From contig NZ_JAFBBQ010000001.1 in NCBI RefSeq assembly GCF_016907255.1, positions 2,170,001 through 2,234,000 on the forward strand: a stretch of 64,000 nt of DNA. The letters run 5' to 3'. Below, one piece after another: positions 1-64,000 of the stretch; position 1 is the first letter of the stretch, and each line of letters opens with the position of its first letter. The stretch is from Microbacterium keratanolyticum. Lineage in GTDB: Bacteria; Actinomycetota; Actinomycetes; Actinomycetales; Microbacteriaceae. Made by a program: the position numbers and the translations under genes. Below the pieces are notes generated by a model that was given only the letters and a program-made list of their open reading frames with translations, ran no database searches and was not told the DNA's origin.

Positions 1-887
1 CTGAGGAACGCAGCAGGTTCATGAAGGTCTGCCTCGGTGAGGCGGATGACGGTCCAACCGCCATCTTCAAGATCTCGCTGGCGCTGGATGTCTCGCCGCC
101 ACTGCTCCCGGTCGGTGCGATGGTCATCCTCCTCGTACTCGACGGCGATGCGCCACTGCGGGTAGCCGAGATCGACGCGCGCGAGGAAGCGTCCGCGATC
201 CCTGACGATGTACTGGACCACCGGCTCGGGCATCCCGTGGCGGATGATCAGAAGTCGCGTCTCCGTCTCCTTCGGCGATTCGACTCCGGCTCGTGCGTCC
301 TTGAGCGCCGCACGAACGGCGCCGCATCCGGGAATTCGTCCTCGCTGGCGCAGCCGAGACTCGATGTCGTCGCGAAAGACGAGCGGATGCCGTCGCGAGC
401 GCCCCCTGTACGCGGACGAGGTCGCGAGGATCGCGTCGATCAGGACGATCGTCTGCGTGACGGTGAGCCCATGCGCGGCGGTGAACAGTGCGGCGACCGG
501 ATCGAGGAGTGGCACGCCGTCCAGCACGCTCTCGCTGTCATCGGTCGGTGCCACACGGTATCCGCGAACCCCAGGGCGTCGCGGCGGCGCGGCATCCGGA
601 GGAACCACGATCTCCAGCGGCTCGGCGGGCGACCACCACCCCGGACAGGGGAGACCCCACAGTCGCAATGCAGTCTTGCCTCCGAAGCGCTGCGCTGGTC
701 GCAGCAGCGGTCGATACGCGCCGACCGACTCCGTGAACGTGGAGGGCGTGCGCACAGCCCGCGCACCGCGGAAGGTGCGGACGAGGTCAGCGCCGTCACG
801 GCGCGTGCGACCGACGCTGACCCGCTCAGCATCCCCGGTCGAGAAAGAGGGACCGAGCGACGCTGGCAGGGGACGGGCGATGCGCAT
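1..887 (-). CDS. Endonuclease domain-containing protein (DUF559/VSR-like fold), 3' end outside window
   Basis: This reverse-strand reading frame stays open from an ATG at 887 to the window edge, so its C-terminus is missing. The N-terminal 60 residues resemble the helix-turn-helix-like part of the many actinobacterial DUF559 proteins. The visible C-terminal part has the DUF559 core: VEYEDDHHRTDREQWRRDI followed by a conserved GW and an RLT strand, where the Glu and Asp residues would bind metal in this restriction-endonuclease-like fold. Function in these proteins is unknown; they are common single genes in Microbacterium-type genomes and are not tied to a restriction system here. The start was chosen because MRIARPLPASLGPSFS matches the usual beginning of the family. 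No strong ribosome binding site is seen. Confidence 0.75.
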   Translation of the reverse strand, partial: MRIARPLPASLGPSFSTGDAERVSVGRTRRDGADLVRTFRGARAVRTPSTFTESVGAYRPLLRPAQRFGGKTALRLWGLPCPGWWSPAEPLEIVVPPDAAPPRRPGVRGYRVAPTDDSESVLDGVPLLDPVAALFTAAHGLTVTQTIVLIDAILATSSAYRGRSRRHPLVFRDDIESRLRQRGRIPGCGAVRAALKDARAGVESPKETETRLLIIRHGMPEPVVQYIVRDRGRFLARVDLGYPQWRIAVEYEEDDHRTDREQWRRDIQRQRDLEDGGWTVIRLTEADLHEPAAFL

Positions 888-973
888 ACGCTCAGACTGC
901 GTGCTGGACCCACTCGCCGACGCCTTCCTGCGCGCGACTCGTGGAGAGCGTGATCCCGCGCCGTCCTGTGCAG

Positions 974-1031
974 AGACGGCAGAAGGAGGGTTGTGTCGGT
1001 TCTCAGGGGTGAGAACCGACACAGCCCGTCT
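974..1031 (-). terminator. Long perfect hairpin downstream of the liv operon
   Basis: TGTGTCGGTTCTCA at 992-1005 pairs perfectly with 1010-1023 around a GGGG loop (14 bp). An outer arm AGACGG (974-979) can pair with CCGTCT (1026-1031). It lies about 95 bases after the livF stop and before the start of the endonuclease gene. It probably ends liv transcription, although the T-tract after it on the reverse strand is weak. A protein-binding palindrome is the alternative. Confidence 0.6.
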
Positions 1032-1117
1032 TTCACGCGGGATGAAGCGGAGTCGCGGACGTGAGGCGCGCGCGACGCCAGACCGGGGACGCCCAACTCG
1101 GGGCGCCGAACCCGGAA

Positions 1118-1851
<734 letters not shown>

Positions 1852-1855
<4 letters not shown>

Positions 1856-2886
1856 GAGCGCTCCTCCTCTGCGGATGCGTCCGCGTCCAGCTCTTCGGCC
1901 GCTTCGGCCTCGATCACCTCGCGGATCCGCTCCGCGGCCCCCGACTCGACGACGGCGATGCGTCCCGTGACGGCTCCGAGATCGACGTCCTGATGGGCGC
2001 CCAGGTAGGCGTCGATCACCGCAGGGTCTTCCATCACGGTCTCCGGCGGCCCTTCCGCGACGACGCGACCTTCCGCCATGACGACGACCCAGTCGGCGAT
2101 GTGCCGCACCATGTGCATGTCGTGCTCGACGAAGAGAACGGTCATGCCGAGTTCCTTGAGATCGAGGATGTGGTCGAGGAGAGACTGCGTGAGTGCCGGG
2201 TTGACGCCGGCCATCGGCTCATCCAGCATCACGAGCGTGGGATCGCTCATGAGCGCCCGCGCCATCTCCAAGAGCTTGCGCTGCCCGCCCGAGAGCGAAG
2301 CGGCGAAGTCCTTCTCCTTCGCGTCGAGCTTGAAACGGGCGAGGAGCTCCCGCGCTTTGGTCTCGATCTCGGTGTCCTGCGCCCGCCAGAGGAAGGGGAA
2401 CAGGCTCGACCAGAACTTCTCTCCGCGCTGGTCGCGAGCCCCGAGCTTCATGTTCTCGAGCACGGTCAGCAGCGACAGCGACTTGGTGAGCTGGAAAGTG
2501 CGCACCTGTCCCATGCGGGCGACCTTGAACGACGGGATGCCGGCGAGATCGGTGCCGTCGAACGACCAGGTGCCGGTGTTCGGCTTGTCGAATCCGCAGA
2601 GCAGGTTGAACAGGGTCGTCTTGCCGGCGCCGTTGGGGCCGATGAGCGCCGTGATCGCCCCGCGCGGGATCTCCAGGTGATCGACGTCGACGGCCGTGAG
2701 ACCGCCGAACCGCCGGGTCACGGCGTCGACGACGAGGATCGGATCGACCTTCGCGACGCCGGGCGTTGCCGGCCCCTTCGCGAGGCCGGTCGTCTTCGGA
2801 CGGCGGATGCTTCCGGTGGGCGTGACGCCGGCGGCGGCGGTGCCGTCTGCTGTGGCATCCGCTTCGGGGGTCAGTTCATTTGACAA
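1852..2886 (-). CDS. livG: Branched-chain amino acid ABC transporter ATP-binding protein LivG
   Basis: The second ATPase of the transporter is 344 residues long, against about 255 for typical LivG. The extra length is a disordered Ala/Thr/Gly-rich N-terminus of about 47 residues and an acidic Glu/Ala-rich tail of about 40 residues. Walker A GPNGAGKTT is at 83-91, signature LSGGQRK at 198-204, Walker B LVMLDEP at 218-224 and the H-loop His at 255. The start is a TTG that overlaps the livM stop by 11 bases, with a GGGAGA ribosome binding site about 6 bases upstream inside livM. This arrangement suggests translational coupling. No ATG exists near this position in frame. Confidence 0.92.
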
Positions 2887-3853
2887 AGGTCATCTCCCTC
2901 TTGTCTCCGAGGATGCCCTGCGGGCGGAAGATCACGAGCAGCATGAGCGCGATGCCCACCAGCACGAATCGGATGGTTCCCGCCTGCGCATCGGACATCG
3001 GCAGCAGATCCGCCTTGGCCAGATCGGGCAGCAGGTTGCCGAGGAACGCGAACACGAGCCAGAAGATGATCGCGCCGAGCGTCGGACCGAAGACGGTCGC
3101 AGCGCCGCCGAGCAGCAGGATCGTCCAGAGGAAGAACGTGAGCGAGGTCGAGTAGCTGCCCGGGACGACTGCCGACGGCAGGACGAAGACGATGCCGCCG
3201 AGCGCGCCGATCACGCCGCCGATGACGAGCGCCTGCATCTTGTAGCCGAAGACGTTCTTGCCGAGCGAGCGCACGGCGTCCTCGTCTTCGCGGATGCCCT
3301 TGAGGACGCGTCCCCAGGGGCTGCGCATGAGTGCCCAGACCACCAGGATCGCGACGGCGAGCACGAGCAGGCCGAAGACGCGGTTCCACAGATCGTTCTC
3401 GTTGTAGGTCCACGGGCCGAAGCCGTAGGTTCCCGGAGGGAAGGGGTTCGCGCCGCGGAATCCGGCGTGGTATCCGGCCAGGCCGTCCGCCGAGTTGGTC
3501 CACTCGTCGAACAGCTGCGTCGTGAACAGCAGGCGCACGATCTCACCCGCGGCGATCGTCGCGATCGCGAGGTAGTCGGCGCGCAGGCGCAGGGTCGGGA
3601 TGCCCAGCAGCAGCGCGAACAGCGCGCCGCCCGCCATGCCGATGATCATGCCGAGCCACCAGGGCAGGCCGAACGAGAGAACCGAGATCGCGTAGCCGTA
3701 GCCGCCGATGGCCATGAAGGCCGCCATGCCGAAGTTCAGCAGACCTGCGTAGCCGAAGTGCACGGCGAGGCCGGTTGCGGCGAGTGCGTAGGCGATCGTG
3801 ACCGGGCTGAAGAGGTAGCTTGCGGTGTTTCCGAAGATGCTTCCGAAGTCCAT
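2876..3853 (-). CDS. livM: Branched-chain amino acid ABC transporter permease LivM
   Basis: The 325-residue inner-membrane permease has about eight hydrophobic segments and the LivM/LivH family core, including GIPTLRLRADYLAIATIAAGEIVRLLF near 130-155 and the EDEDAVRSLGKNVFGYK cytoplasmic loop near 205-220, which contacts the ATPases in relatives. It pairs with LivH to form the channel. Only 4 bases separate it from livH upstream and its end overlaps livG. Confidence 0.93.
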   Translation of the reverse strand: MDFGSIFGNTASYLFSPVTIAYALAATGLAVHFGYAGLLNFGMAAFMAIGGYGYAISVLSFGLPWWLGMIIGMAGGALFALLLGIPTLRLRADYLAIATIAAGEIVRLLFTTQLFDEWTNSADGLAGYHAGFRGANPFPPGTYGFGPWTYNENDLWNRVFGLLVLAVAILVVWALMRSPWGRVLKGIREDEDAVRSLGKNVFGYKMQALVIGGVIGALGGIVFVLPSAVVPGSYSTSLTFFLWTILLLGGAATVFGPTLGAIIFWLVFAFLGNLLPDLAKADLLPMSDAQAGTIRFVLVGIALMLLVIFRPQGILGDKREMTFVK

Positions 3854-3857
3854 GGCG

Positions 3858-6974
<3,117 letters not shown>

Positions 6975-6985
6975 TCAAAGACACC

Positions 6986-7026
6986 GGAAGGGGCGGATGC
7001 TGCTGCATCCGCCCCTTCCTTCTTTT
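6986..7026 (+). terminator. Intrinsic terminator of guaB
   Basis: A 15-bp perfect stem (6986-7000 with 7005-7019) closes a TGCT loop and is followed by TTCTTTT. It begins 12 bases after the guaB stop. This is the strongest rho-independent terminator of the left half of the window. Confidence 0.92.
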
Positions 7027-7038
7027 CGCGCCCCAGCG

Positions 7039-7044
7039 TAGCGT
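7039..7044 (+). promoter_or_regulatory. TAGCGT -10 element, leaderless start
   Basis: TAGCGT ends 6 bases before the ATG at 7051. With this spacing transcription would begin at or next to the start codon, so the mRNA is probably leaderless. Confidence 0.5.
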
Positions 7045-7050
7045 GCGGGT

Positions 7051-7326
7051 ATGTGCCGGAACATCCACACCCTTCATAACTTCGAGCCTGCAGCCTCCTC
7101 AGAAGAAGTGCAGGCAGCAGCCCTGCAGTACGTGCGCAAGATCGCCGGCACGACCAAGCCGTCGAAGGCGAATCAGGAGGCCTTCGATCGGGCCGTCGCC
7201 GAGATCGCGCATGCGACACAGCATCTGCTGAACGATCTGGTCGCGGTGCGTCCTCCGAAGAACCGAGAAGAGGAAGCCGCGAAGGCGCGCGCCCGCGCTG
7301 TGGCATCCGGGCGCTACGCCGCCTGA
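7051..7326 (+). CDS. DUF2277 domain-containing protein
   Basis: This 91-residue protein covers the full DUF2277 family: MCRNIHTLHNFEP at the N-terminus, the central LQYVRKIAGTTKPSKANQEAF block and a basic Ala/Arg-rich tail. The invariant Cys2 and Arg3 are present. The family is widespread in actinobacteria and proteobacteria and has no known function. The gene appears to be monocistronic, with a leaderless promoter and a terminator behind guaB in front of it. Confidence 0.9.
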   Translation: MCRNIHTLHNFEPAASSEEVQAAALQYVRKIAGTTKPSKANQEAFDRAVAEIAHATQHLLNDLVAVRPPKNREEEAAKARARAVASGRYAA

Positions 7327-7343
7327 GAGCGGGTACGCAGCGA

Positions 7344-7375
7344 CGGTGCCGTCCCTGCGAGAGGAAACGGCGCCG
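7344..7375. terminator. Imperfect hairpin between convergent genes
   Basis: CGGTGCCGT (7344-7352) pairs with ACGGCGCCG (7367-7375) with one G-U pair. It lies between the convergent DUF2277 and DUF4190 genes and may end transcription from both sides. There is no T-tract. Confidence 0.35.
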
Positions 7376-7388
7376 AATGCGCGGTGCG

Positions 7389-7733
7389 CTATTCGCAGGT
7401 GATGGTTGCTCCGTCGACATCCCAGACGCCCGGACCCAGGTCGAGGCAGGTGCCGACCATCTCGACCGCTGCGCCGAGGATGGCCGTGCTGACGATGATC
7501 GTCACGATCCATCCGATGGTGCCGAGGGCGCCGATGATGATGCCCGCGATCGCGAGGCCCTTGCTGCTCCCGCCGGCCTTGTTGATCTTGACGAGCGCGA
7601 CGATGCTGAGGATCGCTCCGAGCGGGGCGATGAGGAACGCCAGGACGAAACCGGCGATCGTGAGGCCGCGCGCGGGCTCGGCCGGGGCCGTGACGGGCGC
7701 GGGAACGGGGGCAGGGGTGATGGGCGACGTCAT
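7389..7733 (-). CDS. DUF4190-type small membrane protein, paralogue 1
   Basis: The protein has 114 residues. A short Pro/Ala-rich cytoplasmic head is followed by two hydrophobic segments (about 25-48 and 60-85) separated by VKINKAGGSSKG, the usual DUF4190 layout. The C-terminus LGPGVWDVDGATITCE is almost identical to that of the neighbouring paralogue at 7908-8477 and contains a conserved Cys. Function is unknown; such proteins are thought to sit in the cell envelope. Confidence 0.8.
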   Translation of the reverse strand: MTSPITPAPVPAPVTAPAEPARGLTIAGFVLAFLIAPLGAILSIVALVKINKAGGSSKGLAIAGIIIGALGTIGWIVTIIVSTAILGAAVEMVGTCLDLGPGVWDVDGATITCE

Positions 7734-7861
7734 CGCGAATCCTTCTTCTCTGGGGTAGACAACGGAGCGTATCTGCCGGCAGAGCGTGCCAAACCGCTTC
7801 TGTGCGCGGTCGTGCGCGCGATGCGCGCACCGCGCGTGGATTGCTCGATGCGGCGACGAAA

Positions 7862-7891
7862 GCGCCCCGCCACCCGAAGGTGACGGGGCGC
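7862..7891 (-). terminator. Terminator-like hairpin after the longer DUF4190 gene
   Basis: A 13-bp stem with one mismatch (about 7862-7874 with 7879-7891) and a CGAA loop starts 17 bases after the stop of the gene at 7908-8477. On the reverse strand it is followed by a short T run. Confidence 0.65.
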
Positions 7892-7907
7892 CTGAACGCT
7901 GCTGCGA

Positions 7908-8477
7908 TCACTCGCAGGTGTAGGTGACGCCGTTCACGTCCCACACCCCAGGGCCGAGCTGGGAGCACATCTCGATCACGTTGCCGAGCAGTCCTGCGGC
8001 GAGAGTGACGGTGATGATGATGCCGATGATCCACGCGATCGTCACGAGGATGCCGATGATCAGACCCGCGATGGCGATGCCCTTGCTGCCGCCGCTCTTG
8101 TTGAGCTTCACGAGAGCGATGATGCTCAGGATGATGCCGACGGGAGCGACCAGGAACGCACAGATGAGTCCGGCAATGGCCAGTCCTCGACCCGGAACGG
8201 ACGGCGCGGGCGCGTAGCCGGGAGCCGGCGGTGCAGCGGGATACCCGGTCGCCGGCGCACCCTGATAGCCGGGGGTGGGCTCCGCAGGAGGATACCCGGG
8301 AGCAGGCGGCGTCGCGTATCCGGCGGGACCTGCGTAGCCGGGAGCGGCCGGATCGGCGCTCGGCGCATGCGGCACGGACGCGGCCTCCGGCGGAACAGGC
8401 GGTGCGGGCGGAACCTCGCCGACCGGGTCTGCGGGTCGTTCGGGGTTCTGCGGATCGTAGTTCGGTGGCAGGGACAT
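7908..8477 (-). CDS. DUF4190-type membrane protein with proline-rich repeats, paralogue 2
   Basis: This 189-residue paralogue of the neighbouring gene carries an 85-residue head made of repeats of the type GYP/GYA-x-PPAPGY, rich in Pro, Gly, Tyr and Ala and probably disordered. Two hydrophobic segments follow, separated by VKLNKSGGSKG. The C-terminus LGPGVWDVNGVTYTCE is shared with paralogue 1. The ATG has an AAGGAG site a few bases upstream. The two copies are separated by a terminator, so they are likely tandem duplicates with separate transcription. Function is unknown. Confidence 0.82.
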   Translation of the reverse strand: MSLPPNYDPQNPERPADPVGEVPPAPPVPPEAASVPHAPSADPAAPGYAGPAGYATPPAPGYPPAEPTPGYQGAPATGYPAAPPAPGYAPAPSVPGRGLAIAGLICAFLVAPVGIILSIIALVKLNKSGGSKGIAIAGLIIGILVTIAWIIGIIITVTLAAGLLGNVIEMCSQLGPGVWDVNGVTYTCE

Positions 8478-8508
8478 GACGACTCCTTTTCAGAGGGGCA
8501 GTACCTGG

Positions 8509-8514
8509 AGGATA
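8509..8514 (-). promoter_or_regulatory. TATCCT -10 element of DUF4190 paralogue 2
   Basis: On the reverse strand TATCCT lies 31 bases before the ATG at 8477, and an AAGGAG ribosome binding site lies between them. Unlike several neighbours this gene therefore has a normal short leader. Confidence 0.45.
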
Positions 8515-8637
8515 GGGGGCGAGCGGGGCGCGGGGAAACCCCCTGTGCGCACGACGAGGCGAGTCGCTGCGTGACGGCATGTGACACGGGGATGACTTCA
8601 CATGACGCACGGGGCGCGGCGAGGCATCCGCCGTGGA

Positions 8638-8643
8638 TAGGTT
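8638..8643 (+). promoter_or_regulatory. TAGGTT -10 element, leaderless start
   Basis: TAGGTT ends 6 bases before the ATG of the OsmC-family gene at 8650, and there is no ribosome binding site, which predicts a leaderless transcript. Confidence 0.5.
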
Positions 8644-8649
8644 CGCGAC

Positions 8650-9201
8650 ATGACACAGCTTCTGGATCCGCCGACCGCTCTCCCGACGATCTCCGATGAC
8701 GAGCGCGCCGCGCGCCTGAACGCCGCAGGCGCCGCGTGGAGCGAGCGCATCGCCGCGAGTCCGGCGAACGCGCAGCTGAAAACGCGAGTTTCCGGTCGCG
8801 CCGTCGGGTCCGTGGCGACCGAGATTCGCGCGGGCGCGCATCGCTTCCTGGTGGACGAACCCGCCGGTCTTGCGGGCGACGACGCAGCGCCGAGCCCCGT
8901 CGAGTACGCGCTGGGTGCTCTCGTCTCCTGCCAGGTCGTCGTGTTCCGTCTCTACGCGCAGGCGCTCGGGCTCACGATCGACGAGCTGGAGATCACCGCG
9001 GAGGGTGACCTCGACGTGCGCAAGATCTTCGGCATCGACGAATCGGTGCGCGCCGGCTTCCAGGGTGTGCGTGTGAGCGTCGAGATCACGGGGCCGAACA
9101 CCCCGGAGGAGTACGAGAACCTGCGTCAGATCGTCGACGCGCACTGTCCCGTGCTGGATATCTTCGAAAACCCCGTTCCGACGACGGGTGCGCTGGTCTG
9201 A
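8650..9201 (+). CDS. OsmC/Ohr family peroxiredoxin-like protein
   Basis: OsmC-family enzymes reduce organic hydroperoxides with two cysteines. Both are present: Cys94 in ALVSCQVV and Cys166 in DAHCPVLD, about 70 residues apart as in the family. The 183-residue length and the central SPVEYALGALVSC block agree with an OsmC protein in the YhfA-like branch rather than classical Ohr. A 45-residue N-terminal extension precedes the fold. The reducing partner is not visible nearby. The gene stands alone. Confidence 0.87.
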   Translation: MTQLLDPPTALPTISDDERAARLNAAGAAWSERIAASPANAQLKTRVSGRAVGSVATEIRAGAHRFLVDEPAGLAGDDAAPSPVEYALGALVSCQVVVFRLYAQALGLTIDELEITAEGDLDVRKIFGIDESVRAGFQGVRVSVEITGPNTPEEYENLRQIVDAHCPVLDIFENPVPTTGALV

Positions 9202-9294
9202 GACTTCGGCTCGCCCGGATGTGCGGGCGAGCTGCTCCGGCTGATAGCCTGGTCGGCTCGCCATTCGGCATCCTGCTACCGTGCGGGCGTAAGG

Positions 9295-10995
9295 ATGGCC
9301 ACGCACGTGGGGTACATCGATGTGTCTGGCGTCTCGCTGACGCTGCCTGATGGCAGACCGCTGCTCGACGAGGTCGACTTCCGCGTCGGCTCGGGGTCGA
9401 CGAGCGCCCTGATCGGGCCGAACGGGGCAGGGAAGACCACGCTGCTGCGGATCATCCGCGGCGAGCAGCGCGCCGATGCCGGTGTCGTCACGATCGACGG
9501 CGGTCTCGGCGTCATGGATCAGTTCGTCGGGCACGGCGAAGCGGGGCAAACGGTGCAGGAGCTGCTCATCCGGGTCGCGCCGCGGCGCATCCGTGCGGCG
9601 GCGGACGCGCTGGAGGCGGCGGAGAACGCACTGATCGAACGCGATGAGCACGACACGCAGATGGCCTACGCCGCGGCGATCAGTGAATATGCGGATGCCG
9701 GTGGCTACGAGCACGAGACGATCTGGGATCAGTGCACGGTCGCGGCTCTCGGCGTCCCCTATGAGCGTGCGCGTTTTCGCGAGCTGGTGACGCTGTCCGG
9801 CGGGGAGCAGAAGCGCCTCGCCCTGGAGGCGCTGCTGCGCGGCCCTGATGAGGTGCTCCTGCTCGACGAACCGGACAACTATCTCGACGTTCCTGCGAAG
9901 CGCTGGCTCGAGGAACGGCTGAGGGAGACGCCCAAGACGGTGCTCCTGGTCTCGCACGACCGGGAACTGCTGGATCGCGCGGTCGACCGGCTCGTCACGC
10001 TCGAGCCGGGAGGCGCCGGCGCGACCGCCTGGGTGCACGGCGGTGGGTTCTCGACCTACGCGCAGGCGCGCAGCGAGAGGATGGACCGGCTGGACGAGCT
10101 GCGACGTCGCTGGGATGAGCAGCATGAGAAGCTGCGCGTGCTGGTCGCGAATCTCAAGGTCAAGGCCTCGGCGAACGACGGCTTCGCGTCCCGCTACCAG
10201 GCGGCGCAGACGCGTCTGCGCAAGTTCGAGGAGGCGGGGCCCCCTGAGGAGCGCCCTCCTGCGCAGGAGTTCGACATGCGGCTGCGGGGAGCGCGCACGG
10301 GCAAACGGGCCGTCATCGCCGAGGCCCTCGAACTGACGGGGCTCATGCGCCCGTTCGACGCGGAGATCTGGTACGGCGATCGGGTCGCGGTGCTGGGGTC
10401 GAACGGTTCCGGAAAGTCGCATTTCCTGCGGCTGCTCGCTCGCGGCGGAACCGACCCCGACCCCTCGCTGGGGCACGTCACATCGACGGGGCAGCAGCTC
10501 GCCGCGGTCGCGCACACTGGGCGCGCAGTGCTGGGCGCGCGAGTCGTGCCGGGGCTGTTCGCGCAGACGCACGCGCACCCCGAGTTCGTCGGTCGCTCGC
10601 TGCTGGAAATCCTTCACCGCGGGGATGAGCGGCGCGCCGGGATGCCCCGGGACGCCGCCAGCTCCGCGCTCGACCGCTACGGCCTCGTGCGTCAGGCGCA
10701 GCAGAGCTTCGACTCGCTCTCCGGTGGGCAGCAGGCGCGGTTCCAGGTTCTCCTGCTGGAACTCGCCGGAGCCACTCTGCTGCTGCTCGACGAGCCGACC
10801 GACAACCTCGATCTCGAGTCGGCCGAGGAGCTAGAGAACGCCATCGCACGCTTCGACGGGACGGTGCTCGCGGTCACGCACGACCGCTGGTTCGCGCGCT
10901 CGTTCGATCGTTTCCTCGTCTTCGGCTCTGACGGCGCCGTGTACGAGTCGGATGAACCCGTGTGGGACGAGACCCGCGTCGTCCGGGCCCGCTGA
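9295..10995 (+). CDS. ABC-F family ATPase (two ATP-binding cassettes)
   Basis: The protein has 566 residues, two nucleotide-binding domains and no membrane segments, so it is a soluble ABC-F protein. Domain 1 has GPNGAGKTT at 41-49, LSGGEQKR and VLLLDEPDNYLD. Domain 2 has GSNGSGKSH, LSGGQQAR and LLLLDEPTDNLD. A basic helical linker with KVKASANDGFASRYQAAQTRLRKFEEA lies between them. ABC-F proteins act on the ribosome as translation factors or, in some subgroups, as antibiotic protection factors. The second Walker A ends in SH rather than ST, which is unusual. I cannot assign the subgroup. Confidence 0.9.
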   Translation: MATHVGYIDVSGVSLTLPDGRPLLDEVDFRVGSGSTSALIGPNGAGKTTLLRIIRGEQRADAGVVTIDGGLGVMDQFVGHGEAGQTVQELLIRVAPRRIRAAADALEAAENALIERDEHDTQMAYAAAISEYADAGGYEHETIWDQCTVAALGVPYERARFRELVTLSGGEQKRLALEALLRGPDEVLLLDEPDNYLDVPAKRWLEERLRETPKTVLLVSHDRELLDRAVDRLVTLEPGGAGATAWVHGGGFSTYAQARSERMDRLDELRRRWDEQHEKLRVLVANLKVKASANDGFASRYQAAQTRLRKFEEAGPPEERPPAQEFDMRLRGARTGKRAVIAEALELTGLMRPFDAEIWYGDRVAVLGSNGSGKSHFLRLLARGGTDPDPSLGHVTSTGQQLAAVAHTGRAVLGARVVPGLFAQTHAHPEFVGRSLLEILHRGDERRAGMPRDAASSALDRYGLVRQAQQSFDSLSGGQQARFQVLLLELAGATLLLLDEPTDNLDLESAEELENAIARFDGTVLAVTHDRWFARSFDRFLVFGSDGAVYESDEPVWDETRVVRAR

Positions 10996-11005
10996 GCAGG
11001 CCGGG

Positions 11006-11011
11006 TAGGCT
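11006..11011 (+). promoter_or_regulatory. TAGGCT -10 element of guaB3
   Basis: TAGGCT is directly followed by the GGAGGGG ribosome binding site of guaB3, so the leader is at most a few bases long. An extended GG base pair precedes it. Confidence 0.45.
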
Positions 11012-11023
11012 GGAGGGGTGAGC

Positions 11024-12142
11024 ATGGAAATCGAACTTGGCCGGGGCAAGCGTGCGCGTCGCGCATATACGTTCGACGACATTGCGGTGGTGCCGTCGCG
11101 GCGCACCCGCAACCCGGAAGATGTGTCGACCGCCTGGACGATCGACGCGTTCTCCTTCGACATCCCGGTTCTCGGCGCGCCGATGGACTCCGTCGTCAGC
11201 CCGCGCACGGCGATCATGCTCGGACAGCTCGGCGGACTCGGCGTGCTCGACCTCGAGGGTCTGTGGACGCGCTACGAGAACCCGGAGCCGCTGCTGGAAG
11301 AGATCGCCGGCCTCACCGAGGCCGAGGCGACGGTGCGGATGCAGCAGCTGTACTCCGAGCCGATCAAGGCCGAGCTCATCACGAAGCGTCTCGATGAGGT
11401 GCGCGCCGCCGGCGTCACGGTGGCAGGTTCCCTCACCCCGCAGCACACGCAGGAGTTCTACGACACCGTCGCGAGCGCCGGCGTCGACCTCTTCGTGATC
11501 CGCGGTACAACGGTCTCGGCAGAGCACGTCTCGAGTGCGGCGGCACCCCTCAACCTCAAGAAGTTCATCTACGACCTCGACGTTCCCGTCATCGTCGGCG
11601 GCGCGGCCACCTACACGGCGGCGCTGCACCTCATGCGCACAGGCGCGGCGGGCGTGCTGGTCGGCTTCGGCGGTGGCGCGGCCTCGACGACGCGCGCGAC
11701 GCTCGGCATCCACGCTCCGATGGCGACGGCCGTCTCCGATGTCGCCGCTGCGCGCCGCGACTACCTGGACGAGTCGGGCGGACGGTACGTGCACGTGATC
11801 GCGGACGGCGGCGTCGGCACCTCCGGTGACATCGTCAAGGCGCTCGCCATGGGCGCCGACGCGGTCATGCTCGGTGTGGCTCTCGCCCGTGCGACGGATG
11901 CTCCGGGTCGCGGGTTCCACTGGGGTCCCGAAGCCCACCACCCGCAGCTTCCGCGCGGCCGCCGGGTGGCGGTCGACGGCGTGGCGACTCTGGAGGAGAT
12001 CCTCTACGGTCCCGCTCCGGTCGCGGACGGCACGGCGAACCTCATCGGCGCGCTGCGCAAGTCGATGGCCACGACCGGATACTCCGACCTGAAGGAGTTC
12101 CAGCGCGTCGAGGTCGTTCTCGCTCCGTACGAGCAGGTCTGA
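11024..12142 (+). CDS. guaB3: GuaB3 family IMP dehydrogenase-related protein
   Basis: This 372-residue protein is the second IMPDH-like paralogue typical of actinobacteria and lacks the CBS domains of GuaB. The barrel motifs AYTFDDIAVVPSRRTRNPEDVSTAW and GAPMDSVVSP at the N-terminus and [24 protein letters not shown] near 265-290 are intact. In the catalytic loop the protein reads FVIRGTTVSAEH in the place of the Cys loop of GuaB, so the usual SICTTR motif is missing. The ATG at 11024 is preferred to the GTG at 11018 because GGAGG lies 7 bases before it. SURF1 starts 13 bases after its end. Confidence 0.9.
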   Translation: MEIELGRGKRARRAYTFDDIAVVPSRRTRNPEDVSTAWTIDAFSFDIPVLGAPMDSVVSPRTAIMLGQLGGLGVLDLEGLWTRYENPEPLLEEIAGLTEAEATVRMQQLYSEPIKAELITKRLDEVRAAGVTVAGSLTPQHTQEFYDTVASAGVDLFVIRGTTVSAEHVSSAAAPLNLKKFIYDLDVPVIVGGAATYTAALHLMRTGAAGVLVGFGGGAASTTRATLGIHAPMATAVSDVAAARRDYLDESGGRYVHVIADGGVGTSGDIVKALAMGADAVMLGVALARATDAPGRGFHWGPEAHHPQLPRGRRVAVDGVATLEEILYGPAPVADGTANLIGALRKSMATTGYSDLKEFQRVEVVLAPYEQV

Positions 12143-12155
12143 CGGACTTCTGCTC

Positions 12156-12956
12156 GTGACGACCCCTTTGGCGTTTCCCCCGACGCTGCGTGAGGTGCTC
12201 TTCCGCGGCAAGTGGATCCGCATGCTGTTCCTCTGTCTGGTCGTCGCGGGCGTCTTCGCGTGGCTGGGACAGTGGCAGCTCGGTCAGGCGATCGACACGG
12301 ATCCGCCGCCGGCGGGTGTGACCGAGACCCAGCGCCCCCTCGATGAGGTCGTGCAGCCGGGGGAGTACCTTCCTGAGCCCTATGTGGGGCACAAGGTCGA
12401 GACCCGCGGGTCCTGGGTTCCCGGCGACTTCGTGATCATCGCCTCGCGTTTCAACGATGGTGTCGAGGGCTACTGGGTGAGCGGACAGCTGCGCCTCGCG
12501 GATGCCGCCGAGCCGACGTCTCTCGCCGTCGCGGCCGGGTGGGCTGCCGATCGGGCGACGGCGGAAGCCGCTGTCGATGAACTCGAGAGATCGGCGGACG
12601 GAACCGTCATCGAGGTGGCCGGACGCATCATCTCAGACGAGGGCGCCGTGGTCCCGCCGCGCGCCGAGCCGTTCCTGTTGACTCGGATGTCTCCCGCAGC
12701 GCTGCTGAGTCGCTGGAGCGACATCGACGGGCTCTCTGTGTACCGCCCGTATCTTGCCTCGACGACGGCGATGGGCGGGCTGGACGACATCGCGTCTCCG
12801 GCGCCCGCCGAAGGCTCGCCCATCAACTGGCTCAACGTGTTCTACGCGGCTGAGTGGGTCATCTTCGCCGGCTTCGCCTTCTACCTCTGGTACCGCCTGG
12901 CGCGGGACGAGTGGGAGCGCGAAGTCGAGGAGTTCGAAGAGAACGCCACCGCCTGA
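12156..12956 (+). CDS. SURF1 family cytochrome oxidase biogenesis protein
   Basis: SURF1/Shy1 proteins help to assemble cytochrome c oxidase and hold two membrane helices around an extracytoplasmic domain. Here the helices are at about 22-42 (MLFLCLVVAGVFAWLGQWQLGQA) and 228-248 (LNVFYAAEWVIFAGFAFYLWYRL). The loop has the ETRGSWVPGDFVIIASR and YRPYLAS segments of the family. The start is GTG, 13 bases after guaB3, with little sign of its own promoter, so the two genes are probably cotranscribed. Confidence 0.9.
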   Translation: MTTPLAFPPTLREVLFRGKWIRMLFLCLVVAGVFAWLGQWQLGQAIDTDPPPAGVTETQRPLDEVVQPGEYLPEPYVGHKVETRGSWVPGDFVIIASRFNDGVEGYWVSGQLRLADAAEPTSLAVAAGWAADRATAEAAVDELERSADGTVIEVAGRIISDEGAVVPPRAEPFLLTRMSPAALLSRWSDIDGLSVYRPYLASTTAMGGLDDIASPAPAEGSPINWLNVFYAAEWVIFAGFAFYLWYRLARDEWEREVEEFEENATA

Positions 12957-12973
12957 CAGGCGAGAGCACGCGC

Positions 12974-12996
12974 GTCCGCCAGACCGTCCGGCGGAT
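12974..12996 (+). terminator. Weak hairpin after SURF1
   Basis: TCCGCC (12975-12980) pairs with GGCGGA (12990-12995) around a 9-base loop, 18 bases after the SURF1 stop. The T-tract is poor. Confidence 0.3.
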
Positions 12997-13189
12997 GCCC
13001 TTCGTCGACTATCCCGCCTGACCGACAGGCGTCCATCGGGTGACGGCTGCGTGAAGACCCATTGAGGTGACTCACAGGTTTTCGTAGGCTCGCATCGTGC
13101 GTGCGGTGAGGGGGACTCATATGGCCGCCGCACCCGCCGGGCTTCACAAGGGCCCGACGGAAGCGTCAACCAGACCGAGGAGACTGTCG

Positions 13190-16100
13190 ATGATGTCTGT
13201 CCCAGATGACGGTGCGCACCGCGCACTGTCTCCGTCCTGGCGGAAGGGGCGTCACGGCGCCCTCGCCTTCGCCACCACGATCGCCCTTGCCGCAGGAGCG
13301 TTCGCCGCATCACCAGCCATCGCTGCCGAGACACCGTCACCCGCGGACCAGCAGACGACCACCCCGGCGCCGGAGACACCCGCTCCCGCCGCGACGGAGT
13401 CCCCGGCCCCGGACGAGTCCGCCGCGCCGGAAGAGAATCCGGATGCGACGGAGCCGACCCCGCCAGCAACTGAAGTGCCGCCTGCGGAGACGGACACGCC
13501 CGATGCGCCCGTCGAGGCCGCACCCCTGGTCGCGCCGGCGACGCACTCGATCGCCGAGGTGCAGGGCACGACCGACGTCTCGCCGCTTGTCGGCCAGAGC
13601 GTCACGGTCGAGGGCATCGTGACCGCCGATCACCGCACGGGCGGGTACCGCGGAATCGTCATCCAGACGGCAGGATCGGGCGGCGACGCGGACGCGACGC
13701 CGGGAGCATCCGACGGCATCTTCGTGTTCCTCGGCGCGCTCGCGCCGACTCTCGCGATCGGCGACCTCGTCTCGGTCACCGGCTCCGTGAGCGAGTACTT
13801 CGGGCAGACCCAGATCAGCCCCGCCGCTGTCGAGGGCGTCTCCGTTCTCACCGCCGGTGTGGGAGTCCCCGCTGTCACACCTCTGCCCACGACGGTGCAG
13901 GGTGCCGACCGGGAAGCGTACGAGAACATGTTCGTCGCGCCGACCGGGGACTACCTGCTCGCATCCAGCCACCAGCTCTACAACTTCGGCACGCTCTGGC
14001 TGAATGCCGGCGAGCTCAACGTCAAGAGCACCGAGCAGGTGCAGCCGGGCGACGAGGCGGCGGCGATCACCGCCGCCAACCGCGCTTCCCGCATCCTGCT
14101 CGACGATGCGTGGTCGCTGCAGATCTCCAACCGCAACCACCCCGGCGAGCAGCCCTACTTCACGACCGACGCGGTCGTGCGCAATGGCGACCTCGTGGAC
14201 TTCGGAAGCAACGGCTACGTCCTGCAGTGGGGCTTCGATGATTGGCGGCTCCAGCCGGTGGTTCCGATCGACGATGCCACCCCGGCCGCGCAGAAGGCCG
14301 GATTCTCGGCACGCAACACACGCCCGGAGACTGCGCCCGCCGTCGGCGGTGACGTGCAGGTCGCGGCGTTCAACGTCTTCAACTACTTCACGACGCTCAA
14401 GAGCGACAATCCGGACGCCCGCGGCGCCGCGGACGCCGAGCAGTTCGCGATTCAGAAGTCGAAGATCGTCACCGCGATCAATGGCCTCGACGCCGAGATC
14501 GTCGGGCTCATGGAGATCGAGAACTCGATCATCCTCGGTGGCACGGTCGATGACGCGCTCGCTGACCTCGTCGCCGGGCTGAATGCGGATGCCGGCTCCG
14601 ATGTCTGGGCCTACGTCCCGACGCCCGCGGCGCTGCAGGATGCGACGACGACCGATGCGATCACGAACGCGATCATCTACAAGAAGGACACCGTGACCCC
14701 GCAGGGTGACAGTGCGACCGTCACGGATGAGACCGTCTGGGGCAACGCCCGCGAGCCGATCGCCCAGGCCTTCGACATCGGCGGACGCGTCATCACGGTC
14801 GTCGCGAACCACTTCAAGTCCAAGTCACCGCCGTCCGGCGCCGGCGCAGAGCCGGCCGACGGCCAGGGTTTCTTCAACGCCGACCGTGTCGCCCAGGCGC
14901 AGTCCGTCCTCGCGTTCACGGAGGAACTCGCCACCGTCAGCGGGTCCGAGGACATCCTGCTCGTCGGAGACTTCAATGCGTACAGCGAGGAAGATCCGAT
15001 CGACGTCTTCACGGATGCCGGGTGGAGCGACCTCGTCGCAGACACGACCGACGGGCAGTACACCTACACGTTCGACGGTGAACTCGGCTCGCTCGATCAC
15101 GTGATCGCCTCGCCGTCGCTGACGTCGTCGATCACGGGCACGGGGGTGTGGACGATCAACTCTCCGGAGTGGAGTGACCGCGGTTACGCGTTCGGCGCGG
15201 CGGAGAGCGGGACGCCCTTCCGCTCCAGCGACCACGACCCGATCATCGTCGGCGTGAGCGCCGCCGCCCCTCCGGTCAGCATCGACATCGTGACGATCAA
15301 CGACTTCCACGGTCGGATCGAAGCAGACGGTGCCGCTGCTGGCGCTGCGGTGCTCGCGGGTGCCGTCCAGCAGTTCCGTGCGGCCAATCCGAACACCGTG
15401 TTCGCCGCGGCCGGTGATCTCATCGGCGCATCCACCTTCACCTCCTTCATCCAGGATGACAATCCGACGATCGACGCACTCAACGCCGCCGGCCTCGACG
15501 TGAGCGCCGCCGGCAACCACGAGTTCGACCAGGGCTGGGCAGATCTGCGCGACCGCGTGCAGGATCGCGCCGACTGGGAGTACATCTCGGCCAACGTGTT
15601 CCTCACCGAGACCGGTGAGACCGCGCTGGCGCCCTCGTGGGTGACCGAGCTCGACGGAGTCAAGGTCGGCTTCGTCGGAGCGGTGACTGAGGACCTCGAC
15701 TCCCTCGTCTCGAAGGAGGGCATCGCGGATCTCGAGGTGCGCAGCATCGTCGACTCTGTCAACGCGACCGCCGATGACCTGCGTGACGGCGACCCCGCCA
15801 ACGGCGAAGCGGATGTCGTGATCCTGCTCGTGCACGAGGGCGCCGCGAGCGTCGACGTCGCCAGCATCACGCCGACCTCTCCGCTCGGCGAGATCGTCTA
15901 CGGAGTCGATGCCGATGTCGATGCGATCGTCTCCGCGCACACGCACCTGGCGTACAACCACGTCATCGACGGCCGCCCGGTCGTCTCGGCGGGGCAGTAC
16001 GGCGAGAACGTGGGGCTGATGAACCTGCAGGTCGATCCGAACACCAAGGAACTGCTCTCGATCGTCAACGAGATCAAGCCGCTCACCGAGAACCGGGTGC

Positions 16101-17443
16101 CGCTGTACCCGGCGGTTCCCGAGGTGCAGGCGATCGTCGACAAGGCGAAAGCTGAGGCCGACGTTCTCGGCGCCGTCTCGGTGGGGCAGATCACCGCCGA
16201 CTTCAACCGCGCGCGACAGAGCGACGGCAAGACGGAGAACCGGGGCGGCGAGTCGACGATCGGCAACTTCGTCGCCGACGTTCAGAAGTGGTCCACGGGC
16301 GCGGACCTCGCGCTCATGAACCCGGGCGGAATCCGCGCCAACCTCACCTACGCATCCAGCGCGGCGGGGGATCCGGACGGCAACGTCACCTTCCGTGAGG
16401 CCGCGACCGTGCAGCCTTTCGCCAACACTCTGATGACGCTGCAGCTCACGGGCGCGCAGGTGAAGCAGGTGCTCGAGGAGCAGTGGCAGCCCGCGGGCGC
16501 GAGTCGGCCGTTCCTCAAGCTCGGTGTGTCCGAGGGCCTGGTGTACACGTACGACCCGAGCGCGGCTGCCGGGTCGCGGATCACCTCGATCACCTTGAAC
16601 GGGACGCCCCTGGACGCGACAGCGAGCTACACGGTCGCGGCGAACTCGTTCCTCGCGGCCGGTGGAGACAACTTCTTCACCTTCGCGGAGGGGCAGAACA
16701 AGGTCGACACGGGCAAGGTGGATCTCGCGTCGATGGTGGACTGGTTCGACGCGAACGGCACCGCGACTCCCGACCTCGCCCAGCGGGCGGTGGGAGTGAC
16801 GCTGAGCCCACCCGACGCGGACGGCTACAGCGCGGGCGATGTCGTGACTGTCGCGCTCTCCTCGCTGGGCTTCAGTGCCGGCGAGCCGGCGCCGACGAGC
16901 GTCTCGCTGTCGCTGGATGGCGCGGAGCTGGTATCCGGGCCCATCGATGCGTCGATCGTGGACACGACCGACGAGAGCGGTCGGGCGTCGCTGAGCTTCA
17001 CGGTCCCTGCGGGCGTGTTCGGTGCGCAACAGCTCACCGTGGCCGTCGCTGAGACCGGGACGAGCGCGCAGGTGCCGTTCGAGATCGCCGGTGAGGCCGA
17101 GTTCTCCGGAATCATCGCGCTCGGCTCGACGAAGGTGGCTGCGGGCAAGACGCTCACGATCACCGGCGAGGGCTATGCTCCGGGCGAGACGGTGACGGTG
17201 CAGCTGCGGCCCAAGAAGGGCGCAGCGCTCACCGTCGGCGAAGTCACGGTCCAGGCGGATGGCACCTTCCAGACCGCGGTGACCGTGCCCAAGAAGGCGC
17301 AGCCCGGCAAGTACACCGTCGCGGTGTCGCAGGCCGACGGCGACGAGGCGACGGCCACCGTCACCGTGAATCGCGCAGGAGGGGCATCCGCGATCCGCGA
17401 CCTCATCGACTGGCTGTGGGATCTGATCTCCGGCTGGTTCTGA
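13190..17443 (+). CDS. Secreted ExeM/NucH-type endonuclease fused to a 5'-nucleotidase
   Basis: The 1417-residue extracellular protein combines DNA degradation and nucleotide dephosphorylation. A signal peptide (about 1-47, ending AIAAE) is followed by a Pro/Ala/Thr/Glu-rich linker. An ExeM/NucH OB-fold lies near 120-208. The endonuclease/exonuclease/phosphatase domain is near 390-685, with FNVFNYF, LMEIEN, GDFNAYSEED and SDHDPI. The metallophosphoesterase domain starts near 698 (IVTINDFHGR, AAGDLIGAS, GNHEFD) and the 5'-nucleotidase C-terminal domain is near 1020-1170 (NPGGIRANL, AGGDNFFTF). Two Ig-like repeats close the protein. There is no LPxTG signal. The ATG at 13190 follows GAGGAG by 6 bases; 13193 is also possible. 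It likely scavenges phosphate and nucleosides from DNA. Confidence 0.93.
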   Translation: MMSVPDDGAHRALSPSWRKGRHGALAFATTIALAAGAFAASPAIAAETPSPADQQTTTPAPETPAPAATESPAPDESAAPEENPDATEPTPPATEVPPAETDTPDAPVEAAPLVAPATHSIAEVQGTTDVSPLVGQSVTVEGIVTADHRTGGYRGIVIQTAGSGGDADATPGASDGIFVFLGALAPTLAIGDLVSVTGSVSEYFGQTQISPAAVEGVSVLTAGVGVPAVTPLPTTVQGADREAYENMFVAPTGDYLLASSHQLYNFGTLWLNAGELNVKSTEQVQPGDEAAAITAANRASRILLDDAWSLQISNRNHPGEQPYFTTDAVVRNGDLVDFGSNGYVLQWGFDDWRLQPVVPIDDATPAAQKAGFSARNTRPETAPAVGGDVQVAAFNVFNYFTTLKSDNPDARGAADAEQFAIQKSKIVTAINGLDAEIVGLMEIENSIILGGTVDDALADLVAGLNADAGSDVWAYVPTPAALQDATTTDAITNAIIYKKDTVTPQGDSATVTDETVWGNAREPIAQAFDIGGRVITVVANHFKSKSPPSGAGAEPADGQGFFNADRVAQAQSVLAFTEELATVSGSEDILLVGDFNAYSEEDPIDVFTDAGWSDLVADTTDGQYTYTFDGELGSLDHVIASPSLTSSITGTGVWTINSPEWSDRGYAFGAAESGTPFRSSDHDPIIVGVSAAAPPVSIDIVTINDFHGRIEADGAAAGAAVLAGAVQQFRAANPNTVFAAAGDLIGASTFTSFIQDDNPTIDALNAAGLDVSAAGNHEFDQGWADLRDRVQDRADWEYISANVFLTETGETALAPSWVTELDGVKVGFVGAVTEDLDSLVSKEGIADLEVRSIVDSVNATADDLRDGDPANGEADVVILLVHEGAASVDVASITPTSPLGEIVYGVDADVDAIVSAHTHLAYNHVIDGRPVVSAGQYGENVGLMNLQVDPNTKELLSIVNEIKPLTENRVPLYPAVPEVQAIVDKAKAEADVLGAVSVGQITADFNRARQSDGKTENRGGESTIGNFVADVQKWSTGADLALMNPGGIRANLTYASSAAGDPDGNVTFREAATVQPFANTLMTLQLTGAQVKQVLEEQWQPAGASRPFLKLGVSEGLVYTYDPSAAAGSRITSITLNGTPLDATASYTVAANSFLAAGGDNFFTFAEGQNKVDTGKVDLASMVDWFDANGTATPDLAQRAVGVTLSPPDADGYSAGDVVTVALSSLGFSAGEPAPTSVSLSLDGAELVSGPIDASIVDTTDESGRASLSFTVPAGVFGAQQLTVAVAETGTSAQVPFEIAGEAEFSGIIALGSTKVAAGKTLTITGEGYAPGETVTVQLRPKKGAALTVGEVTVQADGTFQTAVTVPKKAQPGKYTVAVSQADGDEATATVTVNRAGGASAIRDLIDWLWDLISGWF

Positions 17444-17461
17444 GGCGCGCACGCCTGAGCG

Positions 17462-17496
17462 CGGAGGCCGTCGGGACGCGATCCCGACGGCCTCCG
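17462..17496 (+). terminator. Hairpin terminator after the nuclease gene
   Basis: A perfect 15-bp stem (17462-17476 with 17482-17496) with a CGCGA loop begins 18 bases after the stop codon. It lacks a T-tract, as is frequent for actinobacterial terminators. Confidence 0.75.
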
Positions 17497-17538
17497 TCCC
17501 GCCTGAGAAGGGCAACAGGAGCGCCCGCGCATGGCGGC

Positions 17539-17544
17539 TAGACT
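17539..17544 (+). promoter_or_regulatory. TAGACT -10 element, leaderless start
   Basis: TAGACT ends 7 bases before the ATG at 17552. There is no ribosome binding site in between, which predicts a leaderless DUF3817-guaA transcript. Confidence 0.55.
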
Positions 17545-17551
17545 GAAATAC

Positions 17552-18037
17552 ATGCCCGAACCCAAAGTCGCCAGTTTTCCGGCGATCCGCGGCGCGCTGA
17601 AGTTCTACAAGATCGCCTCGATCATCACCGGCGTCATGCTGCTTCTGCTGGTCGCCGAGATGGTGCTCAAGTACACGCCGCTGCACCTCGAACTCTTCCT
17701 CGGCGGCAGCGGAGGCTTCCTCTGGTTCGCCGAGGCCGTCGAAGGCCCTGACGGGCTCGAATCGACCGGCGACGGAATCAACCTCTCGCTGCTGATCCTG
17801 ATCGCGCACGGCTGGTTCTACGTCGTGTATCTCTTCGCCTGCTTCCGCGTGTGGAGCCTCATGCGCTGGCCGTTCCTGCGCTTCCTCCTGCTCGCCCTCG
17901 GTGGCGTCGTGCCGCTGCTCTCCTTCTTCATGGAGGCCATCGTGGTGCGCGACGTGCAGGCCTATCTTGCCGAGCGCGAATCCGCCGAGGCATCCGCTTC
18001 TGACTCTGCAACCCCCGCTACGGAAGGTGCCCGGTGA
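17552..18037 (+). CDS. DUF3817 domain-containing membrane protein
   Basis: This 161-residue protein has three or four hydrophobic segments and begins with the family pattern [36 protein letters not shown]3817 proteins are often found next to guaA in actinobacteria, and here the stop overlaps the guaA GTG by four bases, so the two are translationally linked. The C-terminus is a short hydrophilic Ala/Ser/Glu tail. An ATG at 17531 is in frame, but it lies before the promoter and is rejected. Function is unknown. Confidence 0.88.
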
Positions 18038-19629
18038 CCGATCACACCAACGCGAACTCGACCGCACAGCGCCCGGCGCTCGTCGTCGACTTCGGCGCAC
18101 AGTACGCGCAGCTCATCGCTCGCCGCGTGCGTGAGGCCGGCGTCTACAGCGAGATCGTGCCGCACACGGCGACGGCCGAAGAGATCGCCGCCAAGAACCC
18201 GGTGGCACTCATCCTCTCGGGCGGACCGTCGTCCGTGTACGAAGAGGGCGCTCCGCAGCTCGACCCGGCGGTCTTCGAGCTCGGTGTTCCGACGCTCGGC
18301 ATCTGCTACGGATTCCAGGTCATGGCGCAGACCCTCGGCGGCGAGGTCGCCAACACCGGTCTGCGCGAGTACGGAGCAACCGACGCGACTCTCGCCGGCG
18401 AGGGCGGTTCGCTGCTGAGCGGGCAGCCCGCAGAGCAGAACGTCTGGATGAGCCACGGCGACCAGGTCTCGCGCGCCCCCGAGGGCTTCGCGGTGCTGGC
18501 ATCGACCGGCGCGACCCCCGTGGCGGCCTTCGCCGACGAGGAGCGTCGCTTCTACGGCGTGCAGTGGCACCCCGAGGTCAAGCACTCCGACCACGGCCAG
18601 CAGGTCATCGAGAACTTCCTGCACAAGGGCGCAGGTCTCGCCGCCGACTGGAACAGCGACAATGTCATCGCCGAGCAGGTCGAGCGCATCCGTGCGCAGG
18701 TCGGTGACGCACGTGTCATCTCCGCCCTGTCCGGCGGTGTCGACTCGGCGGTCTCCACGGCGCTCGTGCACAAGGCGATCGGCGACCAGCTCACGGCCGT
18801 CTTCGTCGATCACGGGCTTCTGCGCAAGGGTGAGCGCGAGCAGGTGCAGAAGGACTACGTCGAGTCCACCGGTGTGCGCCTGATCACGGTGGAAGCCGAG
18901 GAGACCTTCCTCGGTCACCTCGCCGGCGTCACCGACCCCGAGACGAAGCGCAAGATCATCGGCCGCGAGTTCATCCGCGCGTTCGAGCAGGTCCAGCGCG
19001 ACCTCGTCGAAGAGGCGAAGGCCTCGGGCGGCGCGCCGATCAAGTTCCTCGTGCAGGGCACCCTGTACCCCGACGTCGTCGAGTCCGGCGGCGGCGCGGG
19101 CACCGCGAACATCAAGTCGCACCACAACGTGGGTGGACTCCCCGACGATCTCGACTTCGAGCTCATCGAGCCGCTGCGCACCCTGTTCAAGGACGAGGTC
19201 CGCGCGATCGGCCGCGAGCTCGGCATCCCCGAGGCGATCGTCGGGCGCCAGCCGTTCCCGGGCCCCGGCCTCGGCATCCGCATCATCGGCGAGGTCACCC
19301 GCGACCGCCTCGACCTTCTTCGTGAGGCCGACGCGATCGCGCGCGAGGAGCTCACGAAGGCGGGTCTCGATCAGGAGATCTGGCAGTGCCCCGTCGTGCT
19401 TCTCGCAGACGTCCGTTCGGTGGGCGTGCAGGGTGACGGCCGTACCTACGGTCACCCGATCGTGCTGCGTCCGGTCTCGTCGGAAGACGCGATGACGGCC
19501 GACTGGTCGCGCCTGCCCTACGACGTCCTGTCGAAGATCTCCAACCGCATCACGAACGAGGTGCGCGATGTGAACCGCGTGGTTCTCGACGTCACGTCGA
19601 AGCCCCCGGGAACCATCGAGTGGGAGTGA
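18034..19629 (+). CDS. guaA: GMP synthase (glutamine-hydrolysing)
   Basis: GuaA aminates XMP to GMP with glutamine and ATP. The N-terminal class I glutaminase domain has the catalytic triad Cys91 (GICYGFQ), His179 and Glu181 (QWHPEVKHS). The ATP pyrophosphatase domain has the PP-loop SGGVDS at 233-238, and the C-terminal dimerisation domain ends in the conserved KPPGTIEWE. The length of 531 residues is normal. The GTG start overlaps the DUF3817 stop. Together with guaB and guaB3 upstream it covers the whole IMP-to-GMP branch. Confidence 0.97.
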
Positions 19630-19635
19630 TCCTCA

Positions 19636-19667
19636 CGAAAGGCGCGAACTTCGGTTCGCGCCTTTCG
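19636..19667 (+). terminator. Intrinsic terminator of guaA
   Basis: A perfect 14-bp stem (19636-19649 with 19654-19667) with a stable TTCG tetraloop starts 6 bases after the guaA stop and is followed by GCGTTTCC. Confidence 0.88.
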
Positions 19668-19755
19668 GCGTTTCCAGCCCCGGTGCGTGAGCCTGTCTGG
19701 CAAGCTCGTCAGGCCCGAAAACGCTGGTGCTGCGTGTCGAAGGCCGTGATACCGG

Positions 19756-19791
19756 GTTTCGAATGAAACATGCTACGTTTCCTCGTAAACG
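19756..19791 (+). promoter_or_regulatory. Two inverted repeats upstream of the FliA-like sigma gene
   Basis: GTTTC-GAAT-GAAAC (19756-19769) and CGTTT-CCTCGT-AAACG (19776-19791) lie 7 bases apart and 19-54 bases before the start codon. They are AT-rich islands in a GC-rich region. They look like operators for a regulator of the flagellar sigma factor. No standard sigma-A promoter is obvious, and the regulator is unknown. Confidence 0.4.
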
Positions 19792-19809
19792 AGCAGTCTT
19801 AGCAGCGGA

Positions 19810-20589
19810 GTGACATTGTCGAGAACTTCATCCCCCTCCGCTGACCACGATGAGGATGCGCCACCCGCGCCGAATCCGGAGCAGCTGGCGCGAGAGAACA
19901 TGCCCCTCGCCGTCTACCTGGCGGTGGAGAAAGCGCGCACGACCGACCTCCTCTCGCTCGATGACCTGCTGTCGGCTGCGCGACTCGGGCTTGCGAAGGC
20001 CGCGATGACCTTCGACCCCAGCCGGGGTGTTCCGTTCGGGTCCTTCGCTCGCGGACCCATCAACTGGTCGATGCTCGATGAGCTTCGCGCGGCAGACCCG
20101 GCGGGCGAGTACAGCCGCACGAAGATCAGGCAGGTCAACGACGCCGCGGAGACCTTCGCCCAGCTCACCGGGCGCGCGCCGACGATCGCGGAGCTCGCGG
20201 CGGAGGCGAGGATGACAGTCGACGAGGTCAGCCGCATCCGACGGCTCGACGACATGGTGTCCAGCGCCATCAGCCTCGACGAGTACGTCGAAGCGGGGGA
20301 GGGCCACCACAGTGCGAGTCTCACCGACAGTGTCATCCTCCCCGAGCACGCGGCCGAGCGCTCGGAGAATCGCACCATGCTCCTGAGCGCCATCGCGTCC
20401 CTTCCCGAGACGAGTCAGCGCATCATCCGCGGGATCTACCTGGAAGACCGCATGGTCAAGGATCTCGCGGAGGAGATGGGCGTCAGTCATGCGTACGTGT
20501 CCAAGCTGCGGCGCACGGCGCTCGCCCTGATGCGAGAGACCATGACCTCCGCGGGGAGCGCACCGCAGGAGCTGCTGGCGACGTACTGA
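19810..20589 (+). CDS. FliA/WhiG-like sigma factor of the flagellar locus
   Basis: The 259-residue sigma-70 family protein heads the flagellar cluster. Region 2 reads LLSLDDLLSAARLGLAKAAMTFDPSRGVPFGSFARGPINWSMLDELRAAD, with the FDPSRG and MLDELR signatures of FliA. A region 3 helix-turn-helix (GRAPTIAELAAEARMTVDEV) and region 4 (LPETSQRIIRGIYLEDRMVKDLAEEMGVSHAYVSKLRRTAL) follow. By position it is the best candidate to read the GGTTAC/CGCGATAGT promoters of this locus, but that link is inferred. The longest start is this GTG; a TTG at 19816 has a better spaced GGAG and may be the real start. No anti-sigma gene such as flgM was found. Confidence 0.85.
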   Translation: MTLSRTSSPSADHDEDAPPAPNPEQLARENMPLAVYLAVEKARTTDLLSLDDLLSAARLGLAKAAMTFDPSRGVPFGSFARGPINWSMLDELRAADPAGEYSRTKIRQVNDAAETFAQLTGRAPTIAELAAEARMTVDEVSRIRRLDDMVSSAISLDEYVEAGEGHHSASLTDSVILPEHAAERSENRTMLLSAIASLPETSQRIIRGIYLEDRMVKDLAEEMGVSHAYVSKLRRTALALMRETMTSAGSAPQELLATY

Positions 20590-20676
20590 CCGCGGCGGGC
20601 GAGGGAGGCAGCGCGCATTCGCGATCGACCCACGCAGGGTCTGGTCTTCGAGCGACGGGAAAAAGTTCCGGAATCT

Positions 20677-20707
20677 GGTTACGCGCACGGTGTCGGGTCG
20701 CGAATGT
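20677..20707 (+). promoter_or_regulatory. Flagellar sigma-type promoter of fliC
   Basis: GGTTAC (20677-20682), a 16-base spacer and CGCGAATGT (20699-20707) match the shared flagellar promoter, except that ATAG is replaced by AATG in the -10. The predicted start is near 20714, which gives a leader of about 50 bases. Confidence 0.65.
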
Positions 20708-20714
20708 CGGATAT

Positions 20715-20760
20715 GCAGGCCCACGGATGGGCCCGCAGACAACCCCATAACCACGGAGGA
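20715..20760 (+). promoter_or_regulatory. Candidate CsrA binding leader of fliC (hairpin plus Shine-Dalgarno site)
   Basis: GGCCC (20718-20722) pairs with GGGCC (20729-20733) and shows ACGGAT in a six-base loop; GC/GC pairs outside an A-C mismatch lengthen the stem. A second ACGGA occurs in the ribosome binding site ACGGAGGA (20753-20760), 5 bases before the ATG. GGA in a hairpin loop plus GGA in the Shine-Dalgarno sequence is the known layout of CsrA control of flagellin in Bacillus. CsrA binding here is inferred. Confidence 0.7.
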
Positions 20761-20765
20761 TTCTC

Positions 20766-21596
20766 ATGGGAAACCAGATCGCAACCAACGTCGGTGCACT
20801 CAACGCGTACCGCAACCTCTCCGCCAACCAGAACGACGTGTCGAAGTCGCTGGAGAAGCTCTCGAGCGGTCTGCGCATCAACCGCGCTGCGGACGATGCT
20901 GCCGGCCTCGCCATCTCCGAGGGTCTGCGTTCGCAGGTCAACGGCCTGAACGTTGCAGCCCGCAACGCGCAGGACGGCATCTCGGTCATCCAGACCGCGG
21001 AAGGTGCCCTCACCGAGGTGCACTCGCTCCTGCAGCGCATGCGCGACCTGTCCGTCCAGGCGGGTAGCGACTCGAACAACGCGGCATCGCGCACGGCCAT
21101 CCAGACCGAGATCGACGCGCTGGGCCTCGAGCTCACCCGTGTCGCTGCGTCGACGAACTTCAACGGCATCAAGCTGCTTGACGGTTCGAACGCATCGCTC
21201 ACGTTCCAGGTGGGTGCGGGCAACAACGCCGCACAGGACCAGATCGCCGTGGCGCTGACCAACGTCACGACCATCGCGACCGCGGCGTCCGCCATCGACG
21301 TCGAGACCGACGCCGCATCGCGCCTCGCAGCGATCGGCACGATCGACACGCAGATCGCGGCGATCTCGACCGCTCGCGCCGGTTACGGTGCAGCGCAGAA
21401 CCGCTTCGAGTCGACCATCAACTCGCTGCAGGTCTCGGCAGAGAACCTCGCTGCCGCGAAGAGCCGCATCGCGGACACCGACATGGCCGCTGAGATGGTG
21501 CGCTACACCGCATCGAACATCCTGCAGCAGGCCGGTACCGCCATGCTTGCTCAGGCCAACCAGTCGGGCCAGGGCGTGCTTCAGCTGCTCCGTTGA
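20766..21596 (+). CDS. fliC: Flagellin FliC
   Basis: The filament protein has 276 residues, close to the minimum for flagellin. It has the conserved N-terminal D0/D1 region (GALNAYRNLSANQNDVSKSLEKLSSGLRINRAADDAAGLAISEGLRSQ) and the C-terminal D1/D0 region (AENLAAAKSRIADTDMAAEMVRYTASNILQQAGTAMLAQANQ). Only about 60 residues lie between them, so there are no D2/D3 surface domains. The C-terminal D0 helix is the part that FliS and FliW bind in other bacteria. The gene has its own promoter and terminator and is the only flagellin in the window. Confidence 0.97.
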   Translation: MGNQIATNVGALNAYRNLSANQNDVSKSLEKLSSGLRINRAADDAAGLAISEGLRSQVNGLNVAARNAQDGISVIQTAEGALTEVHSLLQRMRDLSVQAGSDSNNAASRTAIQTEIDALGLELTRVAASTNFNGIKLLDGSNASLTFQVGAGNNAAQDQIAVALTNVTTIATAASAIDVETDAASRLAAIGTIDTQIAAISTARAGYGAAQNRFESTINSLQVSAENLAAAKSRIADTDMAAEMVRYTASNILQQAGTAMLAQANQSGQGVLQLLR

Positions 21597-21620
21597 GCCC
21601 CCGCGCCTGAGGCGCACAGG

Positions 21621-21655
21621 ACGCCCGGGCGAGGTCTTGCACCCCGCCCGGGCGT
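21621..21655 (+). terminator. Terminator between fliC and fliD
   Basis: ACGCCCGGGCG (21621-21631) pairs perfectly with 21645-21655; the hairpin starts 24 bases after the fliC stop and is followed by CTTCC. It would make fliC largely monocistronic, with some read-through into fliD, which has no clear promoter of its own. Confidence 0.75.
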
Positions 21656-21700
21656 CTTCCCGTAGGACCGAACCGACGCACCGCAGAGAGGCACCCGAGC

Positions 21701-23059
21701 ATGAAGATCGACGGCCTGGTATCCGGCTTGAACACGGCAGAGCTGATCGACTCCCTCATGAAGGTGAGTGCGATCCCGCAGACGCTGCTGAGCAACAAGA
21801 TCACGGATCGCAACGCGGTGATCAGCAACCTTCAGTCCTTGAACACGTCGCTGCAGAGTCTGATGGACAAGGCCAAGACGGCCAGAGGTGCCGACTCGCT
21901 GGCCGCGTTCACGCCGCGCTCGTCCGCAGAGTCCGTCACCGTCACCGCGGGATCGACGGCCACCGCCTTCTCGACCAGCATCGTCGTCGACGCCGTGGCC
22001 ACGGCGCACTCCGTCGTCACTGCCGCCGCGGGAACGGACGCGTGGGGTGGAACGTTCACGCTCGTCGCAGCCGACGGCACGATGAAGGAGATCACGCCCG
22101 CCGGCGCGCGACCGCAGGATCTGGCGAAGGCGATCAACGCCGCCGGTGCCGGTGTGTCGGCGACCGTCGTCCCCGCGGGTGTGGACGCCTCCGGCGCGCC
22201 GCTCTCCCGACTGCAGCTCACCGCGACCGAGACGGGAGCGGCCGGCGCTTTCACCCTGCACAGCGGTGCGCCCGCCGACGTCACGGCGGGAACCTCCACC
22301 GACGTGACCGCCGCCGCCGGCAGCGCGCTGCTTCGCCAGGGCGCTGACGCACAGATTCGCCTGTTCGCGGGGACATCTGCCGAGCAGATCCTCACCGGGG
22401 CGAGCAACACCTTCACCGTCGCGGACGGCATCGACGTCACCGTCTCCGAGGTCAGTGCGACCCCGGTCACGATCACCGTCACTCCGGATCCGAAGGCACA
22501 GACCGCGGTGGCCCAGGAGTTCACCGCGATCATCTCGAAGATCCTCGCGGGCATCGACAAGGGCTCCAAGGCCACTGTCGGCGAGACAGGGCAGAAGACC
22601 ACGCTGGGTGTCTTCACGGGCGACAGCACCGTGCGTGCGCTGCGTGGCGCACTGGCATCCGCAGTGCAGGCGCCGGTCGACGGAACCTCCCCGTCGACGA
22701 TCGGCATCTCCTTCGACAAGTCCGGAGTGATGCAGTTCGATGCGGAGAAGTTCGCCGCCGCGATGGCGGAGGACCCGGACAAGACCCAGGCCGTGTTCTC
22801 ACAGATCGCGGGGCGCGTCGAGGATGTCGCGAAGCAGTACTCCGACAAGTACGACGGCCTTCTCACCACCCGCATCACCGGCCAGGAGACCGAGGTGCGC
22901 GACCTGAAGAAGCAGGTCGAGCGCTGGGACATCCGCCTGGAGCAGCGTCGCAACGCGCTCGAGCGCACCTACTCGCAGCTCGAGGTGCAGCTGTCGTCGC
23001 TGCAGTCCCAGTCGTCCTGGCTCAGCTCGCAGCTCGCCGGCCTCACGCCGAAGAACTGA
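21701..23059 (+). CDS. fliD: Flagellar filament cap protein FliD
   Basis: The 452-residue protein caps the growing filament and helps flagellin to fold. The N-terminal domain is typical (MKIDGLVSGLNTAELIDSLMKVSAIPQTLLSNKI), as is the C-terminal coiled coil (ETEVRDLKKQVERWDIRLEQRRNALERTYSQLEVQLSSLQSQSSWLSSQLAGL). The middle is Ala/Thr/Ser-rich beta sequence. It lies between fliC and fliS, its usual place. The ribosome binding site GAGAGG is about 10 bases before the ATG. Confidence 0.95.
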   Translation: MKIDGLVSGLNTAELIDSLMKVSAIPQTLLSNKITDRNAVISNLQSLNTSLQSLMDKAKTARGADSLAAFTPRSSAESVTVTAGSTATAFSTSIVVDAVATAHSVVTAAAGTDAWGGTFTLVAADGTMKEITPAGARPQDLAKAINAAGAGVSATVVPAGVDASGAPLSRLQLTATETGAAGAFTLHSGAPADVTAGTSTDVTAAAGSALLRQGADAQIRLFAGTSAEQILTGASNTFTVADGIDVTVSEVSATPVTITVTPDPKAQTAVAQEFTAIISKILAGIDKGSKATVGETGQKTTLGVFTGDSTVRALRGALASAVQAPVDGTSPSTIGISFDKSGVMQFDAEKFAAAMAEDPDKTQAVFSQIAGRVEDVAKQYSDKYDGLLTTRITGQETEVRDLKKQVERWDIRLEQRRNALERTYSQLEVQLSSLQSQSSWLSSQLAGLTPKN

Positions 23060-23109
23060 TCGACGCCTCCGGCATTTGCCTCTCGCCCGAACGACACGGA
23101 GATCACCCG

Positions 23110-23520
23110 ATGAACGCTTCGCTGGAACGTGCAAAGCAGCAGTACCTGGAACTGCAGGTCAGCTCGGCCTCGCCCGAGCGTCTGCTCACGATGCTCTACG
23201 ACCGGCTGCTCGTCGACATCGACCGGGGGCACGCCGCACTCCAGGCGCAGGAATGGTCCGCAGCGTCCACCCACCTGACGCACGCCCAGCAGATCGTCGC
23301 CGAGCTCACCTCGTCTCTGACGGATGCCTGGGACGGCTCCGAGGGGCTCCGCTCGCTGTACGTCTTCGTGAGCGGTCGTCTGATCCTGGCGAACGTGACG
23401 CGCAACAGCGAGGTGGCCGCGGAGTGCCGGGCGCTCATCGCCCCGCTGCGGGACGCGTGGCACGAGGCCGCCGCCACACTGGAGCGGGTACCGGTAGCCG
23501 CAGCATCCGCACAGGCGTGA
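23110..23520 (+). CDS. fliS: Flagellin export chaperone FliS
   Basis: FliS is a small helical chaperone that binds the C-terminus of flagellin before export. The 136-residue protein has the family opening KQQYLELQVSSASPERLLTMLYDRLLVDIDRGHAAL and the helical LYVFVSGRLILANVTRN segment. It follows fliD by 50 bases, and its stop overlaps the next gene. Flagellin bound to FliS also controls FliW and thus CsrA in Bacillus, so it may take part in the switch proposed for this locus. Confidence 0.94.
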   Translation: MNASLERAKQQYLELQVSSASPERLLTMLYDRLLVDIDRGHAALQAQEWSAASTHLTHAQQIVAELTSSLTDAWDGSEGLRSLYVFVSGRLILANVTRNSEVAAECRALIAPLRDAWHEAAATLERVPVAAASAQA

Positions 23521-23804
23521 CCGCGGTGTCCGACAACCTGGCCGCGTGGCTGAAGCTGCTCGATCAGTTCGAGCGGGCGCTCGACGCCGCCGACGAGACG
23601 CTGGAGCCGCAGAGCTTCGATGAGCCGCCGGGGCCGATGCCCGAGGAGGTGCGTGAGCGCGCGGAGGACATCTTCGCTCGTCAGCAGCTGATGATCAACA
23701 GCGTCATCACGTCGCGGGCGAAGGTCGCACGGGAGCTCGCTGCGCTCCGACGTGTGGCGACGCCGAGCACGGACGCCCCCGTGTACCTCGACGTCGAAGG
23801 CTGA
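23517..23804 (+). CDS. Small helical protein in FliT position
   Basis: This 95-residue frame starts at a GTG that overlaps the fliS stop, with a second GTG at 23526. It is predicted to be helical and acidic (LAAWLKLLDQFERALDAADETLEP, then EEVRERAEDIFARQQLMINSVITSRAKVARELAALRR). I see no clear similarity to known FliT, but FliT is short, helical, poorly conserved and usually follows fliS. It may be a chaperone for FliD. The tight coupling to fliS and consistent codon use support a real gene. Confidence 0.65.
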   Translation: MTAVSDNLAAWLKLLDQFERALDAADETLEPQSFDEPPGPMPEEVRERAEDIFARQQLMINSVITSRAKVARELAALRRVATPSTDAPVYLDVEG

Positions 23805-23810
23805 CCGATC

Positions 23811-23841
23811 GGTTACGCCCGTCGCGCCTTGTCGCGATAGT
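23811..23841 (+). promoter_or_regulatory. Flagellar sigma-type promoter of the flgB operon
   Basis: GGTTAC (23811-23816), a 16-base spacer and CGCGATAGT (23833-23841) match the shared motif exactly. The promoter begins 6 bases after the stop of the FliT-position gene. Confidence 0.75.
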
Positions 23842-23845
23842 TCCC

Positions 23846-23885
23846 AGTGAGCACGGATCGCTCGACTCCCGGCCACGGATCGGCC
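23846..23885 (+). promoter_or_regulatory. Tandem GGA-loop hairpins in the flgB leader (candidate CsrA sites)
   Basis: Hairpin A is GAGC (23849-23852), loop ACGGATC, GCTC (23860-23863), extended by AGT/ACT across one bulged G. Hairpin B is GGCC (23871-23874), loop ACGGATC, GGCC (23882-23885). The GGA triplets are 22 bases apart and begin 14 bases after the -10. The same arrangement occurs before fliH and fliP. CsrA prefers ANGGA in hairpin loops, so these look like paired CsrA sites on one dimer. Confidence 0.7.
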
Positions 23886-23910
23886 TGTCTCCCCACATCC
23901 GGAGTTCCCT

Positions 23911-24258
23911 GTGCTCGATTCCGTAACTGCGAACGCCCTGTCCGGCGCGCTCGACGGCCTCGCCCTGCGTCAGCGCGCGATCGCCGACAACATCGCGAAC
24001 ATCAACACCCCCGGCTATCAGGCCCAGCGAGTGCTGTTCGAAGACGCCCTGCGCCGCGCCGTCGAGAGCGGTTCCGGTGTGGCACAGCCCACCGTCGAGC
24101 GCTCCCTCGAGCCGACGCGCCTCAATGGCAACAACGTCAACCTCGACACCGAGACCCTCTCGAACATCGACACCGTGCTGCGGTTCCAGTTCGCCAGTCA
24201 GGCGCTGAGCGGGCAGGCGGCCTCCATCACCAAGGCGATCGGTCAGGCCTCCGCATGA
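23911..24258 (+). CDS. flgB: Flagellar basal-body rod protein FlgB
   Basis: The proximal rod protein has 115 residues and the N-terminal rod/hook motif LDGLALRQRAIADNIANINTPGYQAQRVLFEDAL. The start is GTG with GGAG 6 bases upstream. It is the first gene of flgB-flgC-fliE-fliF-fliG, and its stop overlaps the flgC start. Confidence 0.94.
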   Translation: MLDSVTANALSGALDGLALRQRAIADNIANINTPGYQAQRVLFEDALRRAVESGSGVAQPTVERSLEPTRLNGNNVNLDTETLSNIDTVLRFQFASQALSGQAASITKAIGQASA

Positions 24259-24650
24259 CCTTCGACGCCATCGGCATCGCCGGCACAGGACTGAACGTGC
24301 ACCGCAAGTGGCTCGACGCCCTCAGCGACAACATCGCGAACGTGAACACGGCGACCCCCGCCGGCGCAGAGGCCTTCCGGGAGAAGCTCGTGACCGTGCA
24401 GGCGGGGACCCAGGGCCCGGGTGTCTTCGTCACCGGTGTCGTCGAGTCCGAAGCCGCAGCCAAGCTCGTCTACGACCCTGAGCACCCCTACGCCAACGAA
24501 CAGGGATACGTGCAGTACCCGAACGTCGATCTGGGTGATCAGATGAGCATGCTCATCCTTGCGCAGCGTGGCTACGAGGCCAACGCCGCCGTGGTCGATC
24601 GCGCCAAGACCACCTACGAGGCGGCCCTGCAGATCGGACGCAACGGATGA
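24255..24650 (+). CDS. flgC: Flagellar basal-body rod protein FlgC
   Basis: The proximal rod protein has 131 residues. It has the N-terminal motif FDAIGIAGTGLNVHRKWLDALSDNIANVNTATP and the C-terminal rod motif NVDLGDQMSMLILAQRGYEANAAVVDRAKTTYEAALQIGRNG. The ATG overlaps the flgB stop in ATGA, and the end overlaps fliE in the same way. A longer in-frame start at 23847 is inside the leader hairpins and is rejected. Confidence 0.95.
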   Translation: MTFDAIGIAGTGLNVHRKWLDALSDNIANVNTATPAGAEAFREKLVTVQAGTQGPGVFVTGVVESEAAAKLVYDPEHPYANEQGYVQYPNVDLGDQMSMLILAQRGYEANAAVVDRAKTTYEAALQIGRNG

Positions 24651-24973
24651 GCCTGTCGGTCGACGGTGTCTCCGGGGTCAGCGGACTCGGCGCGCTGAGC
24701 TTCGAGACCGCCGAGGTCGCCGGGGGCGCCGGGAGTGCCGATCCGGCCACCGCAGGCGCGTTCGCGTCGTCGCTCACCGGGGCGATGGAGAACCTTCAGC
24801 AGCTCCAGTCGACGTCGAACGAACTCGCCGTGAATGCGGTCACCGGTGACCTGCAGGACATCCATCAGGCGATGATCGCCTCGGCGCGGGCGTCGGTGAC
24901 GCTCGACCTGGTCGTCGCCGTGCGCGACCGGGGAGTCGCGGCGTTCAACGACATCATGCGGATGCAGGCCTAA
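24647..24973 (+). CDS. fliE: Flagellar hook-basal body complex protein FliE
   Basis: FliE joins the MS ring to the rod. The 108-residue protein has a variable N-terminus and the conserved C-terminus LAVNAVTGDLQDIHQAMIASARASVTLDLVVAVRDRGVAAFNDIMRMQA. It overlaps flgC by four bases and is followed by fliF after 3 bases. Confidence 0.94.
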   Translation: MSLSVDGVSGVSGLGALSFETAEVAGGAGSADPATAGAFASSLTGAMENLQQLQSTSNELAVNAVTGDLQDIHQAMIASARASVTLDLVVAVRDRGVAAFNDIMRMQA

Positions 24974-24976
24974 GCC

Positions 24977-26611
24977 ATGCCCAAGATGCTCACCAGCTCC
25001 TTCGAGCGCACGAAGCAGATCGTCTCCGGCTTCTCGCTCGCCCAGCGGACGATCGCCCTGATCGGCGTCGCGCTGCTGGTCATGGGTGCCATCGCGCTCG
25101 GGTCCTGGCTCGCGAAACCGCAGATGAGTCCGCTGTTCACCGGGCTGAGCGCAGCGGATGCCTCGGCGGTGGTGGAGCAGCTCAAGTCCGCCGGTGTCGC
25201 GTACGAACTCACCGACGGCGGAGCCACGATCCTCGTCCCGGACGCGCAGGTCTACACGCAGCGCCTCGCGGCCGCGGCATCCGGTCTTCCGGGAGACAAC
25301 CGGGCGGGCTACACGCTGCTGGATGAGATGGGCGTGACGGCCAGTGAGTTCCAGCAGTCGGTGACGTACAAGCGTGCGATCGAGGGGGAGCTCGCGAGCA
25401 CGGTCAGCGCCATGAAGGGCATCAGCAGCGCCAGTGTGCAACTGGCGATCCCCGAGGAGAGCGTTTTCGTCTCCGAGAAGCAGCACCCCACCGCATCCGT
25501 GTTCGTCAAGACGCAGAGCCGCGCGCTCGACAACGACCAGGTGCAGGCGATCGTCCACCTCGTCAGCGCATCTGTGGCAGGCATGCGTCCCGAGGACGTC
25601 GCTGTCACCGACCACAACGGCAACGTCCTCTCCGCGGTGGGCGCAGGACTCACGGGCAGCGCCTCGACCCAGGCATCCGAGCATGAGTCGAAGGTCGCGC
25701 TCGCCGTCAACAAGATGCTCGAGACCATCGTCGGCCCGGGCAACGCCACCGTCACGGTCTCGGCCAACGTCGCCAACTCCACATCCGAGCGCCTCGATGA
25801 GACCTACACCGCGCCGGAGGGAGACCTCAGTGCGGCGGAGCAGATCAAGAGCGAGATCTACACGGGCGGGCCCGGAGCCGGCACGGGCGTGCTCGGACCC
25901 GACAACATCGCCGTCCCCAACGGCGCGGAGGGGGCCGGTTCCTACGAGCTCGAAGAGACCTCGCGCAACAACGCCGTGAACAAGACCACCGAGAAGACCG
26001 TCACCCCCGCGGGCGAGGTCACCCGTCAGACCGTCAGCATCGCCCTGAACCGCGAAGCCGTCAGCGGGGTCACCGCCGCGCAGATCGAGGCTCTTGTCGC
26101 GACAGCCGCGGGAATCGACACGGAACGCGGCGACACCGTCGCCGTCGAGTTCGTGTCGTTCAGCCAGACCGGTGCGCAGGCGGCGCAGACCGCGCTCGCC
26201 GCGGCGGAGGCAGAGCAGGCAGCGAAGCTGCAGCAGGAGCTGCTCCGCTCGGCGATCATCGGCGGCGCCATTCTGCTCGCCACGATCGTCCTCGTCGTGT
26301 TCCTCGTGCTGCGCCACCGCAAGAAGCACCGCGTCGCCTACACCGATGCCGGTCCGATCGAGTACCTGGCGACGTTGACGGAGACCGAGGAGGAGAAGCT
26401 GCGCGCGCTCAAGGGCCTGTCCAAGCCGCCGCTGGAAGCATCCGTCCCGCCGAAGGTGCTGCCGCAGATCGGGCTGGACATCGAAGAGGAGCCGGAGGTG
26501 GATCAGGTGCTCGTGGAGCGTCGGCGCCGTGAGATCGATGAGATGGCCAAGAGTGACCCGCAGGTGATCGCAAGCGCACTGGCCAACATGATGGATGAGG
26601 CCAGGGCATGA
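24977..26611 (+). CDS. fliF: Flagellar MS-ring protein FliF
   Basis: The 544-residue protein forms the membrane ring of the basal body. Membrane helices lie near 22-41 (IALIGVALLVMGAIALGSWL) and near 420-440 (AIIGGAILLATIVLVVFLVL). The YscJ/FliF ring-building motif is seen in the first periplasmic part (VEQLKSAGVAYELTDGGATILVPDAQVYTQRLAAAASGLP). The cytoplasmic tail that binds FliG ends in ALANMMDEARA. Confidence 0.96.
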   Translation: MPKMLTSSFERTKQIVSGFSLAQRTIALIGVALLVMGAIALGSWLAKPQMSPLFTGLSAADASAVVEQLKSAGVAYELTDGGATILVPDAQVYTQRLAAAASGLPGDNRAGYTLLDEMGVTASEFQQSVTYKRAIEGELASTVSAMKGISSASVQLAIPEESVFVSEKQHPTASVFVKTQSRALDNDQVQAIVHLVSASVAGMRPEDVAVTDHNGNVLSAVGAGLTGSASTQASEHESKVALAVNKMLETIVGPGNATVTVSANVANSTSERLDETYTAPEGDLSAAEQIKSEIYTGGPGAGTGVLGPDNIAVPNGAEGAGSYELEETSRNNAVNKTTEKTVTPAGEVTRQTVSIALNREAVSGVTAAQIEALVATAAGIDTERGDTVAVEFVSFSQTGAQAAQTALAAAEAEQAAKLQQELLRSAIIGGAILLATIVLVVFLVLRHRKKHRVAYTDAGPIEYLATLTETEEEKLRALKGLSKPPLEASVPPKVLPQIGLDIEEEPEVDQVLVERRRREIDEMAKSDPQVIASALANMMDEARA

Positions 26612-27705
26612 GCCTGCTCGGCGGCACGACCGCGGCCACTGCGGTCCTCGATGAGCAGTCGGAGCCCACGCCCCCTGTGGCCCAGAGTCCCGCAGAGGCC
26701 GCGGCCCCCGCGATCTCCGGGCTCCGCAAGGCAGCGATCGTGCTCCTCAACCTCGATCGGGCGGCGAGCGTCGAGGTGCTCCGGCACCTGGGCGAGGAGC
26801 GAGCGGAAGCCCTCGCTGCGGAGCTGACGCAGCTGGGCGGTGTGGACGTCGCGACCACGGCGCGCGCTCTGGGCGAGTTCCGACGGATCGCAGCAGGCGG
26901 GGCTGTCCCCTCGCGAGGGGGACAGGATCTCGTGACCGGGCTGCTGGAGACCGCGTTCGGCCGCGAGAAGGCGGTCGGCATGGTCGGACGCGTCATGTCG
27001 CAGGGGAGCGTCTCGTTCGACTTCCTCAACGCGGCGGATCCGGGACAGCTCGCGACCGTCCTCGAGGGCGAGCTGCCGACGACCGTGGCCGTGGTGCTCG
27101 CGAACCTCCGAGCGGATCGCGCGGCGGCGGTTCTCGCCGAGCTGCAGGATCCGCTGCGCACCGATGTCGCCCAGGCGATCGCGACGATGGGTACGGCCAC
27201 TCAGGAGGCCATCTCGATCGTCGCCGAGTCGCTGCGCTCGCGCACCGGCGTCTTCGCGATGCGCGACATGCATGAGGCGATCGGCGGTGTTCAGCCGCTG
27301 GTGGAGATCATCAACCGCGCCGACACGGCTCTGGAGAAGGCGCTGCTGACCGGTCTGGAGGAGCGCGATCTCTTCCTCGCCGAAGACATCCGCAGTCGGA
27401 TGGTCACGTTCGCCGACATCGTCCGGCTCGAGGATCGCGACGCACAGCTCGTGCTGCGAGGCATGGATCTGCGCATGCTCGCGATGGCGCTCAAGGGCGC
27501 CGACGAACAGATCAGCGAAGTGATCGCGCGCAACATGACCGTCCGGAACCGGGAGAACCTCGAAGAGGAGACGCGCACGCTCGGACCTGTGCGGATGCGT
27601 CAGGTCGACGAGGCCCGCACCGAAGTCGTGCGCATCATCCGCGAACTCGAGGCCTCCGAGCAGATCCACATCTCGCGCGAGGACGAGGACGAATTGATCG
27701 AATAG
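26608..27705 (+). CDS. fliG: Flagellar motor switch protein FliG
   Basis: FliG couples stator torque to the rotor. The protein has 365 residues with a disordered N-terminal 30-residue extension, then the N, middle and C domains (SGLRKAAIVLLNLDRAASVEVLRHLGEE, LEGELPTTVAVVLANLRADRAAAVLAEL, and the torque region FADIVRLEDRDAQLVLRGMDLRMLAMALKGADEQISEVIARNMTVRNRENLEEE). The charged residues of the torque helix are kept. It ends the flgB operon; a new flagellar promoter follows 26 bases later. Confidence 0.96.
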   Translation: MSLLGGTTAATAVLDEQSEPTPPVAQSPAEAAAPAISGLRKAAIVLLNLDRAASVEVLRHLGEERAEALAAELTQLGGVDVATTARALGEFRRIAAGGAVPSRGGQDLVTGLLETAFGREKAVGMVGRVMSQGSVSFDFLNAADPGQLATVLEGELPTTVAVVLANLRADRAAAVLAELQDPLRTDVAQAIATMGTATQEAISIVAESLRSRTGVFAMRDMHEAIGGVQPLVEIINRADTALEKALLTGLEERDLFLAEDIRSRMVTFADIVRLEDRDAQLVLRGMDLRMLAMALKGADEQISEVIARNMTVRNRENLEEETRTLGPVRMRQVDEARTEVVRIIRELEASEQIHISREDEDELIE

Positions 27706-27731
27706 AAACCACGATCGCGGCAGAGCAGCGA

Positions 27732-27761
27732 GGTTACGCGCCCGCTCCATGTCGCGATAGT
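27732..27761 (+). promoter_or_regulatory. Flagellar sigma-type promoter of the fliH operon
   Basis: GGTTAC (27732-27737), a 15-base spacer and CGCGATAGT (27753-27761) match the shared flagellar promoter. Confidence 0.75.
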
Positions 27762-27768
27762 CGGAAGA

Positions 27769-27805
27769 GAGCATGGATTGCTCGACATCGCGCCAAGGAT
27801 CGGCG
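27769..27805 (+). promoter_or_regulatory. Tandem GGA-loop hairpins in the fliH leader (candidate CsrA sites)
   Basis: Hairpin A is GAGC (27769-27772), loop ATGGATT, GCTC (27780-27783). Hairpin B is CGCC (27791-27794), loop AAGGATC, GGCG (27802-27805). Compared with the flgB leader, both sides of stem B have changed in a way that keeps pairing, while GGA in the loop is kept. That is evidence for selection on RNA structure. The ribosome binding site ACAGGATG (from 27818) has a third GGA. Confidence 0.7.
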
Positions 27806-27830
27806 AGCCGCTTACCTCACAGGATGTGTC

Positions 27831-28463
27831 GTGCCCGATCCCGCTTTCACCCCGTTGGTGGTCCCTCGCGTCGGCGAGGCTCCCACGGACGCGCGCGGAG
27901 AAGCGGAGCGCGCACGCGTCCGAGGATATGCGGCTGGCTTCGCCGAGGGGCGCAGGATCGCTCTTGAAGAGCATCGCGCGCAGCACCTGATCGATCAGGA
28001 GCGCCTGCGCGCGCAGGAGGAGTCATCCCGCCGCAGCGTCGCCTCCGGGCTCGAGACGCTTCGCGCGGCGGCGGATGAGCTCCACCGTCAGACAGAGGCG
28101 CTCACGGCCATGGCCGTGGACGAGATCGAACGTCTCGCCGTCGAACTCGCCGAGATGATCCTCGACGCGGAGCTGTCGGACCCTGCGCGATCGGCCGCGC
28201 ATGCGCTGCGCCGCGCCGTCGCCGAGGTCCCGATCGATCGTTGGATCCGCGTCAGCCTGAACGAGCGGGACCTCTCCCAACTCGCCGCGCACGAGTCGCA
28301 GCTGCTCGACGGCATCGAGGCGGTTGCCGCAGGGCACGTCGACGCGGGCGGAGCGGTCGTCGAGGTTCCGCACGGCGCGGTGGACACCCGGGTCTCGCGG
28401 GCACTGGCCCGGGCGCGCAGCGCGCGTGCGGGCGTCGATGATGCCGAGGGGGCATCGGGATGA
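27831..28463 (+). CDS. fliH: Flagellar assembly protein FliH
   Basis: FliH is the stator-like regulator of the export ATPase FliI. The 210-residue protein has GxxxG-like helical heptads (RVRGYAAGFAEGRRIALEEHRAQHLIDQERLRAQEESSRR) and a C-terminal domain related to V-ATPase subunit E (ELAEMILDAEL, then VPIDRWIRVSLNERDLSQL). The start is GTG at 27831, and its stop overlaps the fliI ATG. Confidence 0.9.
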   Translation: MPDPAFTPLVVPRVGEAPTDARGEAERARVRGYAAGFAEGRRIALEEHRAQHLIDQERLRAQEESSRRSVASGLETLRAAADELHRQTEALTAMAVDEIERLAVELAEMILDAELSDPARSAAHALRRAVAEVPIDRWIRVSLNERDLSQLAAHESQLLDGIEAVAAGHVDAGGAVVEVPHGAVDTRVSRALARARSARAGVDDAEGASG

Positions 28464-29779
28464 GCACAGCGACCTGGGAGCGCGTACTGCACGCGGCGGC
28501 ACCGGAGCGCTCCGGAACAGTGAAGGCCGTCGTCGGACTCGGGGTGGAAGTGCTCGGGCTGGATGCTGCCGTCGGTGATCGCGTGCAGATCGAGTCATCC
28601 GGACAGCGCCCGGTTGATGCAGAGGTCGTCGCGGTCGACGGCGCCTCAGCACGGTGCATGCCACTCGGCCCGGTCGATGGAATCACCGCACGGGCGCGTG
28701 TGCGTCACGGGGGCGCCGCTCTTCAGGTTCCGACGGGGGCGGCGCTGCTCGGGCGCGTCCTGGACGGGCTCGGCCGTCCGATCGACGGCAAGGGGCCCGT
28801 GGATCCCTCCGCGCTGTACGTCCCGTTGGACAACGAGACGCCCAGCATCATGCAGCGTCAGCGGATCCAGACCCAGCTCGGCCTGGGCGTGCGTGTGCTC
28901 GACACGATGACTCCCGTGGGCACCGGACAGCGTCTGGGGCTTTTCGCCGGATCGGGCGTCGGCAAGTCCTCCCTGATGTCGATGATCGCCCGCGGATCCA
29001 CCGCCGACGTCTCTGTCATCGCGCTCGTCGGGGAGCGCGGACGTGAGGTCCGTGAGTTCCTCGAGGATGACCTCGGCCCGGAGGGGCGTGCGCGGGCGGT
29101 CGTTGTCGTGGCCACCTCCGACCAGCCGGCGATGGCTCGGCTCCGGTCGGCGTTCGTCGCGACGCGGATCGCGGAGCAGTTCCGTGCCGATGGCAAGAAC
29201 GTGGTGCTGATGATGGATTCGCTCACCCGCGTGGCGATGGCGCAGCGCGAGATCGGACTCTCTGCCGGTGAGCCTCCGGCGACGCGCGGGTATCCGCCAT
29301 CGACCTTCTCCGTGCTAGCCCGGCTGCTGGAGCGCGCGGGCACAGGCGAGGTCGGATCCATCACGGGCCTCTACACGGTGCTCGTCGACGGAGACGATCA
29401 CAACGAGCCGATCGCGGACGCGGCGCGCGGGCTTCTCGATGGGCACGTCGTGCTGGATCGGGGCCTCGCGGTGCGGGGTCATTTCCCCGCGGTGGACGTT
29501 CTGGGCTCGGTGTCGCGCGTCGTGTCGAAGATCACCACGCCGCAGCAGCGCAAAGACGCGGTGACGTTGCGCAGCGTGCTCGCCGCGAGGCGCAGCGCCA
29601 ACGACCTCATCGACATCGGCGCCTACCGGCCGGGCGCGAACCCCCTTGTCGACGCAGCCCTGACCCATGCGGGCAGCATCGACGGGTTCTTGACACAGGC
29701 CATGGACGACCGGGCGGACGCGGGGGACTCGTGGCGTCGTCTGGCCGCGCTCACCCACGACTTCGGAGGACTGATCTGA
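28460..29779 (+). CDS. fliI: Flagellar export ATPase FliI
   Basis: The 439-residue protein is the F1-beta-like ATPase of flagellar type III export. Walker A GSGVGKSS is at 164-171, Walker B VLMMDSLTR follows, and the family block AQREIGLSAGEPPATRGYPPSTFSVLARLLERAG is intact. It overlaps fliH upstream and fliJ downstream. Confidence 0.97.
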   Translation: MSTATWERVLHAAAPERSGTVKAVVGLGVEVLGLDAAVGDRVQIESSGQRPVDAEVVAVDGASARCMPLGPVDGITARARVRHGGAALQVPTGAALLGRVLDGLGRPIDGKGPVDPSALYVPLDNETPSIMQRQRIQTQLGLGVRVLDTMTPVGTGQRLGLFAGSGVGKSSLMSMIARGSTADVSVIALVGERGREVREFLEDDLGPEGRARAVVVVATSDQPAMARLRSAFVATRIAEQFRADGKNVVLMMDSLTRVAMAQREIGLSAGEPPATRGYPPSTFSVLARLLERAGTGEVGSITGLYTVLVDGDDHNEPIADAARGLLDGHVVLDRGLAVRGHFPAVDVLGSVSRVVSKITTPQQRKDAVTLRSVLAARRSANDLIDIGAYRPGANPLVDAALTHAGSIDGFLTQAMDDRADAGDSWRRLAALTHDFGGLI

Positions 29780-30204
29780 TGGCATTCCCGCTGGCAGGAC
29801 TGCTGCGCGTGCGCGGCACTCAGGAGCGCATCGCGGCCGAGCAGCTGTCGCTCGCGAGCGAACGACACAGACTGGCGGAGGCAGCGGTGTCGACGGCAGA
29901 GGAATCGGTGGCGGCCATCGACACCGAGATCCAAGACGGCGCAACGCTGCTTGCGATGGCCGCTGCGCGATCCGCCGGTGCCAGCATGCTCGCGGATCTG
30001 CGAGCCCTCACGGAGATGACAGCAGCGGAGCAGGCGGACGCCCAGACGACCCACGTCGCCGCACGCCGCGAGCTCAAGGGGCTGGAGCGGCTGGAGTCCG
30101 CGCATCAGAGTGAAGCAGACAAGGCGGATCGGGACCGTGAGCAGAGCGCGCTCGACGAGATCGCCGTCGTCATGACGGTGCGCCGTGGAGGGCAGGACGC
30201 ATGA
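29779..30204 (+). CDS. fliJ: Flagellar protein FliJ
   Basis: The 141-residue coiled-coil protein starts at an ATG that shares one base with the fliI stop. The long heptad sequence (LRVRGTQERIAAEQLSLASERHRLAEAAVSTAEESV and ARRELKGLERLESAHQSEADKADRDREQSALDEIAVV) and the position between fliI and fliK fit FliJ, which activates FliI and links it to FlhA. Sequence similarity alone would be weak. Confidence 0.85.
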   Translation: MAFPLAGLLRVRGTQERIAAEQLSLASERHRLAEAAVSTAEESVAAIDTEIQDGATLLAMAAARSAGASMLADLRALTEMTAAEQADAQTTHVAARRELKGLERLESAHQSEADKADRDREQSALDEIAVVMTVRRGGQDA

Positions 30205-31457
30205 CGTCGATGGCTCCGCTGCTCACGCTCCTCACGCCGCAGTCCTCGACCGCGGGGACGACGGCCGCCACACCGGCGGCGGAGGGCGACGGCGCCTTCG
30301 GTCTGGCTCTGCAGCAGGCCGAGGCGCAGCTCCGCGACGCGATCGAGTCGGAGACCGCACCGGTCCCCGCGGAGACCGAGTCGCACGGCGAGGCTCCGGA
30401 CAAGGCGGTGTCGGCGCCGTCAGGTTCCGATGCGGGCACGCATCCGCCCTTGTCGGTGTCGGCGTCGGTGTTGGTGCCAGCGCCCACCGATTCCGCGCCG
30501 CTCGCGCAGACGCTCCCGGCCCTTCTGCGTGAGCAGCCGCCCGTGTGGCAGCGGCCGACAGCCCCGGCTTCCGACGCGGTGCCGATGGCCCTCGAAGCGA
30601 CGGCGCTGCAGGAGAACACAGACGCCGACGTCGACGGCGTCGTGGGGACGCCGGCGGCGAGCGGTGTCGTCCCGGCCTCCGCCAGCTCTCTCCCGCGGGC
30701 CGCTGCGGTACCGGGTACAGCGAGTGGTGTCGTCGAAGCAGAAGCCCCCGCCCCCGCACCCGCGTCGGCAGCGCGCACGGGCACCGATCCGGCGACGACC
30801 GTGCGTGCCGAGCCTGACCCCGCAGCGGCGCAGGCTCCGGGCGCGCGCCCAGCGGCCGAGACCGCTGCCGACACCGACGTGCCGGTCGCGACGCACCGTG
30901 CCGTCACCACGGTTGCGGCGCCGATCTCGGTCCCCGTGCTGGCCACGCAGGCCGCGGCGCCGGAGCTCGACACGGTCAGCGTCCCTCCGCGCTCTGTCGC
31001 CGCGCAGGTCGCCCCCGCCCTCATGAGAATCGTGCAGCGTCCCGCGGGCACCCATCAGCTCACCATGACCATCAGCCCCGACACTCTCGGGCCCGTCACG
31101 ATCCGTGCGCACATCGGTGCCGGCGGCGATGTGCGCGTGGAACTGCTCGGCGGCACCGAGTCGGGCCGCGAGGCTCTCCGCACGATCGTCGTCGACCTGC
31201 GCCGCGATCTCGCCGCCGTCATGCCCACCGCGCAGCTCAGCCTGAGCTCCGCAGCGACCAGCGACCTCGGAGCGAACGACCGCGGAGGGCAGCCCGGCGC
31301 CCCCGGCGCCGACAGCGGCGCCCGCGGCGAAGATCGTCCCTCCGAGCGTGGACGCACAGGGGAGGCCTTCACCGAGACTCCGGACCCCCTCCGCAGCACC
31401 CTGACCATGAATCCGATCGGCGCCGCACCCGGTGCCGGTCTCGACACCTTCGCCTGA
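30201..31457 (+). CDS. fliK: Flagellar hook-length control protein FliK
   Basis: FliK is a secreted ruler that stops hook growth. The first 280 residues of this 418-residue protein are of low complexity and rich in Ala, Pro, Thr and Glu, as expected for the ruler part. The C-terminal Flg_hook domain is near 285-345 (HQLTMTISPDTLGPVTIRAHIGAGGDVRVELLGGTESGREALRTIVVDLRRDLA). The gene overlaps fliJ by four bases and precedes flgD by 14 bases. Confidence 0.9.
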   Translation: MTSMAPLLTLLTPQSSTAGTTAATPAAEGDGAFGLALQQAEAQLRDAIESETAPVPAETESHGEAPDKAVSAPSGSDAGTHPPLSVSASVLVPAPTDSAPLAQTLPALLREQPPVWQRPTAPASDAVPMALEATALQENTDADVDGVVGTPAASGVVPASASSLPRAAAVPGTASGVVEAEAPAPAPASAARTGTDPATTVRAEPDPAAAQAPGARPAAETAADTDVPVATHRAVTTVAAPISVPVLATQAAAPELDTVSVPPRSVAAQVAPALMRIVQRPAGTHQLTMTISPDTLGPVTIRAHIGAGGDVRVELLGGTESGREALRTIVVDLRRDLAAVMPTAQLSLSSAATSDLGANDRGGQPGAPGADSGARGEDRPSERGRTGEAFTETPDPLRSTLTMNPIGAAPGAGLDTFA

Positions 31458-31471
31458 GAGGGGCATCACCT

Positions 31472-31924
31472 ATGCCTGTTGCACCTGTGACCCAGACGCC
31501 ACCGCCCACGTCCATCCACACCGGGACCACCACGGATCCGAGCGCGCGAAAGCAGACCCTCGATGGTGAAGTGTTCCTCCGCCTGCTGGTGACGCAGCTG
31601 ACCAACCAGGATCCCTCGAGCCCCATGGACACGAACGCGATGATCTCGCAGACGACCGAGCTGGCGATGATGGAGCAGATCACGGCGCTCACGAACACGA
31701 GCAGCGAGGCCTTCGCGCTCAATATGCGTCAGGCAGCCACAGCCATCATCGGCCATGAGGTCTCGTACAAGGGACCCGACGGCGCCACGATCACGGGGAT
31801 CGCCACGAAGGTCTCCTTCGACGGGCCGATCCCGCTCGTCACCGTCGGCGGCAAGTCCGTCTCGCTGGACGCGCTCACCGCCATCACCTCCACCACGCCC
31901 ACGGCCGACGCGCCGGCCGCCTGA
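31472..31924 (+). CDS. flgD: Flagellar hook assembly scaffold FlgD
   Basis: FlgD caps the growing hook. The 150-residue protein has the conserved N-terminal part FLRLLVTQLTNQDPSSPMDTNAMISQTTELAMMEQITALTN and a short C-terminal domain (ATAIIGHEVSYKGPDGATITGIATKVSFDGPIPLVTVGGKSVSLDALTAI). It lacks the longer FlgD Tudor/FnIII region of Salmonella, as in Bacillus-type short FlgD proteins. Confidence 0.93.
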   Translation: MPVAPVTQTPPPTSIHTGTTTDPSARKQTLDGEVFLRLLVTQLTNQDPSSPMDTNAMISQTTELAMMEQITALTNTSSEAFALNMRQAATAIIGHEVSYKGPDGATITGIATKVSFDGPIPLVTVGGKSVSLDALTAITSTTPTADAPAA

Positions 31925-31954
31925 TCACCGACCTTCCCAGAAAGAGAACCGCAC

Positions 31955-33121
31955 ATGCTCCGTTCGCTCTACTCCGGAATCTCCGGTCTCCGTTCGCACC
32001 AGACCATGCTCGATGTCACGGGCAACAACATCGCCAACGTCAACACCGCAGGCTTCAAGGGCTCCTCGGTCCTGTTCCAGGATTCGCTCTCGCAGATCAT
32101 CGGGAACCCCGGAATCCCCGCGGACCAGGTCGGCGGACGCAACCCCTCGCAGGTGGGTCTCGGCGTGCAGGTCGGCGCCGTGCGCACCAACTTCGCTCAG
32201 GGCGCCCCGCAGTCCACGGGCCGCGGCGGTGACCTGATGATCGCCGGCGACGGCTTCTTCGCAGTCCGCGCCGGCGGCGAGACGCTCTACACCCGTGCGG
32301 GTGGCTTCACCTTCGACGCACGCGGTCAGATGGTCACCGCCGACGGTGCGATCGTGCAGGGGTGGACGGCCCAGGATGGCGTCGTCGACAGCGGGCAGAT
32401 CCCCGGCAACATCACGCTGCCGCTGGATGCGGTCTCCGCAGCACGGGAGACGACGAACGCTGCGGTCACCGGCAACCTCCCGTCGACGGCCGCGGTGGGC
32501 GATGAGCTCATCCGCGATGTCACCGTGTACGACGCGCAGGGTGCGGCCACGACGCTCAGCCTCGTCTTCACGCGCACTGCGACGGGCTGGAACGTCGCCG
32601 AGCCGAACAGCGGCGCCACCGGCTCGCTCAGCTTCACTGACGGCAAGCAGGCGGCTCCCGGGCTGACCCTCACCGCCGGGAGCATGTCGATCGACCTCAC
32701 CGCCGTCACCGGCTACGCCGACCTCAGCACGGTGGCGATCACCGAGCAGGACGGCACCGCCGCAGGAACGCTCAAGTCGTACGCCGTGACCAGCGACGGA
32801 TCGATCGTCGGCACCTTCAGCAACGGTCAGACCGAGACCCTCGGCAAGGTCGCGATGGCCACCTTCGCCAACCCGGAGGGACTTGAGAAGGCCGGTGGCA
32901 CCGCCTACCGCATCTCCGTGAACTCGGGCGCGCCCCAGTACGGCGAGGCCGGTCAGGCCGGGTTCGGCAGCCTGGTCTCGGGTGCGCTCGAGATGAGCAA
33001 CGTCGATCTCTCTCAGGAGTTCACCAACCTGATCGTCGCGCAGCGGGGTTTCCAGGCGAACGCGCGCATCATCACCACGAGCGATGAGGTGCTGCAGGAG
33101 CTCACCAACCTCAAGCGCTGA
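31955..33121 (+). CDS. flgE: Flagellar hook protein FlgE
   Basis: The 388-residue protein has the N-terminal motif MLRSLYSGISGLRSHQTMLDVTGNNIANVNTAGFKGSS, a central FlgE domain, and the C-terminal motif SNVDLSQEFTNLIVAQRGFQANARIITTSDEVLQELTNLKR. It is the only member of the FlgE/FlgF/FlgG family in the window, so it may also serve as distal rod, or rod genes lie elsewhere. It ends the fliH operon; the next flagellar promoter starts 47 bases later. Confidence 0.94.
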   Translation: MLRSLYSGISGLRSHQTMLDVTGNNIANVNTAGFKGSSVLFQDSLSQIIGNPGIPADQVGGRNPSQVGLGVQVGAVRTNFAQGAPQSTGRGGDLMIAGDGFFAVRAGGETLYTRAGGFTFDARGQMVTADGAIVQGWTAQDGVVDSGQIPGNITLPLDAVSAARETTNAAVTGNLPSTAAVGDELIRDVTVYDAQGAATTLSLVFTRTATGWNVAEPNSGATGSLSFTDGKQAAPGLTLTAGSMSIDLTAVTGYADLSTVAITEQDGTAAGTLKSYAVTSDGSIVGTFSNGQTETLGKVAMATFANPEGLEKAGGTAYRISVNSGAPQYGEAGQAGFGSLVSGALEMSNVDLSQEFTNLIVAQRGFQANARIITTSDEVLQELTNLKR

Positions 33122-33167
33122 CGCCCATCCGTCACCGGCGCCCCCGACGCCTGACCGCGCCCGTCCT

Positions 33168-33198
33168 GGTTACCCAGGACGGGCCGGGTCGCGATAGT
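33168..33198 (+). promoter_or_regulatory. Flagellar sigma-type promoter of the flbD-motAB-fliMNO unit
   Basis: GGTTAC (33168-33173), a 16-base spacer and CGCGATAGT (33190-33198) match the shared motif. The predicted leader has no pair of GGA-loop hairpins, in contrast to the flgB, fliH and fliP leaders. Confidence 0.72.
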
Positions 33199-33236
33199 CG
33201 GAAGCGACACCCCTACCCCCTTCCGGAGTTCCCTCG

Positions 33237-33464
33237 ATGATCATCGTCACCCGCCTCGACCACACCCGGTTCGCGGTCAACCCCGACCTGATCGAGCGCG
33301 TGCACGAGGCCCCCGACACCACGCTGCATGTGGTCGGCGGACGGGTCTACGTCATTCAGGAGTCCCTGCCTGCGCTGATCGACCTCATCGTCGAGTACCG
33401 GGCGCGCGTCCTCGCGAGCGCGCAGACACTTGCGCAGCACCAGCAGCAGCAGTCGGAGGCGTGA
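33237..33464 (+). CDS. FlbD family flagellar protein
   Basis: The 75-residue protein MIIVTRLDHTRFAVNPDLIERVHEAPDTTLHVVGGRVYVIQESLPALIDLIVEYRARVL matches the small FlbD/SwrD family found ahead of motA in Gram-positive flagellar operons; Bacillus SwrD raises motor torque. It should not be confused with the NtrC-type FlbD of Caulobacter. The C-terminus is Gln-rich. The stop lies 2 bases before the motA ATG. Confidence 0.88.
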   Translation: MIIVTRLDHTRFAVNPDLIERVHEAPDTTLHVVGGRVYVIQESLPALIDLIVEYRARVLASAQTLAQHQQQQSEA

Positions 33465-33466
33465 GC

Positions 33467-34258
33467 ATGGATCCCGCATTCCTCATCGGCATCGTCATCG
33501 CCTTCGGCGCCCTGGTCGCGATGATCAACCTGGAGGGCGCGAGCATCACCGCGCTGCTCCTGCCTGCCCCGATGATCCTCGTCCTCGGATCGACCATCGG
33601 CGTCGGCATCGCCAGCCACACCATGCGAGACACGATCACCGCCGTCACGAGCCTCGGCCGCATGGTGCGGGGGCCGAAGACGACGCCCGCTGCCGTGATC
33701 CCCTTCCTCGTCGGCTATGCGGAGCGCGCCCGCGCAGAGGGCCTCCTGTCGCTGGAGCAGGAGCTCGATGGCGCGCCCGACGCCTTCACACGCAATGCTC
33801 TCCAGGCTCTCGCCGACGGTGCAGACGCCGAAGACATGCGCATGGTGATGGAGGACGAACTGTCCGCGGTCGCCACTCGCAACCGCGTTGCCTCCAAGTT
33901 CTTCTCCTCCCTCGGCGGCTACGCGCCGACCATCGGCATCGTGGGCACCGTCGTCTCTCTGACGCACGTCCTGGAGAAGCTCGACGAGCCCGACCACCTC
34001 GGACCGATGATCGCCGCAGCGTTCGTCGCGACCCTGTGGGGGCTGCTCTCCGCCAACTTCATCTGGAACCCCATCGCGGGTCGACTCGGCCGCATCGGCG
34101 CGGTCGAGATCGAACGCATGACCCTCGTCATCGAGGGGACGCTCGCGATCCACTCCGGTAATCCTCCGCACCTCGTGCAGGAGCGGCTGGACGCGCTGTG
34201 CAGCCAGAAGCCGAAGCAGAAGAAGCAGAAGGCGCCTGTCGTCGAGGACGAGCAGTGA
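33467..34258 (+). CDS. motA: Flagellar stator protein MotA
   Basis: MotA forms the proton channel ring of the stator with MotB. The 263-residue protein has four membrane helices, the cytoplasmic loop with charged residues that touch FliG (PFLVGYAERARAEGLLSLEQELD), and the helix 3-4 region LGGYAPTIGIVGTVVSLTHVLEKLDEPDHLGPMIAAAFVATLWGLLSANFIWNPIA. The ATG at 33467 is chosen because GGAGG is 7 bases upstream; the GTG at 33461 is too close. A Lys/Gln/Glu tail ends the protein. Confidence 0.95.
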   Translation: MDPAFLIGIVIAFGALVAMINLEGASITALLLPAPMILVLGSTIGVGIASHTMRDTITAVTSLGRMVRGPKTTPAAVIPFLVGYAERARAEGLLSLEQELDGAPDAFTRNALQALADGADAEDMRMVMEDELSAVATRNRVASKFFSSLGGYAPTIGIVGTVVSLTHVLEKLDEPDHLGPMIAAAFVATLWGLLSANFIWNPIAGRLGRIGAVEIERMTLVIEGTLAIHSGNPPHLVQERLDALCSQKPKQKKQKAPVVEDEQ

Positions 34259-35064
34259 CCGCAGTCCGCCGGGGCAGGCGTGCCCTCGATGACGACGGCC
34301 ACGACGAGCCCGACGAGCGATGGGCCGTGTCCTACGCCGACATGGTCACGGTGCTCATGTGCCTGTTCATCGTGATGTTCGCGGTGTCGACCATCGACAA
34401 GGGCAAGTTCGAGCAGCTCGCCAACAGCCTCGCCGCGGGCTTCGGGCAGGAGGACACCGGCAAGGGAGCCGACACCACCGAAGGTCTCGTGATCCCCCCG
34501 GAGATGGTGGACGAGAACGGGGTCGAGGATCTCACGGAACGGGCCGCCGCCGAGTACGAGTCGCTCGAAGAGCTGCGCGACCAGATGTACAACGCACTGG
34601 CCGCGCAGGGTCTCCAGGACACCGTGGCGTTCGTGATCGACGAGCGCGGCCTGAAAGTCGGGCTGGTGGGCGCGGAGACGTTCTTCGACAACAACAGCAC
34701 CGACCTCACCCCCAAAGCGGACGCCGTGCTCAACGCCATCGGCGACGTCCTCGTCGGCGTCGACAACGAGGTCAGCGTGGAGGGCCACGCCGACCACCGT
34801 GTCGCCGCGACGCCCTTCGCGACGAACTGGGAGCTGTCCGGCGGGCGGGCGACGCAGGTGGCGCGCTTTCTCGTCGAGCATGAGGGTGTCGCCGGACCCC
34901 GTGTACGAGCGACGAGCTTCTCCGACACCCGTCCTGTCGTCCAGGGCGACACGATCGAAGCGCTCGCGAGCAACAGACGCGTCGACATCGTCGTCGAATC
35001 CACCGAGGAGGAGCGCGTGCGCGCTCTCATCCCCGCGCTGTCCGGCGCCCCCGTGAAGGGCTGA
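34255..35064 (+). CDS. motB: Flagellar stator protein MotB
   Basis: The 269-residue partner of MotA has a short basic N-terminus, one membrane helix (RWAVSYADMVTVLMCLFIVMFAVSTI) with the proton-binding Asp of YADM, a plug segment and a C-terminal OmpA-like peptidoglycan-binding domain (VEGHADHRVAATPFATNWELSGGRATQVARFLVEHEGV). The GTG start overlaps the motA stop. The Ser/Thr pattern around Asp suggests a proton-driven motor, but this is only an inference. Confidence 0.95.
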   Translation: MTAVRRGRRALDDDGHDEPDERWAVSYADMVTVLMCLFIVMFAVSTIDKGKFEQLANSLAAGFGQEDTGKGADTTEGLVIPPEMVDENGVEDLTERAAAEYESLEELRDQMYNALAAQGLQDTVAFVIDERGLKVGLVGAETFFDNNSTDLTPKADAVLNAIGDVLVGVDNEVSVEGHADHRVAATPFATNWELSGGRATQVARFLVEHEGVAGPRVRATSFSDTRPVVQGDTIEALASNRRVDIVVESTEEERVRALIPALSGAPVKG

Positions 35065-35067
35065 CCC

Positions 35068-35991
35068 GTGACCGCCACGTACCAGGAGGCCGACATGATC
35101 GCATCGAGTGTGCTCGACGACCCCGCGAAGCGCTATCCCGCGTATGACTTCAGCCGTCCCGCGCAGCTGGGGCGCGACAGCACCCGCCATCTCGAGGCGG
35201 CTTTCGAGGCGTTCGCCCGACTGTGGTCCTCGCAGCTGACCGCCAAGGTGCGCGTCCGCACGCACATCACGCTGGAGAGCGTGGCCCTCACCTCCCACGA
35301 GGAGTACGCGCAGACGCTTCCGTCGACCACGGCGATGATCGCCGGATCCTTCGCCGACCGCGATGAGCCGTGCGTGATCCAGTTCGGTCTCGACAGCGCG
35401 CTGCTCTGGGTGGTGCAGATGATGGGCGGGAAGAGCACGACCCTTCCGGAGTCGCGCACCTTCACGCCGATCGAGCACGCGCTGGTTCGCCATCTGATGG
35501 ATGAGACGCTGGAGCACCTCTCGTCCAGCCTCGGCACTCTGCTGCCGGGAGACTGCGTCTTCGCCGGGGTGCACTACAACCCGCAGTACATGCAGGTCAT
35601 CTCCGCGGCGGCCCCGGTCGTCGTCGCCCGCTATGCGATGCGTCTGGGCGAGATCGACACGGTCGCCACCGTGATGCTCCCCGTGTCCGCGATCGTGGAT
35701 CGCCTCACCGAGACGAGCGGCGACACGGGCGCCGCGCACAGCGCCGAGCAGACTCTGGAACAGCTGCGCGCCACGCCGCTCGACATCACGCTGCGCCTCG
35801 CGCCGCTGACGATCGGCGCCGGAGAGATCCTCGAACTCGCTCCCGGCGACCTGCTGCGCCTTCCGCATTCCGAGACCACACCGTTCGAACTCATGGCAGG
35901 ATCCGCCCCGATCGCGCGAGCGACCGCGGGGGCGCGCGGGTCGCGCCTCACCTGCCAGATCACCAGCATCCACGAGGAGACCACCCGATGA
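35068..35991 (+). CDS. fliM: Flagellar motor switch protein FliM
   Basis: The 307-residue protein is the middle part of the C ring. The CheC-like middle domain (RHLEAAFEAFARLWSSQLTAKVRVRTHITLESVALTSHEEY, then FTPIEHALVRHLMDETLEHLSSSL) and the C-terminal SpoA domain (LRATPLDITLRLAPLTIGAGEILELAPGDLLRLP) are clear. The N-terminal CheY-binding motif of the LSQEEIDALL type is not recognisable; the protein begins TATYQEADMIASSVLDDP. The start is GTG, 3 bases after motB. The end overlaps fliN. Confidence 0.92.
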   Translation: MTATYQEADMIASSVLDDPAKRYPAYDFSRPAQLGRDSTRHLEAAFEAFARLWSSQLTAKVRVRTHITLESVALTSHEEYAQTLPSTTAMIAGSFADRDEPCVIQFGLDSALLWVVQMMGGKSTTLPESRTFTPIEHALVRHLMDETLEHLSSSLGTLLPGDCVFAGVHYNPQYMQVISAAAPVVVARYAMRLGEIDTVATVMLPVSAIVDRLTETSGDTGAAHSAEQTLEQLRATPLDITLRLAPLTIGAGEILELAPGDLLRLPHSETTPFELMAGSAPIARATAGARGSRLTCQITSIHEETTR

Positions 35992-36647
35992 GCACCTTCC
36001 AGGAGACCGCAATCGCCGCTGCCATCGCAGGCAAGCTGCCCTTCAGCGTTCCGGTGATCCCCAGCGTCTCCACCGACCCGAGCGCCGTGGGAACGGCCGT
36101 CGCCGTCACCTTCACTGGCACGCCCGGGGCGCGTCTGGCGATCCAGATCGCCGACCCCACGGCCCTCGCAGACGGGTCTGCGGAGGCGGTCCTCGCGGAT
36201 CGGCTGCACCCGATCTTCGAAGCCGCGGTGGTCGTGCTCGGTACCGGAGCTCTCAGCGACGCCGAAGAGGTTGACGCCGCGGAGTTCTTCACGGCGTCGG
36301 GCACTCAGATCTTCGACATCGTCGCTGAGGACGGCACCGTCATGGCCCGTGCGGCGGTGCGCATCGATGATGAGCGTCGTCGCAGCGGGTCGTCGGGCCC
36401 GATGCGGCTGAACCGCATCGCCGGCGTCGAGATGGAGCTGGTCGTGGAGATCGGCCGCACGCGGATGCCCGTCCGTGACGTGCTCACACTGGAGCCCGGC
36501 CGCGTCGTCGAACTCGATCGTGCTGCCGGATCCCCGGCCGACATCGTGCTCAACGGTCGCCTCATCGGCCACGGCACGGTGGTCGTCGCGGACGGCGATT
36601 TCGCGATCCGTGTCGAGCGCATCCTCGACGGCGCGCAGGACATCTGA
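35988..36647 (+). CDS. fliN: Flagellar motor switch protein FliN
   Basis: The 219-residue protein is longer than the usual FliN of about 130 residues. It has an N-terminal FliN/CheC-like part of about 125 residues and the C-terminal SpoA domain (GVEMELVVEIGRTRMPVRDVLTLEPGRVVELDRAAGSPADIVLNGRLIGHGTVVVADGDFAIRVERIL). FliN forms the bottom of the C ring and docks FliH for export. The gene overlaps fliM by four bases. Confidence 0.93.
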   Translation: MSTFQETAIAAAIAGKLPFSVPVIPSVSTDPSAVGTAVAVTFTGTPGARLAIQIADPTALADGSAEAVLADRLHPIFEAAVVVLGTGALSDAEEVDAAEFFTASGTQIFDIVAEDGTVMARAAVRIDDERRRSGSSGPMRLNRIAGVEMELVVEIGRTRMPVRDVLTLEPGRVVELDRAAGSPADIVLNGRLIGHGTVVVADGDFAIRVERILDGAQDI

Positions 36648-36650
36648 GCC

Positions 36651-37106
36651 ATGGACGAGATCCTGGTCGTCGTCCGGGTCGTCGTCTCGCTGGCGGCGGT
36701 GCTCGGCCTCATGCTGTGGCTGGGGCGACGGCTGCAGAAGGGGCAGAACACGCGGAACAACCCACTCGCCGGTCTCGTGCCTGCGAAGCTCGCGGAGCGT
36801 TTCGTCCCCTCCGGGCCGGCCCGCCCGCGGGCGCGAGCGCAGGCAGCGGAGAAGATCACGGTCGTCGCCCGTGCCGGTCTCGGTGGACGGGCGCAGCTCG
36901 TCGTCGCGGAGTTCGGCGGCGTTCGCTACGTTCTGGGCGTCACCGAGCGGGATATCCAGGTCGTGGACACCCTGGGTGTTCCCGCGGAGGTCTCGGCAGA
37001 GCAGCCCGCGGAGGCCATCGTGACCGCCACCCCGGACGTCGTGGGGGAGCGTCGCGCCGCCCGCCTCGCCCGCTTCGAAGGCATCGCCGCCGCTGCCCGG
37101 CAGTAG
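36651..37106 (+). CDS. fliO: Flagellar biosynthetic protein FliO
   Basis: FliO helps to assemble the FliP export pore. The 151-residue protein has one N-terminal membrane helix (VVVRVVVSLAAVLGLMLWLGRRLQKG) and a cytoplasmic part with the FliO pattern ITVVARAGLGGRAQLVVAEFGGVRYVLGVTERDIQVVD. It begins 3 bases after fliN and closes this unit. A new promoter precedes fliP, so fliO and fliP are in different units here. Confidence 0.88.
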   Translation: MDEILVVVRVVVSLAAVLGLMLWLGRRLQKGQNTRNNPLAGLVPAKLAERFVPSGPARPRARAQAAEKITVVARAGLGGRAQLVVAEFGGVRYVLGVTERDIQVVDTLGVPAEVSAEQPAEAIVTATPDVVGERRAARLARFEGIAAAARQ

Positions 37107-37133
37107 TCCCTCCACGAGTGACCTGCGCCCTCC

Positions 37134-37164
37134 GGTTACGGGGCGCGCCGCTCCTCGCGATAGT
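37134..37164 (+). promoter_or_regulatory. Flagellar sigma-type promoter of the fliP operon
   Basis: GGTTAC (37134-37139), a 16-base spacer and CGCGATAGT (37156-37164) match the shared motif exactly. Confidence 0.75.
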
Positions 37165-37168
37165 TGCC

Positions 37169-37209
37169 TGCGAGCACGGATTGCTCGCACCCTCGGCTAC
37201 GGATCGGCC
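37169..37209 (+). promoter_or_regulatory. Tandem GGA-loop hairpins in the fliP leader (candidate CsrA sites)
   Basis: Hairpin A has a 7-bp stem, TGCGAGC (37169-37175), loop ACGGATT, GCTCGCA (37183-37189). Hairpin B is GGCT (37195-37198), loop ACGGATC, GGCC (37206-37209), with one G-U pair. The GGA triplets are 23 bases apart, the first 14 bases after the -10 and the second 35 bases before the start codon. This is the same geometry as in the flgB and fliH leaders. Confidence 0.72.
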
Positions 37210-37235
37210 ACGTCACCCTACTCCGGAGCGTCGCT

Positions 37236-38054
37236 TTGCCCTCATCCGTGCCCGCCGCCGCTGCTGTTGCGCTCACGCGCCGGCGCCTGTGGTCACTGAT
37301 GGCGATCGCCGGGGGAATCGTCGCGGTGTCCGTGCTGACGTCCGCCGGCGGGGCCTACGCCGCCGAACCGCTGGCCGTGCCGGACGGAGAAGGCGTCACG
37401 ATCAACGGGGTCAACGGGACACCCTCCGACAGCATTCTCACGGTGCTCGGGATCACGGTGCTCAGCGTCGCCCCTGCGCTGCTGCTGATGATGTCGAGCT
37501 TCACGAAGATCTTCGTCGTCCTGGCGCTCACCCGCAACGCGCTCTCGCTGCCGTCGATCCCTCCGAATCAGGTCCTCGCCGGTCTCAGTCTGTTCCTGAC
37601 GCTGTTCATCATGTGGCCGGTGCTCGTGGACGTGAATCAGATCGCCGTGGCTCCGTTCACCGCGGGGCAGATCGATTTCGGTCGCGCCTTCGATCTCGCT
37701 CAAGCCCCGCTCAAGGAGTGGATGCTCGGCTTCACCCGCGAAGAAGACATCGCGCTCATGTATCGCGCGGCGCAGATGGAGAACCCCGCGGATGCCTCGA
37801 GCATCGAGCTGTACACGCTCGTGCCGGCCTTCATGCTCAGTGAACTGCGTGCGGCCTTCCTCATCGGCTTCATGATCTTCGTGCCGTTCCTCGTCATCGA
37901 CCTCGTGGTGGCCAGCGCCCTCATGTCGATGGGAATGATGATGCTCCCGCCGGTGATGATCTCCCTCCCGTTCAAGATCCTGCTGTTCCTGCTCGTCGAT
38001 GGGTGGGGGCTGGTCGTCACGGCGCTCGTGCAGTCCTACGGAGGTGCCCGATGA
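37236..38054 (+). CDS. fliP: Flagellar export-gate protein FliP
   Basis: FliP forms the core pore of the export gate. A signal peptide (RRRLWSLMAIAGGIVAVSVLTSAGGAYAAE) is followed by the FliP domain with LVPAFMLSELRAAFLIGFMIFVPFLVIDLVVASALMSMGMMMLPPVMISLPFKILLFLLVDGW. The likely start is a TTG with CGGAG 7 bases upstream; the longest frame begins at 37164, which lies inside the promoter -10. The product has 272 residues. The stop overlaps fliQ. Confidence 0.93.
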   Translation: MPSSVPAAAAVALTRRRLWSLMAIAGGIVAVSVLTSAGGAYAAEPLAVPDGEGVTINGVNGTPSDSILTVLGITVLSVAPALLLMMSSFTKIFVVLALTRNALSLPSIPPNQVLAGLSLFLTLFIMWPVLVDVNQIAVAPFTAGQIDFGRAFDLAQAPLKEWMLGFTREEDIALMYRAAQMENPADASSIELYTLVPAFMLSELRAAFLIGFMIFVPFLVIDLVVASALMSMGMMMLPPVMISLPFKILLFLLVDGWGLVVTALVQSYGGAR

Positions 38055-38326
38055 CACCGGAGGCGGTCATGGACATCGGCCAGTCGGCGCTGATCCTCGC
38101 CGCGAAGCTCTGCGCGCCACTGCTGATCACCGCGCTCGTCGTCGGATTCGCGATCTCGCTGCTGCAGTCGATCACGCAGGTGCAGGAGATGACCATGTCG
38201 TTCGTGCCGAAACTGATCGCCGTCGGCATCGCGCTTCTGGTCTGCGGTCACTGGATGATCTCGGAGACGGTGACCTTCACGCACGAGATGTTCGAGCTGA
38301 TCCCGCGCCTGCTGAACGGCGGCTGA
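38051..38326 (+). CDS. fliQ: Flagellar export-gate protein FliQ
   Basis: The 91-residue protein has two membrane helices and the family core MDIGQSALILAAKLCAPLLITALVVGFAISLLQSITQVQEMTMSFVPKL. Its ATG overlaps the fliP stop and its TGA overlaps the fliR ATG by one base. It forms the export gate with FliP and FliR. Confidence 0.95.
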   Translation: MTPEAVMDIGQSALILAAKLCAPLLITALVVGFAISLLQSITQVQEMTMSFVPKLIAVGIALLVCGHWMISETVTFTHEMFELIPRLLNGG

Positions 38327-39087
38327 TGTTCATCCCGATCGATTTCCTCTGGCTGGAGGCCACCGCGCTGGCCTGTGCACGGATCACCGCGTTCCTCGTC
38401 ATCGCGCCGCCGTTCAACCACTCGACGATCCCCACGCGGATCAAAGCGATGCTCGGGGTCGCCCTCGCCCTCGCCGTCTCACCGACCGTCAGCGTCGGCT
38501 ACACGCAGCTGGACACCGGAGCCTTCATCCTGGCGCTCATCGGCCAGGTGATCACGGGAGCGCTGCTGGGCTTCCTCGTGATGGCGCTGTTCAGTGCCAT
38601 CCAGGGCGCAGGTCACCTCATCGACACGTTCGGTGGCTTCCAGATGGCGCAGGCGTTCGACCCGGGAATGGTGATCAACGGCGCGCAGTTCACCCGCCTG
38701 TTCCAGATGACGGCGATTCTGCTGCTCTTCGCCTCCGACGGATACCAGCTCGTGCTGGGCGGGATGTTCCGCTCCTTCGATGCCGTGCCGGTCAGCGGAA
38801 TGATCGACCTCACGAAACCCGCCGATGCGCTTCTGGGTGCGGCCGGGCAGATGATGCTCAGCGCCGTCCAGATCGCGGGGCCCCTGCTGATCGTCCTCTT
38901 CCTCGCGGACGTGGGCCTCGGCCTCATCACCCGCGTCGCACCCGCCCTCAACGCGTTCGCCATGGGCTTCCCGATCAAGATCGGCCTGACCCTGCTCCTG
39001 GCCGGCTTGGTCTACGCCGCGTTGCCAGGAATCGTCGGCGCGCTCGCAGAAGATGCGGCTCGACTGCTCATGGGGGTGGTCTCATGA
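38326..39087 (+). CDS. fliR: Flagellar export-gate protein FliR
   Basis: The 253-residue integral membrane protein begins MFIPIDFLWLEATALACARITAFLVIAPPFNHSTIPTRIKAMLGVALALAVSP, as is typical for FliR, and ends with a hydrophobic region before flhB. The ATG shares a base with the fliQ stop. The end overlaps flhB by four bases. Confidence 0.95.
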   Translation: MFIPIDFLWLEATALACARITAFLVIAPPFNHSTIPTRIKAMLGVALALAVSPTVSVGYTQLDTGAFILALIGQVITGALLGFLVMALFSAIQGAGHLIDTFGGFQMAQAFDPGMVINGAQFTRLFQMTAILLLFASDGYQLVLGGMFRSFDAVPVSGMIDLTKPADALLGAAGQMMLSAVQIAGPLLIVLFLADVGLGLITRVAPALNAFAMGFPIKIGLTLLLAGLVYAALPGIVGALAEDAARLLMGVVS

Positions 39088-40181
39088 GCGGAACCGACAG
39101 CGGGGAGCGTACCGAGAAGGCGACCGCCCAACGGCTCCAGGAAGCGCGCAAGAAGGGGCAGATCGGACGCAGTCAGGACTTCACGGCCTGGGTCTGCATT
39201 GCCGCGGCCGCCATCATGACGCCGCTGACGATCGCGAATGCGAGCCAGGTGCTCACCGGACAGGTTCTCGACGTCGCCGCGGTCGCGAAGAACCCCACCC
39301 CGGGGAGCGTGATCGACGCCCTCAGCGCGGCGATCTCCTCCATCGGAGGCATCCTGCTGCCGTTTCTGGCGGTGGTCCTCCTGGCGACGACCGCGACCGC
39401 GGTGGCGCAGGGCGGGATCCACCTGCGCAACGTTCCGCTGCGGGGAGAGCAGTTCAACATCGTTGCGGGGCTGATGCGCGTCTTCGGAAAGCAGGCGCTC
39501 TGGGAGGGCGTCAAGGCACTGCTGAAGACGCTCGCGATCGGCGCAGCCCTCTGGATCGTCGTGTCCAACCTCGTACCGGTGCTGATGGCGAGCGGCAGTC
39601 ACAACATCACCTGGCTGCTCGAGCAGGCCGGCGGCGGTGTCGCGGCCCTTCTCCAGGTAGCCGTGGTCGTCGGCATCCTCCTCGCCGCGGCAGACGTCGC
39701 CGTCGTCATGAAGCGCAACCGCAAGCACACGCACATGACGAAGCAGGAGGCGAAGGACGAGCACAAGAAGAGCGAGGGCGACCCGCTCGTGCGCTCCCAG
39801 CGGCGCTCCCGACAGCTCGCTCTGAGCCGCAATCGCATGATCGCGGCGGTCGGCGACAGCGACGTGGTGCTCGTGAACCCGACGCATGTCGCCGTCGCCC
39901 TGCGCTACGAACCGGGCAAGTCCGCCCCGCGCGTCGTGGCGAAGGGCGCGGGGATCGTGGCGCAGAAGATCCGGGAGCGTGCGGAGGAGGCCGGCGTGCC
40001 GATGGTCCGCGACATCCCGCTTGCCAGAGCCCTGCACTCCGCCTGCGAGGTGGGGCGGGAGATCCCGGAGGAGCTCTACACGGCTGTGGCGCAGGTGCTC
40101 GCTTTCATCGAGCACCTCAAGCGCCGCGGATCGGCACGAGGGACCCACACGATGAGCACCGCGGGCGTCCCCAGGACTTGA
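39084..40181 (+). CDS. flhB: Flagellar export substrate-switch protein FlhB
   Basis: FlhB sets substrate specificity of export from hook to filament proteins. The 365-residue protein has the N-terminal GERTEKATAQRLQEARKKGQIGRSQDF motif, four membrane helices, the charged linker KHTHMTKQEAKDEHKKSEGDP and the self-cleavage site NPTH at 265-268 (VLVNPTHVAVALRY). The last 25 residues are an unconserved hydrophilic extension. Confidence 0.96.
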   Translation: MSGTDSGERTEKATAQRLQEARKKGQIGRSQDFTAWVCIAAAAIMTPLTIANASQVLTGQVLDVAAVAKNPTPGSVIDALSAAISSIGGILLPFLAVVLLATTATAVAQGGIHLRNVPLRGEQFNIVAGLMRVFGKQALWEGVKALLKTLAIGAALWIVVSNLVPVLMASGSHNITWLLEQAGGGVAALLQVAVVVGILLAAADVAVVMKRNRKHTHMTKQEAKDEHKKSEGDPLVRSQRRSRQLALSRNRMIAAVGDSDVVLVNPTHVAVALRYEPGKSAPRVVAKGAGIVAQKIRERAEEAGVPMVRDIPLARALHSACEVGREIPEELYTAVAQVLAFIEHLKRRGSARGTHTMSTAGVPRT

Positions 40182-40222
40182 GACGAGCACATGCGAATGA
40201 AGATGAGAAGGCGAGACGGATC

Positions 40223-42277
40223 GTGAGACAGCTCCTGTTGAAGGCTGCGGTGCCGGTGGGCGTCGTGGGCATCATCCTTCTGCTCATCGTGCCGATTCCG
40301 GCGGGGCTGCTGGACGTGCTCATCGTCCTCAACATCGCCTTCGCGCTGCTGATCCTGTTGACCGCGATGTTCGTCAAACGGCCGTTGGACTTCTCGGTGT
40401 TCCCGAGCCTTCTGCTCGTGGCGACGCTGTTCCGGCTCGGGTTGAACGTCGCATCGACCCGGCTTGTCCTGAGCGAGGCGCATGCCGGTCAGGTGATCCA
40501 GGCGTTCGGGCAGATCACGATCAGCGGCTCGCTCGTGATCGGCGCCGTGATCTTCCTGATCCTCACGGTCATCCAGTTCGTCGTCGTGACCAAGGGTGCG
40601 GAGCGTGTGGCGGAAGTCGGGGCACGATTCACCCTCGACGCGATGCCGGGCAAGCAGATGGCGATCGACGCCGACCTCAACGCGGGCCTGATCACGGAAG
40701 AGGAGGCGCGCAAGCGTCGCGCGGACGTCTCAGCGGAGGCCGACTTCTACGGCGCGATGGACGGTGCGTCGAAGTTCGTCAAGGGCGACGCGATCGCCGG
40801 CATCGTGATCGTGGTGATCAACTTCGTCGGCGGCATCATCATCGGCATGGTGCAGCACGGCATGGAGGCCGACGAGGCGCTCTCCACGTACAGCATCCTG
40901 ACGATCGGCGACGGACTCGTCACACAGATCCCGGCGCTGCTCATGGCGGTCGCCACGGGCATGATCGTCACCCGCGAGAACGCGGAATCGGAGATGGGGC
41001 AGTCGGCGAGCCGCCAGCTGATGCAGTCCCGCAACGCCCTGCTGATCACGGGCCTGGCAGCCGTCTCGATGGGATTCATCCCCGGCATGCCGATCCTGCC
41101 GTTCCTACTCATCGGGGCCGCGCTTCTGTTCGCGGCGTCCCGGGTCACCGCGAATGCGGCGAGAGAGTCCGAGGACAAGCTGGACGCGGAGATCCGCTCC
41201 AGCGAATCCGCGGCCGAGGGGCCAGAGGAGCTGATGGATCGGATGCGCGTGCACGCACTCGAGATCTCGCTCGCGCCCGACATCGTCGACCTCGCCGCCG
41301 GGGGCTCCGGCGACCTGCTCACCCGGGTCAAGTCCCTGCGCCGCAAGCTCGCGATCGAGATCGGCTTCCTCATGCCGCCCGTGCGCACGCGCGACAACAT
41401 CGACCTCCCGTCCGAGAGCTACGCGATCCTCATCGCCGGTGTCGAGGTCGGCCGAGGGACGGTTCCCCGTGGTCACCTCCTGGCGATCGGCTCAGGGCTC
41501 GAGCACCTTCCCGGCAGCTCTGTCACGGATCCGGTCTTCGGGCTGGAGGGCAAGTGGATCCCGGTGGAGATGTCGCATGCGGCCGACCTTGCCGGCGCCG
41601 CCGTGATCGACCGCGCCAGCGTGATCATCACCCATCTCTCCGACATCGTGCAGGCCCATGCCGATCGGCTGCTCTCACTGGAGGACGTGCGCCAGCTCAC
41701 CGAGCACCTCAAGCAGACGCATCCGACCGTCGTCGAGGAGCTCACCCCGGCGACGATGAGTCTCGCCGCCATCCAGCGTGTTCTCGCCGGTCTGCTCGCG
41801 GAGCGCATCCCGATCAACGATCTGGCGCGCATCTATGAGGCGCTGGCGCTGCGGGCGAAGACGTCGACGGAGACCGCGGCGCTGATCGACGCCGCGCGCG
41901 CCGTGCTCGGGCCGGCGATCTCCGCGCGCTTCGCCCGAGACGGGCGCCTGCGCGTCGTCATGTTCGACCCGGGGCTCGAGCAGCAGCTGCTGGAGGGCAT
42001 GCGGGTGTCTGACGGCGCGGCGCAGATCGTCCTCGCGCCGGACACGACTCTGCAGCTTCTGGAGAGCGTGCGCACGACGATCAGCACGCTGGATCACACC
42101 GGCTCTGACCCCGTTCTGGTCTGCGCCCCCTCCATCCGCCAGGCCGTGCGCAAGCTGATCGGCGCTCAGGCCGGGGGGATCGCCGTGCTCTCCTACGAGG
42201 AGGCCGCCGCCGGCGGGCACGCCACCGATGTGGTGGGGGTCGTGCGGCTCGTGCAGTCGGCTCTCCCCAGCGCCTGA
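40223..42277 (+). CDS. flhA: Flagellar export-gate protein FlhA
   Basis: The 684-residue protein is the main export-gate component, with eight membrane helices and a large cytoplasmic domain. The N-terminal block PAGLLDVLIVLNIAFALLILLTAMFVKRPLDFSVFPSLLLVATLFRLGLNVASTRLVL and the FHIPEP-type region GARFTLDAMPGKQMAIDADLNAGLI are clear. The start is a GTG at 40223; there is no in-frame ATG after flhB, and AGAAGG lies about 11 bases upstream. It ends the fliPQR-flhBA unit. Confidence 0.95.
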   Translation: MRQLLLKAAVPVGVVGIILLLIVPIPAGLLDVLIVLNIAFALLILLTAMFVKRPLDFSVFPSLLLVATLFRLGLNVASTRLVLSEAHAGQVIQAFGQITISGSLVIGAVIFLILTVIQFVVVTKGAERVAEVGARFTLDAMPGKQMAIDADLNAGLITEEEARKRRADVSAEADFYGAMDGASKFVKGDAIAGIVIVVINFVGGIIIGMVQHGMEADEALSTYSILTIGDGLVTQIPALLMAVATGMIVTRENAESEMGQSASRQLMQSRNALLITGLAAVSMGFIPGMPILPFLLIGAALLFAASRVTANAARESEDKLDAEIRSSESAAEGPEELMDRMRVHALEISLAPDIVDLAAGGSGDLLTRVKSLRRKLAIEIGFLMPPVRTRDNIDLPSESYAILIAGVEVGRGTVPRGHLLAIGSGLEHLPGSSVTDPVFGLEGKWIPVEMSHAADLAGAAVIDRASVIITHLSDIVQAHADRLLSLEDVRQLTEHLKQTHPTVVEELTPATMSLAAIQRVLAGLLAERIPINDLARIYEALALRAKTSTETAALIDAARAVLGPAISARFARDGRLRVVMFDPGLEQQLLEGMRVSDGAAQIVLAPDTTLQLLESVRTTISTLDHTGSDPVLVCAPSIRQAVRKLIGAQAGGIAVLSYEEAAAGGHATDVVGVVRLVQSALPSA

Positions 42278-42306
42278 GCGGAGTCACGCGCTTCAGGCCG
42301 CATGGG

Positions 42307-42355
42307 TAGACTCCTGAGCGGGAAGCGCGCAGACGCGCACACAGCCATGGAAGGC
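42307..42355 (+). promoter_or_regulatory. csrA promoter -10 and possible autoregulatory leader
   Basis: TAGACT (42307-42312) is a candidate sigma-A -10 for csrA. In the leader GCC (42344-42346) pairs with GGC (42353-42355) around the loop ATGGAA, and CGGACG follows, so two GGA triplets lie within 20 bases of the csrA ATG. The hairpin has only 3 bp. Autoregulation by CsrA is common in other bacteria but weakly supported here. Confidence 0.4.
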
Positions 42356-42365
42356 GGACGAACAC

Positions 42366-42608
42366 ATGCTTGTGCTCACTCGACGTGTGAATGAGAGCAT
42401 CAAGATCGGCGAGGACATCACGGTGACCGTGCTGGCCGCCGGACCCGGCGGGGTCCGGATCGGGATCGATGCACCCCGCGACCGGCGGATCAACCGGGCG
42501 GAGATCATTCAGGCGGTCGTCGATGCGAACCGTGAAGCAGTGCATTCGTCCTCCGACGACGTGGCGCAGGACGTTCTTCGCAGCGTTCTCGCGCGGCCTA
42601 ATCGATAG
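42366..42608 (+). CDS. csrA: Carbon storage regulator CsrA (RNA-binding translational regulator)
   Basis: The 80-residue protein begins MLVLTRRVNESIKIGEDITVTVLAAGPGGVRIGIDAP and keeps the RNA-contact residues Leu4, Arg7 and Arg44 (INRAEI) of E. coli CsrA. It has the longer C-terminal helix seen in Gram-positive CsrA proteins, which is where FliW binds in Bacillus. CsrA dimers bind GGA motifs in leader hairpins and block translation. fliW lies 3 kb downstream and several candidate target leaders lie in this locus. Confidence 0.96.
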   Translation: MLVLTRRVNESIKIGEDITVTVLAAGPGGVRIGIDAPRDRRINRAEIIQAVVDANREAVHSSSDDVAQDVLRSVLARPNR

Positions 42609-42647
42609 AGGCATTTCTGTCAATGGGGACTAATCCCCGGAAAACCG

Positions 42648-42677
42648 AGTTACTGGCGTACTGAATACCGCGATAGT
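42648..42677 (+). promoter_or_regulatory. Flagellar sigma-type promoter of the flgN operon
   Basis: AGTTAC (42648-42653), one base off GGTTAC, is followed by a 15-base spacer and CGCGATAGT (42669-42677). The leader has no paired hairpins, but its ribosome binding region carries ACGGATGAGG (from 42710), again with an ACGGAT core. Confidence 0.65.
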
Positions 42678-42718
42678 CAACTACGGCGGGGATTTCTTAC
42701 TGAACTGGGACGGATGAG

Positions 42719-43210
42719 GTGACCACCGTGGCCGCTCATGAACTGAGCATGCAACTGATGCGAGAGCGCGAGATGCTCGAGCTGCTGCTCTTCAAGCTCG
42801 ATGTGCAGCAGATGCTTGTCGCTACCGGGCGAAACCGCTGGGTGCAGCACGCAGCGAACGAGGTCGAACGCGTCCTCGCGGCGATGCCCGCCACCGCGAT
42901 CACGCGCGACACCCTCGTCGTCGCGGTCGCCGACGAGTGGGGTGTGCCGGAGGCGACTTCTCTGCGCGAGCTCATCGACGCGGCACCGACCGACGCGTGG
43001 CGAGAGATCTTCACCGGCCACCTGGAGGCGCTCCTCGCCCTGGCTGCGGAGATCACCGAGATGAAGGCGATCAATGAGCAGCGTCTGCGCACGGCGCTTC
43101 GGATCGTCCAAGAGACCATCGCCGCGCTGGACAACTCCACCGGTGAGTACGACCCGTCAGGAGAAGTGATCCGCCCCAGCGGATCGCACATCCTCGACAC
43201 GCGAGCGTGA
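42719..43210 (+). CDS. flgN: Flagellar chaperone FlgN-like protein
   Basis: FlgN protects the hook-filament junction proteins FlgK and FlgL before export. The 163-residue helical protein has the family-like N-terminus ELSMQLMREREMLELLLFKLDVQQMLVATGRNRWVQHAANEVERVLAAM and a second long helix (LLALAAEITEMKAINEQRLRTALRIVQETIAAL) with the FlgN-type position just before flgK. The start is GTG. Sequence similarity is moderate; context carries much of the call. Confidence 0.82.
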   Translation: MTTVAAHELSMQLMREREMLELLLFKLDVQQMLVATGRNRWVQHAANEVERVLAAMPATAITRDTLVVAVADEWGVPEATSLRELIDAAPTDAWREIFTGHLEALLALAAEITEMKAINEQRLRTALRIVQETIAALDNSTGEYDPSGEVIRPSGSHILDTRA

Positions 43211-43217
43211 GGTAACT

Positions 43218-44600
43218 GTGTCTTCTTTCGCGGGAATCCGCCTCGCCCAGTCGGGCCTCACGGCGGCAAAGGCCGGGATGAACGTCACCGGTCAGAACAT
43301 CGCCAACCAGACGACCCCCGGCTACACGCGCCAGCGCATCGAGCAGAGCCCTCTGTTCGCGACCGGGCCGGGTGTCGGCTCCGGCGTGAATGTCACCGGG
43401 ATCAGCCGGCTCGGTGACGCGGTCCTCGACGCACGTGTGCGAGACGCACTGGGCTCCTCCGGCTTCTGGGCCGCCCGTGCGACCTCCGCTCTGCAGGCGG
43501 AGGCGGTGATGGCTGAGCCGACGAAGGACGGCCTCGCCGCGAACATGGATCGCTTCTGGTCAGGATGGTCCGACCTCGCGAACGCGCCGGAGCCCGCTGC
43601 GGCGCAGGTCGTCCTCACGAACGCCGAAGTGCTCATCGGGCAGATCGCCGCAGGCTATGAGTCCATCGCCGGTCAGTGGTCCGCGCTCCGGAGCCAGGTC
43701 GATCGCCAGGTCGCCGACGTCAACGCGATGGCGGGTGAGGTCGCCGCGTTGAACGGCGAGATCCGCACTGCTCTGCAGTCCGGTCGCAGCGCGAACGAGC
43801 TCATCGACCAGCGGAACGTCCTCGCGCAGCAGCTGTCTTCGGCGATCGGTGCCAAGGGCACGGTCGAAGCCGACGGCACGCTGACGATGCGTGTGGATGG
43901 CAACCCGCTCGTCGCCGGTGACATCGCGAGAAAGCTGACCGCTGAGGGAGTGACCAACATCGCCGACGGCGGCCGGATCACGGTCTCCTGGGCGGATCGT
44001 CCCGGAGTTCCCGTCGCTGTCACCGGAGGCTCCATCGGCGGCACCATCAGCGCGCTCGCCCCGGCCGCAGACGGCGGCACGCTGGCGCGGGTGGCCGATG
44101 CCTACAACCGAACGGCGACCGAACTGGCGTCCGCCGTCAACGCGATTCACGCCACGGGCGTCACATCGACCGGTGTCGCAGGCGGCGCGTTCTTCGCGCT
44201 GAACGCCTCGGGCCCTGCAGCCCTCGGTCTGAGCGTCGTGCCGACGTCGCTGGACGAGCTGGCGCTGGCGGCTCCCGGCGCCGGTGCCCTGGACACCTCG
44301 ATCGCCGACAAGATCGCGACCATCGGCAAGTCCGACACCGGACCCAGCAAGACCTGGTCGAGCTTCGTGACCGGTTTCGCGGTGTCGGTGGGCGGCGACG
44401 TGCAGCGCGCCGATTCGGCCGACGCGGGCGCGATCGCCGCGGTCACCGCACAGCAGTCGAACGCCTCCGTGGACGGCGACGAGGAGACGATCAACCTCCT
44501 GACGTACCAGACCGCCTATCAGGCGGCGGCGCGAGTGCTCACCGCGATGGATGAAGCGCTGGACGTTCTGATCAACCGCACCGGCCTCGTGGGTCGCTAG
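43218..44600 (+). CDS. flgK: Flagellar hook-associated protein FlgK
   Basis: The 460-residue first hook-filament junction protein has the N-terminal motif GIRLAQSGLTAAKAGMNVTGQNIANQTTPGYTRQRIEQ and the C-terminal coiled region SVDGDEETINLLTYQTAYQAAARVLTAMDEALDVLINRTGLVGR. It starts with GTG 7 bases after flgN and is followed by flgL after 17 bases. Confidence 0.95.
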   Translation: MSSFAGIRLAQSGLTAAKAGMNVTGQNIANQTTPGYTRQRIEQSPLFATGPGVGSGVNVTGISRLGDAVLDARVRDALGSSGFWAARATSALQAEAVMAEPTKDGLAANMDRFWSGWSDLANAPEPAAAQVVLTNAEVLIGQIAAGYESIAGQWSALRSQVDRQVADVNAMAGEVAALNGEIRTALQSGRSANELIDQRNVLAQQLSSAIGAKGTVEADGTLTMRVDGNPLVAGDIARKLTAEGVTNIADGGRITVSWADRPGVPVAVTGGSIGGTISALAPAADGGTLARVADAYNRTATELASAVNAIHATGVTSTGVAGGAFFALNASGPAALGLSVVPTSLDELALAAPGAGALDTSIADKIATIGKSDTGPSKTWSSFVTGFAVSVGGDVQRADSADAGAIAAVTAQQSNASVDGDEETINLLTYQTAYQAAARVLTAMDEALDVLINRTGLVGR

Positions 44601-44617
44601 GCATTCGGGGAGAGATC

Positions 44618-45505
44618 ATGATCGGACGAGTCACAAGCACCACGATGGCGGAGCAGACGCTGCGCACCCTGCAGTCGAACCTTGCGGAACGCGACCGCAT
44701 TCAGAACCAGGCTACGTCGCAGCGCGCGTTCAGCAGGCCCAGCGAAGATCCGACCGGCACCGCCACGGTGCTGGGCGTGCACGGCGAGCAGGCCCGTACG
44801 GCGCAGTACGCGCGCAACATCAGCGACGGCCTGGCCTGGGTGACGACGGTCGATACCGCACTCGGCGCGAGCGTCGAGCTGCTCAACCGCGCACGGGACC
44901 TCGTCGCGCAGGGGGCGAACTCCGGCGCGATGAGCATGCCGGCACGAGAGGCGATCGCCGCCGAGCTCGAGAGCATAGCCACCGAGCTGCTGTCCCAGGC
45001 CAACACGACGGTGCTCGGACGCAGTGTCTTCGCCGGAACCAGCGATGCCGGACGCGCCTTCGAGGCGGGGACCTTCACGTTCAACGGTGCCGCCGGGAGT
45101 GGCGTGCAGCGTCGCATCAGCGATACCGACACCGTGCGGGTGGACAGCGATGGTGCGCAGGTCTTCGGCGAGGGCGCGAACAGCGTGTTCGCGCTTCTGG
45201 CCGACATCGCGGGGGAGCTTCGCGGCGGGCAGGAGGTCGGTGTGCGTCTCGGCGACATCGACGACCGGCTCACCTCCATGATCGCGGCGCGCGGCACGAC
45301 CGGCGCGCGCCAGGCCCAGATCGAACGGGCATCCGCGCAGAACCTCTCGGTCTCCATCGATCTCGAAGCCCAGCGCACCGAGGTCGAGAATGTCGACAGC
45401 TTCGAAGTGCTCGTGCGGCTCCAGTCCGCGGAGCTCGTGTACCAGTCCGCCCTGCAGGTCACCGCGCGGAGCCTGCAGACCAACCTGATGGAGTTCCTGC
45501 GATGA
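44618..45505 (+). CDS. flgL: Flagellar hook-associated protein FlgL
   Basis: The 295-residue second junction protein is flagellin-like at both ends: MIGRVTSTTMAEQTLRTLQSNLAERDRIQNQATSQRAFSRPSEDPTGTATVL at the N-terminus and VENVDSFEVLVRLQSAELVYQSALQVTARSLQTNLMEFLR at the C-terminus. Its stop overlaps fliW. Confidence 0.95.
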   Translation: MIGRVTSTTMAEQTLRTLQSNLAERDRIQNQATSQRAFSRPSEDPTGTATVLGVHGEQARTAQYARNISDGLAWVTTVDTALGASVELLNRARDLVAQGANSGAMSMPAREAIAAELESIATELLSQANTTVLGRSVFAGTSDAGRAFEAGTFTFNGAAGSGVQRRISDTDTVRVDSDGAQVFGEGANSVFALLADIAGELRGGQEVGVRLGDIDDRLTSMIAARGTTGARQAQIERASAQNLSVSIDLEAQRTEVENVDSFEVLVRLQSAELVYQSALQVTARSLQTNLMEFLR

Positions 45506-45882
45506 CCGTCGCCCTGAACGTCGCGTTCGTCGCCTCCCCTCCGGGACTGAGCCCGTACACGGCATTCACCCTCGATCCGATCGAAGGTGCCGACGGCCTC
45601 TACGCGCTGCGCTCGCAGGAGCAGGATGACGTGCGTCTCTACGTGCTCGACCAGACCGGGGGGCGTTCCGGCTACGCGCCGCACGTGGGCGGGACGATCC
45701 GTGCCGAGATCGGCGCGGAAGATCCTGAGGATGTTCGTCTCTTCGTCGTTGTGAACCCGACGGAGAGCGGCGTCTTCGTCAACCTCCGCGCCCCGATCAT
45801 CATGCACCGTGAGAGCGGACGAGCCTCGCAGATCATCCTGGAAGATGAGAGCTACTCCTTCCGGGAGCCGCTGACCGCCTGA
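45502..45882 (+). CDS. fliW: Flagellar assembly factor FliW (CsrA antagonist)
   Basis: FliW binds CsrA and relieves its repression of flagellin; free flagellin in turn sequesters FliW in Bacillus. The 126-residue protein has the family blocks YTAFTLDPIEGADGLYALRSQEQDDVRLYVLD, VRLFVVVNPTESGVFVNLRAPIIMHRESGRASQIILEDESYSFREPL. The ATG overlaps the flgL stop, so FliW is made together with the junction proteins. Confidence 0.95.
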   Translation: MTVALNVAFVASPPGLSPYTAFTLDPIEGADGLYALRSQEQDDVRLYVLDQTGGRSGYAPHVGGTIRAEIGAEDPEDVRLFVVVNPTESGVFVNLRAPIIMHRESGRASQIILEDESYSFREPLTA

Positions 45883-46041
45883 CCTCGGCCGGGCTCTAGG
45901 GGCTCCGGGGTCACCTTTCCGCAGTCGCAACATCTGCGGGCAAAGAACCCGTATCCTCTCAAGCATGCGGGGCAGGGCACTGATGCTCGGGCCCGCCGGC
46001 CTCATGCGACCCGACATGGCGGCCAGTGTCGCTGTTGCGTG

Positions 46042-46082
46042 CCCGAGGGATCTTCTCTCGGGTGCGGACACCATGGATGGTG
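46042..46082 (+). promoter_or_regulatory. Two GGA-loop hairpins before the HU-like gene (candidate CsrA sites)
   Basis: CCCGAG (46042-46047) pairs with CTCGGG (46057-46062) with GGATCTTCT in the loop. CACC (46069-46072) pairs with GGTG (46079-46082) with ATGGAT in the loop, which also contains the likely ribosome binding site, 4 bases before the ATG at 46087. Repression by blocking the ribosome would be direct. The GGA triplets are 27 bases apart. The 204 bases between fliW and this gene hold these hairpins, a CCGCAG/CTGCGG hairpin at 45919-45939 that may end the flgN operon, and a weak TATCCT -10 at 45952. Confidence 0.6.
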
Positions 46083-46086
46083 AATC

Positions 46087-46503
46087 ATGAGCACGACGAT
46101 CGAACCCCGCGAGAAGAAGACCGCGGAGTCTCGCATCAGCAGGACCGAGTTCGTCCAGCGGGCTGCCCGGCGGGCGAAGCTCCCGGTCCGCACGATGCAG
46201 GCGGCGTACGACGCCCTGACCGAGGAGATCATCGACCTCGTGAAAGCGAAGAACCGCGTCACGCTCACGGGCTTCGGGCGCTTCTATCAGCAGCCCCACA
46301 AAGGGCATCTGGCGCAGGCCAGCCCGGGGGAGAAGGGCAGTTCGACCACCCGTGTTCCCGACTACGTCGTCCTCAAGTTCTCGGCGACGCGCGATGCCAA
46401 CAGAAGGCTGTCGATGACGGACGAGGAGGCGGCGGCGGAACTGCTGCAGAAGCGCCGCCCTGTGCAGAGAAAGACGGCTGCGGCAGGAGGCCAGGAAGGC
46501 TGA
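46087..46503 (+). CDS. HU/IHF-family DNA-binding protein
   Basis: The 138-residue protein has the HU fold: an N-terminal helical part (RISRTEFVQRAARRAKLPVRTMQAAYDALTEEIIDLVKAKNRVTLTGFGRFYQQ), a beta-arm region with HKGHLAQASPGEKGSSTTRVPDYVVLKFSATRDANRRL and a basic tail. HU proteins bend DNA. The arm does not carry the usual RNPxTG motif, so DNA contact may differ. It lies between fliW and a sigma-like gene, which suggests a role in this locus rather than as the main nucleoid protein, but this is inference. Confidence 0.85.
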   Translation: MSTTIEPREKKTAESRISRTEFVQRAARRAKLPVRTMQAAYDALTEEIIDLVKAKNRVTLTGFGRFYQQPHKGHLAQASPGEKGSSTTRVPDYVVLKFSATRDANRRLSMTDEEAAAELLQKRRPVQRKTAAAGGQEG

Positions 46504-46642
46504 GGAGCAGCGTCGCTCTGATTCGCCACACCGGGCATGCGACCCTTGCTCCGGCGCTCGCCGCACTGCTAACCTGAGTGTGCGCTGAGAGCGATGGCCG
46601 CAGGAAGCGCACGTGGGTGGTTTGGGGGAATCGCTCGCTGGG

Positions 46643-46658
46643 GATTTGTGTACAAATC
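46643..46658 (+). promoter_or_regulatory. 16-bp palindrome upstream of the sigma-like gene
   Basis: GATTTGTGTACAAATC has two perfect 7-base arms around GT. It ends 13 bases before the ATG at 46672, next to the AAGGGA ribosome binding site and after a possible TAACCT -10 at 46570-46575. It could be an operator or, in the RNA, a small hairpin. Its AT-rich sequence stands out from the surroundings. Confidence 0.45.
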
Positions 46659-46671
46659 GAAGGGACCAGCG

Positions 46672-47478
46672 ATGCAGACCTCCACGCGAGATCAGTGGAT
46701 CATCGACAGCATTCCGCTTGTGGGATATCTGGCCCGTACGGTCTCGGGTCCGGTGTCGTCGCCCCACCGCGAAGCTCTGACGACGGCAGGCGCGCTCGCG
46801 CTGGTCGGTGCGGCGGACTCCTTCGATCCCGCACGCGACGCCTCCTTCACAGCGCACGCGCAGTCCCGCATCCTCGCTGCCTTCGCCACGGTCGCACGGG
46901 ATGCGGAAGTCGCATCACTCGAGCTCCGGATGCCCGCGGCCGCGACGCCGGGAGCTGCTGATGTCCTCGGCGCGACGCTGGGGCGGCCGCTGACGGTCAC
47001 CGAGGTGGCGATGGTGCTGGGCGTCGACGCGGTGGCTCTCCGCGAGCCCACGGATGACTCCGGCCGCGTCACCGTCTCGTTCGAGGACGATGCGGCGCGT
47101 CAACTCCTCGTCAGCGGCATGATCTCACCGGAGGTGGCTGCGGAACTGGATGCCGCCGAAGGGCGGCTTCGCGGCGCTCTCGATGCTCTTCCCGAGCGGC
47201 TGGCACACGTCATGCGGGGCCTCTACTTCGAGGGCCGTACGGCGGCGAGTCTCGCGGAGGAGCGGGGCGTGGGAATCGCGGACGTGCTGCAGGAGCGCGC
47301 GCAGGCGTTGCGGGTGCTCCGCGGCACGGTGGCGGCGCGTTCGGATGACGACGCCGCAGTGCAGCTCGACGGGGAAGCAGCCCCTGTCGCGCCCGCCAAG
47401 GAGGCGCACTACAGCCAGATCGCTCAGCGCGGTCGGCACCTGGCGCAGTCGCTGTTCCCGCAGCGTTCGCCGGCGTAG
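46672..47478 (+). CDS. Divergent sigma-70-like protein, paralogue of the FliA-like sigma factor
   Basis: The 268-residue protein aligns in length and order with the FliA-like protein at 19810-20589. Region 2 is eroded (EALTTAGALALVGAADSFDPARDASFTAHAQSRILAAFATVARDAE); the MLDELR block that contacts the -10 has become FATVARD. A region 3-like part (LGRPLTVTEVAMVLGVDAVALRE) and region 4 (LPERLAHVMRGLYFEGRTAASLAEERGVGIADVLQERAQALRVLRG) are kept. The ATG at 46672 has AAGGGA upstream; an earlier ATG at 46594 lacks a ribosome binding site. It may be a sigma factor with altered specificity or a regulator that imitates one. Confidence 0.7.
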   Translation: MQTSTRDQWIIDSIPLVGYLARTVSGPVSSPHREALTTAGALALVGAADSFDPARDASFTAHAQSRILAAFATVARDAEVASLELRMPAAATPGAADVLGATLGRPLTVTEVAMVLGVDAVALREPTDDSGRVTVSFEDDAARQLLVSGMISPEVAAELDAAEGRLRGALDALPERLAHVMRGLYFEGRTAASLAEERGVGIADVLQERAQALRVLRGTVAARSDDDAAVQLDGEAAPVAPAKEAHYSQIAQRGRHLAQSLFPQRSPA

Positions 47479-47501
47479 CGGCCGCTGCGCAGCCTCGTCG
47501 C

Positions 47502-48182
47502 TCAGGCGAGATTCTTGAGAGCTTCTCTGCGCGAAAGCGGGGAGAGGTCGGGGTGCTGTGCGACGAACGTGCGCACCCATGCGGGATCGGTCTTGGCGTA
47601 CTCTCGCAGCGCCCAACCGATCGCTTTGCGAAGGAAGAACTCGCTCTCGCGGATGTTCGCCTCGATGGTGTCGGTCAGCAGAGCCCTGTCGGTGCGGGAC
47701 TTTCGTCCCAGCTGCGAGATGATCGCCGCGCGTCGCATCCAGAAGTCAGCGTCATCCGCCCAGACGCGCATCTCCACAGCCATCACGTCCGGGTGTGCGT
47801 CGAGCAGCTCCGCCAGTCGGTGGGCGGTCTCATCGACGTGATCCCACCAGCCACCCGCGCGGATCATCTCCTCGTGCACCGGCAGCAGGTCGAGGTCTCC
47901 GCGCAGTGACCGCGCGGCCAGAAGTGCCTGCGCGGCGTAGCGCTCCTCGCGATGCGTGGCCGTGCGCCACAGCGACAGGGCGGCGCCGCGCAGCACCTGC
48001 GCATCCGCGTGCCCCTTGGCACATGCGCGGGCGATCGCCCGCACCTCAGGGACGCGCACACCGAGGAACGGCATCGTCGACTTCATGTACGCCTGCTGGC
48101 CGGGAGCACGCTCCGGATCCGCAGCCGCGCGCAGCGCATCGCGGATGTCTGCCGCGAGAGCGGCGGCGGGGTCGTGGCTCAC
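47502..48182 (-). CDS. DNA alkylation repair protein (AlkD-like)
   Basis: The 226-residue all-helical protein has the HEAT-like repeats of the AlkC/AlkD glycosylase family, with MKSTMPFLGVRVPEVRAIAR, the WWDHVDETAHRL block and ADDADFWMRRAAIISQLGRKSRTDRALLTDTIEANIRESEFFLRKAIGWALREYAKTDPAWVRTFV. AlkD removes bulky or positively charged alkyl bases. The GTG start has a TAGAAT -10 (48189-48194, reverse strand) 6 bases upstream, so it is probably leaderless. It converges on the sigma-like gene. Confidence 0.9.
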   Translation of the reverse strand: MSHDPAAALAADIRDALRAAADPERAPGQQAYMKSTMPFLGVRVPEVRAIARACAKGHADAQVLRGAALSLWRTATHREERYAAQALLAARSLRGDLDLLPVHEEMIRAGGWWDHVDETAHRLAELLDAHPDVMAVEMRVWADDADFWMRRAAIISQLGRKSRTDRALLTDTIEANIRESEFFLRKAIGWALREYAKTDPAWVRTFVAQHPDLSPLSRREALKNLA

Positions 48183-48292
48183 GGGGCGATTCTAGGGTGC
48201 GGTGGCGGAGGGGACACATACGTCGTCAGGATGACCGGGATCAGTCCGCCGCCCGATGACCGGAAGCGGCGCCGGTTCCTACCGTGGAGATC

Positions 48293-48925
48293 ATGCCCAT
48301 ATCTTCGCTCTCCCTCCGCCGTTCCCTCCCGCTGCTCATCGCGGCAGCGCTCGCCGTGCTCGTTCTGCTCGTCCCGGTTCCGGGAAGTCTCAGCGTCATC
48401 GGAACGCGTGAGCTCGCCTCTCTCGGCGCGGTCGTGCCGCACGTCGAGCTCGTGTGAGAGGTCCTCCTGGTGTTGCTTGCTCTCGCGACGGTGGCGAGCG
48501 TGACGCTGGCGTGGTTTCGGACTCCTGCGCGTCGACCGTCGCTCGCGGCGGGCGTGGCAGGCGTGGGTGTCGCCTACGCGGCGAGCGAGGCGCTGAAGAT
48601 CCTCTTCACGCAGCCACGTCCCTGCAGTCGTTGGCCGATCGCCGCGGAATGCCCGCCCCCGGGGGACTGGTCACTTCCGTCCAATCACGGGACTCTGGCA
48701 TTCGCCGCCGCGGTGGTGATCGCATTTGCCGCTGGGCGGAGCTGGGCGTCCTGGGCTGCCGTGGTGCTGGCTGTCCTGGTGGCGCTCGGACGCGTGGCCC
48801 AGGGGGTGCACTACCTGCATGATGTCGCCGCGGGTGCGTTCCTCGGGCTTGTGGTCACAGCGGGTGTCGCTCTCGCGGTCGGACGTCGAGACCGCGTGCG
48901 TTCGTCCTCTGAGCACAGGCCGTAG
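48293..48925 (+). pseudogene. Phosphatase PAP2 family protein with an in-frame TGA
   Basis: From the ATG at 48293 the frame encodes a first membrane segment (LRRSLPLLIAAALAVLVLLVPVPGSLSVIG) and stops at a TGA at 48455-48457. The same frame continues without a further stop to 48925, with all PAP2 motifs: KILFTQPRP, PSNHG, and GRVAQGVHYLHD. A TGG-to-TGA change would restore the expected sequence LVWEVLLVLLALATV. A GAGAGG site overlaps the stop and a GTG follows at 48470 with 8-base spacing, so the catalytic core could still be made by reinitiation without its first helix. Confidence 0.75.
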
Positions 48926-48930
48926 GGATG

Positions 48931-48970
48931 CGAGAGGGGCTCGGCAGCCGAAGCTGCCGAGCCCCTCTCG
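48931..48970. terminator. Bidirectional terminator between the PAP2 and GlsB genes
   Basis: A 16-bp perfect stem (48931-48946 with 48955-48970), extended by GC/GC to a CGAA loop, starts 5 bases after the PAP2 stop and ends 15 bases from the GlsB stop on the other strand. Confidence 0.85.
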
Positions 48971-48985
48971 CGGACGGTGATCAGA

Positions 48986-49258
48986 TCAGCTGCGTGCGCG
49001 GTCTCCACGGCCGACGATGAGGCCGTAGATGAGCAGAACCACGATCGCGCCGCCGATGGCAAGCAGCCAGGTGGACAGATCCCAGAACTCCTCGAGCCCA
49101 ACACCGAAGATCATGCTGCCGAGCCACCCTCCGAGCAGTGCACCGACGACGCCGAGCAGCAGTGTGATCAGCCATCCGCCGCCCTGTTTGCCGGGGAGGA
49201 TGAGCTTGGCGATCGCTCCGGCGATCAGCCCGAGCAGAAGAAAAGCGAGGAAACCCAT
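48986..49258 (-). CDS. GlsB/YeaQ/YmgE family stress-response membrane protein
   Basis: The 90-residue protein has three membrane segments and the family core MGFLAFLLLGLIAGAIAKLILPGKQGGGWLITLLLGVVGALLGGWLG. Such transglycosylase-associated proteins are linked to general stress in several bacteria, but their biochemical role is not known. An AAGGAG-like site precedes the ATG. The gene appears to be monocistronic. Confidence 0.9.
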   Translation of the reverse strand: MGFLAFLLLGLIAGAIAKLILPGKQGGGWLITLLLGVVGALLGGWLGSMIFGVGLEEFWDLSTWLLAIGGAIVVLLIYGLIVGRGDRARS

Positions 49259-49372
49259 GTTGCGCTCCTTGATGTCGTGAGCCCTGGGATGCGGGGCTTC
49301 GAGAGGTCCATTCTCTGCGCCGGGGGAGCGAGCGACAACGCCCTTGCGCGGCGAGGGAAACGTGCGCTAATA

Positions 49373-49408
49373 GAAGAGGCCCACCCCGTCGCCAGGGTGG
49401 GCCTCTTC
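49373..49408 (-). terminator. Terminator of the Bax-inhibitor-1 gene
   Basis: A perfect 14-bp stem (49373-49386 with 49395-49408) with an 8-base loop lies 14 bases after the stop of the BI-1 gene on the reverse strand. Confidence 0.8.
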
Positions 49409-49421
49409 GAGAAATGTCAGA

Positions 49422-50342
49422 TCACTCGCTGCCGCGAACGATCGCGATGATGCGCAGAATCTCGACGTACAGCCACACAACCGTGACCATGATGCCGAAG
49501 GCGCCCATCCAGCCGTACTTGCGGGGAGCGCCGTTGCGCACGCCCTGCTGGATCTGGTCGAAGTCCATGACCAGCGAGTACGCGGCCATGAAGACGACCA
49601 GCACGCCGATGATGAGACCGAGCGGGATGCCGAAGATCTCCTGGCTGAGAAGGCCGAAGGCCTGACCGGCCGGCAGGACGCCCGTCCACATGAGGACGAG
49701 GTTGACGACGGAGAAGACCAGGTAACCGATCATCGCGATCATGACGATCTTCGTCATCTTCTTCGACGCACGGACCTTGCCGCTTGCGAAGAGCGCGAGG
49801 GTGACACCGACGACCGAGAGGGTCGCGAGCGTCGCCTGCATGACGATGCCGGGCCACATGACCTCGAAGAACGCCGAGATCGCGCCGACGAACAGACCCT
49901 CAAGCGCCGCGTAGGCGAAGATGAGCGCGGGGCGCACCTTCTTGCGCGAGGTGAAGGTGATGACCATGGCGAGCACGAAGCCGCCGAGCGCGCCGATCAT
50001 CCAGGGCAGCATGGACGCGCCGCGCGCGGGGTCGAGCTGCAGTCCACCGAGGGTCCAGACCCATCCGACGGCGGCGGTGACAAGCAGGATCGCGAACAGA
50101 CCAGCGGTCTTCCACACCGTGTCCTCGACCGTCATGCGGTCGGTCTCGAGAGCGCCTGCGGACGGAGCGGCGTACATGCCGTCGAGCTGCGCGTTCAGCG
50201 CAGCATCCACCGTCTGGTGCGACGCGGACGCCGCCTGGGTCTGAGCGCCGTAGCCCTGCTGCGACGCGGTGCCGGGGTAGGTCGCGACATTGCGCGGATC
50301 CTGGAACGCCGGGTTGTTGAAAGCGGGGTTGTTGAGTGCCAT
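49422..50342 (-). CDS. Bax inhibitor-1/YccA family membrane protein
   Basis: The 306-residue protein has a disordered N-terminus with an NNPAFNNPAFQDP repeat and a Gln/Ala-rich stretch, then seven membrane helices of the BI-1 (TMBIM) superfamily, including GLFVGAISAFFEVMWPGIVMQATLATLSVVGVTLALF and the acidic residues of the pore region (LVMDFDQIQQGV). Relatives act as pH-sensitive calcium leak channels. The ATG at 50342 is preferred over 50357 because of a GAGG site between them. Confidence 0.9.
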   Translation of the reverse strand: MALNNPAFNNPAFQDPRNVATYPGTASQQGYGAQTQAASASHQTVDAALNAQLDGMYAAPSAGALETDRMTVEDTVWKTAGLFAILLVTAAVGWVWTLGGLQLDPARGASMLPWMIGALGGFVLAMVITFTSRKKVRPALIFAYAALEGLFVGAISAFFEVMWPGIVMQATLATLSVVGVTLALFASGKVRASKKMTKIVMIAMIGYLVFSVVNLVLMWTGVLPAGQAFGLLSQEIFGIPLGLIIGVLVVFMAAYSLVMDFDQIQQGVRNGAPRKYGWMGAFGIMVTVVWLYVEILRIIAIVRGSE

Positions 50343-50418
50343 GGCCTCATACTCCAAAGTGATCGCAACGGTTGCGGTGACACCAGACTAGCGGCGCAAC
50401 CCTTTGAATGGGGTGTTC

Positions 50419-50424
50419 TACGCT
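50419..50424 (+). promoter_or_regulatory. TACGCT -10 element, leaderless start
   Basis: TACGCT ends 6 bases before the GTG at 50431, which predicts that transcription begins at the start codon. Confidence 0.5.
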
Positions 50425-50430
50425 GAGAGC

Positions 50431-51417
50431 GTGCCTCGCAGATCTCCGCTCGTCATCGGTCATCGCGGTGCTCCGGGATATCGGCCGGAGCACAGCCGGT
50501 CCTCGTACGAGCTGGCGCTGGCCATGGGGGTCGATGCCGTCGAGCCTGACGTCGTCGCCACGCGCGACGGAGTGCTCGTCGTACGGCACGAGAACGAGAT
50601 CTCCGGCACCACCGACATCGCCGACCACCCCGAGTACGCCGATCGCCGCACGACGAAGAAGATCGACGGCGTCTCGCTGACGGGCTGGTTCACCGAGGAC
50701 TTCACCTGGGACGAACTGTCGGTGCTGCTCTGCCGCGAGCGTCTGCCCGAGATCCGGCCAGAGAGCGCCTCTTTCGACGACACTCAGCCGTTGCTGCGTC
50801 TCACGGACCTGCTCGACCTGGTGCGCGAAGGGTCGCTTGCCCACGGACGAGAGATCGGCGTCATCCTGGAGATCAAGCATGCCACCTACTTCGCGAGCAT
50901 CGGCCTCGATCTCGCACCCTTGATCGAGCGCGATCTGCGTACCGCAGGCTGGGCCGACGGCGAGCATCCGCTCACGATCGAGGCGTTCGAGTCGACCGTG
51001 CTCGCAGATCTTCGCGCCCGCAGCATCCCGGCCAGCTACATCTATCTGATCGAATCGACTGGCAAGCCCTTCGACCAGGTCGCGCAGCACGGCCGCGCCG
51101 CCCTCACATACGCGGCGACCGTGTCGCCGCGGGGACTGGATGCGCTGGTCGGCGTCGTCGACGGCATCAGCGTGAGCAAGCGGATGCTGCTGAAGCGCGG
51201 ACGCACGCTTGTCGACGACGCGCACGCTCGGGGGCTGCGCGTTTTCACCTGGACGGCCCGACCCGAGAACGCGTTCCTCGCCGGCGACTATCGAGCTCTC
51301 GGCGGCAAAGGGGCGTTCGGTGACTACGAAAGCGAGTGGGAGGCGATCGCGCGGACCGGTATCGACGGCGTGTTCGTGGACCACCCGGATCTCGGAGTCG
51401 CGTTCTTCCGCGAATGA
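50431..51417 (+). CDS. Glycerophosphodiester phosphodiesterase
   Basis: The 328-residue cytosolic-type enzyme splits glycerophosphodiesters to glycerol 3-phosphate. The TIM-barrel motifs are intact: VIGHRGAPGYRPEHSRSSYELALAMGVDAVEPDVVATRDGVLVVRHENEIS holds the catalytic His pair and the metal-binding Glu and Asp. VILEIKH, YIYLIESTGKPFDQVAQHGRAAL and VDHPDLG follow. No signal peptide is visible. The GTG at 50431 is chosen because of the promoter position; the ATG at 50404 lies before the -10. Confidence 0.9.
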   Translation: MPRRSPLVIGHRGAPGYRPEHSRSSYELALAMGVDAVEPDVVATRDGVLVVRHENEISGTTDIADHPEYADRRTTKKIDGVSLTGWFTEDFTWDELSVLLCRERLPEIRPESASFDDTQPLLRLTDLLDLVREGSLAHGREIGVILEIKHATYFASIGLDLAPLIERDLRTAGWADGEHPLTIEAFESTVLADLRARSIPASYIYLIESTGKPFDQVAQHGRAALTYAATVSPRGLDALVGVVDGISVSKRMLLKRGRTLVDDAHARGLRVFTWTARPENAFLAGDYRALGGKGAFGDYESEWEAIARTGIDGVFVDHPDLGVAFFRE

Positions 51418-51452
51418 TCCACAGCCATCCGCGCGATGTCACCCGCATGTGG

Positions 51453-51458
51453 TTAGGT
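51453..51458 (+). promoter_or_regulatory. TTAGGT -10 element, leaderless start
   Basis: TTAGGT ends 7 bases before the ATG at 51466. Confidence 0.45.
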
Positions 51459-51465
51459 GTGGGGC

Positions 51466-52373
<908 letters not shown>

Positions 52374-52377
<4 letters not shown>

Positions 52378-53402
52378 GCATGCAGCGCGTGATGACGATC
52401 GTCCGACTGGAGCTGACGCAGCGTCTGCGGAGCGTGGCGTGGTACGTGCTGCTCGGCGTCTTCGCGGTGGTGCTGATCGGGGTCACCGCGTTGTCCCTGA
52501 TGATCTTCTCCGGGGTGGACGAGCCGGGTGCCGGCGTCTACTCGGTCGTCGTCAACATCGTGCTGCTTCTGGTGGTTCTGATCTCGCCGACGCTCAGCGG
52601 CAACGCCATCAACGGCGACCGGGAGAACGCGACTCTCGCCGCCGTGCAGGTCACGAGGGCCACGACCGGTGAGATCGTCTTCGGCAAGCTGCTGGCAGCG
52701 GTCGTCACGGGCTCGGCGTTCCTCGTCGTGGCGATCCCGTTCCTGATCTTCGCCATGCTCACCGGCGGAGTCTCACCGCTGACCGGCTTCGTCTCCGTGC
52801 TGGTGCTGCTGGCCGAGATCGTCGTTGTCGCGGCGATCGGCGTGGGATTCAGCGGCGTGCTCGCACGTGGCTTGTTCTCCGTCGCGGCGACCTACCTCGT
52901 CGTCGCCGCCTTCGTGCTCGGCACGCTCATCGTGTTCGGCCTCGGAGGTGCGGCTCTCCGTTCTGAGGTCACGTCGCAGTCGCGACCGTACACGGAGAGC
53001 GGCCCCGATTGCGAGCGCTGGGAGACGTACACGCATGAGGTGCCCCGCTTCGATCGGGTGTGGTGGGTGCTCGCTGCGAACCCGTTCGTCGTGCTGGCAG
53101 ACGCGACGCCCGTGGAGTTCTCTCGTGACGGCTATCCGGTCGACCTGTTCGGCCAGATCAAGCTCGGCGTGCGCGCAGCGCAGCAGGCGCCCGAGTTGGA
53201 AACGCGATGGGATGACTGCGAAACAGGCTGGCGCGTCGATCAGAACTGGGAGACGCCCCAGGAGATCATCGAGGGCAGCGCTCCGAGCTGGTTCGTCGGA
53301 CTCGCCCTGCAGGGTGTCGTGGCGGGGCTGCTGATGTTCGGGGCCGTGCGGCGGACCGACACCCCCGCGAAGCGACTCCCGCCGGGGACGCGCATCGCCT
53401 GA
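52374..53402 (+). CDS. ABC-2 type transporter permease
   Basis: The 342-residue protein has six hydrophobic segments: one near the N-terminus (VAWYVLLGVFAVVLIGVTALSLMIF), four between 55 and 190, and one near the C-terminus. The motif LSGNAINGDRENATLAAVQVTRATTGEIVFGKLLAAVVTGSAFL is typical of ABC-2 permeases. A long extracytoplasmic loop near 200-290 with two Cys residues (GPDCERWE and WDDCETGW) may form a disulfide. Confidence 0.87.
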
Positions 53403-53408
53403 TCTGAT

Positions 53409-53801
53409 CTAGCGCGCGAATGCGCCCGTGCGCGTCGACACGATCTCTTTGCCCAGGGGCATGAGCGAGATCGGCACCATCTTGAAGTCGGCGATGCCCA
53501 TCGGGATGCCGATGATCGTGATGCACAGGGCGATGCCCGAGATGATGTGCCCGATGGCGAGCCACCACCCGGCGAGGATCACCCAGATGACGTTACCGAG
53601 GAACGAGCCCACACCCGCCGTGGGCTTGGACACGATCTGACGTCCGAAGGGCCAGATGGCGTACCCCGCGATCCGGAACGAGGCGATCGCCCAGGGGATC
53701 GTGATGATCGGGATGCACAGCAGGATGCCTGCGAGCGCGTATCCGAGGAACAGCACGAAGCCGGCGAGGATGAGCCAGATGATGTTCAGGATGGTGCGCA
53801 T
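53409..53801 (-). CDS. YccF domain-containing membrane protein
   Basis: The 130-residue protein contains two copies of the YccF unit, each with a hydrophobic segment and the IPWAIASFRIAGYAIWPFGRQIV / IPMGIADFKMVPISLMPLGKEIV signature. The family is widespread and uncharacterised. It is convergent with the ABC permease with only 6 bases between the stops. Confidence 0.9.
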   Translation of the reverse strand: MRTILNIIWLILAGFVLFLGYALAGILLCIPIITIPWAIASFRIAGYAIWPFGRQIVSKPTAGVGSFLGNVIWVILAGWWLAIGHIISGIALCITIIGIPMGIADFKMVPISLMPLGKEIVSTRTGAFAR

Positions 53802-53884
53802 GCTCGCATCCTCTCACCCCCTGGCTGACAGAGCGCCGTTCCCTTGAGGGCAGATCACGAGGAGCCCGTGTCCGAGGCCCCGCC

Positions 53885-53890
53885 TACACT
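53885..53890 (+). promoter_or_regulatory. TACACT -10 element of pcrA
   Basis: TACACT ends 9 bases before the ATG at 53900. A short GGAAGGG lies between, so the transcript is leaderless or has a few-base leader. Confidence 0.5.
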
Positions 53891-53899
53891 GGAAGGGCA

Positions 53900-56353
53900 A
53901 TGACTGACAACGTTCTCCTCGTGCCCCCGGCGGGCGAGCCCACGCCCGACGCAGACCTTCTCGCGGGGCTCAATCCGCAGCAGCTCGAGGCGGTGACCCA
54001 CCGCGGCCAGGCGCTGCTGATCGTCGCCGGTGCCGGCTCTGGCAAGACGAGCGTGCTCACGCGGCGCATCGCCCTTCTGCTGCGCAGACGTGAAGCATGG
54101 CCGAGTCAGATCCTCGCGATCACCTTCACGAACAAGGCGGCGGGCGAGATGCGCGAGCGCGTCGGCCAGCTCGTCGGCGACGCGTCCCGAGGAATGTGGA
54201 TCTCCACGTTCCACTCCGCGTGCGTGCGCATCCTCCGCAACGAGGCACAGCAGTTCGGCTTCACCAAGGCCTTCACGATCTACGACTCCGGTGACTCCCG
54301 TGCGCTCATCAAGCGCCTCGTCAAAGAGTTCCAGGCAGACTCGTACGGCTTCACGCCGGCGGCGGTGCAGTCGAAGATCTCCAAGCACAAGAACGAGCTG
54401 CTGGATGCCGAGGGCTTCGCTCGTCAGGCGAACCTCGCCGATCCCGCGGAACGTGTGTTCTCTGAGGTCTTCCAGGCGTATCAGCGTGAGCTGCAGAAGG
54501 CCAACGCGTTCGACTTCGACGACCTCATCGGGCAGACCGTCTTCCTCTTCCGCGCGTTCCCGCATATCGCCGACGTCTACCGTCGCCGGTTCCGTCACAT
54601 CCTTGTCGACGAGTACCAAGACACCAACCACGCCCAGTACGCGCTGATCCACGAACTCACCCGCCCCGTCGCGGGCAATGCCGAGCCGTATTCCGCCGGC
54701 GGCATGATGATCTTCGAGCCCGAGTCCGCCCCGGAACTTGATGGGGCATCGCTCACCGTCGTGGGTGACTCCGACCAGTCGATCTATGCGTTCCGTGGTG
54801 CGGACATCCGCAACATCAGCGAGTTCGAACGCGATTTCCCTGGCGCCAAGGTCGTGCTGCTCGAGCAGAACTACCGTTCTTCGCAGAACATCCTCACCGC
54901 GGCCAACGCCGTCATCAGCAACAACTTCGACCGCAAAGAGAAGAAGCTCTGGAGCGACCGCGGTGATGGCGACAAGATCATCGGCTTCACCGGCTACTCG
55001 CAGCACGACGAGGCGCAGTTCGTCGCCGACGAGATCGAAGCGATCCACCGTGCGGGCACGCCCTACTCCGAGATGGCGGTCTTCTACCGCACGAACTCGC
55101 AGTCGCGTGCGTTGGAAGAGATCTTCATCCGCTCGGCCGTCCCGTACAAGATCATGGGCGGCACGAAGTTCTACGAGCGCGCCGAGATCAAAGACGCGCT
55201 CGCGTATCTCGTGGCCGTCGCCAACCCCGCCGATTCGATGGCGCTGCGGCGCATCCTCAACAAACCGCGCCGGGGCATCGGCGACGTGACCGAGACAGCG
55301 ATCGCACGCTTCGCGGATGACCAAGGCATCACCTTCCGTGAGGCTCTGTCGCGTCCGGCCGAGCTCGGGGTCGGCCCCAAGCTGCAGGCCGCCATCGCAC
55401 AGCTCGACGAGACACTCACGGCCGCATCCGTGCTCATGCTCCCGCCCAGCGGCGAGCTCGCACCGCCCACGGCCGTCGCCGAAGGACTCACGCTTCTGCT
55501 GACGCAGAGCGGCTACTTCGAGTCGCTGCGCGCGAGCCGTGACCCGCAAGACGAGGCCCGTCTTGAGAACCTCGACGAGCTCGTCGCCGTCGCGCGCGAG
55601 TTCGCACGAAACAACCCTGAGGGCACCGTCATCGACTTCCTCACCGAGGTCGCGCTCGTCTCCGACGCCGACGACCTCGACGACTCCTCCGGGTCGGTGT
55701 CGCTCATGACGATGCACACCGCGAAGGGCCTCGAGTACGACGCCGTCTTCGTCACGGGTGTTGAAGAAGATCTCATCCCGCACCGCATCTCTGCGGGCGA
55801 ACCGGGCGGACCGCAGGAAGAGCGGCGCCTCTTCTATGTCGGCATCACCCGTGCGCGCAAGCGTCTGCATCTCTCGCTGGCCATGACTCGCGCCCAGTTC
55901 GGAGAGATCTCCGCCGCGATGCCCAGTCGCTTCCTCCAGGAGATTCCCGCCCACATCATCGACTGGCGGCAGTCGCCGGGCGACGTCAACTCCCGCGGCG
56001 GAACACAGTCGCGCGCCCTTAACGGGCGCCGACCCGGGGGCGGCTACGGCGGTTCCGGTGGCGGCTTCGGCGGCTCGGGGAGCGACCGTTTCGCGCCCCG
56101 GGAGCTGCCCAAGAGCTCGCTCAAGCCACTGTCGACCTCGATGGATCGGTTCCCGAACCGCGTGCCTGCCAAGGTGCGTGACAACGGCGACCTCGAACTC
56201 GCCGCCGGCGACCGCATTCGTCATGACGACTTCGGCGAGGGCCGCGTCGATGCCGTGACCGGTGAGGGCGCGAAGCGCATCGCCCACGTGCGATTCGACA
56301 CGGCGGGGCTGAAGAAGCTGCTCATCAAGATCGCGCCGATCCAGAAGCTGTAG
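53900..56353 (+). CDS. pcrA: ATP-dependent DNA helicase UvrD/PcrA
   Basis: The 817-residue superfamily 1A helicase unwinds DNA 3'-5' in repair and replication restart. Helicase motifs are all present: LNPQQLEAVTHRGQALLIVAGAGSGKT (Q motif and Walker A), AITFTNKAAGEMRERV, DEYQDTNHAQYALIHEL, VVGDSDQSIYAFRGADIRNI, LEQNYRSSQNIL, GLEYDAVFVTGVEEDLIP and EERRLFYVGITRARKRL. A Gly-rich linker and a C-terminal Tudor-like domain (GDRIRHDDFGEGRVDAVTGEGAKRIAHVRFDTAGLKKLL) close the protein, as in PcrA, where this domain binds RNA polymerase. Confidence 0.96.
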   Translation: MTDNVLLVPPAGEPTPDADLLAGLNPQQLEAVTHRGQALLIVAGAGSGKTSVLTRRIALLLRRREAWPSQILAITFTNKAAGEMRERVGQLVGDASRGMWISTFHSACVRILRNEAQQFGFTKAFTIYDSGDSRALIKRLVKEFQADSYGFTPAAVQSKISKHKNELLDAEGFARQANLADPAERVFSEVFQAYQRELQKANAFDFDDLIGQTVFLFRAFPHIADVYRRRFRHILVDEYQDTNHAQYALIHELTRPVAGNAEPYSAGGMMIFEPESAPELDGASLTVVGDSDQSIYAFRGADIRNISEFERDFPGAKVVLLEQNYRSSQNILTAANAVISNNFDRKEKKLWSDRGDGDKIIGFTGYSQHDEAQFVADEIEAIHRAGTPYSEMAVFYRTNSQSRALEEIFIRSAVPYKIMGGTKFYERAEIKDALAYLVAVANPADSMALRRILNKPRRGIGDVTETAIARFADDQGITFREALSRPAELGVGPKLQAAIAQLDETLTAASVLMLPPSGELAPPTAVAEGLTLLLTQSGYFESLRASRDPQDEARLENLDELVAVAREFARNNPEGTVIDFLTEVALVSDADDLDDSSGSVSLMTMHTAKGLEYDAVFVTGVEEDLIPHRISAGEPGGPQEERRLFYVGITRARKRLHLSLAMTRAQFGEISAAMPSRFLQEIPAHIIDWRQSPGDVNSRGGTQSRALNGRRPGGGYGGSGGGFGGSGSDRFAPRELPKSSLKPLSTSMDRFPNRVPAKVRDNGDLELAAGDRIRHDDFGEGRVDAVTGEGAKRIAHVRFDTAGLKKLLIKIAPIQKL

Positions 56354-56384
56354 CCATACGGCGCATCGCTTTCCTTGCGGCGGA

Positions 56385-56390
56385 TAGGCT
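56385..56390 (+). promoter_or_regulatory. TAGGCT -10 element, leaderless start
   Basis: TAGGCT ends 6 bases before the ATG of the SseB gene at 56397. Confidence 0.5.
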
Positions 56391-56396
56391 GACGGC

Positions 56397-57494
56397 ATGG
56401 CTCTTTTCTCGCGTCGCTCCAAGTCCGACAACGCTGCGTCCGAGGCGGACGCTGCGGAGAACGCGACGACGGAGGCATCCGTCTCCGGGGCGCCCGCCCC
56501 CGTGACAGCAGAAGAGCCCTCGACCCCGGACGTGCCCAACGTCTCCATCTCGATGGAGACGTTCCGCGGCGTAGGAGCGGCATCGACGCCGGCGCCCACC
56601 CCGCAGGCGCCCCCGGTGCGACCAGCCACGCCCGCGCTGCCCCTCGCTCCCGCCGACCCGCCGGAGCAGACCGAGACGGTTCCGGGCATGAAAGACAACG
56701 TGCTGCTGCGCGAGGCGCTCGCAGAGCTCGGCGAGGCGCCCACCAATGAGCAGCTCCTCGGCGTGCTGCGTCAGACCCTTCAGGGGCACCTCTACCTGCG
56801 AGTGCAGGGCGACGCACAAGAGCAGATCAACGCCGGTCAGCCGCTCGCGATCGCCGTCGCGCGCGAGGGCGAGAACCAGTTCATGCTGGCCTACAGCTCG
56901 GCAGGAGCGGTGAAGGCCTCGGTGCTGCTCGAGAGCGACCCGACGGCCACATCCGCGGTGGCTCAGCCCGTCCATGCCGTGTTCTCGCAGCTTCTCGCCG
57001 GCCCGTTCGCGGGTGTCGTGCTCGACACCGCGTCGGCTCCGCATCGCGCGGTCTTCCCGCGTGAGCTGATCGAGAAGGCGATGAATCAGGCCGACCCCGG
57101 TTTCGCGCTCAAGACGCAGCTCGCGACACCGCGCGACGCATCCTCTGAGGCGCGTGTCGGCGAGGAACTCGCAACGGCCCGACTCTGGGTTGCGGTCGCG
57201 ACGGGGCAGGAAGAGGGGCAGTTCGGCATCGCCGAAGCACAGACCGCTGATGGCTCCCGCCTGCTGCAACTGTTCTCGCACCCCCTGGAGATCATCGCAC
57301 TCGGGCGTGGAGAGCAGCCGATGCCCTTCACCGCGGAGCAGCTGGGCACGGTTCTCGCCCAGCACGCCGAACTCGATGGCGTTCTGATTGACGCAGCGGG
57401 CCCCACGATCGCGGTACGCCGCGCCGCTCTCGGCGCGGTCATCGCGCTCGCGAAGCCCCAGGAGGATGGCGCAGCGGAGCCCGCAGCCGAATAG
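56397..57494 (+). CDS. SseB family protein
   Basis: The 365-residue protein has a disordered acidic and Pro-rich N-terminal third and an SseB domain, seen as NVLLREALAELGEAPTNEQLLGVLRQTLQGHLYLRVQGDAQ and LPLAIAVAREGENQFMLAYSSAGAVKA-type sequence, then the C-terminal SseB domain near 240-350. The SISMETFRGVG motif near 52-62 resembles a short conserved segment of actinobacterial homologues. Function is unknown. Likely transcribed alone from a leaderless promoter, with a strong terminator behind it. Confidence 0.85.
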   Translation: MALFSRRSKSDNAASEADAAENATTEASVSGAPAPVTAEEPSTPDVPNVSISMETFRGVGAASTPAPTPQAPPVRPATPALPLAPADPPEQTETVPGMKDNVLLREALAELGEAPTNEQLLGVLRQTLQGHLYLRVQGDAQEQINAGQPLAIAVAREGENQFMLAYSSAGAVKASVLLESDPTATSAVAQPVHAVFSQLLAGPFAGVVLDTASAPHRAVFPRELIEKAMNQADPGFALKTQLATPRDASSEARVGEELATARLWVAVATGQEEGQFGIAEAQTADGSRLLQLFSHPLEIIALGRGEQPMPFTAEQLGTVLAQHAELDGVLIDAAGPTIAVRRAALGAVIALAKPQEDGAAEPAAE

Positions 57495-57507
57495 AATCAC
57501 CGTCTGC

Positions 57508-57548
57508 AACGAGGGGTGAGCGGAAACATCCGCCCACTCCTCGTTTTT
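57508..57548 (+). terminator. Intrinsic terminator after the SseB gene
   Basis: AACGAGGGGTGAGCGGA pairs with TCCGCCCACTCCTCGTT with two bulges around an ACA-type loop and runs into TTTTT at 57544-57548. The remaining 160 bases to the next gene hold no clear element; a ribosome binding site GAGGGG precedes 57710. Confidence 0.85.
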
Positions 57549-57709
57549 CGCTGTACCCGACTCTCGGCATCTTCATCTGGCCCCGGTGCGTTCGGAAATA
57601 TCGCCCTTGCCACCGACGGCGGGGCAGTCCAGGATGTAGGCACCAGCGCGACGCGGCGCACCGGAAAGCGACGTTCTTGCGCACCATCCAGTTCATTGAG
57701 GGGAACGAG

Positions 57710-58339
57710 ATGTCTAAGAACAACAATCGCCGCAAGGTGCTGGCCGTGCTCGCGGGCGGGCTTGTCCTCGGGGTCGGCGCTGCTGTGACGCTTGCTGCCT
57801 GGAACGACTCCGAGTTCGCTACCGGAACCTTCACCGCCGGCAGCTTTGACCTCGAAGGCTCCATCACCAGCGGAACGACCGGGTTCGCGAACCACAACAC
57901 GGCGGGCACCGCTCAGGCGCTGTCGTTCACGTTGCCCGCGGGCGTCGTGAACAACATGTCTCCCGGCCAGACCGTGTACGCGCCGTTCTGGGTGCGGCTG
58001 GCGGCGAACACGACGAGCGATGCCACCGTGATACCTGCGGCCATCACCGCCGGCACCGGAGGCAACGAGGCGAACATGTCGTACTCGATCTCCGTCATCG
58101 GCGTCGCGGAGACGTGCAATCAGACCACAGCCGCCGCGGGCACGACCATCGCGACGGGATCCACGCTCTCGGCGCTGACCGGTGCCGCATCCACCGCGCT
58201 CGTGAAGGGCTCGCCGACCACGGCCGCCGGCACCGCGATCCAGATGTGCTTCGCCGTCACGGCGGGGAACCAGGCGTCGCTGGTGCAGGGAGCCTCGGCG
58301 ACGGCCACATGGCGATTCGAAGCGACCTCGACGAACTGA
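57710..58339 (+). CDS. SipW-dependent exported protein, TasA-like (first copy)
   Basis: The 209-residue protein has the special signal sequence of SipW substrates: RRKVLAVLAGGLVLGVGAAVTLAAWNDSEFATGTFTAGSFDLEGS. The mature part is a Thr/Ala/Gly-rich beta protein with two Cys residues near 130 and 183. In Bacillus such proteins (TasA, CalY) form biofilm fibres. The ATG at 57710 has GAGGGG upstream. It starts a run of five genes that ends at 60768, with gaps of 12 bases or less. Confidence 0.88.
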   Translation: MSKNNNRRKVLAVLAGGLVLGVGAAVTLAAWNDSEFATGTFTAGSFDLEGSITSGTTGFANHNTAGTAQALSFTLPAGVVNNMSPGQTVYAPFWVRLAANTTSDATVIPAAITAGTGGNEANMSYSISVIGVAETCNQTTAAAGTTIATGSTLSALTGAASTALVKGSPTTAAGTAIQMCFAVTAGNQASLVQGASATATWRFEATSTN

Positions 58340-58343
58340 TCTC

Positions 58344-58997
58344 ATGCACACCCGCAGAGCCGTGCGGGAGAAGAGGCAACAACGCTCCCGCCGCGTGAGA
58401 GCAGTGCTTGCCGGAGGCCTGGTCTTCGGTGTCGGGGCTGCCGCGACGCTCGCTTCCTGGACTGATCAGGAGGTCGCGACGGCGACCATCACGGCAGGGA
58501 CCTTCGCGATCGAATCGCGTACGAACCTCGGAGCCTTCGAGGATTCGCCGCATACACCTGCGCTGACTCTGCCTCTCGGGGCAACCGGACTGTATCCGGG
58601 TGAGAAGCGTGCCGCGTGGATCCAGATCCAGAACAAGGGGTCCGTGCCCGGCACGGTCAGTCTCAGCGGGGTGACGGTGGTCGGTGCGGACAACGTGAGC
58701 GCGCCGACAGGCAACAGCGCGAACCTGCAGAACGTGCTGAAAGTGGGAGTCGCAGTGACGACCACCACCAATGGCGCGGTTGCTCCCTCCTGCACGACGG
58801 CGACGCCGACGACATCCGTCGCCACCGGAGCGACCGTCGTGCCCGCTCCGGTGGCCACGGGGGCGCTGGCGGCGAATCGCGGCAACATCGTCTCCTTCTG
58901 CGTCGTCGTCGAGTTCCCGGTGACCGCGGGCAACAACACGCAGGGCGGCGATGTACGACCCACCTGGACCTTCACGGCGACCACGCCGACGACCTGA
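58344..58997 (+). CDS. SipW-dependent exported protein, TasA-like (second copy)
   Basis: The 217-residue paralogue has the signal sequence RVRAVLAGGLVFGVGAAATLASWTDQEVATATITAGTFAIES with a longer basic head. The mature domain is Thr-rich with the same length as the first copy and two Cys residues (PSCTTA and SFCVVV). It begins 4 bases after the first copy, so the two arose by duplication or were recruited as a pair to form one fibre or surface layer. Confidence 0.87.
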   Translation: MHTRRAVREKRQQRSRRVRAVLAGGLVFGVGAAATLASWTDQEVATATITAGTFAIESRTNLGAFEDSPHTPALTLPLGATGLYPGEKRAAWIQIQNKGSVPGTVSLSGVTVVGADNVSAPTGNSANLQNVLKVGVAVTTTTNGAVAPSCTTATPTTSVATGATVVPAPVATGALAANRGNIVSFCVVVEFPVTAGNNTQGGDVRPTWTFTATTPTT

Positions 58998-59009
58998 CAA
59001 GGAGGAGAG

Positions 59010-59630
59010 ATGCTGCGGATGCTGCGCGCTGTCGGGCGCGGGATACGAGAAGGACTCCTCACTCTGGCCGCCGCGGGCGGTGTGATCTGCATGGTCCTGG
59101 TCGTGCTGGCGTTCACCGGCGGCTTCTCGCTCATGATGTTCAAGACCGGATCGATGGCGCCGACGATCCCGGCGGGCTCGGTCGCGCTCGTGCAGGAGAT
59201 CCCGGCTGCCCAGATCGTCGTCGGCGACATCGTGACGGTTGCCCGCGAGGATGAGCTCCCGGTCACACACCGGGTCACGAGCGTCGCATCCGGCGATGAT
59301 CCTGACGCGCGCGTGATCACCATGCGCGGTGATGCAAACGATGTCGACGACCCCGTGGCCTACGTCGTCTCGGACGTGCGCATCGTGCGCGGCTCCCTCC
59401 CGCACCTGGCGAACGTGGTCGTCTGGCTCGCTCAGCCCCTCGTGCTCGGCGGCATCACGCTCGGAGCGGCGCTCCTGGTCGGGTGGGCGTTCTGGCCGCG
59501 TTCCCGAAGAGAGGAGTCGGATGCTGCGGCATCCGATCTCCCGGCCGATGAGGCGGGCGCCGATGGCGCATTCGGCGGAGACGAGCCGGTGCCCGTGGGG
59601 GCGGGTCTGCGGAGGGATCGTCGGACATGA
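59010..59630 (+). CDS. sipW: Signal peptidase I, SipW/ER type
   Basis: The 206-residue peptidase has an N-terminal membrane helix, the catalytic Ser48 in KTGSMAPTIPAGSVALV and His87 in PVTHRV in place of the lysine of normal bacterial signal peptidases, which is the hallmark of the SipW/ER-type enzymes. A second membrane helix (VVVWLAQPLVLGGITLGAALLVGWAF) and a 40-residue acidic tail follow. It should cleave the three neighbouring precursor proteins. Bacillus SipW also acts as a regulator of biofilm genes; nothing here shows this. Confidence 0.92.
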   Translation: MLRMLRAVGRGIREGLLTLAAAGGVICMVLVVLAFTGGFSLMMFKTGSMAPTIPAGSVALVQEIPAAQIVVGDIVTVAREDELPVTHRVTSVASGDDPDARVITMRGDANDVDDPVAYVVSDVRIVRGSLPHLANVVVWLAQPLVLGGITLGAALLVGWAFWPRSRREESDAAASDLPADEAGADGAFGGDEPVPVGAGLRRDRRT

Positions 59631-60259
59631 GGCGTCTCCGGTGTGCGACAGCGGCGCTGGCGATGATGATCGCCGGGATCGCGGGTGCGCCGGCGGTGCA
59701 TGCGGACGCGTCGACACAGGTCGTGCAAGGGCAGTACGTGCGCCTGGTCTCGGTTGCCGACTGGGATGCTGCGCAGAACCTGCGCCCGGGAGCATCGGTG
59801 CAGTGGGATGTCGCGGTGAGCGCGGATGCTCCGGAGGCGGGGAAACTCACCGTCGGGGTGAGTGCGCGCGGTGACGCCTCTCTGCGCATTCATGCCGTTC
59901 TGTGCATGAATCCGTGGGAGGGTGAATCCTGCCCGGGTGGGGCGCGCACTCTCGTCGAGAACTGGAGCGTTCCGCGCGATGGCTCGCTGACGCCGCTGGC
60001 CGAGTTCGATGCCGCTCGCGAAGGGCACCTGCGCCTGCAGGTCGCCCTCGACCAAGGGGCTGTCGGAAGCAGTGAGCTGCGCGTGCACGGGCAGGGCGCA
60101 GGCGACGCCGTCAGCGTCGGCCCCGGAGATGATCTCGCTCCCACCGGGATGTCGCCTTTCGTCCCTGTGCTGTTCGGGCTGAGCGCAGCGCTGCTCCTGC
60201 TCGGGGGCGCGCTGGCGTTGACGTTCCGCCCGCGAGGCGCTGTCCGGAGCGGACGATGA
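59627..60259 (+). CDS. Secreted protein with LAxTG sortase signal
   Basis: The 210-residue protein has a signal peptide (ATAALAMMIAGIAGAPAVHA) and a beta-rich domain with two Cys residues (AVLCMNPWEGESCPGGA). The C-terminus is a sorting signal: LAPTG at 170-174, a hydrophobic helix at about 179-200 and a basic tail RPRGAVRSGR. LAxTG is the motif of class E sortases of high-GC Gram-positive bacteria. It may anchor the SipW-dependent proteins of this operon to the wall. The sortase is not in the window. The ATG overlaps the sipW stop. Confidence 0.8.
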   Translation: MRRLRCATAALAMMIAGIAGAPAVHADASTQVVQGQYVRLVSVADWDAAQNLRPGASVQWDVAVSADAPEAGKLTVGVSARGDASLRIHAVLCMNPWEGESCPGGARTLVENWSVPRDGSLTPLAEFDAAREGHLRLQVALDQGAVGSSELRVHGQGAGDAVSVGPGDDLAPTGMSPFVPVLFGLSAALLLLGGALALTFRPRGAVRSGR

Positions 60260-60768
60260 GGCGCCGGGTGGCCGCGGCCGCCGCGGGCCTGTCGATCCTT
60301 CTCGCGGGCGCGCTGATGCCCGGCGTGCAGCCGACAACGGCCTCGTTCGTCGACGACGAGTATGCAACGACCGCGATCTCCACGGTCACGCTGGCACCTC
60401 CGCAGAGCCTCTCGATGATCAACTGCACGGGTCTTCTCGGAACCGGTATCGGCGCGGGTGTGACGATCGAGTGGCAGTTTCCCGCGGGCGCGCCGTACAC
60501 GGGTTTCACACCCGCCGCGAACGTGCAGTGGGCATTCAACAGTGCGGGGGACAACTGGCAAGCGGTGGCGACGCAGGCGCAGGGCAACGGGCGCTATCGC
60601 ACCACATTCAACACGGGCATCATCAGCGGGCTGCTGAGCCTCCTTCTCGGTGGCGAGATGACCTTTCAGTCGCGCACGGTGCTCGGCAACTGGGTCTCGG
60701 GGAGCAGCACGAAGGTGAAGTACACCGCCCCCGTCCTGGGAAGCCCCAGCTGCCAGATCGTGCCCTGA
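60256..60768 (+). CDS. Exported protein with SipW-type signal (third candidate substrate)
   Basis: The 170-residue protein starts with RRRVAAAAAGLSILLAGALMPGVQPTTASFVDDEYATTAIST, where TASF-DDEYA matches the end of SipW-type signals. The mature part has two Cys residues (INCTGLL and PSCQIVP) and looks like a small beta domain with a fibronectin-like pattern. It overlaps the LAxTG gene by four bases. Function is unknown. Confidence 0.8.
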   Translation: MRRRVAAAAAGLSILLAGALMPGVQPTTASFVDDEYATTAISTVTLAPPQSLSMINCTGLLGTGIGAGVTIEWQFPAGAPYTGFTPAANVQWAFNSAGDNWQAVATQAQGNGRYRTTFNTGIISGLLSLLLGGEMTFQSRTVLGNWVSGSSTKVKYTAPVLGSPSCQIVP

Positions 60769-60769
60769 G

Positions 60770-61450
60770 TCAGTCCATCAGTGCGAGCGCGCGGAACGCA
60801 TCTCGCTCGCGCAGCTCCTCACGGCGGCTGGCAGGAGCAGGAGAGACGCGAGCCGGTGCGGCGCGCCCCGTGGTGCGCTGGTAGAGCTCGTCGATGAGGG
60901 AGGTGGCGAGTCCGACGAGCTTCGCGATCTCGGTCTCGTCGCGGTCGATCCAGGTGCATCGGGGCTCGTCGTCGACAGGCACGAAGTCGTCGTGCTGCTC
61001 CCAGACGACGAGGGTGCGCTCGGCGCCCAGCACGTGCTGCTGCCACCACACCTGGCGGAGGTAGGTGCGCGGCACGGAACGCCAGGCCTTGTTCGTCGTC
61101 TTGATCTCGGCCAGCACGATGCGTCCGTCACCGTCCACCGCGATGCCGTCGGGGGTGGCGAGATGACGGTGCTCGACCTCGGCGCGGAACAGCGCAGAAG
61201 AGGGGAGGATGCCGTGGGTCGCGGCGACCCAGGCCGCGATCTCGGGCTCTCGCCGGCGGCCATGGTCGGTGTAGGCGTTCCCCATGAAACGGGCGCCCCC
61301 GCCGAGTTTCGCCTCCGCCGCGCGGGCGATGGAGGCGGGGCTGGTGAGGTTCGCGACATCCGTCGCAGTGATCCCGCGCGAGCGCGCCCGAAGCCAGGCG
61401 ACCCGGTCGCGGGAGTCCGCGACGATTCGGGCTTCGAGTTCGGGGGTCAC
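60770..61450 (-). CDS. YqaJ-like exonuclease domain protein
   Basis: The 226-residue protein has the YqaJ/lambda-exonuclease fold: RSRGITATDVANL, GRRREPEIAAWVAATHGI, ATPDGIAVDGDGRIVLAEIKTTNKAW with the Asp, Glu and Lys of the PD-(D/E)XK active site, and YLRQVWWQQHVLGAERTLVVWEQHD. Most YqaJ proteins belong to phages, where they work with a recombinase, but no other phage gene is near. It is probably a domesticated chromosomal nuclease. The GTG start has a TAGCCT -10 (61457-61462, reverse) 6 bases upstream. It converges on the SipW operon with one base between the genes. Confidence 0.85.
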   Translation of the reverse strand: MTPELEARIVADSRDRVAWLRARSRGITATDVANLTSPASIARAAEAKLGGGARFMGNAYTDHGRRREPEIAAWVAATHGILPSSALFRAEVEHRHLATPDGIAVDGDGRIVLAEIKTTNKAWRSVPRTYLRQVWWQQHVLGAERTLVVWEQHDDFVPVDDEPRCTWIDRDETEIAKLVGLATSLIDELYQRTTGRAAPARVSPAPASRREELRERDAFRALALMD

Positions 61451-61593
61451 CTTTCGAGGCTACCCCCGGGCGCGCATGCCTGCGTCCGCACACGCCGTGC
61501 CGCACCGGCGTCGCTCCGGCGTGCCACCGCCGGGAGGATGCGGCCTCGGCGTTCACGGGGCGAAGGGAAGAGGGGGAGTAACACCTCCTCGAT

Positions 61594-61622
61594 TTGGGTG
61601 GCGGATGCCGGTGGGGTAAAGT
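61594..61622 (+). promoter_or_regulatory. Promoter of rplJ-rplL
   Basis: TTGGGT (61594-61599), a 17-base spacer and TAAAGT (61617-61622) form a standard sigma-A promoter. Transcription would start near 61629. The 140 bases between the YqaJ gene and this promoter hold no other element that I can see. Confidence 0.7.
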
Positions 61623-61628
61623 TGTCGG

Positions 61629-61766
61629 TAACCGAAGACCGCCGGTCATCGTGTTGCGTGAAAACGCAGCATGATCGAAGCACTGCTCTCGCAGGGGCCC
61701 GCGCAGGACACGAACGAATCCCAGTTCTCTGGATGTAGCTCCGTGCGCTTGCGCCGGAGCTTTTTT
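61629..61766 (+). ncRNA. Ribosomal protein L10 leader with attenuator
   Basis: About 220 bases of leader precede rplJ. This is the place of the L10 leader, to which the L10-L12 complex binds to repress its own operon. The 3' part is a terminator: AGCTCCG (61737-61743) pairs with CGGAGCT (61755-61761), with an inner GCG/CGC around CTTG, followed by TTTTTT. Attenuation is inferred from this terminator inside the leader. The 5' part would form the protein-binding kink-turn region, which I did not fold in detail. Confidence 0.8.
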
Positions 61767-61846
61767 CTTGCCGCAGCGCCGGATCCGGAAGGTCGAGGTC
61801 GATGCTCCTCTCACCAGGAGCATCCCGTACCCACCAAGGAGTGACC

Positions 61847-62335
61847 ATGGCGCAGAAGGATGCATCGGTTGCCGAGCTCACGAAGAACTTCGAGAACTCG
61901 AACGCCGTCCTGCTGACCGAGTACCGCGGTCTGACGGTTGCCCAGCTCAAGGAGCTGCGTAACAACCTTCGTCAGGACGCGAACTACGCCGTGGTGAAGA
62001 ACACGCTGACCAAGATTGCTGCGAACAACGCAGGAATCACGTCGCTGGACGACGACCTCAAGGGTCCGTCGGCTGTGGCGTTCGTGCACGGTGACTTCGT
62101 CACCGCTGCAAAGGCTCTGCGTGACTTCGCCAAGGCCAACCCGCTTCTCGTGATCAAGGGTGGCGTCTTCGAGGGCACCGCTCTCAACGCTGACGAGGTC
62201 AACAAGTACGCCTCGCTGGAGAGCCGTGAGGTTCTGCTGGCAAAGGCCGCGGGCATGATGAAGGCGACGATGGGCAAGGCTGCGGCCACCGTCGACGCTC
62301 TTCGCGAAAAGCTGGAGACCGCCGAGGCCGCGTAA
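61847..62335 (+). CDS. rplJ: Large ribosomal subunit protein L10
   Basis: The 162-residue protein is the base of the L12 stalk. The N-terminal rRNA-binding part ([61 protein letters not shown]) and the C-terminal helix that binds L12 dimers are normal. The ATG at 61847 follows AAGGAGTGACC; an earlier ATG at 61802 has no ribosome binding site. Confidence 0.97.
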
Positions 62336-62383
62336 GCGACCAGCGATTTCCTCTCTACAAACCACATCAATAGGAGATACATC

Positions 62384-62767
62384 ATGGCGAAGCTCACCAC
62401 TGAGGAGCTGCTTGAGCAGTTTGCTGGCCTGACGCTCATCGAGCTCAGCGAGTTCGTGAAGGCGTTCGAGGAGAAGTTCGACGTCACCGCTGCTGCCCCC
62501 GTCGCCGTTGCCGGCGCTGCTGGTGGCGCTGGCGCTGCTGAGGCTGAGGAAGAGAAGGACTCCTTCGACGTCATCCTCGAGTCGGCTGGCGACAAGAAGA
62601 TCCAGGTCATCAAGACGGTCCGCGAGCTCACCTCGCTCGGCCTCGGCGAGGCCAAGGCTGTCGTCGACGGTGCACCCAAGGCTGTGCTCGAGGGCGCAAA
62701 CAAGGAGACCGCCGAGAAGGCCAAGGCTGCTCTCGAAGAGGCTGGCGCAACGGTTACCCTCAAGTAA
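62384..62767 (+). CDS. rplL: Large ribosomal subunit protein L7/L12
   Basis: The 127-residue stalk protein has the N-terminal dimerisation part ([30 protein letters not shown]), the Ala/Gly-rich hinge and the C-terminal factor-binding domain ([70 protein letters not shown]). It follows rplJ by 48 bases with an AGGAGA site before the ATG. Confidence 0.98.
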
Positions 62768-62787
62768 TCTCGCGTTCTCACGCTTCG

Positions 62788-62817
62788 CGAAGGCCCTGGG
62801 TTCTCCCGGGGCCTTCG
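62788..62817 (+). terminator. Terminator of the rplJL operon
   Basis: A 13-bp stem with one U-G pair (62788-62800 with 62805-62817) and a TTCT loop starts 20 bases after the rplL stop, between rplL and the convergent LacI-family gene. Confidence 0.8.
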
Positions 62818-62834
62818 TGCGTTGAACGAGAGAA

Positions 62835-63839
62835 TCAGCCTCGGGGGGCTGTCGAGTTCCGCACCACGAGAGCGGATGCCTCCACCCGGCGAGCGAGCGG
62901 TGCATCCGGGTTCTGCATGCGCTCCTGCAGCAGCCGCACCGCCGTGCGCCCCTGTTCCCGAGGATGCTGACGCATCGTCGTCAGCCCGAACATCTCCGCG
63001 TACTGGTGATCGTCGATTCCCACGACACTCAGTTCGCCGGGGATCGAGATCGCCATCCGCCGCGCCGCGATCATCGCCCCCACCGCGGTCTCATCGCACA
63101 CCGCCAGCAGTCCCGTCGGCCGCGTGCGCTTGTTGCCGAGGAGATCTCCGGCTGCTGCGTATCCTCCGGGCACGGAGGACTCTGCGGGGACGATGCGCGC
63201 CGCATCCTCGAGGCCTGCCTCCGCCATCGCGTCGAGGTAGCCGCGGATGCGCAGCGCGTCGCCGAAGCCCGCCCGCTGGGGGTCAGCGGGGCCGCCGAGG
63301 AACGCGATGTCGGTGTGACCGAGGTCGATCAGATGCTCCGTCGCGACGTGAGCAGTGAGGCGATCATCGAGCATGATCGAGCTCGCCCCCTCGCTGTGCG
63401 GGCCGATCGTGACGATGGGGCGCCGGGCCTTCAGCAGCCTCTCGATCTCGTGGGCCTCCGGCTCGATGCCGACGGCGATGACACCGTCGAAGCGTCGCCG
63501 TGAGATGGCGTGGTCGAGCATGCGCGCCCGGCCTTCGCTGCCGTCGGCGCCGTTGTACAGCATGAGGTCGAGTCCGCCCGTGAGGAGCTCCTCCTGCACG
63601 CCGTCGAGGAGCTCGGCGAAGTACCAGCGGTCTGCGCGGGGCAGGATCACCGCCACGGTCTGGGTGCGTCCGGTGGCCAGGCTCGCCGCTCCCGGGTGAG
63701 CGACGAATCCGAGCTCTTGCGCGGCACGGGTGACACGCGCGTGTGTCTCGGCGGAGACGTATCCGGAGCCGTTGAGCGCGCGACTGGCCGTCGACTTCGA
63801 GACGCCGGCGCGCGCGGCGACATCGGCGAGTGTGGACAT
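62835..63839 (-). CDS. LacI family transcriptional regulator
   Basis: The 334-residue repressor has the N-terminal helix-turn-helix and hinge (TLADVAARAGVSKSTASRALNGSGYVSAETHARVTRAAQELGFVAHPGAASL) and a periplasmic-binding-protein-like sugar domain, with VGIDDHQYAEMFGLTTMRQHP near the C-terminus. The ligand is not predictable. It is divergent from a gene cut by the window edge, and two LacI-type operators lie between them, so it very likely represses that neighbour, probably a sugar-use gene. Confidence 0.94.
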   Translation of the reverse strand: MSTLADVAARAGVSKSTASRALNGSGYVSAETHARVTRAAQELGFVAHPGAASLATGRTQTVAVILPRADRWYFAELLDGVQEELLTGGLDLMLYNGADGSEGRARMLDHAISRRRFDGVIAVGIEPEAHEIERLLKARRPIVTIGPHSEGASSIMLDDRLTAHVATEHLIDLGHTDIAFLGGPADPQRAGFGDALRIRGYLDAMAEAGLEDAARIVPAESSVPGGYAAAGDLLGNKRTRPTGLLAVCDETAVGAMIAARRMAISIPGELSVVGIDDHQYAEMFGLTTMRQHPREQGRTAVRLLQERMQNPDAPLARRVEASALVVRNSTAPRG

Positions 63840-63905
63840 GATCGACTCCGGGGTGGGGCCGCTGCGATGCGGATCGGGATCAGCCTAGCGCGGCTGGAGA
63901 AAAGA

Positions 63906-63944
63906 GGGAACCGGTTCCATCTTGTCCGCGCGGGAGCGCTTCCA
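63906..63944. promoter_or_regulatory. Pair of LacI-family operators
   Basis: GGAACCGGTTCC (63907-63918) is a perfect 12-bp palindrome with the central CG typical of LacI-family sites. GGGAGCGCTTCC (63932-63943) is a second near-palindrome with one mismatch. Their centres are 25 bases apart. They lie 66-105 bases before the regulator start and 36-74 bases before the divergent gene. Confidence 0.75.
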
Positions 63945-63979
63945 TAGTCTTCGAGAAGCGGCAAGAAGGTTGTGAGCTT

Positions 63980-64000
63980 GTGACCCGACAGCCATTGTGC
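63980..64000 (+). CDS. Start of a divergent gene cut by the window edge
   Basis: A GTG at 63980 with AAGAAGG 10 bases upstream begins a frame (VTRQPLC) that runs off the window. The divergent arrangement with the LacI-type regulator and its operators suggests a gene of carbohydrate uptake or breakdown. Only seven codons are visible, so the gene itself cannot be identified. Confidence 0.35.

Follow-up and report, generated by a model that had tools for sequence, protein, structure and literature searches.

How is the order of flagellum assembly kept in a cell whose flagellin and basal-body genes share one type of promoter? This question is raised by a stretch of 64,000 nucleotides of the Microbacterium keratanolyticum genome (referred to below as the window), in which flagellin, flgB, fliH, fliP and the operon of a flbD-like gene, motA and motB (flbD-mot) have a single sigma28-like promoter type in common, and by the result that no match to FlgM was obtained in this genome. 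The sigma factor encoded in the window (Table 1) is presumably sigma28. Outside the window, the promoter pattern has four further matches in the genome; the three examined lie within long open frames, with no flagellar gene seen behind them. A testable answer is offered by the leaders of the flagellar genes, through which one RNA-binding protein, CsrA, might act by means of two leader designs. CsrA has been studied mostly in Gammaproteobacteria, Bacillus and Campylobacter, and the literature searched yielded no account of an actinobacterial leader under CsrA.

Two-hairpin leaders of the flgB, fliH and fliP operons

From the sequence alone, an initial annotation of the window had proposed that the leaders of flgB, fliH and fliP are built on the same plan of two GGA-loop hairpins and form a candidate CsrA regulon. 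Every coordinate of this plan, with its loops and stems, proved correct (Table 1), and so did the distances: 14 bases intervene between TCGCGATAG and the first GGA in all three leaders, the two GGA triplets are 22, 22 and 23 nt apart in flgB, fliH and fliP, respectively, and the second lies 34, 34 and 35 nt before the start codon. All six loops present the GGA in the ANGGA context. The Shine-Dalgarno sequences contain a GGA as well (CCGGAG in flgB, CAGGAT in fliH and CCGGAG in fliP).

Table 1. Features of the flagellar locus considered in this study (positions within the window)
Feature	Position	Strand	Sequence or basis
Sigma factor, regions 2, 3 and 4	19810..20589	+	likely flagellar sigma, FliA type
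Flagellin promoter, sigma28-like	20677..20703	+	GGTTAC-N15-TCGCGA
Flagellin leader hairpin	20715..20736	+	loop ACGGAT (CANGGANG type); sequence, covariation
fliC Shine-Dalgarno	20752..20759	+	CACGGAGG; second GGA, hag BS2-like; sequence
Flagellin gene (fliC/hag)	20766..21596	+	Pfam Flagellin_N, Flagellin_C
flgB promoter	23811..23840	+	GGTTAC ... TCGCGATAG
flgB leader hairpin A	23849..23863	+	GAGC-ACGGATC-GCTC
flgB leader hairpin B	23871..23885	+	GGCC-ACGGATC-GGCC
flgB (rod), GTG start	23911..24258	+	Pfam Flg_bb_rod
fliH promoter	27732..27760	+	sequence
fliH leader hairpin A	27769..27783	+	GAGC-ATGGATT-GCTC
fliH leader hairpin B	27791..27805	+	CGCC-AAGGATC-GGCG; both sides differ from flgB hairpin B
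fliH, GTG start	27831..28463	+	Pfam FliH
flbD-like/motA/motB operon promoter	33168..33197	+	promoter of the same type, not followed by GGA hairpins
fliP promoter	37134..37163	+	sequence
fliP leader hairpin A	37172..37186	+	GAGC-ACGGATT-GCTC
fliP leader hairpin B	37195..37209	+	GGCT-ACGGATC-GGCC
fliP (export gate), TTG start	37236..38054	+	Pfam FliP, 246 bits
csrA	42366..42608	+	only PF02599 match in genome, 73 bits
fliW	45502..45882	+	Pfam FliW

Exactly three copies of GAGCRYGGATYGCTC (hairpin A) occur in the 3.07-Mb genome, and these are the flgB, fliH and fliP leaders; nine other matches among those listed each have one mismatch. When up to three mismatches were allowed, the window was not enriched in such a loose pattern (15 found, 16.5 expected), so the three copies are significant for being exact, for where they lie and for being conserved. 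Run against the same genome at E<=0.01, a covariance model of the two hairpins recovered the flgB, fliH and fliP leaders only (E 1e-13 to 1.7e-10); as these three leaders are included in the model, this search shows absence elsewhere and is not independent support.

The idea that the hairpins are a part of the promoter was ruled out, as flbD-mot in the window, which serves as an internal control, has the same promoter without them. In the relatives, the flbD-mot promoter was found in nine of 12 loci, by eye eight times without a GGA hairpin and once (L069) with one. This promoter does not appear in the initial annotation.

Conservation in Micrococcales

The initial annotation had staked its reading in part on conservation in related species. 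To the flgB leader of the window we added those of 74 Micrococcales loci, all that contain flgB among the 80 fetched, picked by the position of flgB alone, that is, blindly with respect to structure. The hairpin pair is kept in all 75, over many genera, which speaks for the earlier reading; the loops are variant in six of them (L032, L050, L056, L068, L073 and L074). At the aligned columns, the loop GGA is present in 75 and 73 of the 75 leaders, and in the other two it is shifted within the loop.

The distance from the −10 (start of the aligned motif) to the first GGA is 21.1 ± 0.8 nt, and that between the two GGAs is 22.7 ± 0.8 nt (range 21–25). From the second GGA to the start codon the mean is 43.2 nt (sd 9.6), or 39.6 nt (sd 5.1) when only the 62 leaders whose canonical start lies within 55 nt are taken; start codons of relatives were set by extending BLAST hits, and part of this spread is annotation noise. 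Since the distance to the start codon floats while that to the −10 is fixed, the element appears to be tied to the 5′ end of the mRNA, as placed from the −10 position only, and not to the ribosome site.

Evidence for RNA structure

A fixed distance from the −10, together with stems that are nearly invariant inside the order, could also be expected if the repeats were DNA sites for a transcription factor acting just downstream of the promoter. Within the order, covariation of the flgB hairpins is weak (depending on which of five measures is used, the observed value is reached by 10 to 46 of 500 shuffles), because the core stems hardly vary there. Against a DNA site, the two arms of a stem vary in concert between families and classes, loops may be 5 to 8 long on stems that are kept, G-U pairs occupy the variable stem pair in seven of 74 cells of the flgB alignment of the order, and in the window each copy is on the coding strand and follows the −10. 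Moreover, the hairpin of flagellin has the same loop on a different, covarying stem. Loop-length variants, co-change of the arms and the flagellin hairpin thus disfavour a DNA operator, which we regard as very unlikely.

Our statements on covariation are based on alignment A2, the rows of which were picked without regard to structure, and on a flank-swap test; alignment A1 is biased in this respect, its rows having been picked for stems of at least 4 bp. Nineteen of 20 distant flgB leaders contributed to this test, in which 32 of 51 GGAs pair with their own 3′ flank in a stem of at least 4 bp, compared with 17.0 ± 2.9 when flanks were swapped, and none of 2000 swaps reached the observed number. 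The initial annotation had taken the change of stem B on both sides, with pairing kept, as pointing to RNA structure; the flank-swap test and the flagellin hairpin support the hairpins as RNA structure, the flgB signal within the order being weak.

Folded from about +1, 63 of the 75 flgB leaders have a GGA in a short hairpin loop (shuffled, 11.5%), and minimum-energy folds contained two GGA loops 15–30 nt apart in 20 of 75 (shuffled, 0.13%); the same folding of eight control gene leaders gave one GGA loop in 0–19% and two in 0%. With the untranscribed promoter sequence included, two GGA loops were found in 19 of 75 flgB leaders. Neither the fliH nor the fliP leader of the window has both loops in its minimum-energy fold. 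The comparison of species supports the hairpin pairs as real conserved RNA elements.

Stem-loops at the 5′ end slow mRNA decay, and the 5′-terminal position would suit hairpins serving as plain stabilisers, or as a structure accommodating the ribosome, with no protein ligand. Such a role explains neither the invariant loop GGA nor the 22–23 nt spacing, nor the recurrence of the same loop in the flagellin leader, and we find it highly improbable. Against CsrA as the ligand, the strict sequence conservation of the element within the order exceeds what CsrA is known to need.

The flagellin leader

In Bacillus subtilis hag, one CsrA site has its GGA in a hairpin and the other in the Shine-Dalgarno sequence. 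The flagellin leader of the window is alike, its GGA hairpin being followed by a Shine-Dalgarno sequence that contains the second GGA, and the presence of csrA and fliW completes a FliW-CsrA-flagellin layout of the hag type. In relatives, CANGGA is found in the upstream part of all 61 flagellin leaders, and 59 of them also have it within the 20 nt preceding the start. Covariation of the flagellin hairpin amounts to 0.268, compared with 0.099 in shuffled alignments (none of 500 reach it) and 0.085 in the best slid control, with two of five covariation measures not above shuffles. A conserved GGA hairpin at the standard target of CsrA and FliW supports the CsrA reading of the leaders. The GGA sites of the flagellin leader are absent from the initial annotation.

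CsrA and FliW, and the element in genomes with csrA and flagella

As the initial annotation had it, the locus of the leaders also contains csrA and fliW. When aligned with solved CsrA/RsmE chains, the protein keeps L4, which we take to be an RNA-binding residue, and R44; like the Bacillus protein, it has a C-terminal extension. R44 has a role in RNA binding by CsrA, and a single CsrA dimer is described as bridging 10–63 nt, with an optimum above 18 (PMC7652899). The spacing of the sites, 22–23 nt in the window and 21–25 nt in the 75 leaders, is within this reach.

Among 297 genomes of the order, all 62 with a model match of at least 30 bits have csrA or fliP, and none of the 206 genomes with neither gene has such a match. 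On the other side, 29 of the 91 flagellar genomes of the order are without one, and no clear GGA pair was seen in two flgB leaders examined (L136 and L137). csrA and flagella nearly coincide across the order, fliP without csrA being found in four genomes of 570 to 1060 contigs, and this co-variation is too tight for the absence of csrA to be used as a test there. In a sample of the phylum, 52 genomes have csrA and fliP, 13 csrA only and six fliP only; among these last, G489 carries at flhB a GGA pair that is weak.

Absence of the element from flbD-mot, its presence in genomes with csrA and flagella, the lack of a FlgM match and the residues and extension kept by CsrA were counted in favour of a CsrA-binding 5′ element. 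That the flgB, fliH and fliP leaders are such an element, conserved in flagellated Actinomycetota, appears quite probable from the sequences, and the CsrA-regulon interpretation put forward earlier is to this extent supported.

Related leaders in other classes

The set of operons proposed earlier stands for flgB, fliH and fliP, but its extent was drawn too narrowly, as it left out flagellin and some flhB leaders of other classes, which have similar GGA pairs on different stems. A model built from the order only and run against 698 kb of other-class sequence placed five of its six best matches on flhB leaders. The flank-swap test was also applied to 16 flhB genes of other classes that, judged by eye, have their own leader: a stem of at least 4 bp is formed by 20 of 49 GGAs, compared with 11.6 ± 2.7 for swapped flanks (four of 2000 swaps); for stems of at least 5, no swap of 2000 reached the observed value. 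Folds of 17 flhB leaders chosen by the −10 pattern contained one GGA loop in 12 and two in three (shuffled, 16.5% and 0.5%). Matches of the model in the rest of the phylum at about 30 bits or below are regarded as chance, except those at flhB in G517 (L149/L184) and G422 (L159/L203). A recurrent match resembling hairpin B upstream of fliP in other classes had the look of another leader but was not counted, as its in-frame translation in L181, L182, L184, L190 and L206 is a conserved peptide, by eye the C-terminus of FliO.

A possible switch in flagellum assembly

If CsrA binds these leaders, one dimer would clamp the two GGA-loop hairpins, 22–23 nt apart, at the very start of the mRNAs that encode rod, MS ring, export ATPase and export gate, and might thereby protect or activate the basal-body and export mRNAs, as at E. 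coli flhDC. The same CsrA would repress flagellin at its Shine-Dalgarno sequence, as at Bacillus hag. Export of flagellin would free FliW, which would switch CsrA off, and the cell would move from building the basal body to building the filament. Assembly would then be ordered post-transcriptionally in an organism in which FlgM was not found. Given binding, the protecting or activating direction, drawn from geometry only, has in our estimate a little under an even chance. A phylum-wide switch, with free CsrA protecting or activating basal-body and export mRNAs while repressing flagellin, and flagellin export reversing both through FliW, is proposed tentatively, as less likely than not; if true, the flagellum would be assembled in order without FlgM, although both gene classes are served by one sigma28-like promoter.

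The CsrA sites of E. coli flhDC lie apart from the start codon, and the layout found here is of that type, with two sites near the predicted 5′ end and apart from the ribosome site. In flhDC, two sites lie close to the 5′ terminus of the mRNA, which CsrA protects from RNase E (PMC7652899). There, however, the target is a master regulator, whereas here structural and export operons carry the element, and protection is putative. According to the same source, the Bacillus circuit is described for flagellin (PMC7652899), whereas the two-hairpin version is carried here by basal-body operons. The earlier statement that FliW-CsrA acts on flagellin thus holds for Bacillus, but flagellin is not the only known flagellar target: CsrA of C. 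jejuni binds the flaG, flaB and flgI leaders (PMC4894983), and that of E. coli acts on flhDC and has further flagellar mRNAs among its ligands (PMC7652899).

The flaA leader of C. jejuni, with adjacent GGA hairpin loops 21 nt apart and of the CANGGANG type, is similar in design (PMC4894983). It belongs to a flagellin mRNA and is repressed, whereas here the pair is at the 5′ end of the mRNAs for rod, export ATPase and export gate (in other classes, at flhB), and flgB lacks a conserved site at its Shine-Dalgarno sequence. The repression of this leader with two GGA hexaloops, the fact that repression is the usual mode of CsrA (PMC7652899), and the GGA in all three Shine-Dalgarno sequences of the window would agree with a different direction of control, in which CsrA bound to the pair blocks ribosome entry or bridges to the Shine-Dalgarno sequence, and in this way represses translation of the basal-body and export operons as well as of flagellin; the whole flagellum would then be shut down by free CsrA. 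CsrA binding is common to this proposal and to the protective switch. However, the second GGA lies 30–66 nt from the flgB start and the promoter distance is better conserved; a GGA occurs in the last 15 nt before flgB in 40 of 75 leaders and ANGGA within 19 nt before the start in only four of 75, so that a Shine-Dalgarno site of the hag type was not found at flgB, in contrast to the 59 of 61 flagellin leaders with CANGGA there. We consider general repression possible but doubtful.

Binding of CsrA is also the first step if abundant basal-body mRNAs act as decoys, titrating CsrA and so licensing flagellin translation. The flaA leader titrates CsrA in C. jejuni, described as a FliW-CsrA organism without Csr sponge RNAs (PMC4894983), and two hairpins lacking a Shine-Dalgarno site resemble such sponges. 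A strict scan of the fetched 21-kb loci revealed several such leaders per genome in Microbacterium, as a decoy would have it, but only one in most other genera; as absence from flbD-mot is not explained either, titration seems unlikely to be the main role.

The element is short, conserved over many genera and without a match in Rfam at the sensitivity used. The TwoAYGGAY RNA (RF01731) gave no match at E<=5 in positions 15000–50000 of the window, nor at E<=1 in L184, L187 and L013. This RNA also has two AYGGAY-like hairpin loops and is a proposed CsrA ligand (PMC4333381), but its reported sources are gut samples, gammaproteobacteria and Clostridiales, and it was judged probably not cis-regulatory (PMC2864571).

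Leaders of the flagellar operons

The window carries a flagellar cluster whose closest named relatives, among the FliI matches listed, are Microbacterium. A sigma28-like promoter pattern matches five times within it, always on the + strand, versus 0.13 matches expected (see the table). The leaders of flgB, fliH and fliP contain, exactly as the initial annotation described from the sequence, two hairpins (A and B) with GGA in the loop; the triplets (GGA1 and GGA2) are 22, 22 and 23 bases apart, and GGA2 precedes the start codons GTG, GTG and TTG by the claimed 34, 34 and 35 bases. Exact copies of GAGCRYGGATYGCTC occur in the 3.07-Mb genome three times, once in each of these leaders, and none of the three matched Rfam at E<=5. 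The minimum-energy folds of the fliH and fliP leaders show one GGA loop, not two. The flbD-mot leader is short and has the same flagellar promoter without a GGA hairpin; it is a natural negative control, and the hairpins are thus not a by-product of the promoter. The presence of csrA and fliW in the same locus was likewise borne out, and csrA is the sole PF02599 match in the genome; its product retains L4 and R44 and is extended at the C-terminus.

Flagellar promoters, leaders and regulatory genes of the window
Feature	Position	Strand	Remark
sigma28-like promoter, flagellin	20677	+	pattern match
Flagellin leader hairpin, loop ACGGAT	20715-20736		
Flagellin Shine-Dalgarno, CACGGAGG	20752-20759		
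sigma28-like promoter, flgB	23811	+	pattern match
flgB leader, inter-hairpin spacer paired with Shine-Dalgarno	23864-23905		minimum-energy fold
sigma28-like promoter, fliH	27732	+	pattern match
sigma28-like promoter, flbD-like/motA/motB operon	33168	+	pattern match
flbD-mot promoter and leader	33168-33239		
sigma28-like promoter, fliP	37134	+	pattern match
csrA	42366-42608		
fliW	45502-45882		
HU-like DNA-binding protein	46087-46503		3' of fliW
Second sigma-like protein	46594-47478		3' of fliW; region 4 alone recognised

Conservation of the flgB element

Relatives were represented by the best 80 loci among the matches listed for the window's FliI, mostly from named Micrococcales genera. A strict scan (stem of at least 4 bp, 7-nt loop) located the flgB pair in 68 of them and no pair in 11, while L074 has a match elsewhere only; flgB itself is absent from six of the 80. 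The initial annotation had made its proposal depend on conservation in related species, and when leaders were chosen blind to structure, by flgB position alone (the window and all 74 flgB-containing loci), the two-hairpin element was kept in 75 of 75. Variants are a shorter (L032, L050) or longer (L074) loop A, a mismatched closing pair of hairpin A (L056), a shorter loop B (L068) and a GGA shifted within loop B (L056, L073).

Across these 75 leaders GGA1 lies 21.1 nt (sd 0.80) from the -10, and GGA2 22.65 nt (sd 0.82) from GGA1. The distance from GGA2 to the flgB start, set by extension of BLAST hits and in three cases not a start codon, is 43.2 nt (sd 9.6, range 30-66). Even in the 62 leaders with a canonical start at most 55 nt away, its spread (39.6, sd 5.1) is several times that of the other two distances. 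Judged by these distances, the element is not in register with the ribosome site but, since spacing from the promoter is tight, probably with the 5' end. Close to flgB, 40 of the 75 leaders have a GGA within the final 15 nt, and four have ANGGA within the final 19 nt.

Reach across the order and the phylum

A covariance model based on 80 leaders from the order was run, with stricter filters for large sets, on 297 genomes of the order. It reached at least 30 bits in 62, all with csrA or fliP, and in none of the 206 genomes lacking both (29.3 bits in G221). Of the 91 flagellar genomes, 29 had no match at this level. csrA was found in 87 genomes, fliP in 88 and both in 84, the seven mismatches coming from assemblies in 180 to 1060 contigs.

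In a sample of 346 genomes of the phylum, no match outside the order exceeded 30.1 bits. The weak matches of two genomes of other classes (G517, G422) fall on flhB. Outside the order, 54 genomes of the sample carry fliP; the regions beside it were taken from 40 of these (698 kb), and five of the six best model matches there are flhB leaders (L184, L203, L204, L182, L187), the sixth (L186) lying 5' of a flbD-like gene. GGA pairs with perfect stems, 22-23 nt apart, precede flhB in L182, L183, L184, L187 and L201, and other or partial pairs in several further loci; many remaining flhB genes of other classes lie directly 3' of coding sequence, with no GGA pair. Coincidence of the genes is looser than in the order: 52 genomes have csrA and fliP, 13 csrA only (G309, G311, G337, G435, G581 and eight others) and six fliP only, among them G489 (L218), with a weak GGA pair at flhB. 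Because fliP was not found in those 13, CsrA may have other roles outside flagellates of this phylum.

Evidence for RNA structure

Within the order the core stems of the flgB hairpins are nearly unchanged. The structure-blind alignment shows both-side changes in three of ten pairs. On the five measures, 10 to 46 of 500 shuffles equal or exceed what was observed, so that covariation there appears weak. Stronger indications come from distant leaders; in those of flgB, stem sequences differ and pairing is kept (GGGCA-AGGAG-TGCCC, GGCGC-AGGAA-GCGCC, GGTGC-AGGAA-GCACC, GAGCG-ATGGAC-CGCTC, GCGCC-ACGGAAC-GGCGC and others). Twenty distant flgB leaders were used, 13 beside fliP in genomes with a weak or missing model match and seven fetched at model hits, with loci of Microbacterium type or without a clear flgB start left out; 19 contributed. 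With the flanks 3' of each GGA exchanged among leaders, stems of at least 4 bp formed at 17.0 +/- 2.9 of 51 GGAs, versus 32 with their own flanks (0 of 2000 swaps as high). For 16 flhB leaders of other classes, chosen by eye, once the sequences had been read, from 36 upstream stretches for what looked like a separate leader, the values were 11.6 +/- 2.7 versus 20 of 49 (4 of 2000; for stems of at least 5 bp, 0 of 2000).

In minimum-energy folds starting at about +1, 63 of the 75 flgB leaders form a short hairpin loop with GGA (shuffled 11.5%), and 20 form two such loops 15-30 nt apart (0.13%); among 17 flhB leaders selected for a -10 pattern, these numbers are 12 (16.5%) and three (0.5%). For eight other flagellar genes, folding the final 65 nt upstream of the start gave one GGA loop in 0 to 19% of leaders and never two. 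The highest of these, fliD of the order (12 of 64 versus 7% shuffled), is a weak hint of another target in predicted folds.

The flagellin leader and a possible mechanism

The initial annotation missed the GGA hairpin and the Shine-Dalgarno of the flagellin leader. In the window and the 60 of 80 loci with a usable flagellin start, CANGGA occurs in the upstream part of all 61 leaders and, in 59, also within 20 nt of the start. The hairpin arms covary (score 0.268 versus 0.099 in shuffles, none of 500 matching the observed score; the best slid control reached 0.085), although on two of five measures shuffles do as well: 450 of 500 for pairs changed on both sides and 152 of 500 for further pair types. 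Folds show one GGA loop in 59 of 61 (shuffled 16.7%). This design, a GGA hairpin followed by a GGA Shine-Dalgarno, matches that of Bacillus hag.

A CsrA dimer can bridge sites 10-63 nt apart, and flhDC mRNA is protected by CsrA through two sites near its 5' end, as reported in PMC7652899. According to PMC4894983, the flaA leader of C. jejuni presents GGA in two hexaloops separated by 21 nt and is bound by CsrA at ~50 nM. From the sequence we infer that CsrA would clamp the flgB, fliH and fliP mRNAs at the 5' end and, in other classes, likewise flhB mRNA, while at flagellin it would block the Shine-Dalgarno. It is possible that basal-body and export operons are instead repressed together with flagellin. 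Given the long distance between the putative clamp and the start codon, and the clamp's fixed position relative to the 5' end, it seems somewhat more likely that the clamped mRNAs are protected or activated. That the double-hairpin leaders titrate CsrA, as the flaA leader also does (PMC4894983), we consider unlikely. A tentative reading for the whole phylum, which we hold less likely than not, is that CsrA would protect or activate basal-body and export mRNAs and repress flagellin, FliW reversing both. Since flagellin and basal-body genes share a promoter type, such opposite actions, switched by FliW, would give an order of assembly. FlgM (PF04316) had no match in the genome despite its flagellar cluster; among 14 control genomes the same search was positive in three, those of E. 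coli, B. subtilis and T. maritima.

The initial annotation knew of no description of such a circuit. For actinobacterial leaders this stands: the titles and abstracts listed (subscription papers and preprints thinly covered) on CsrA/FliW or structured RNAs with actinobacterial flagella, and on CsrA with Microbacterium, flgB or Actinoplanes, describe none. CsrA and FliW are among genes sought in actinobacteria (PMC10746217) and appear in an expression table (PMC9019756). It does not hold for flagellar targets beyond flagellin, reported in C. jejuni (PMC4894983) and E. coli (PMC7652899).

Further GGA leaders and look-alikes

GGCC-NNGGATN-GGCC recurs directly 5' of fliP in L181, L182, L184, L190 and L206, but it was rejected as a further leader, since in frame it encodes a conserved peptide that looks like the C-terminus of FliO. 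A strong GGA hairpin precedes the flbD-like gene of another class (L186:9888-9916), which differs from flbD-mot of the window. In a flagellate of another class, a pair of CANGGANG hairpins precedes flgE (L192:7662-7709); one of the stems is 9 bp long. A further two-hairpin GGA leader, behind a GCCGAT-type -10, is found between fliS and flgB in Cellulomonas (L052:2248-2293), 5' of a gene that by eye is glycosyltransferase-like.
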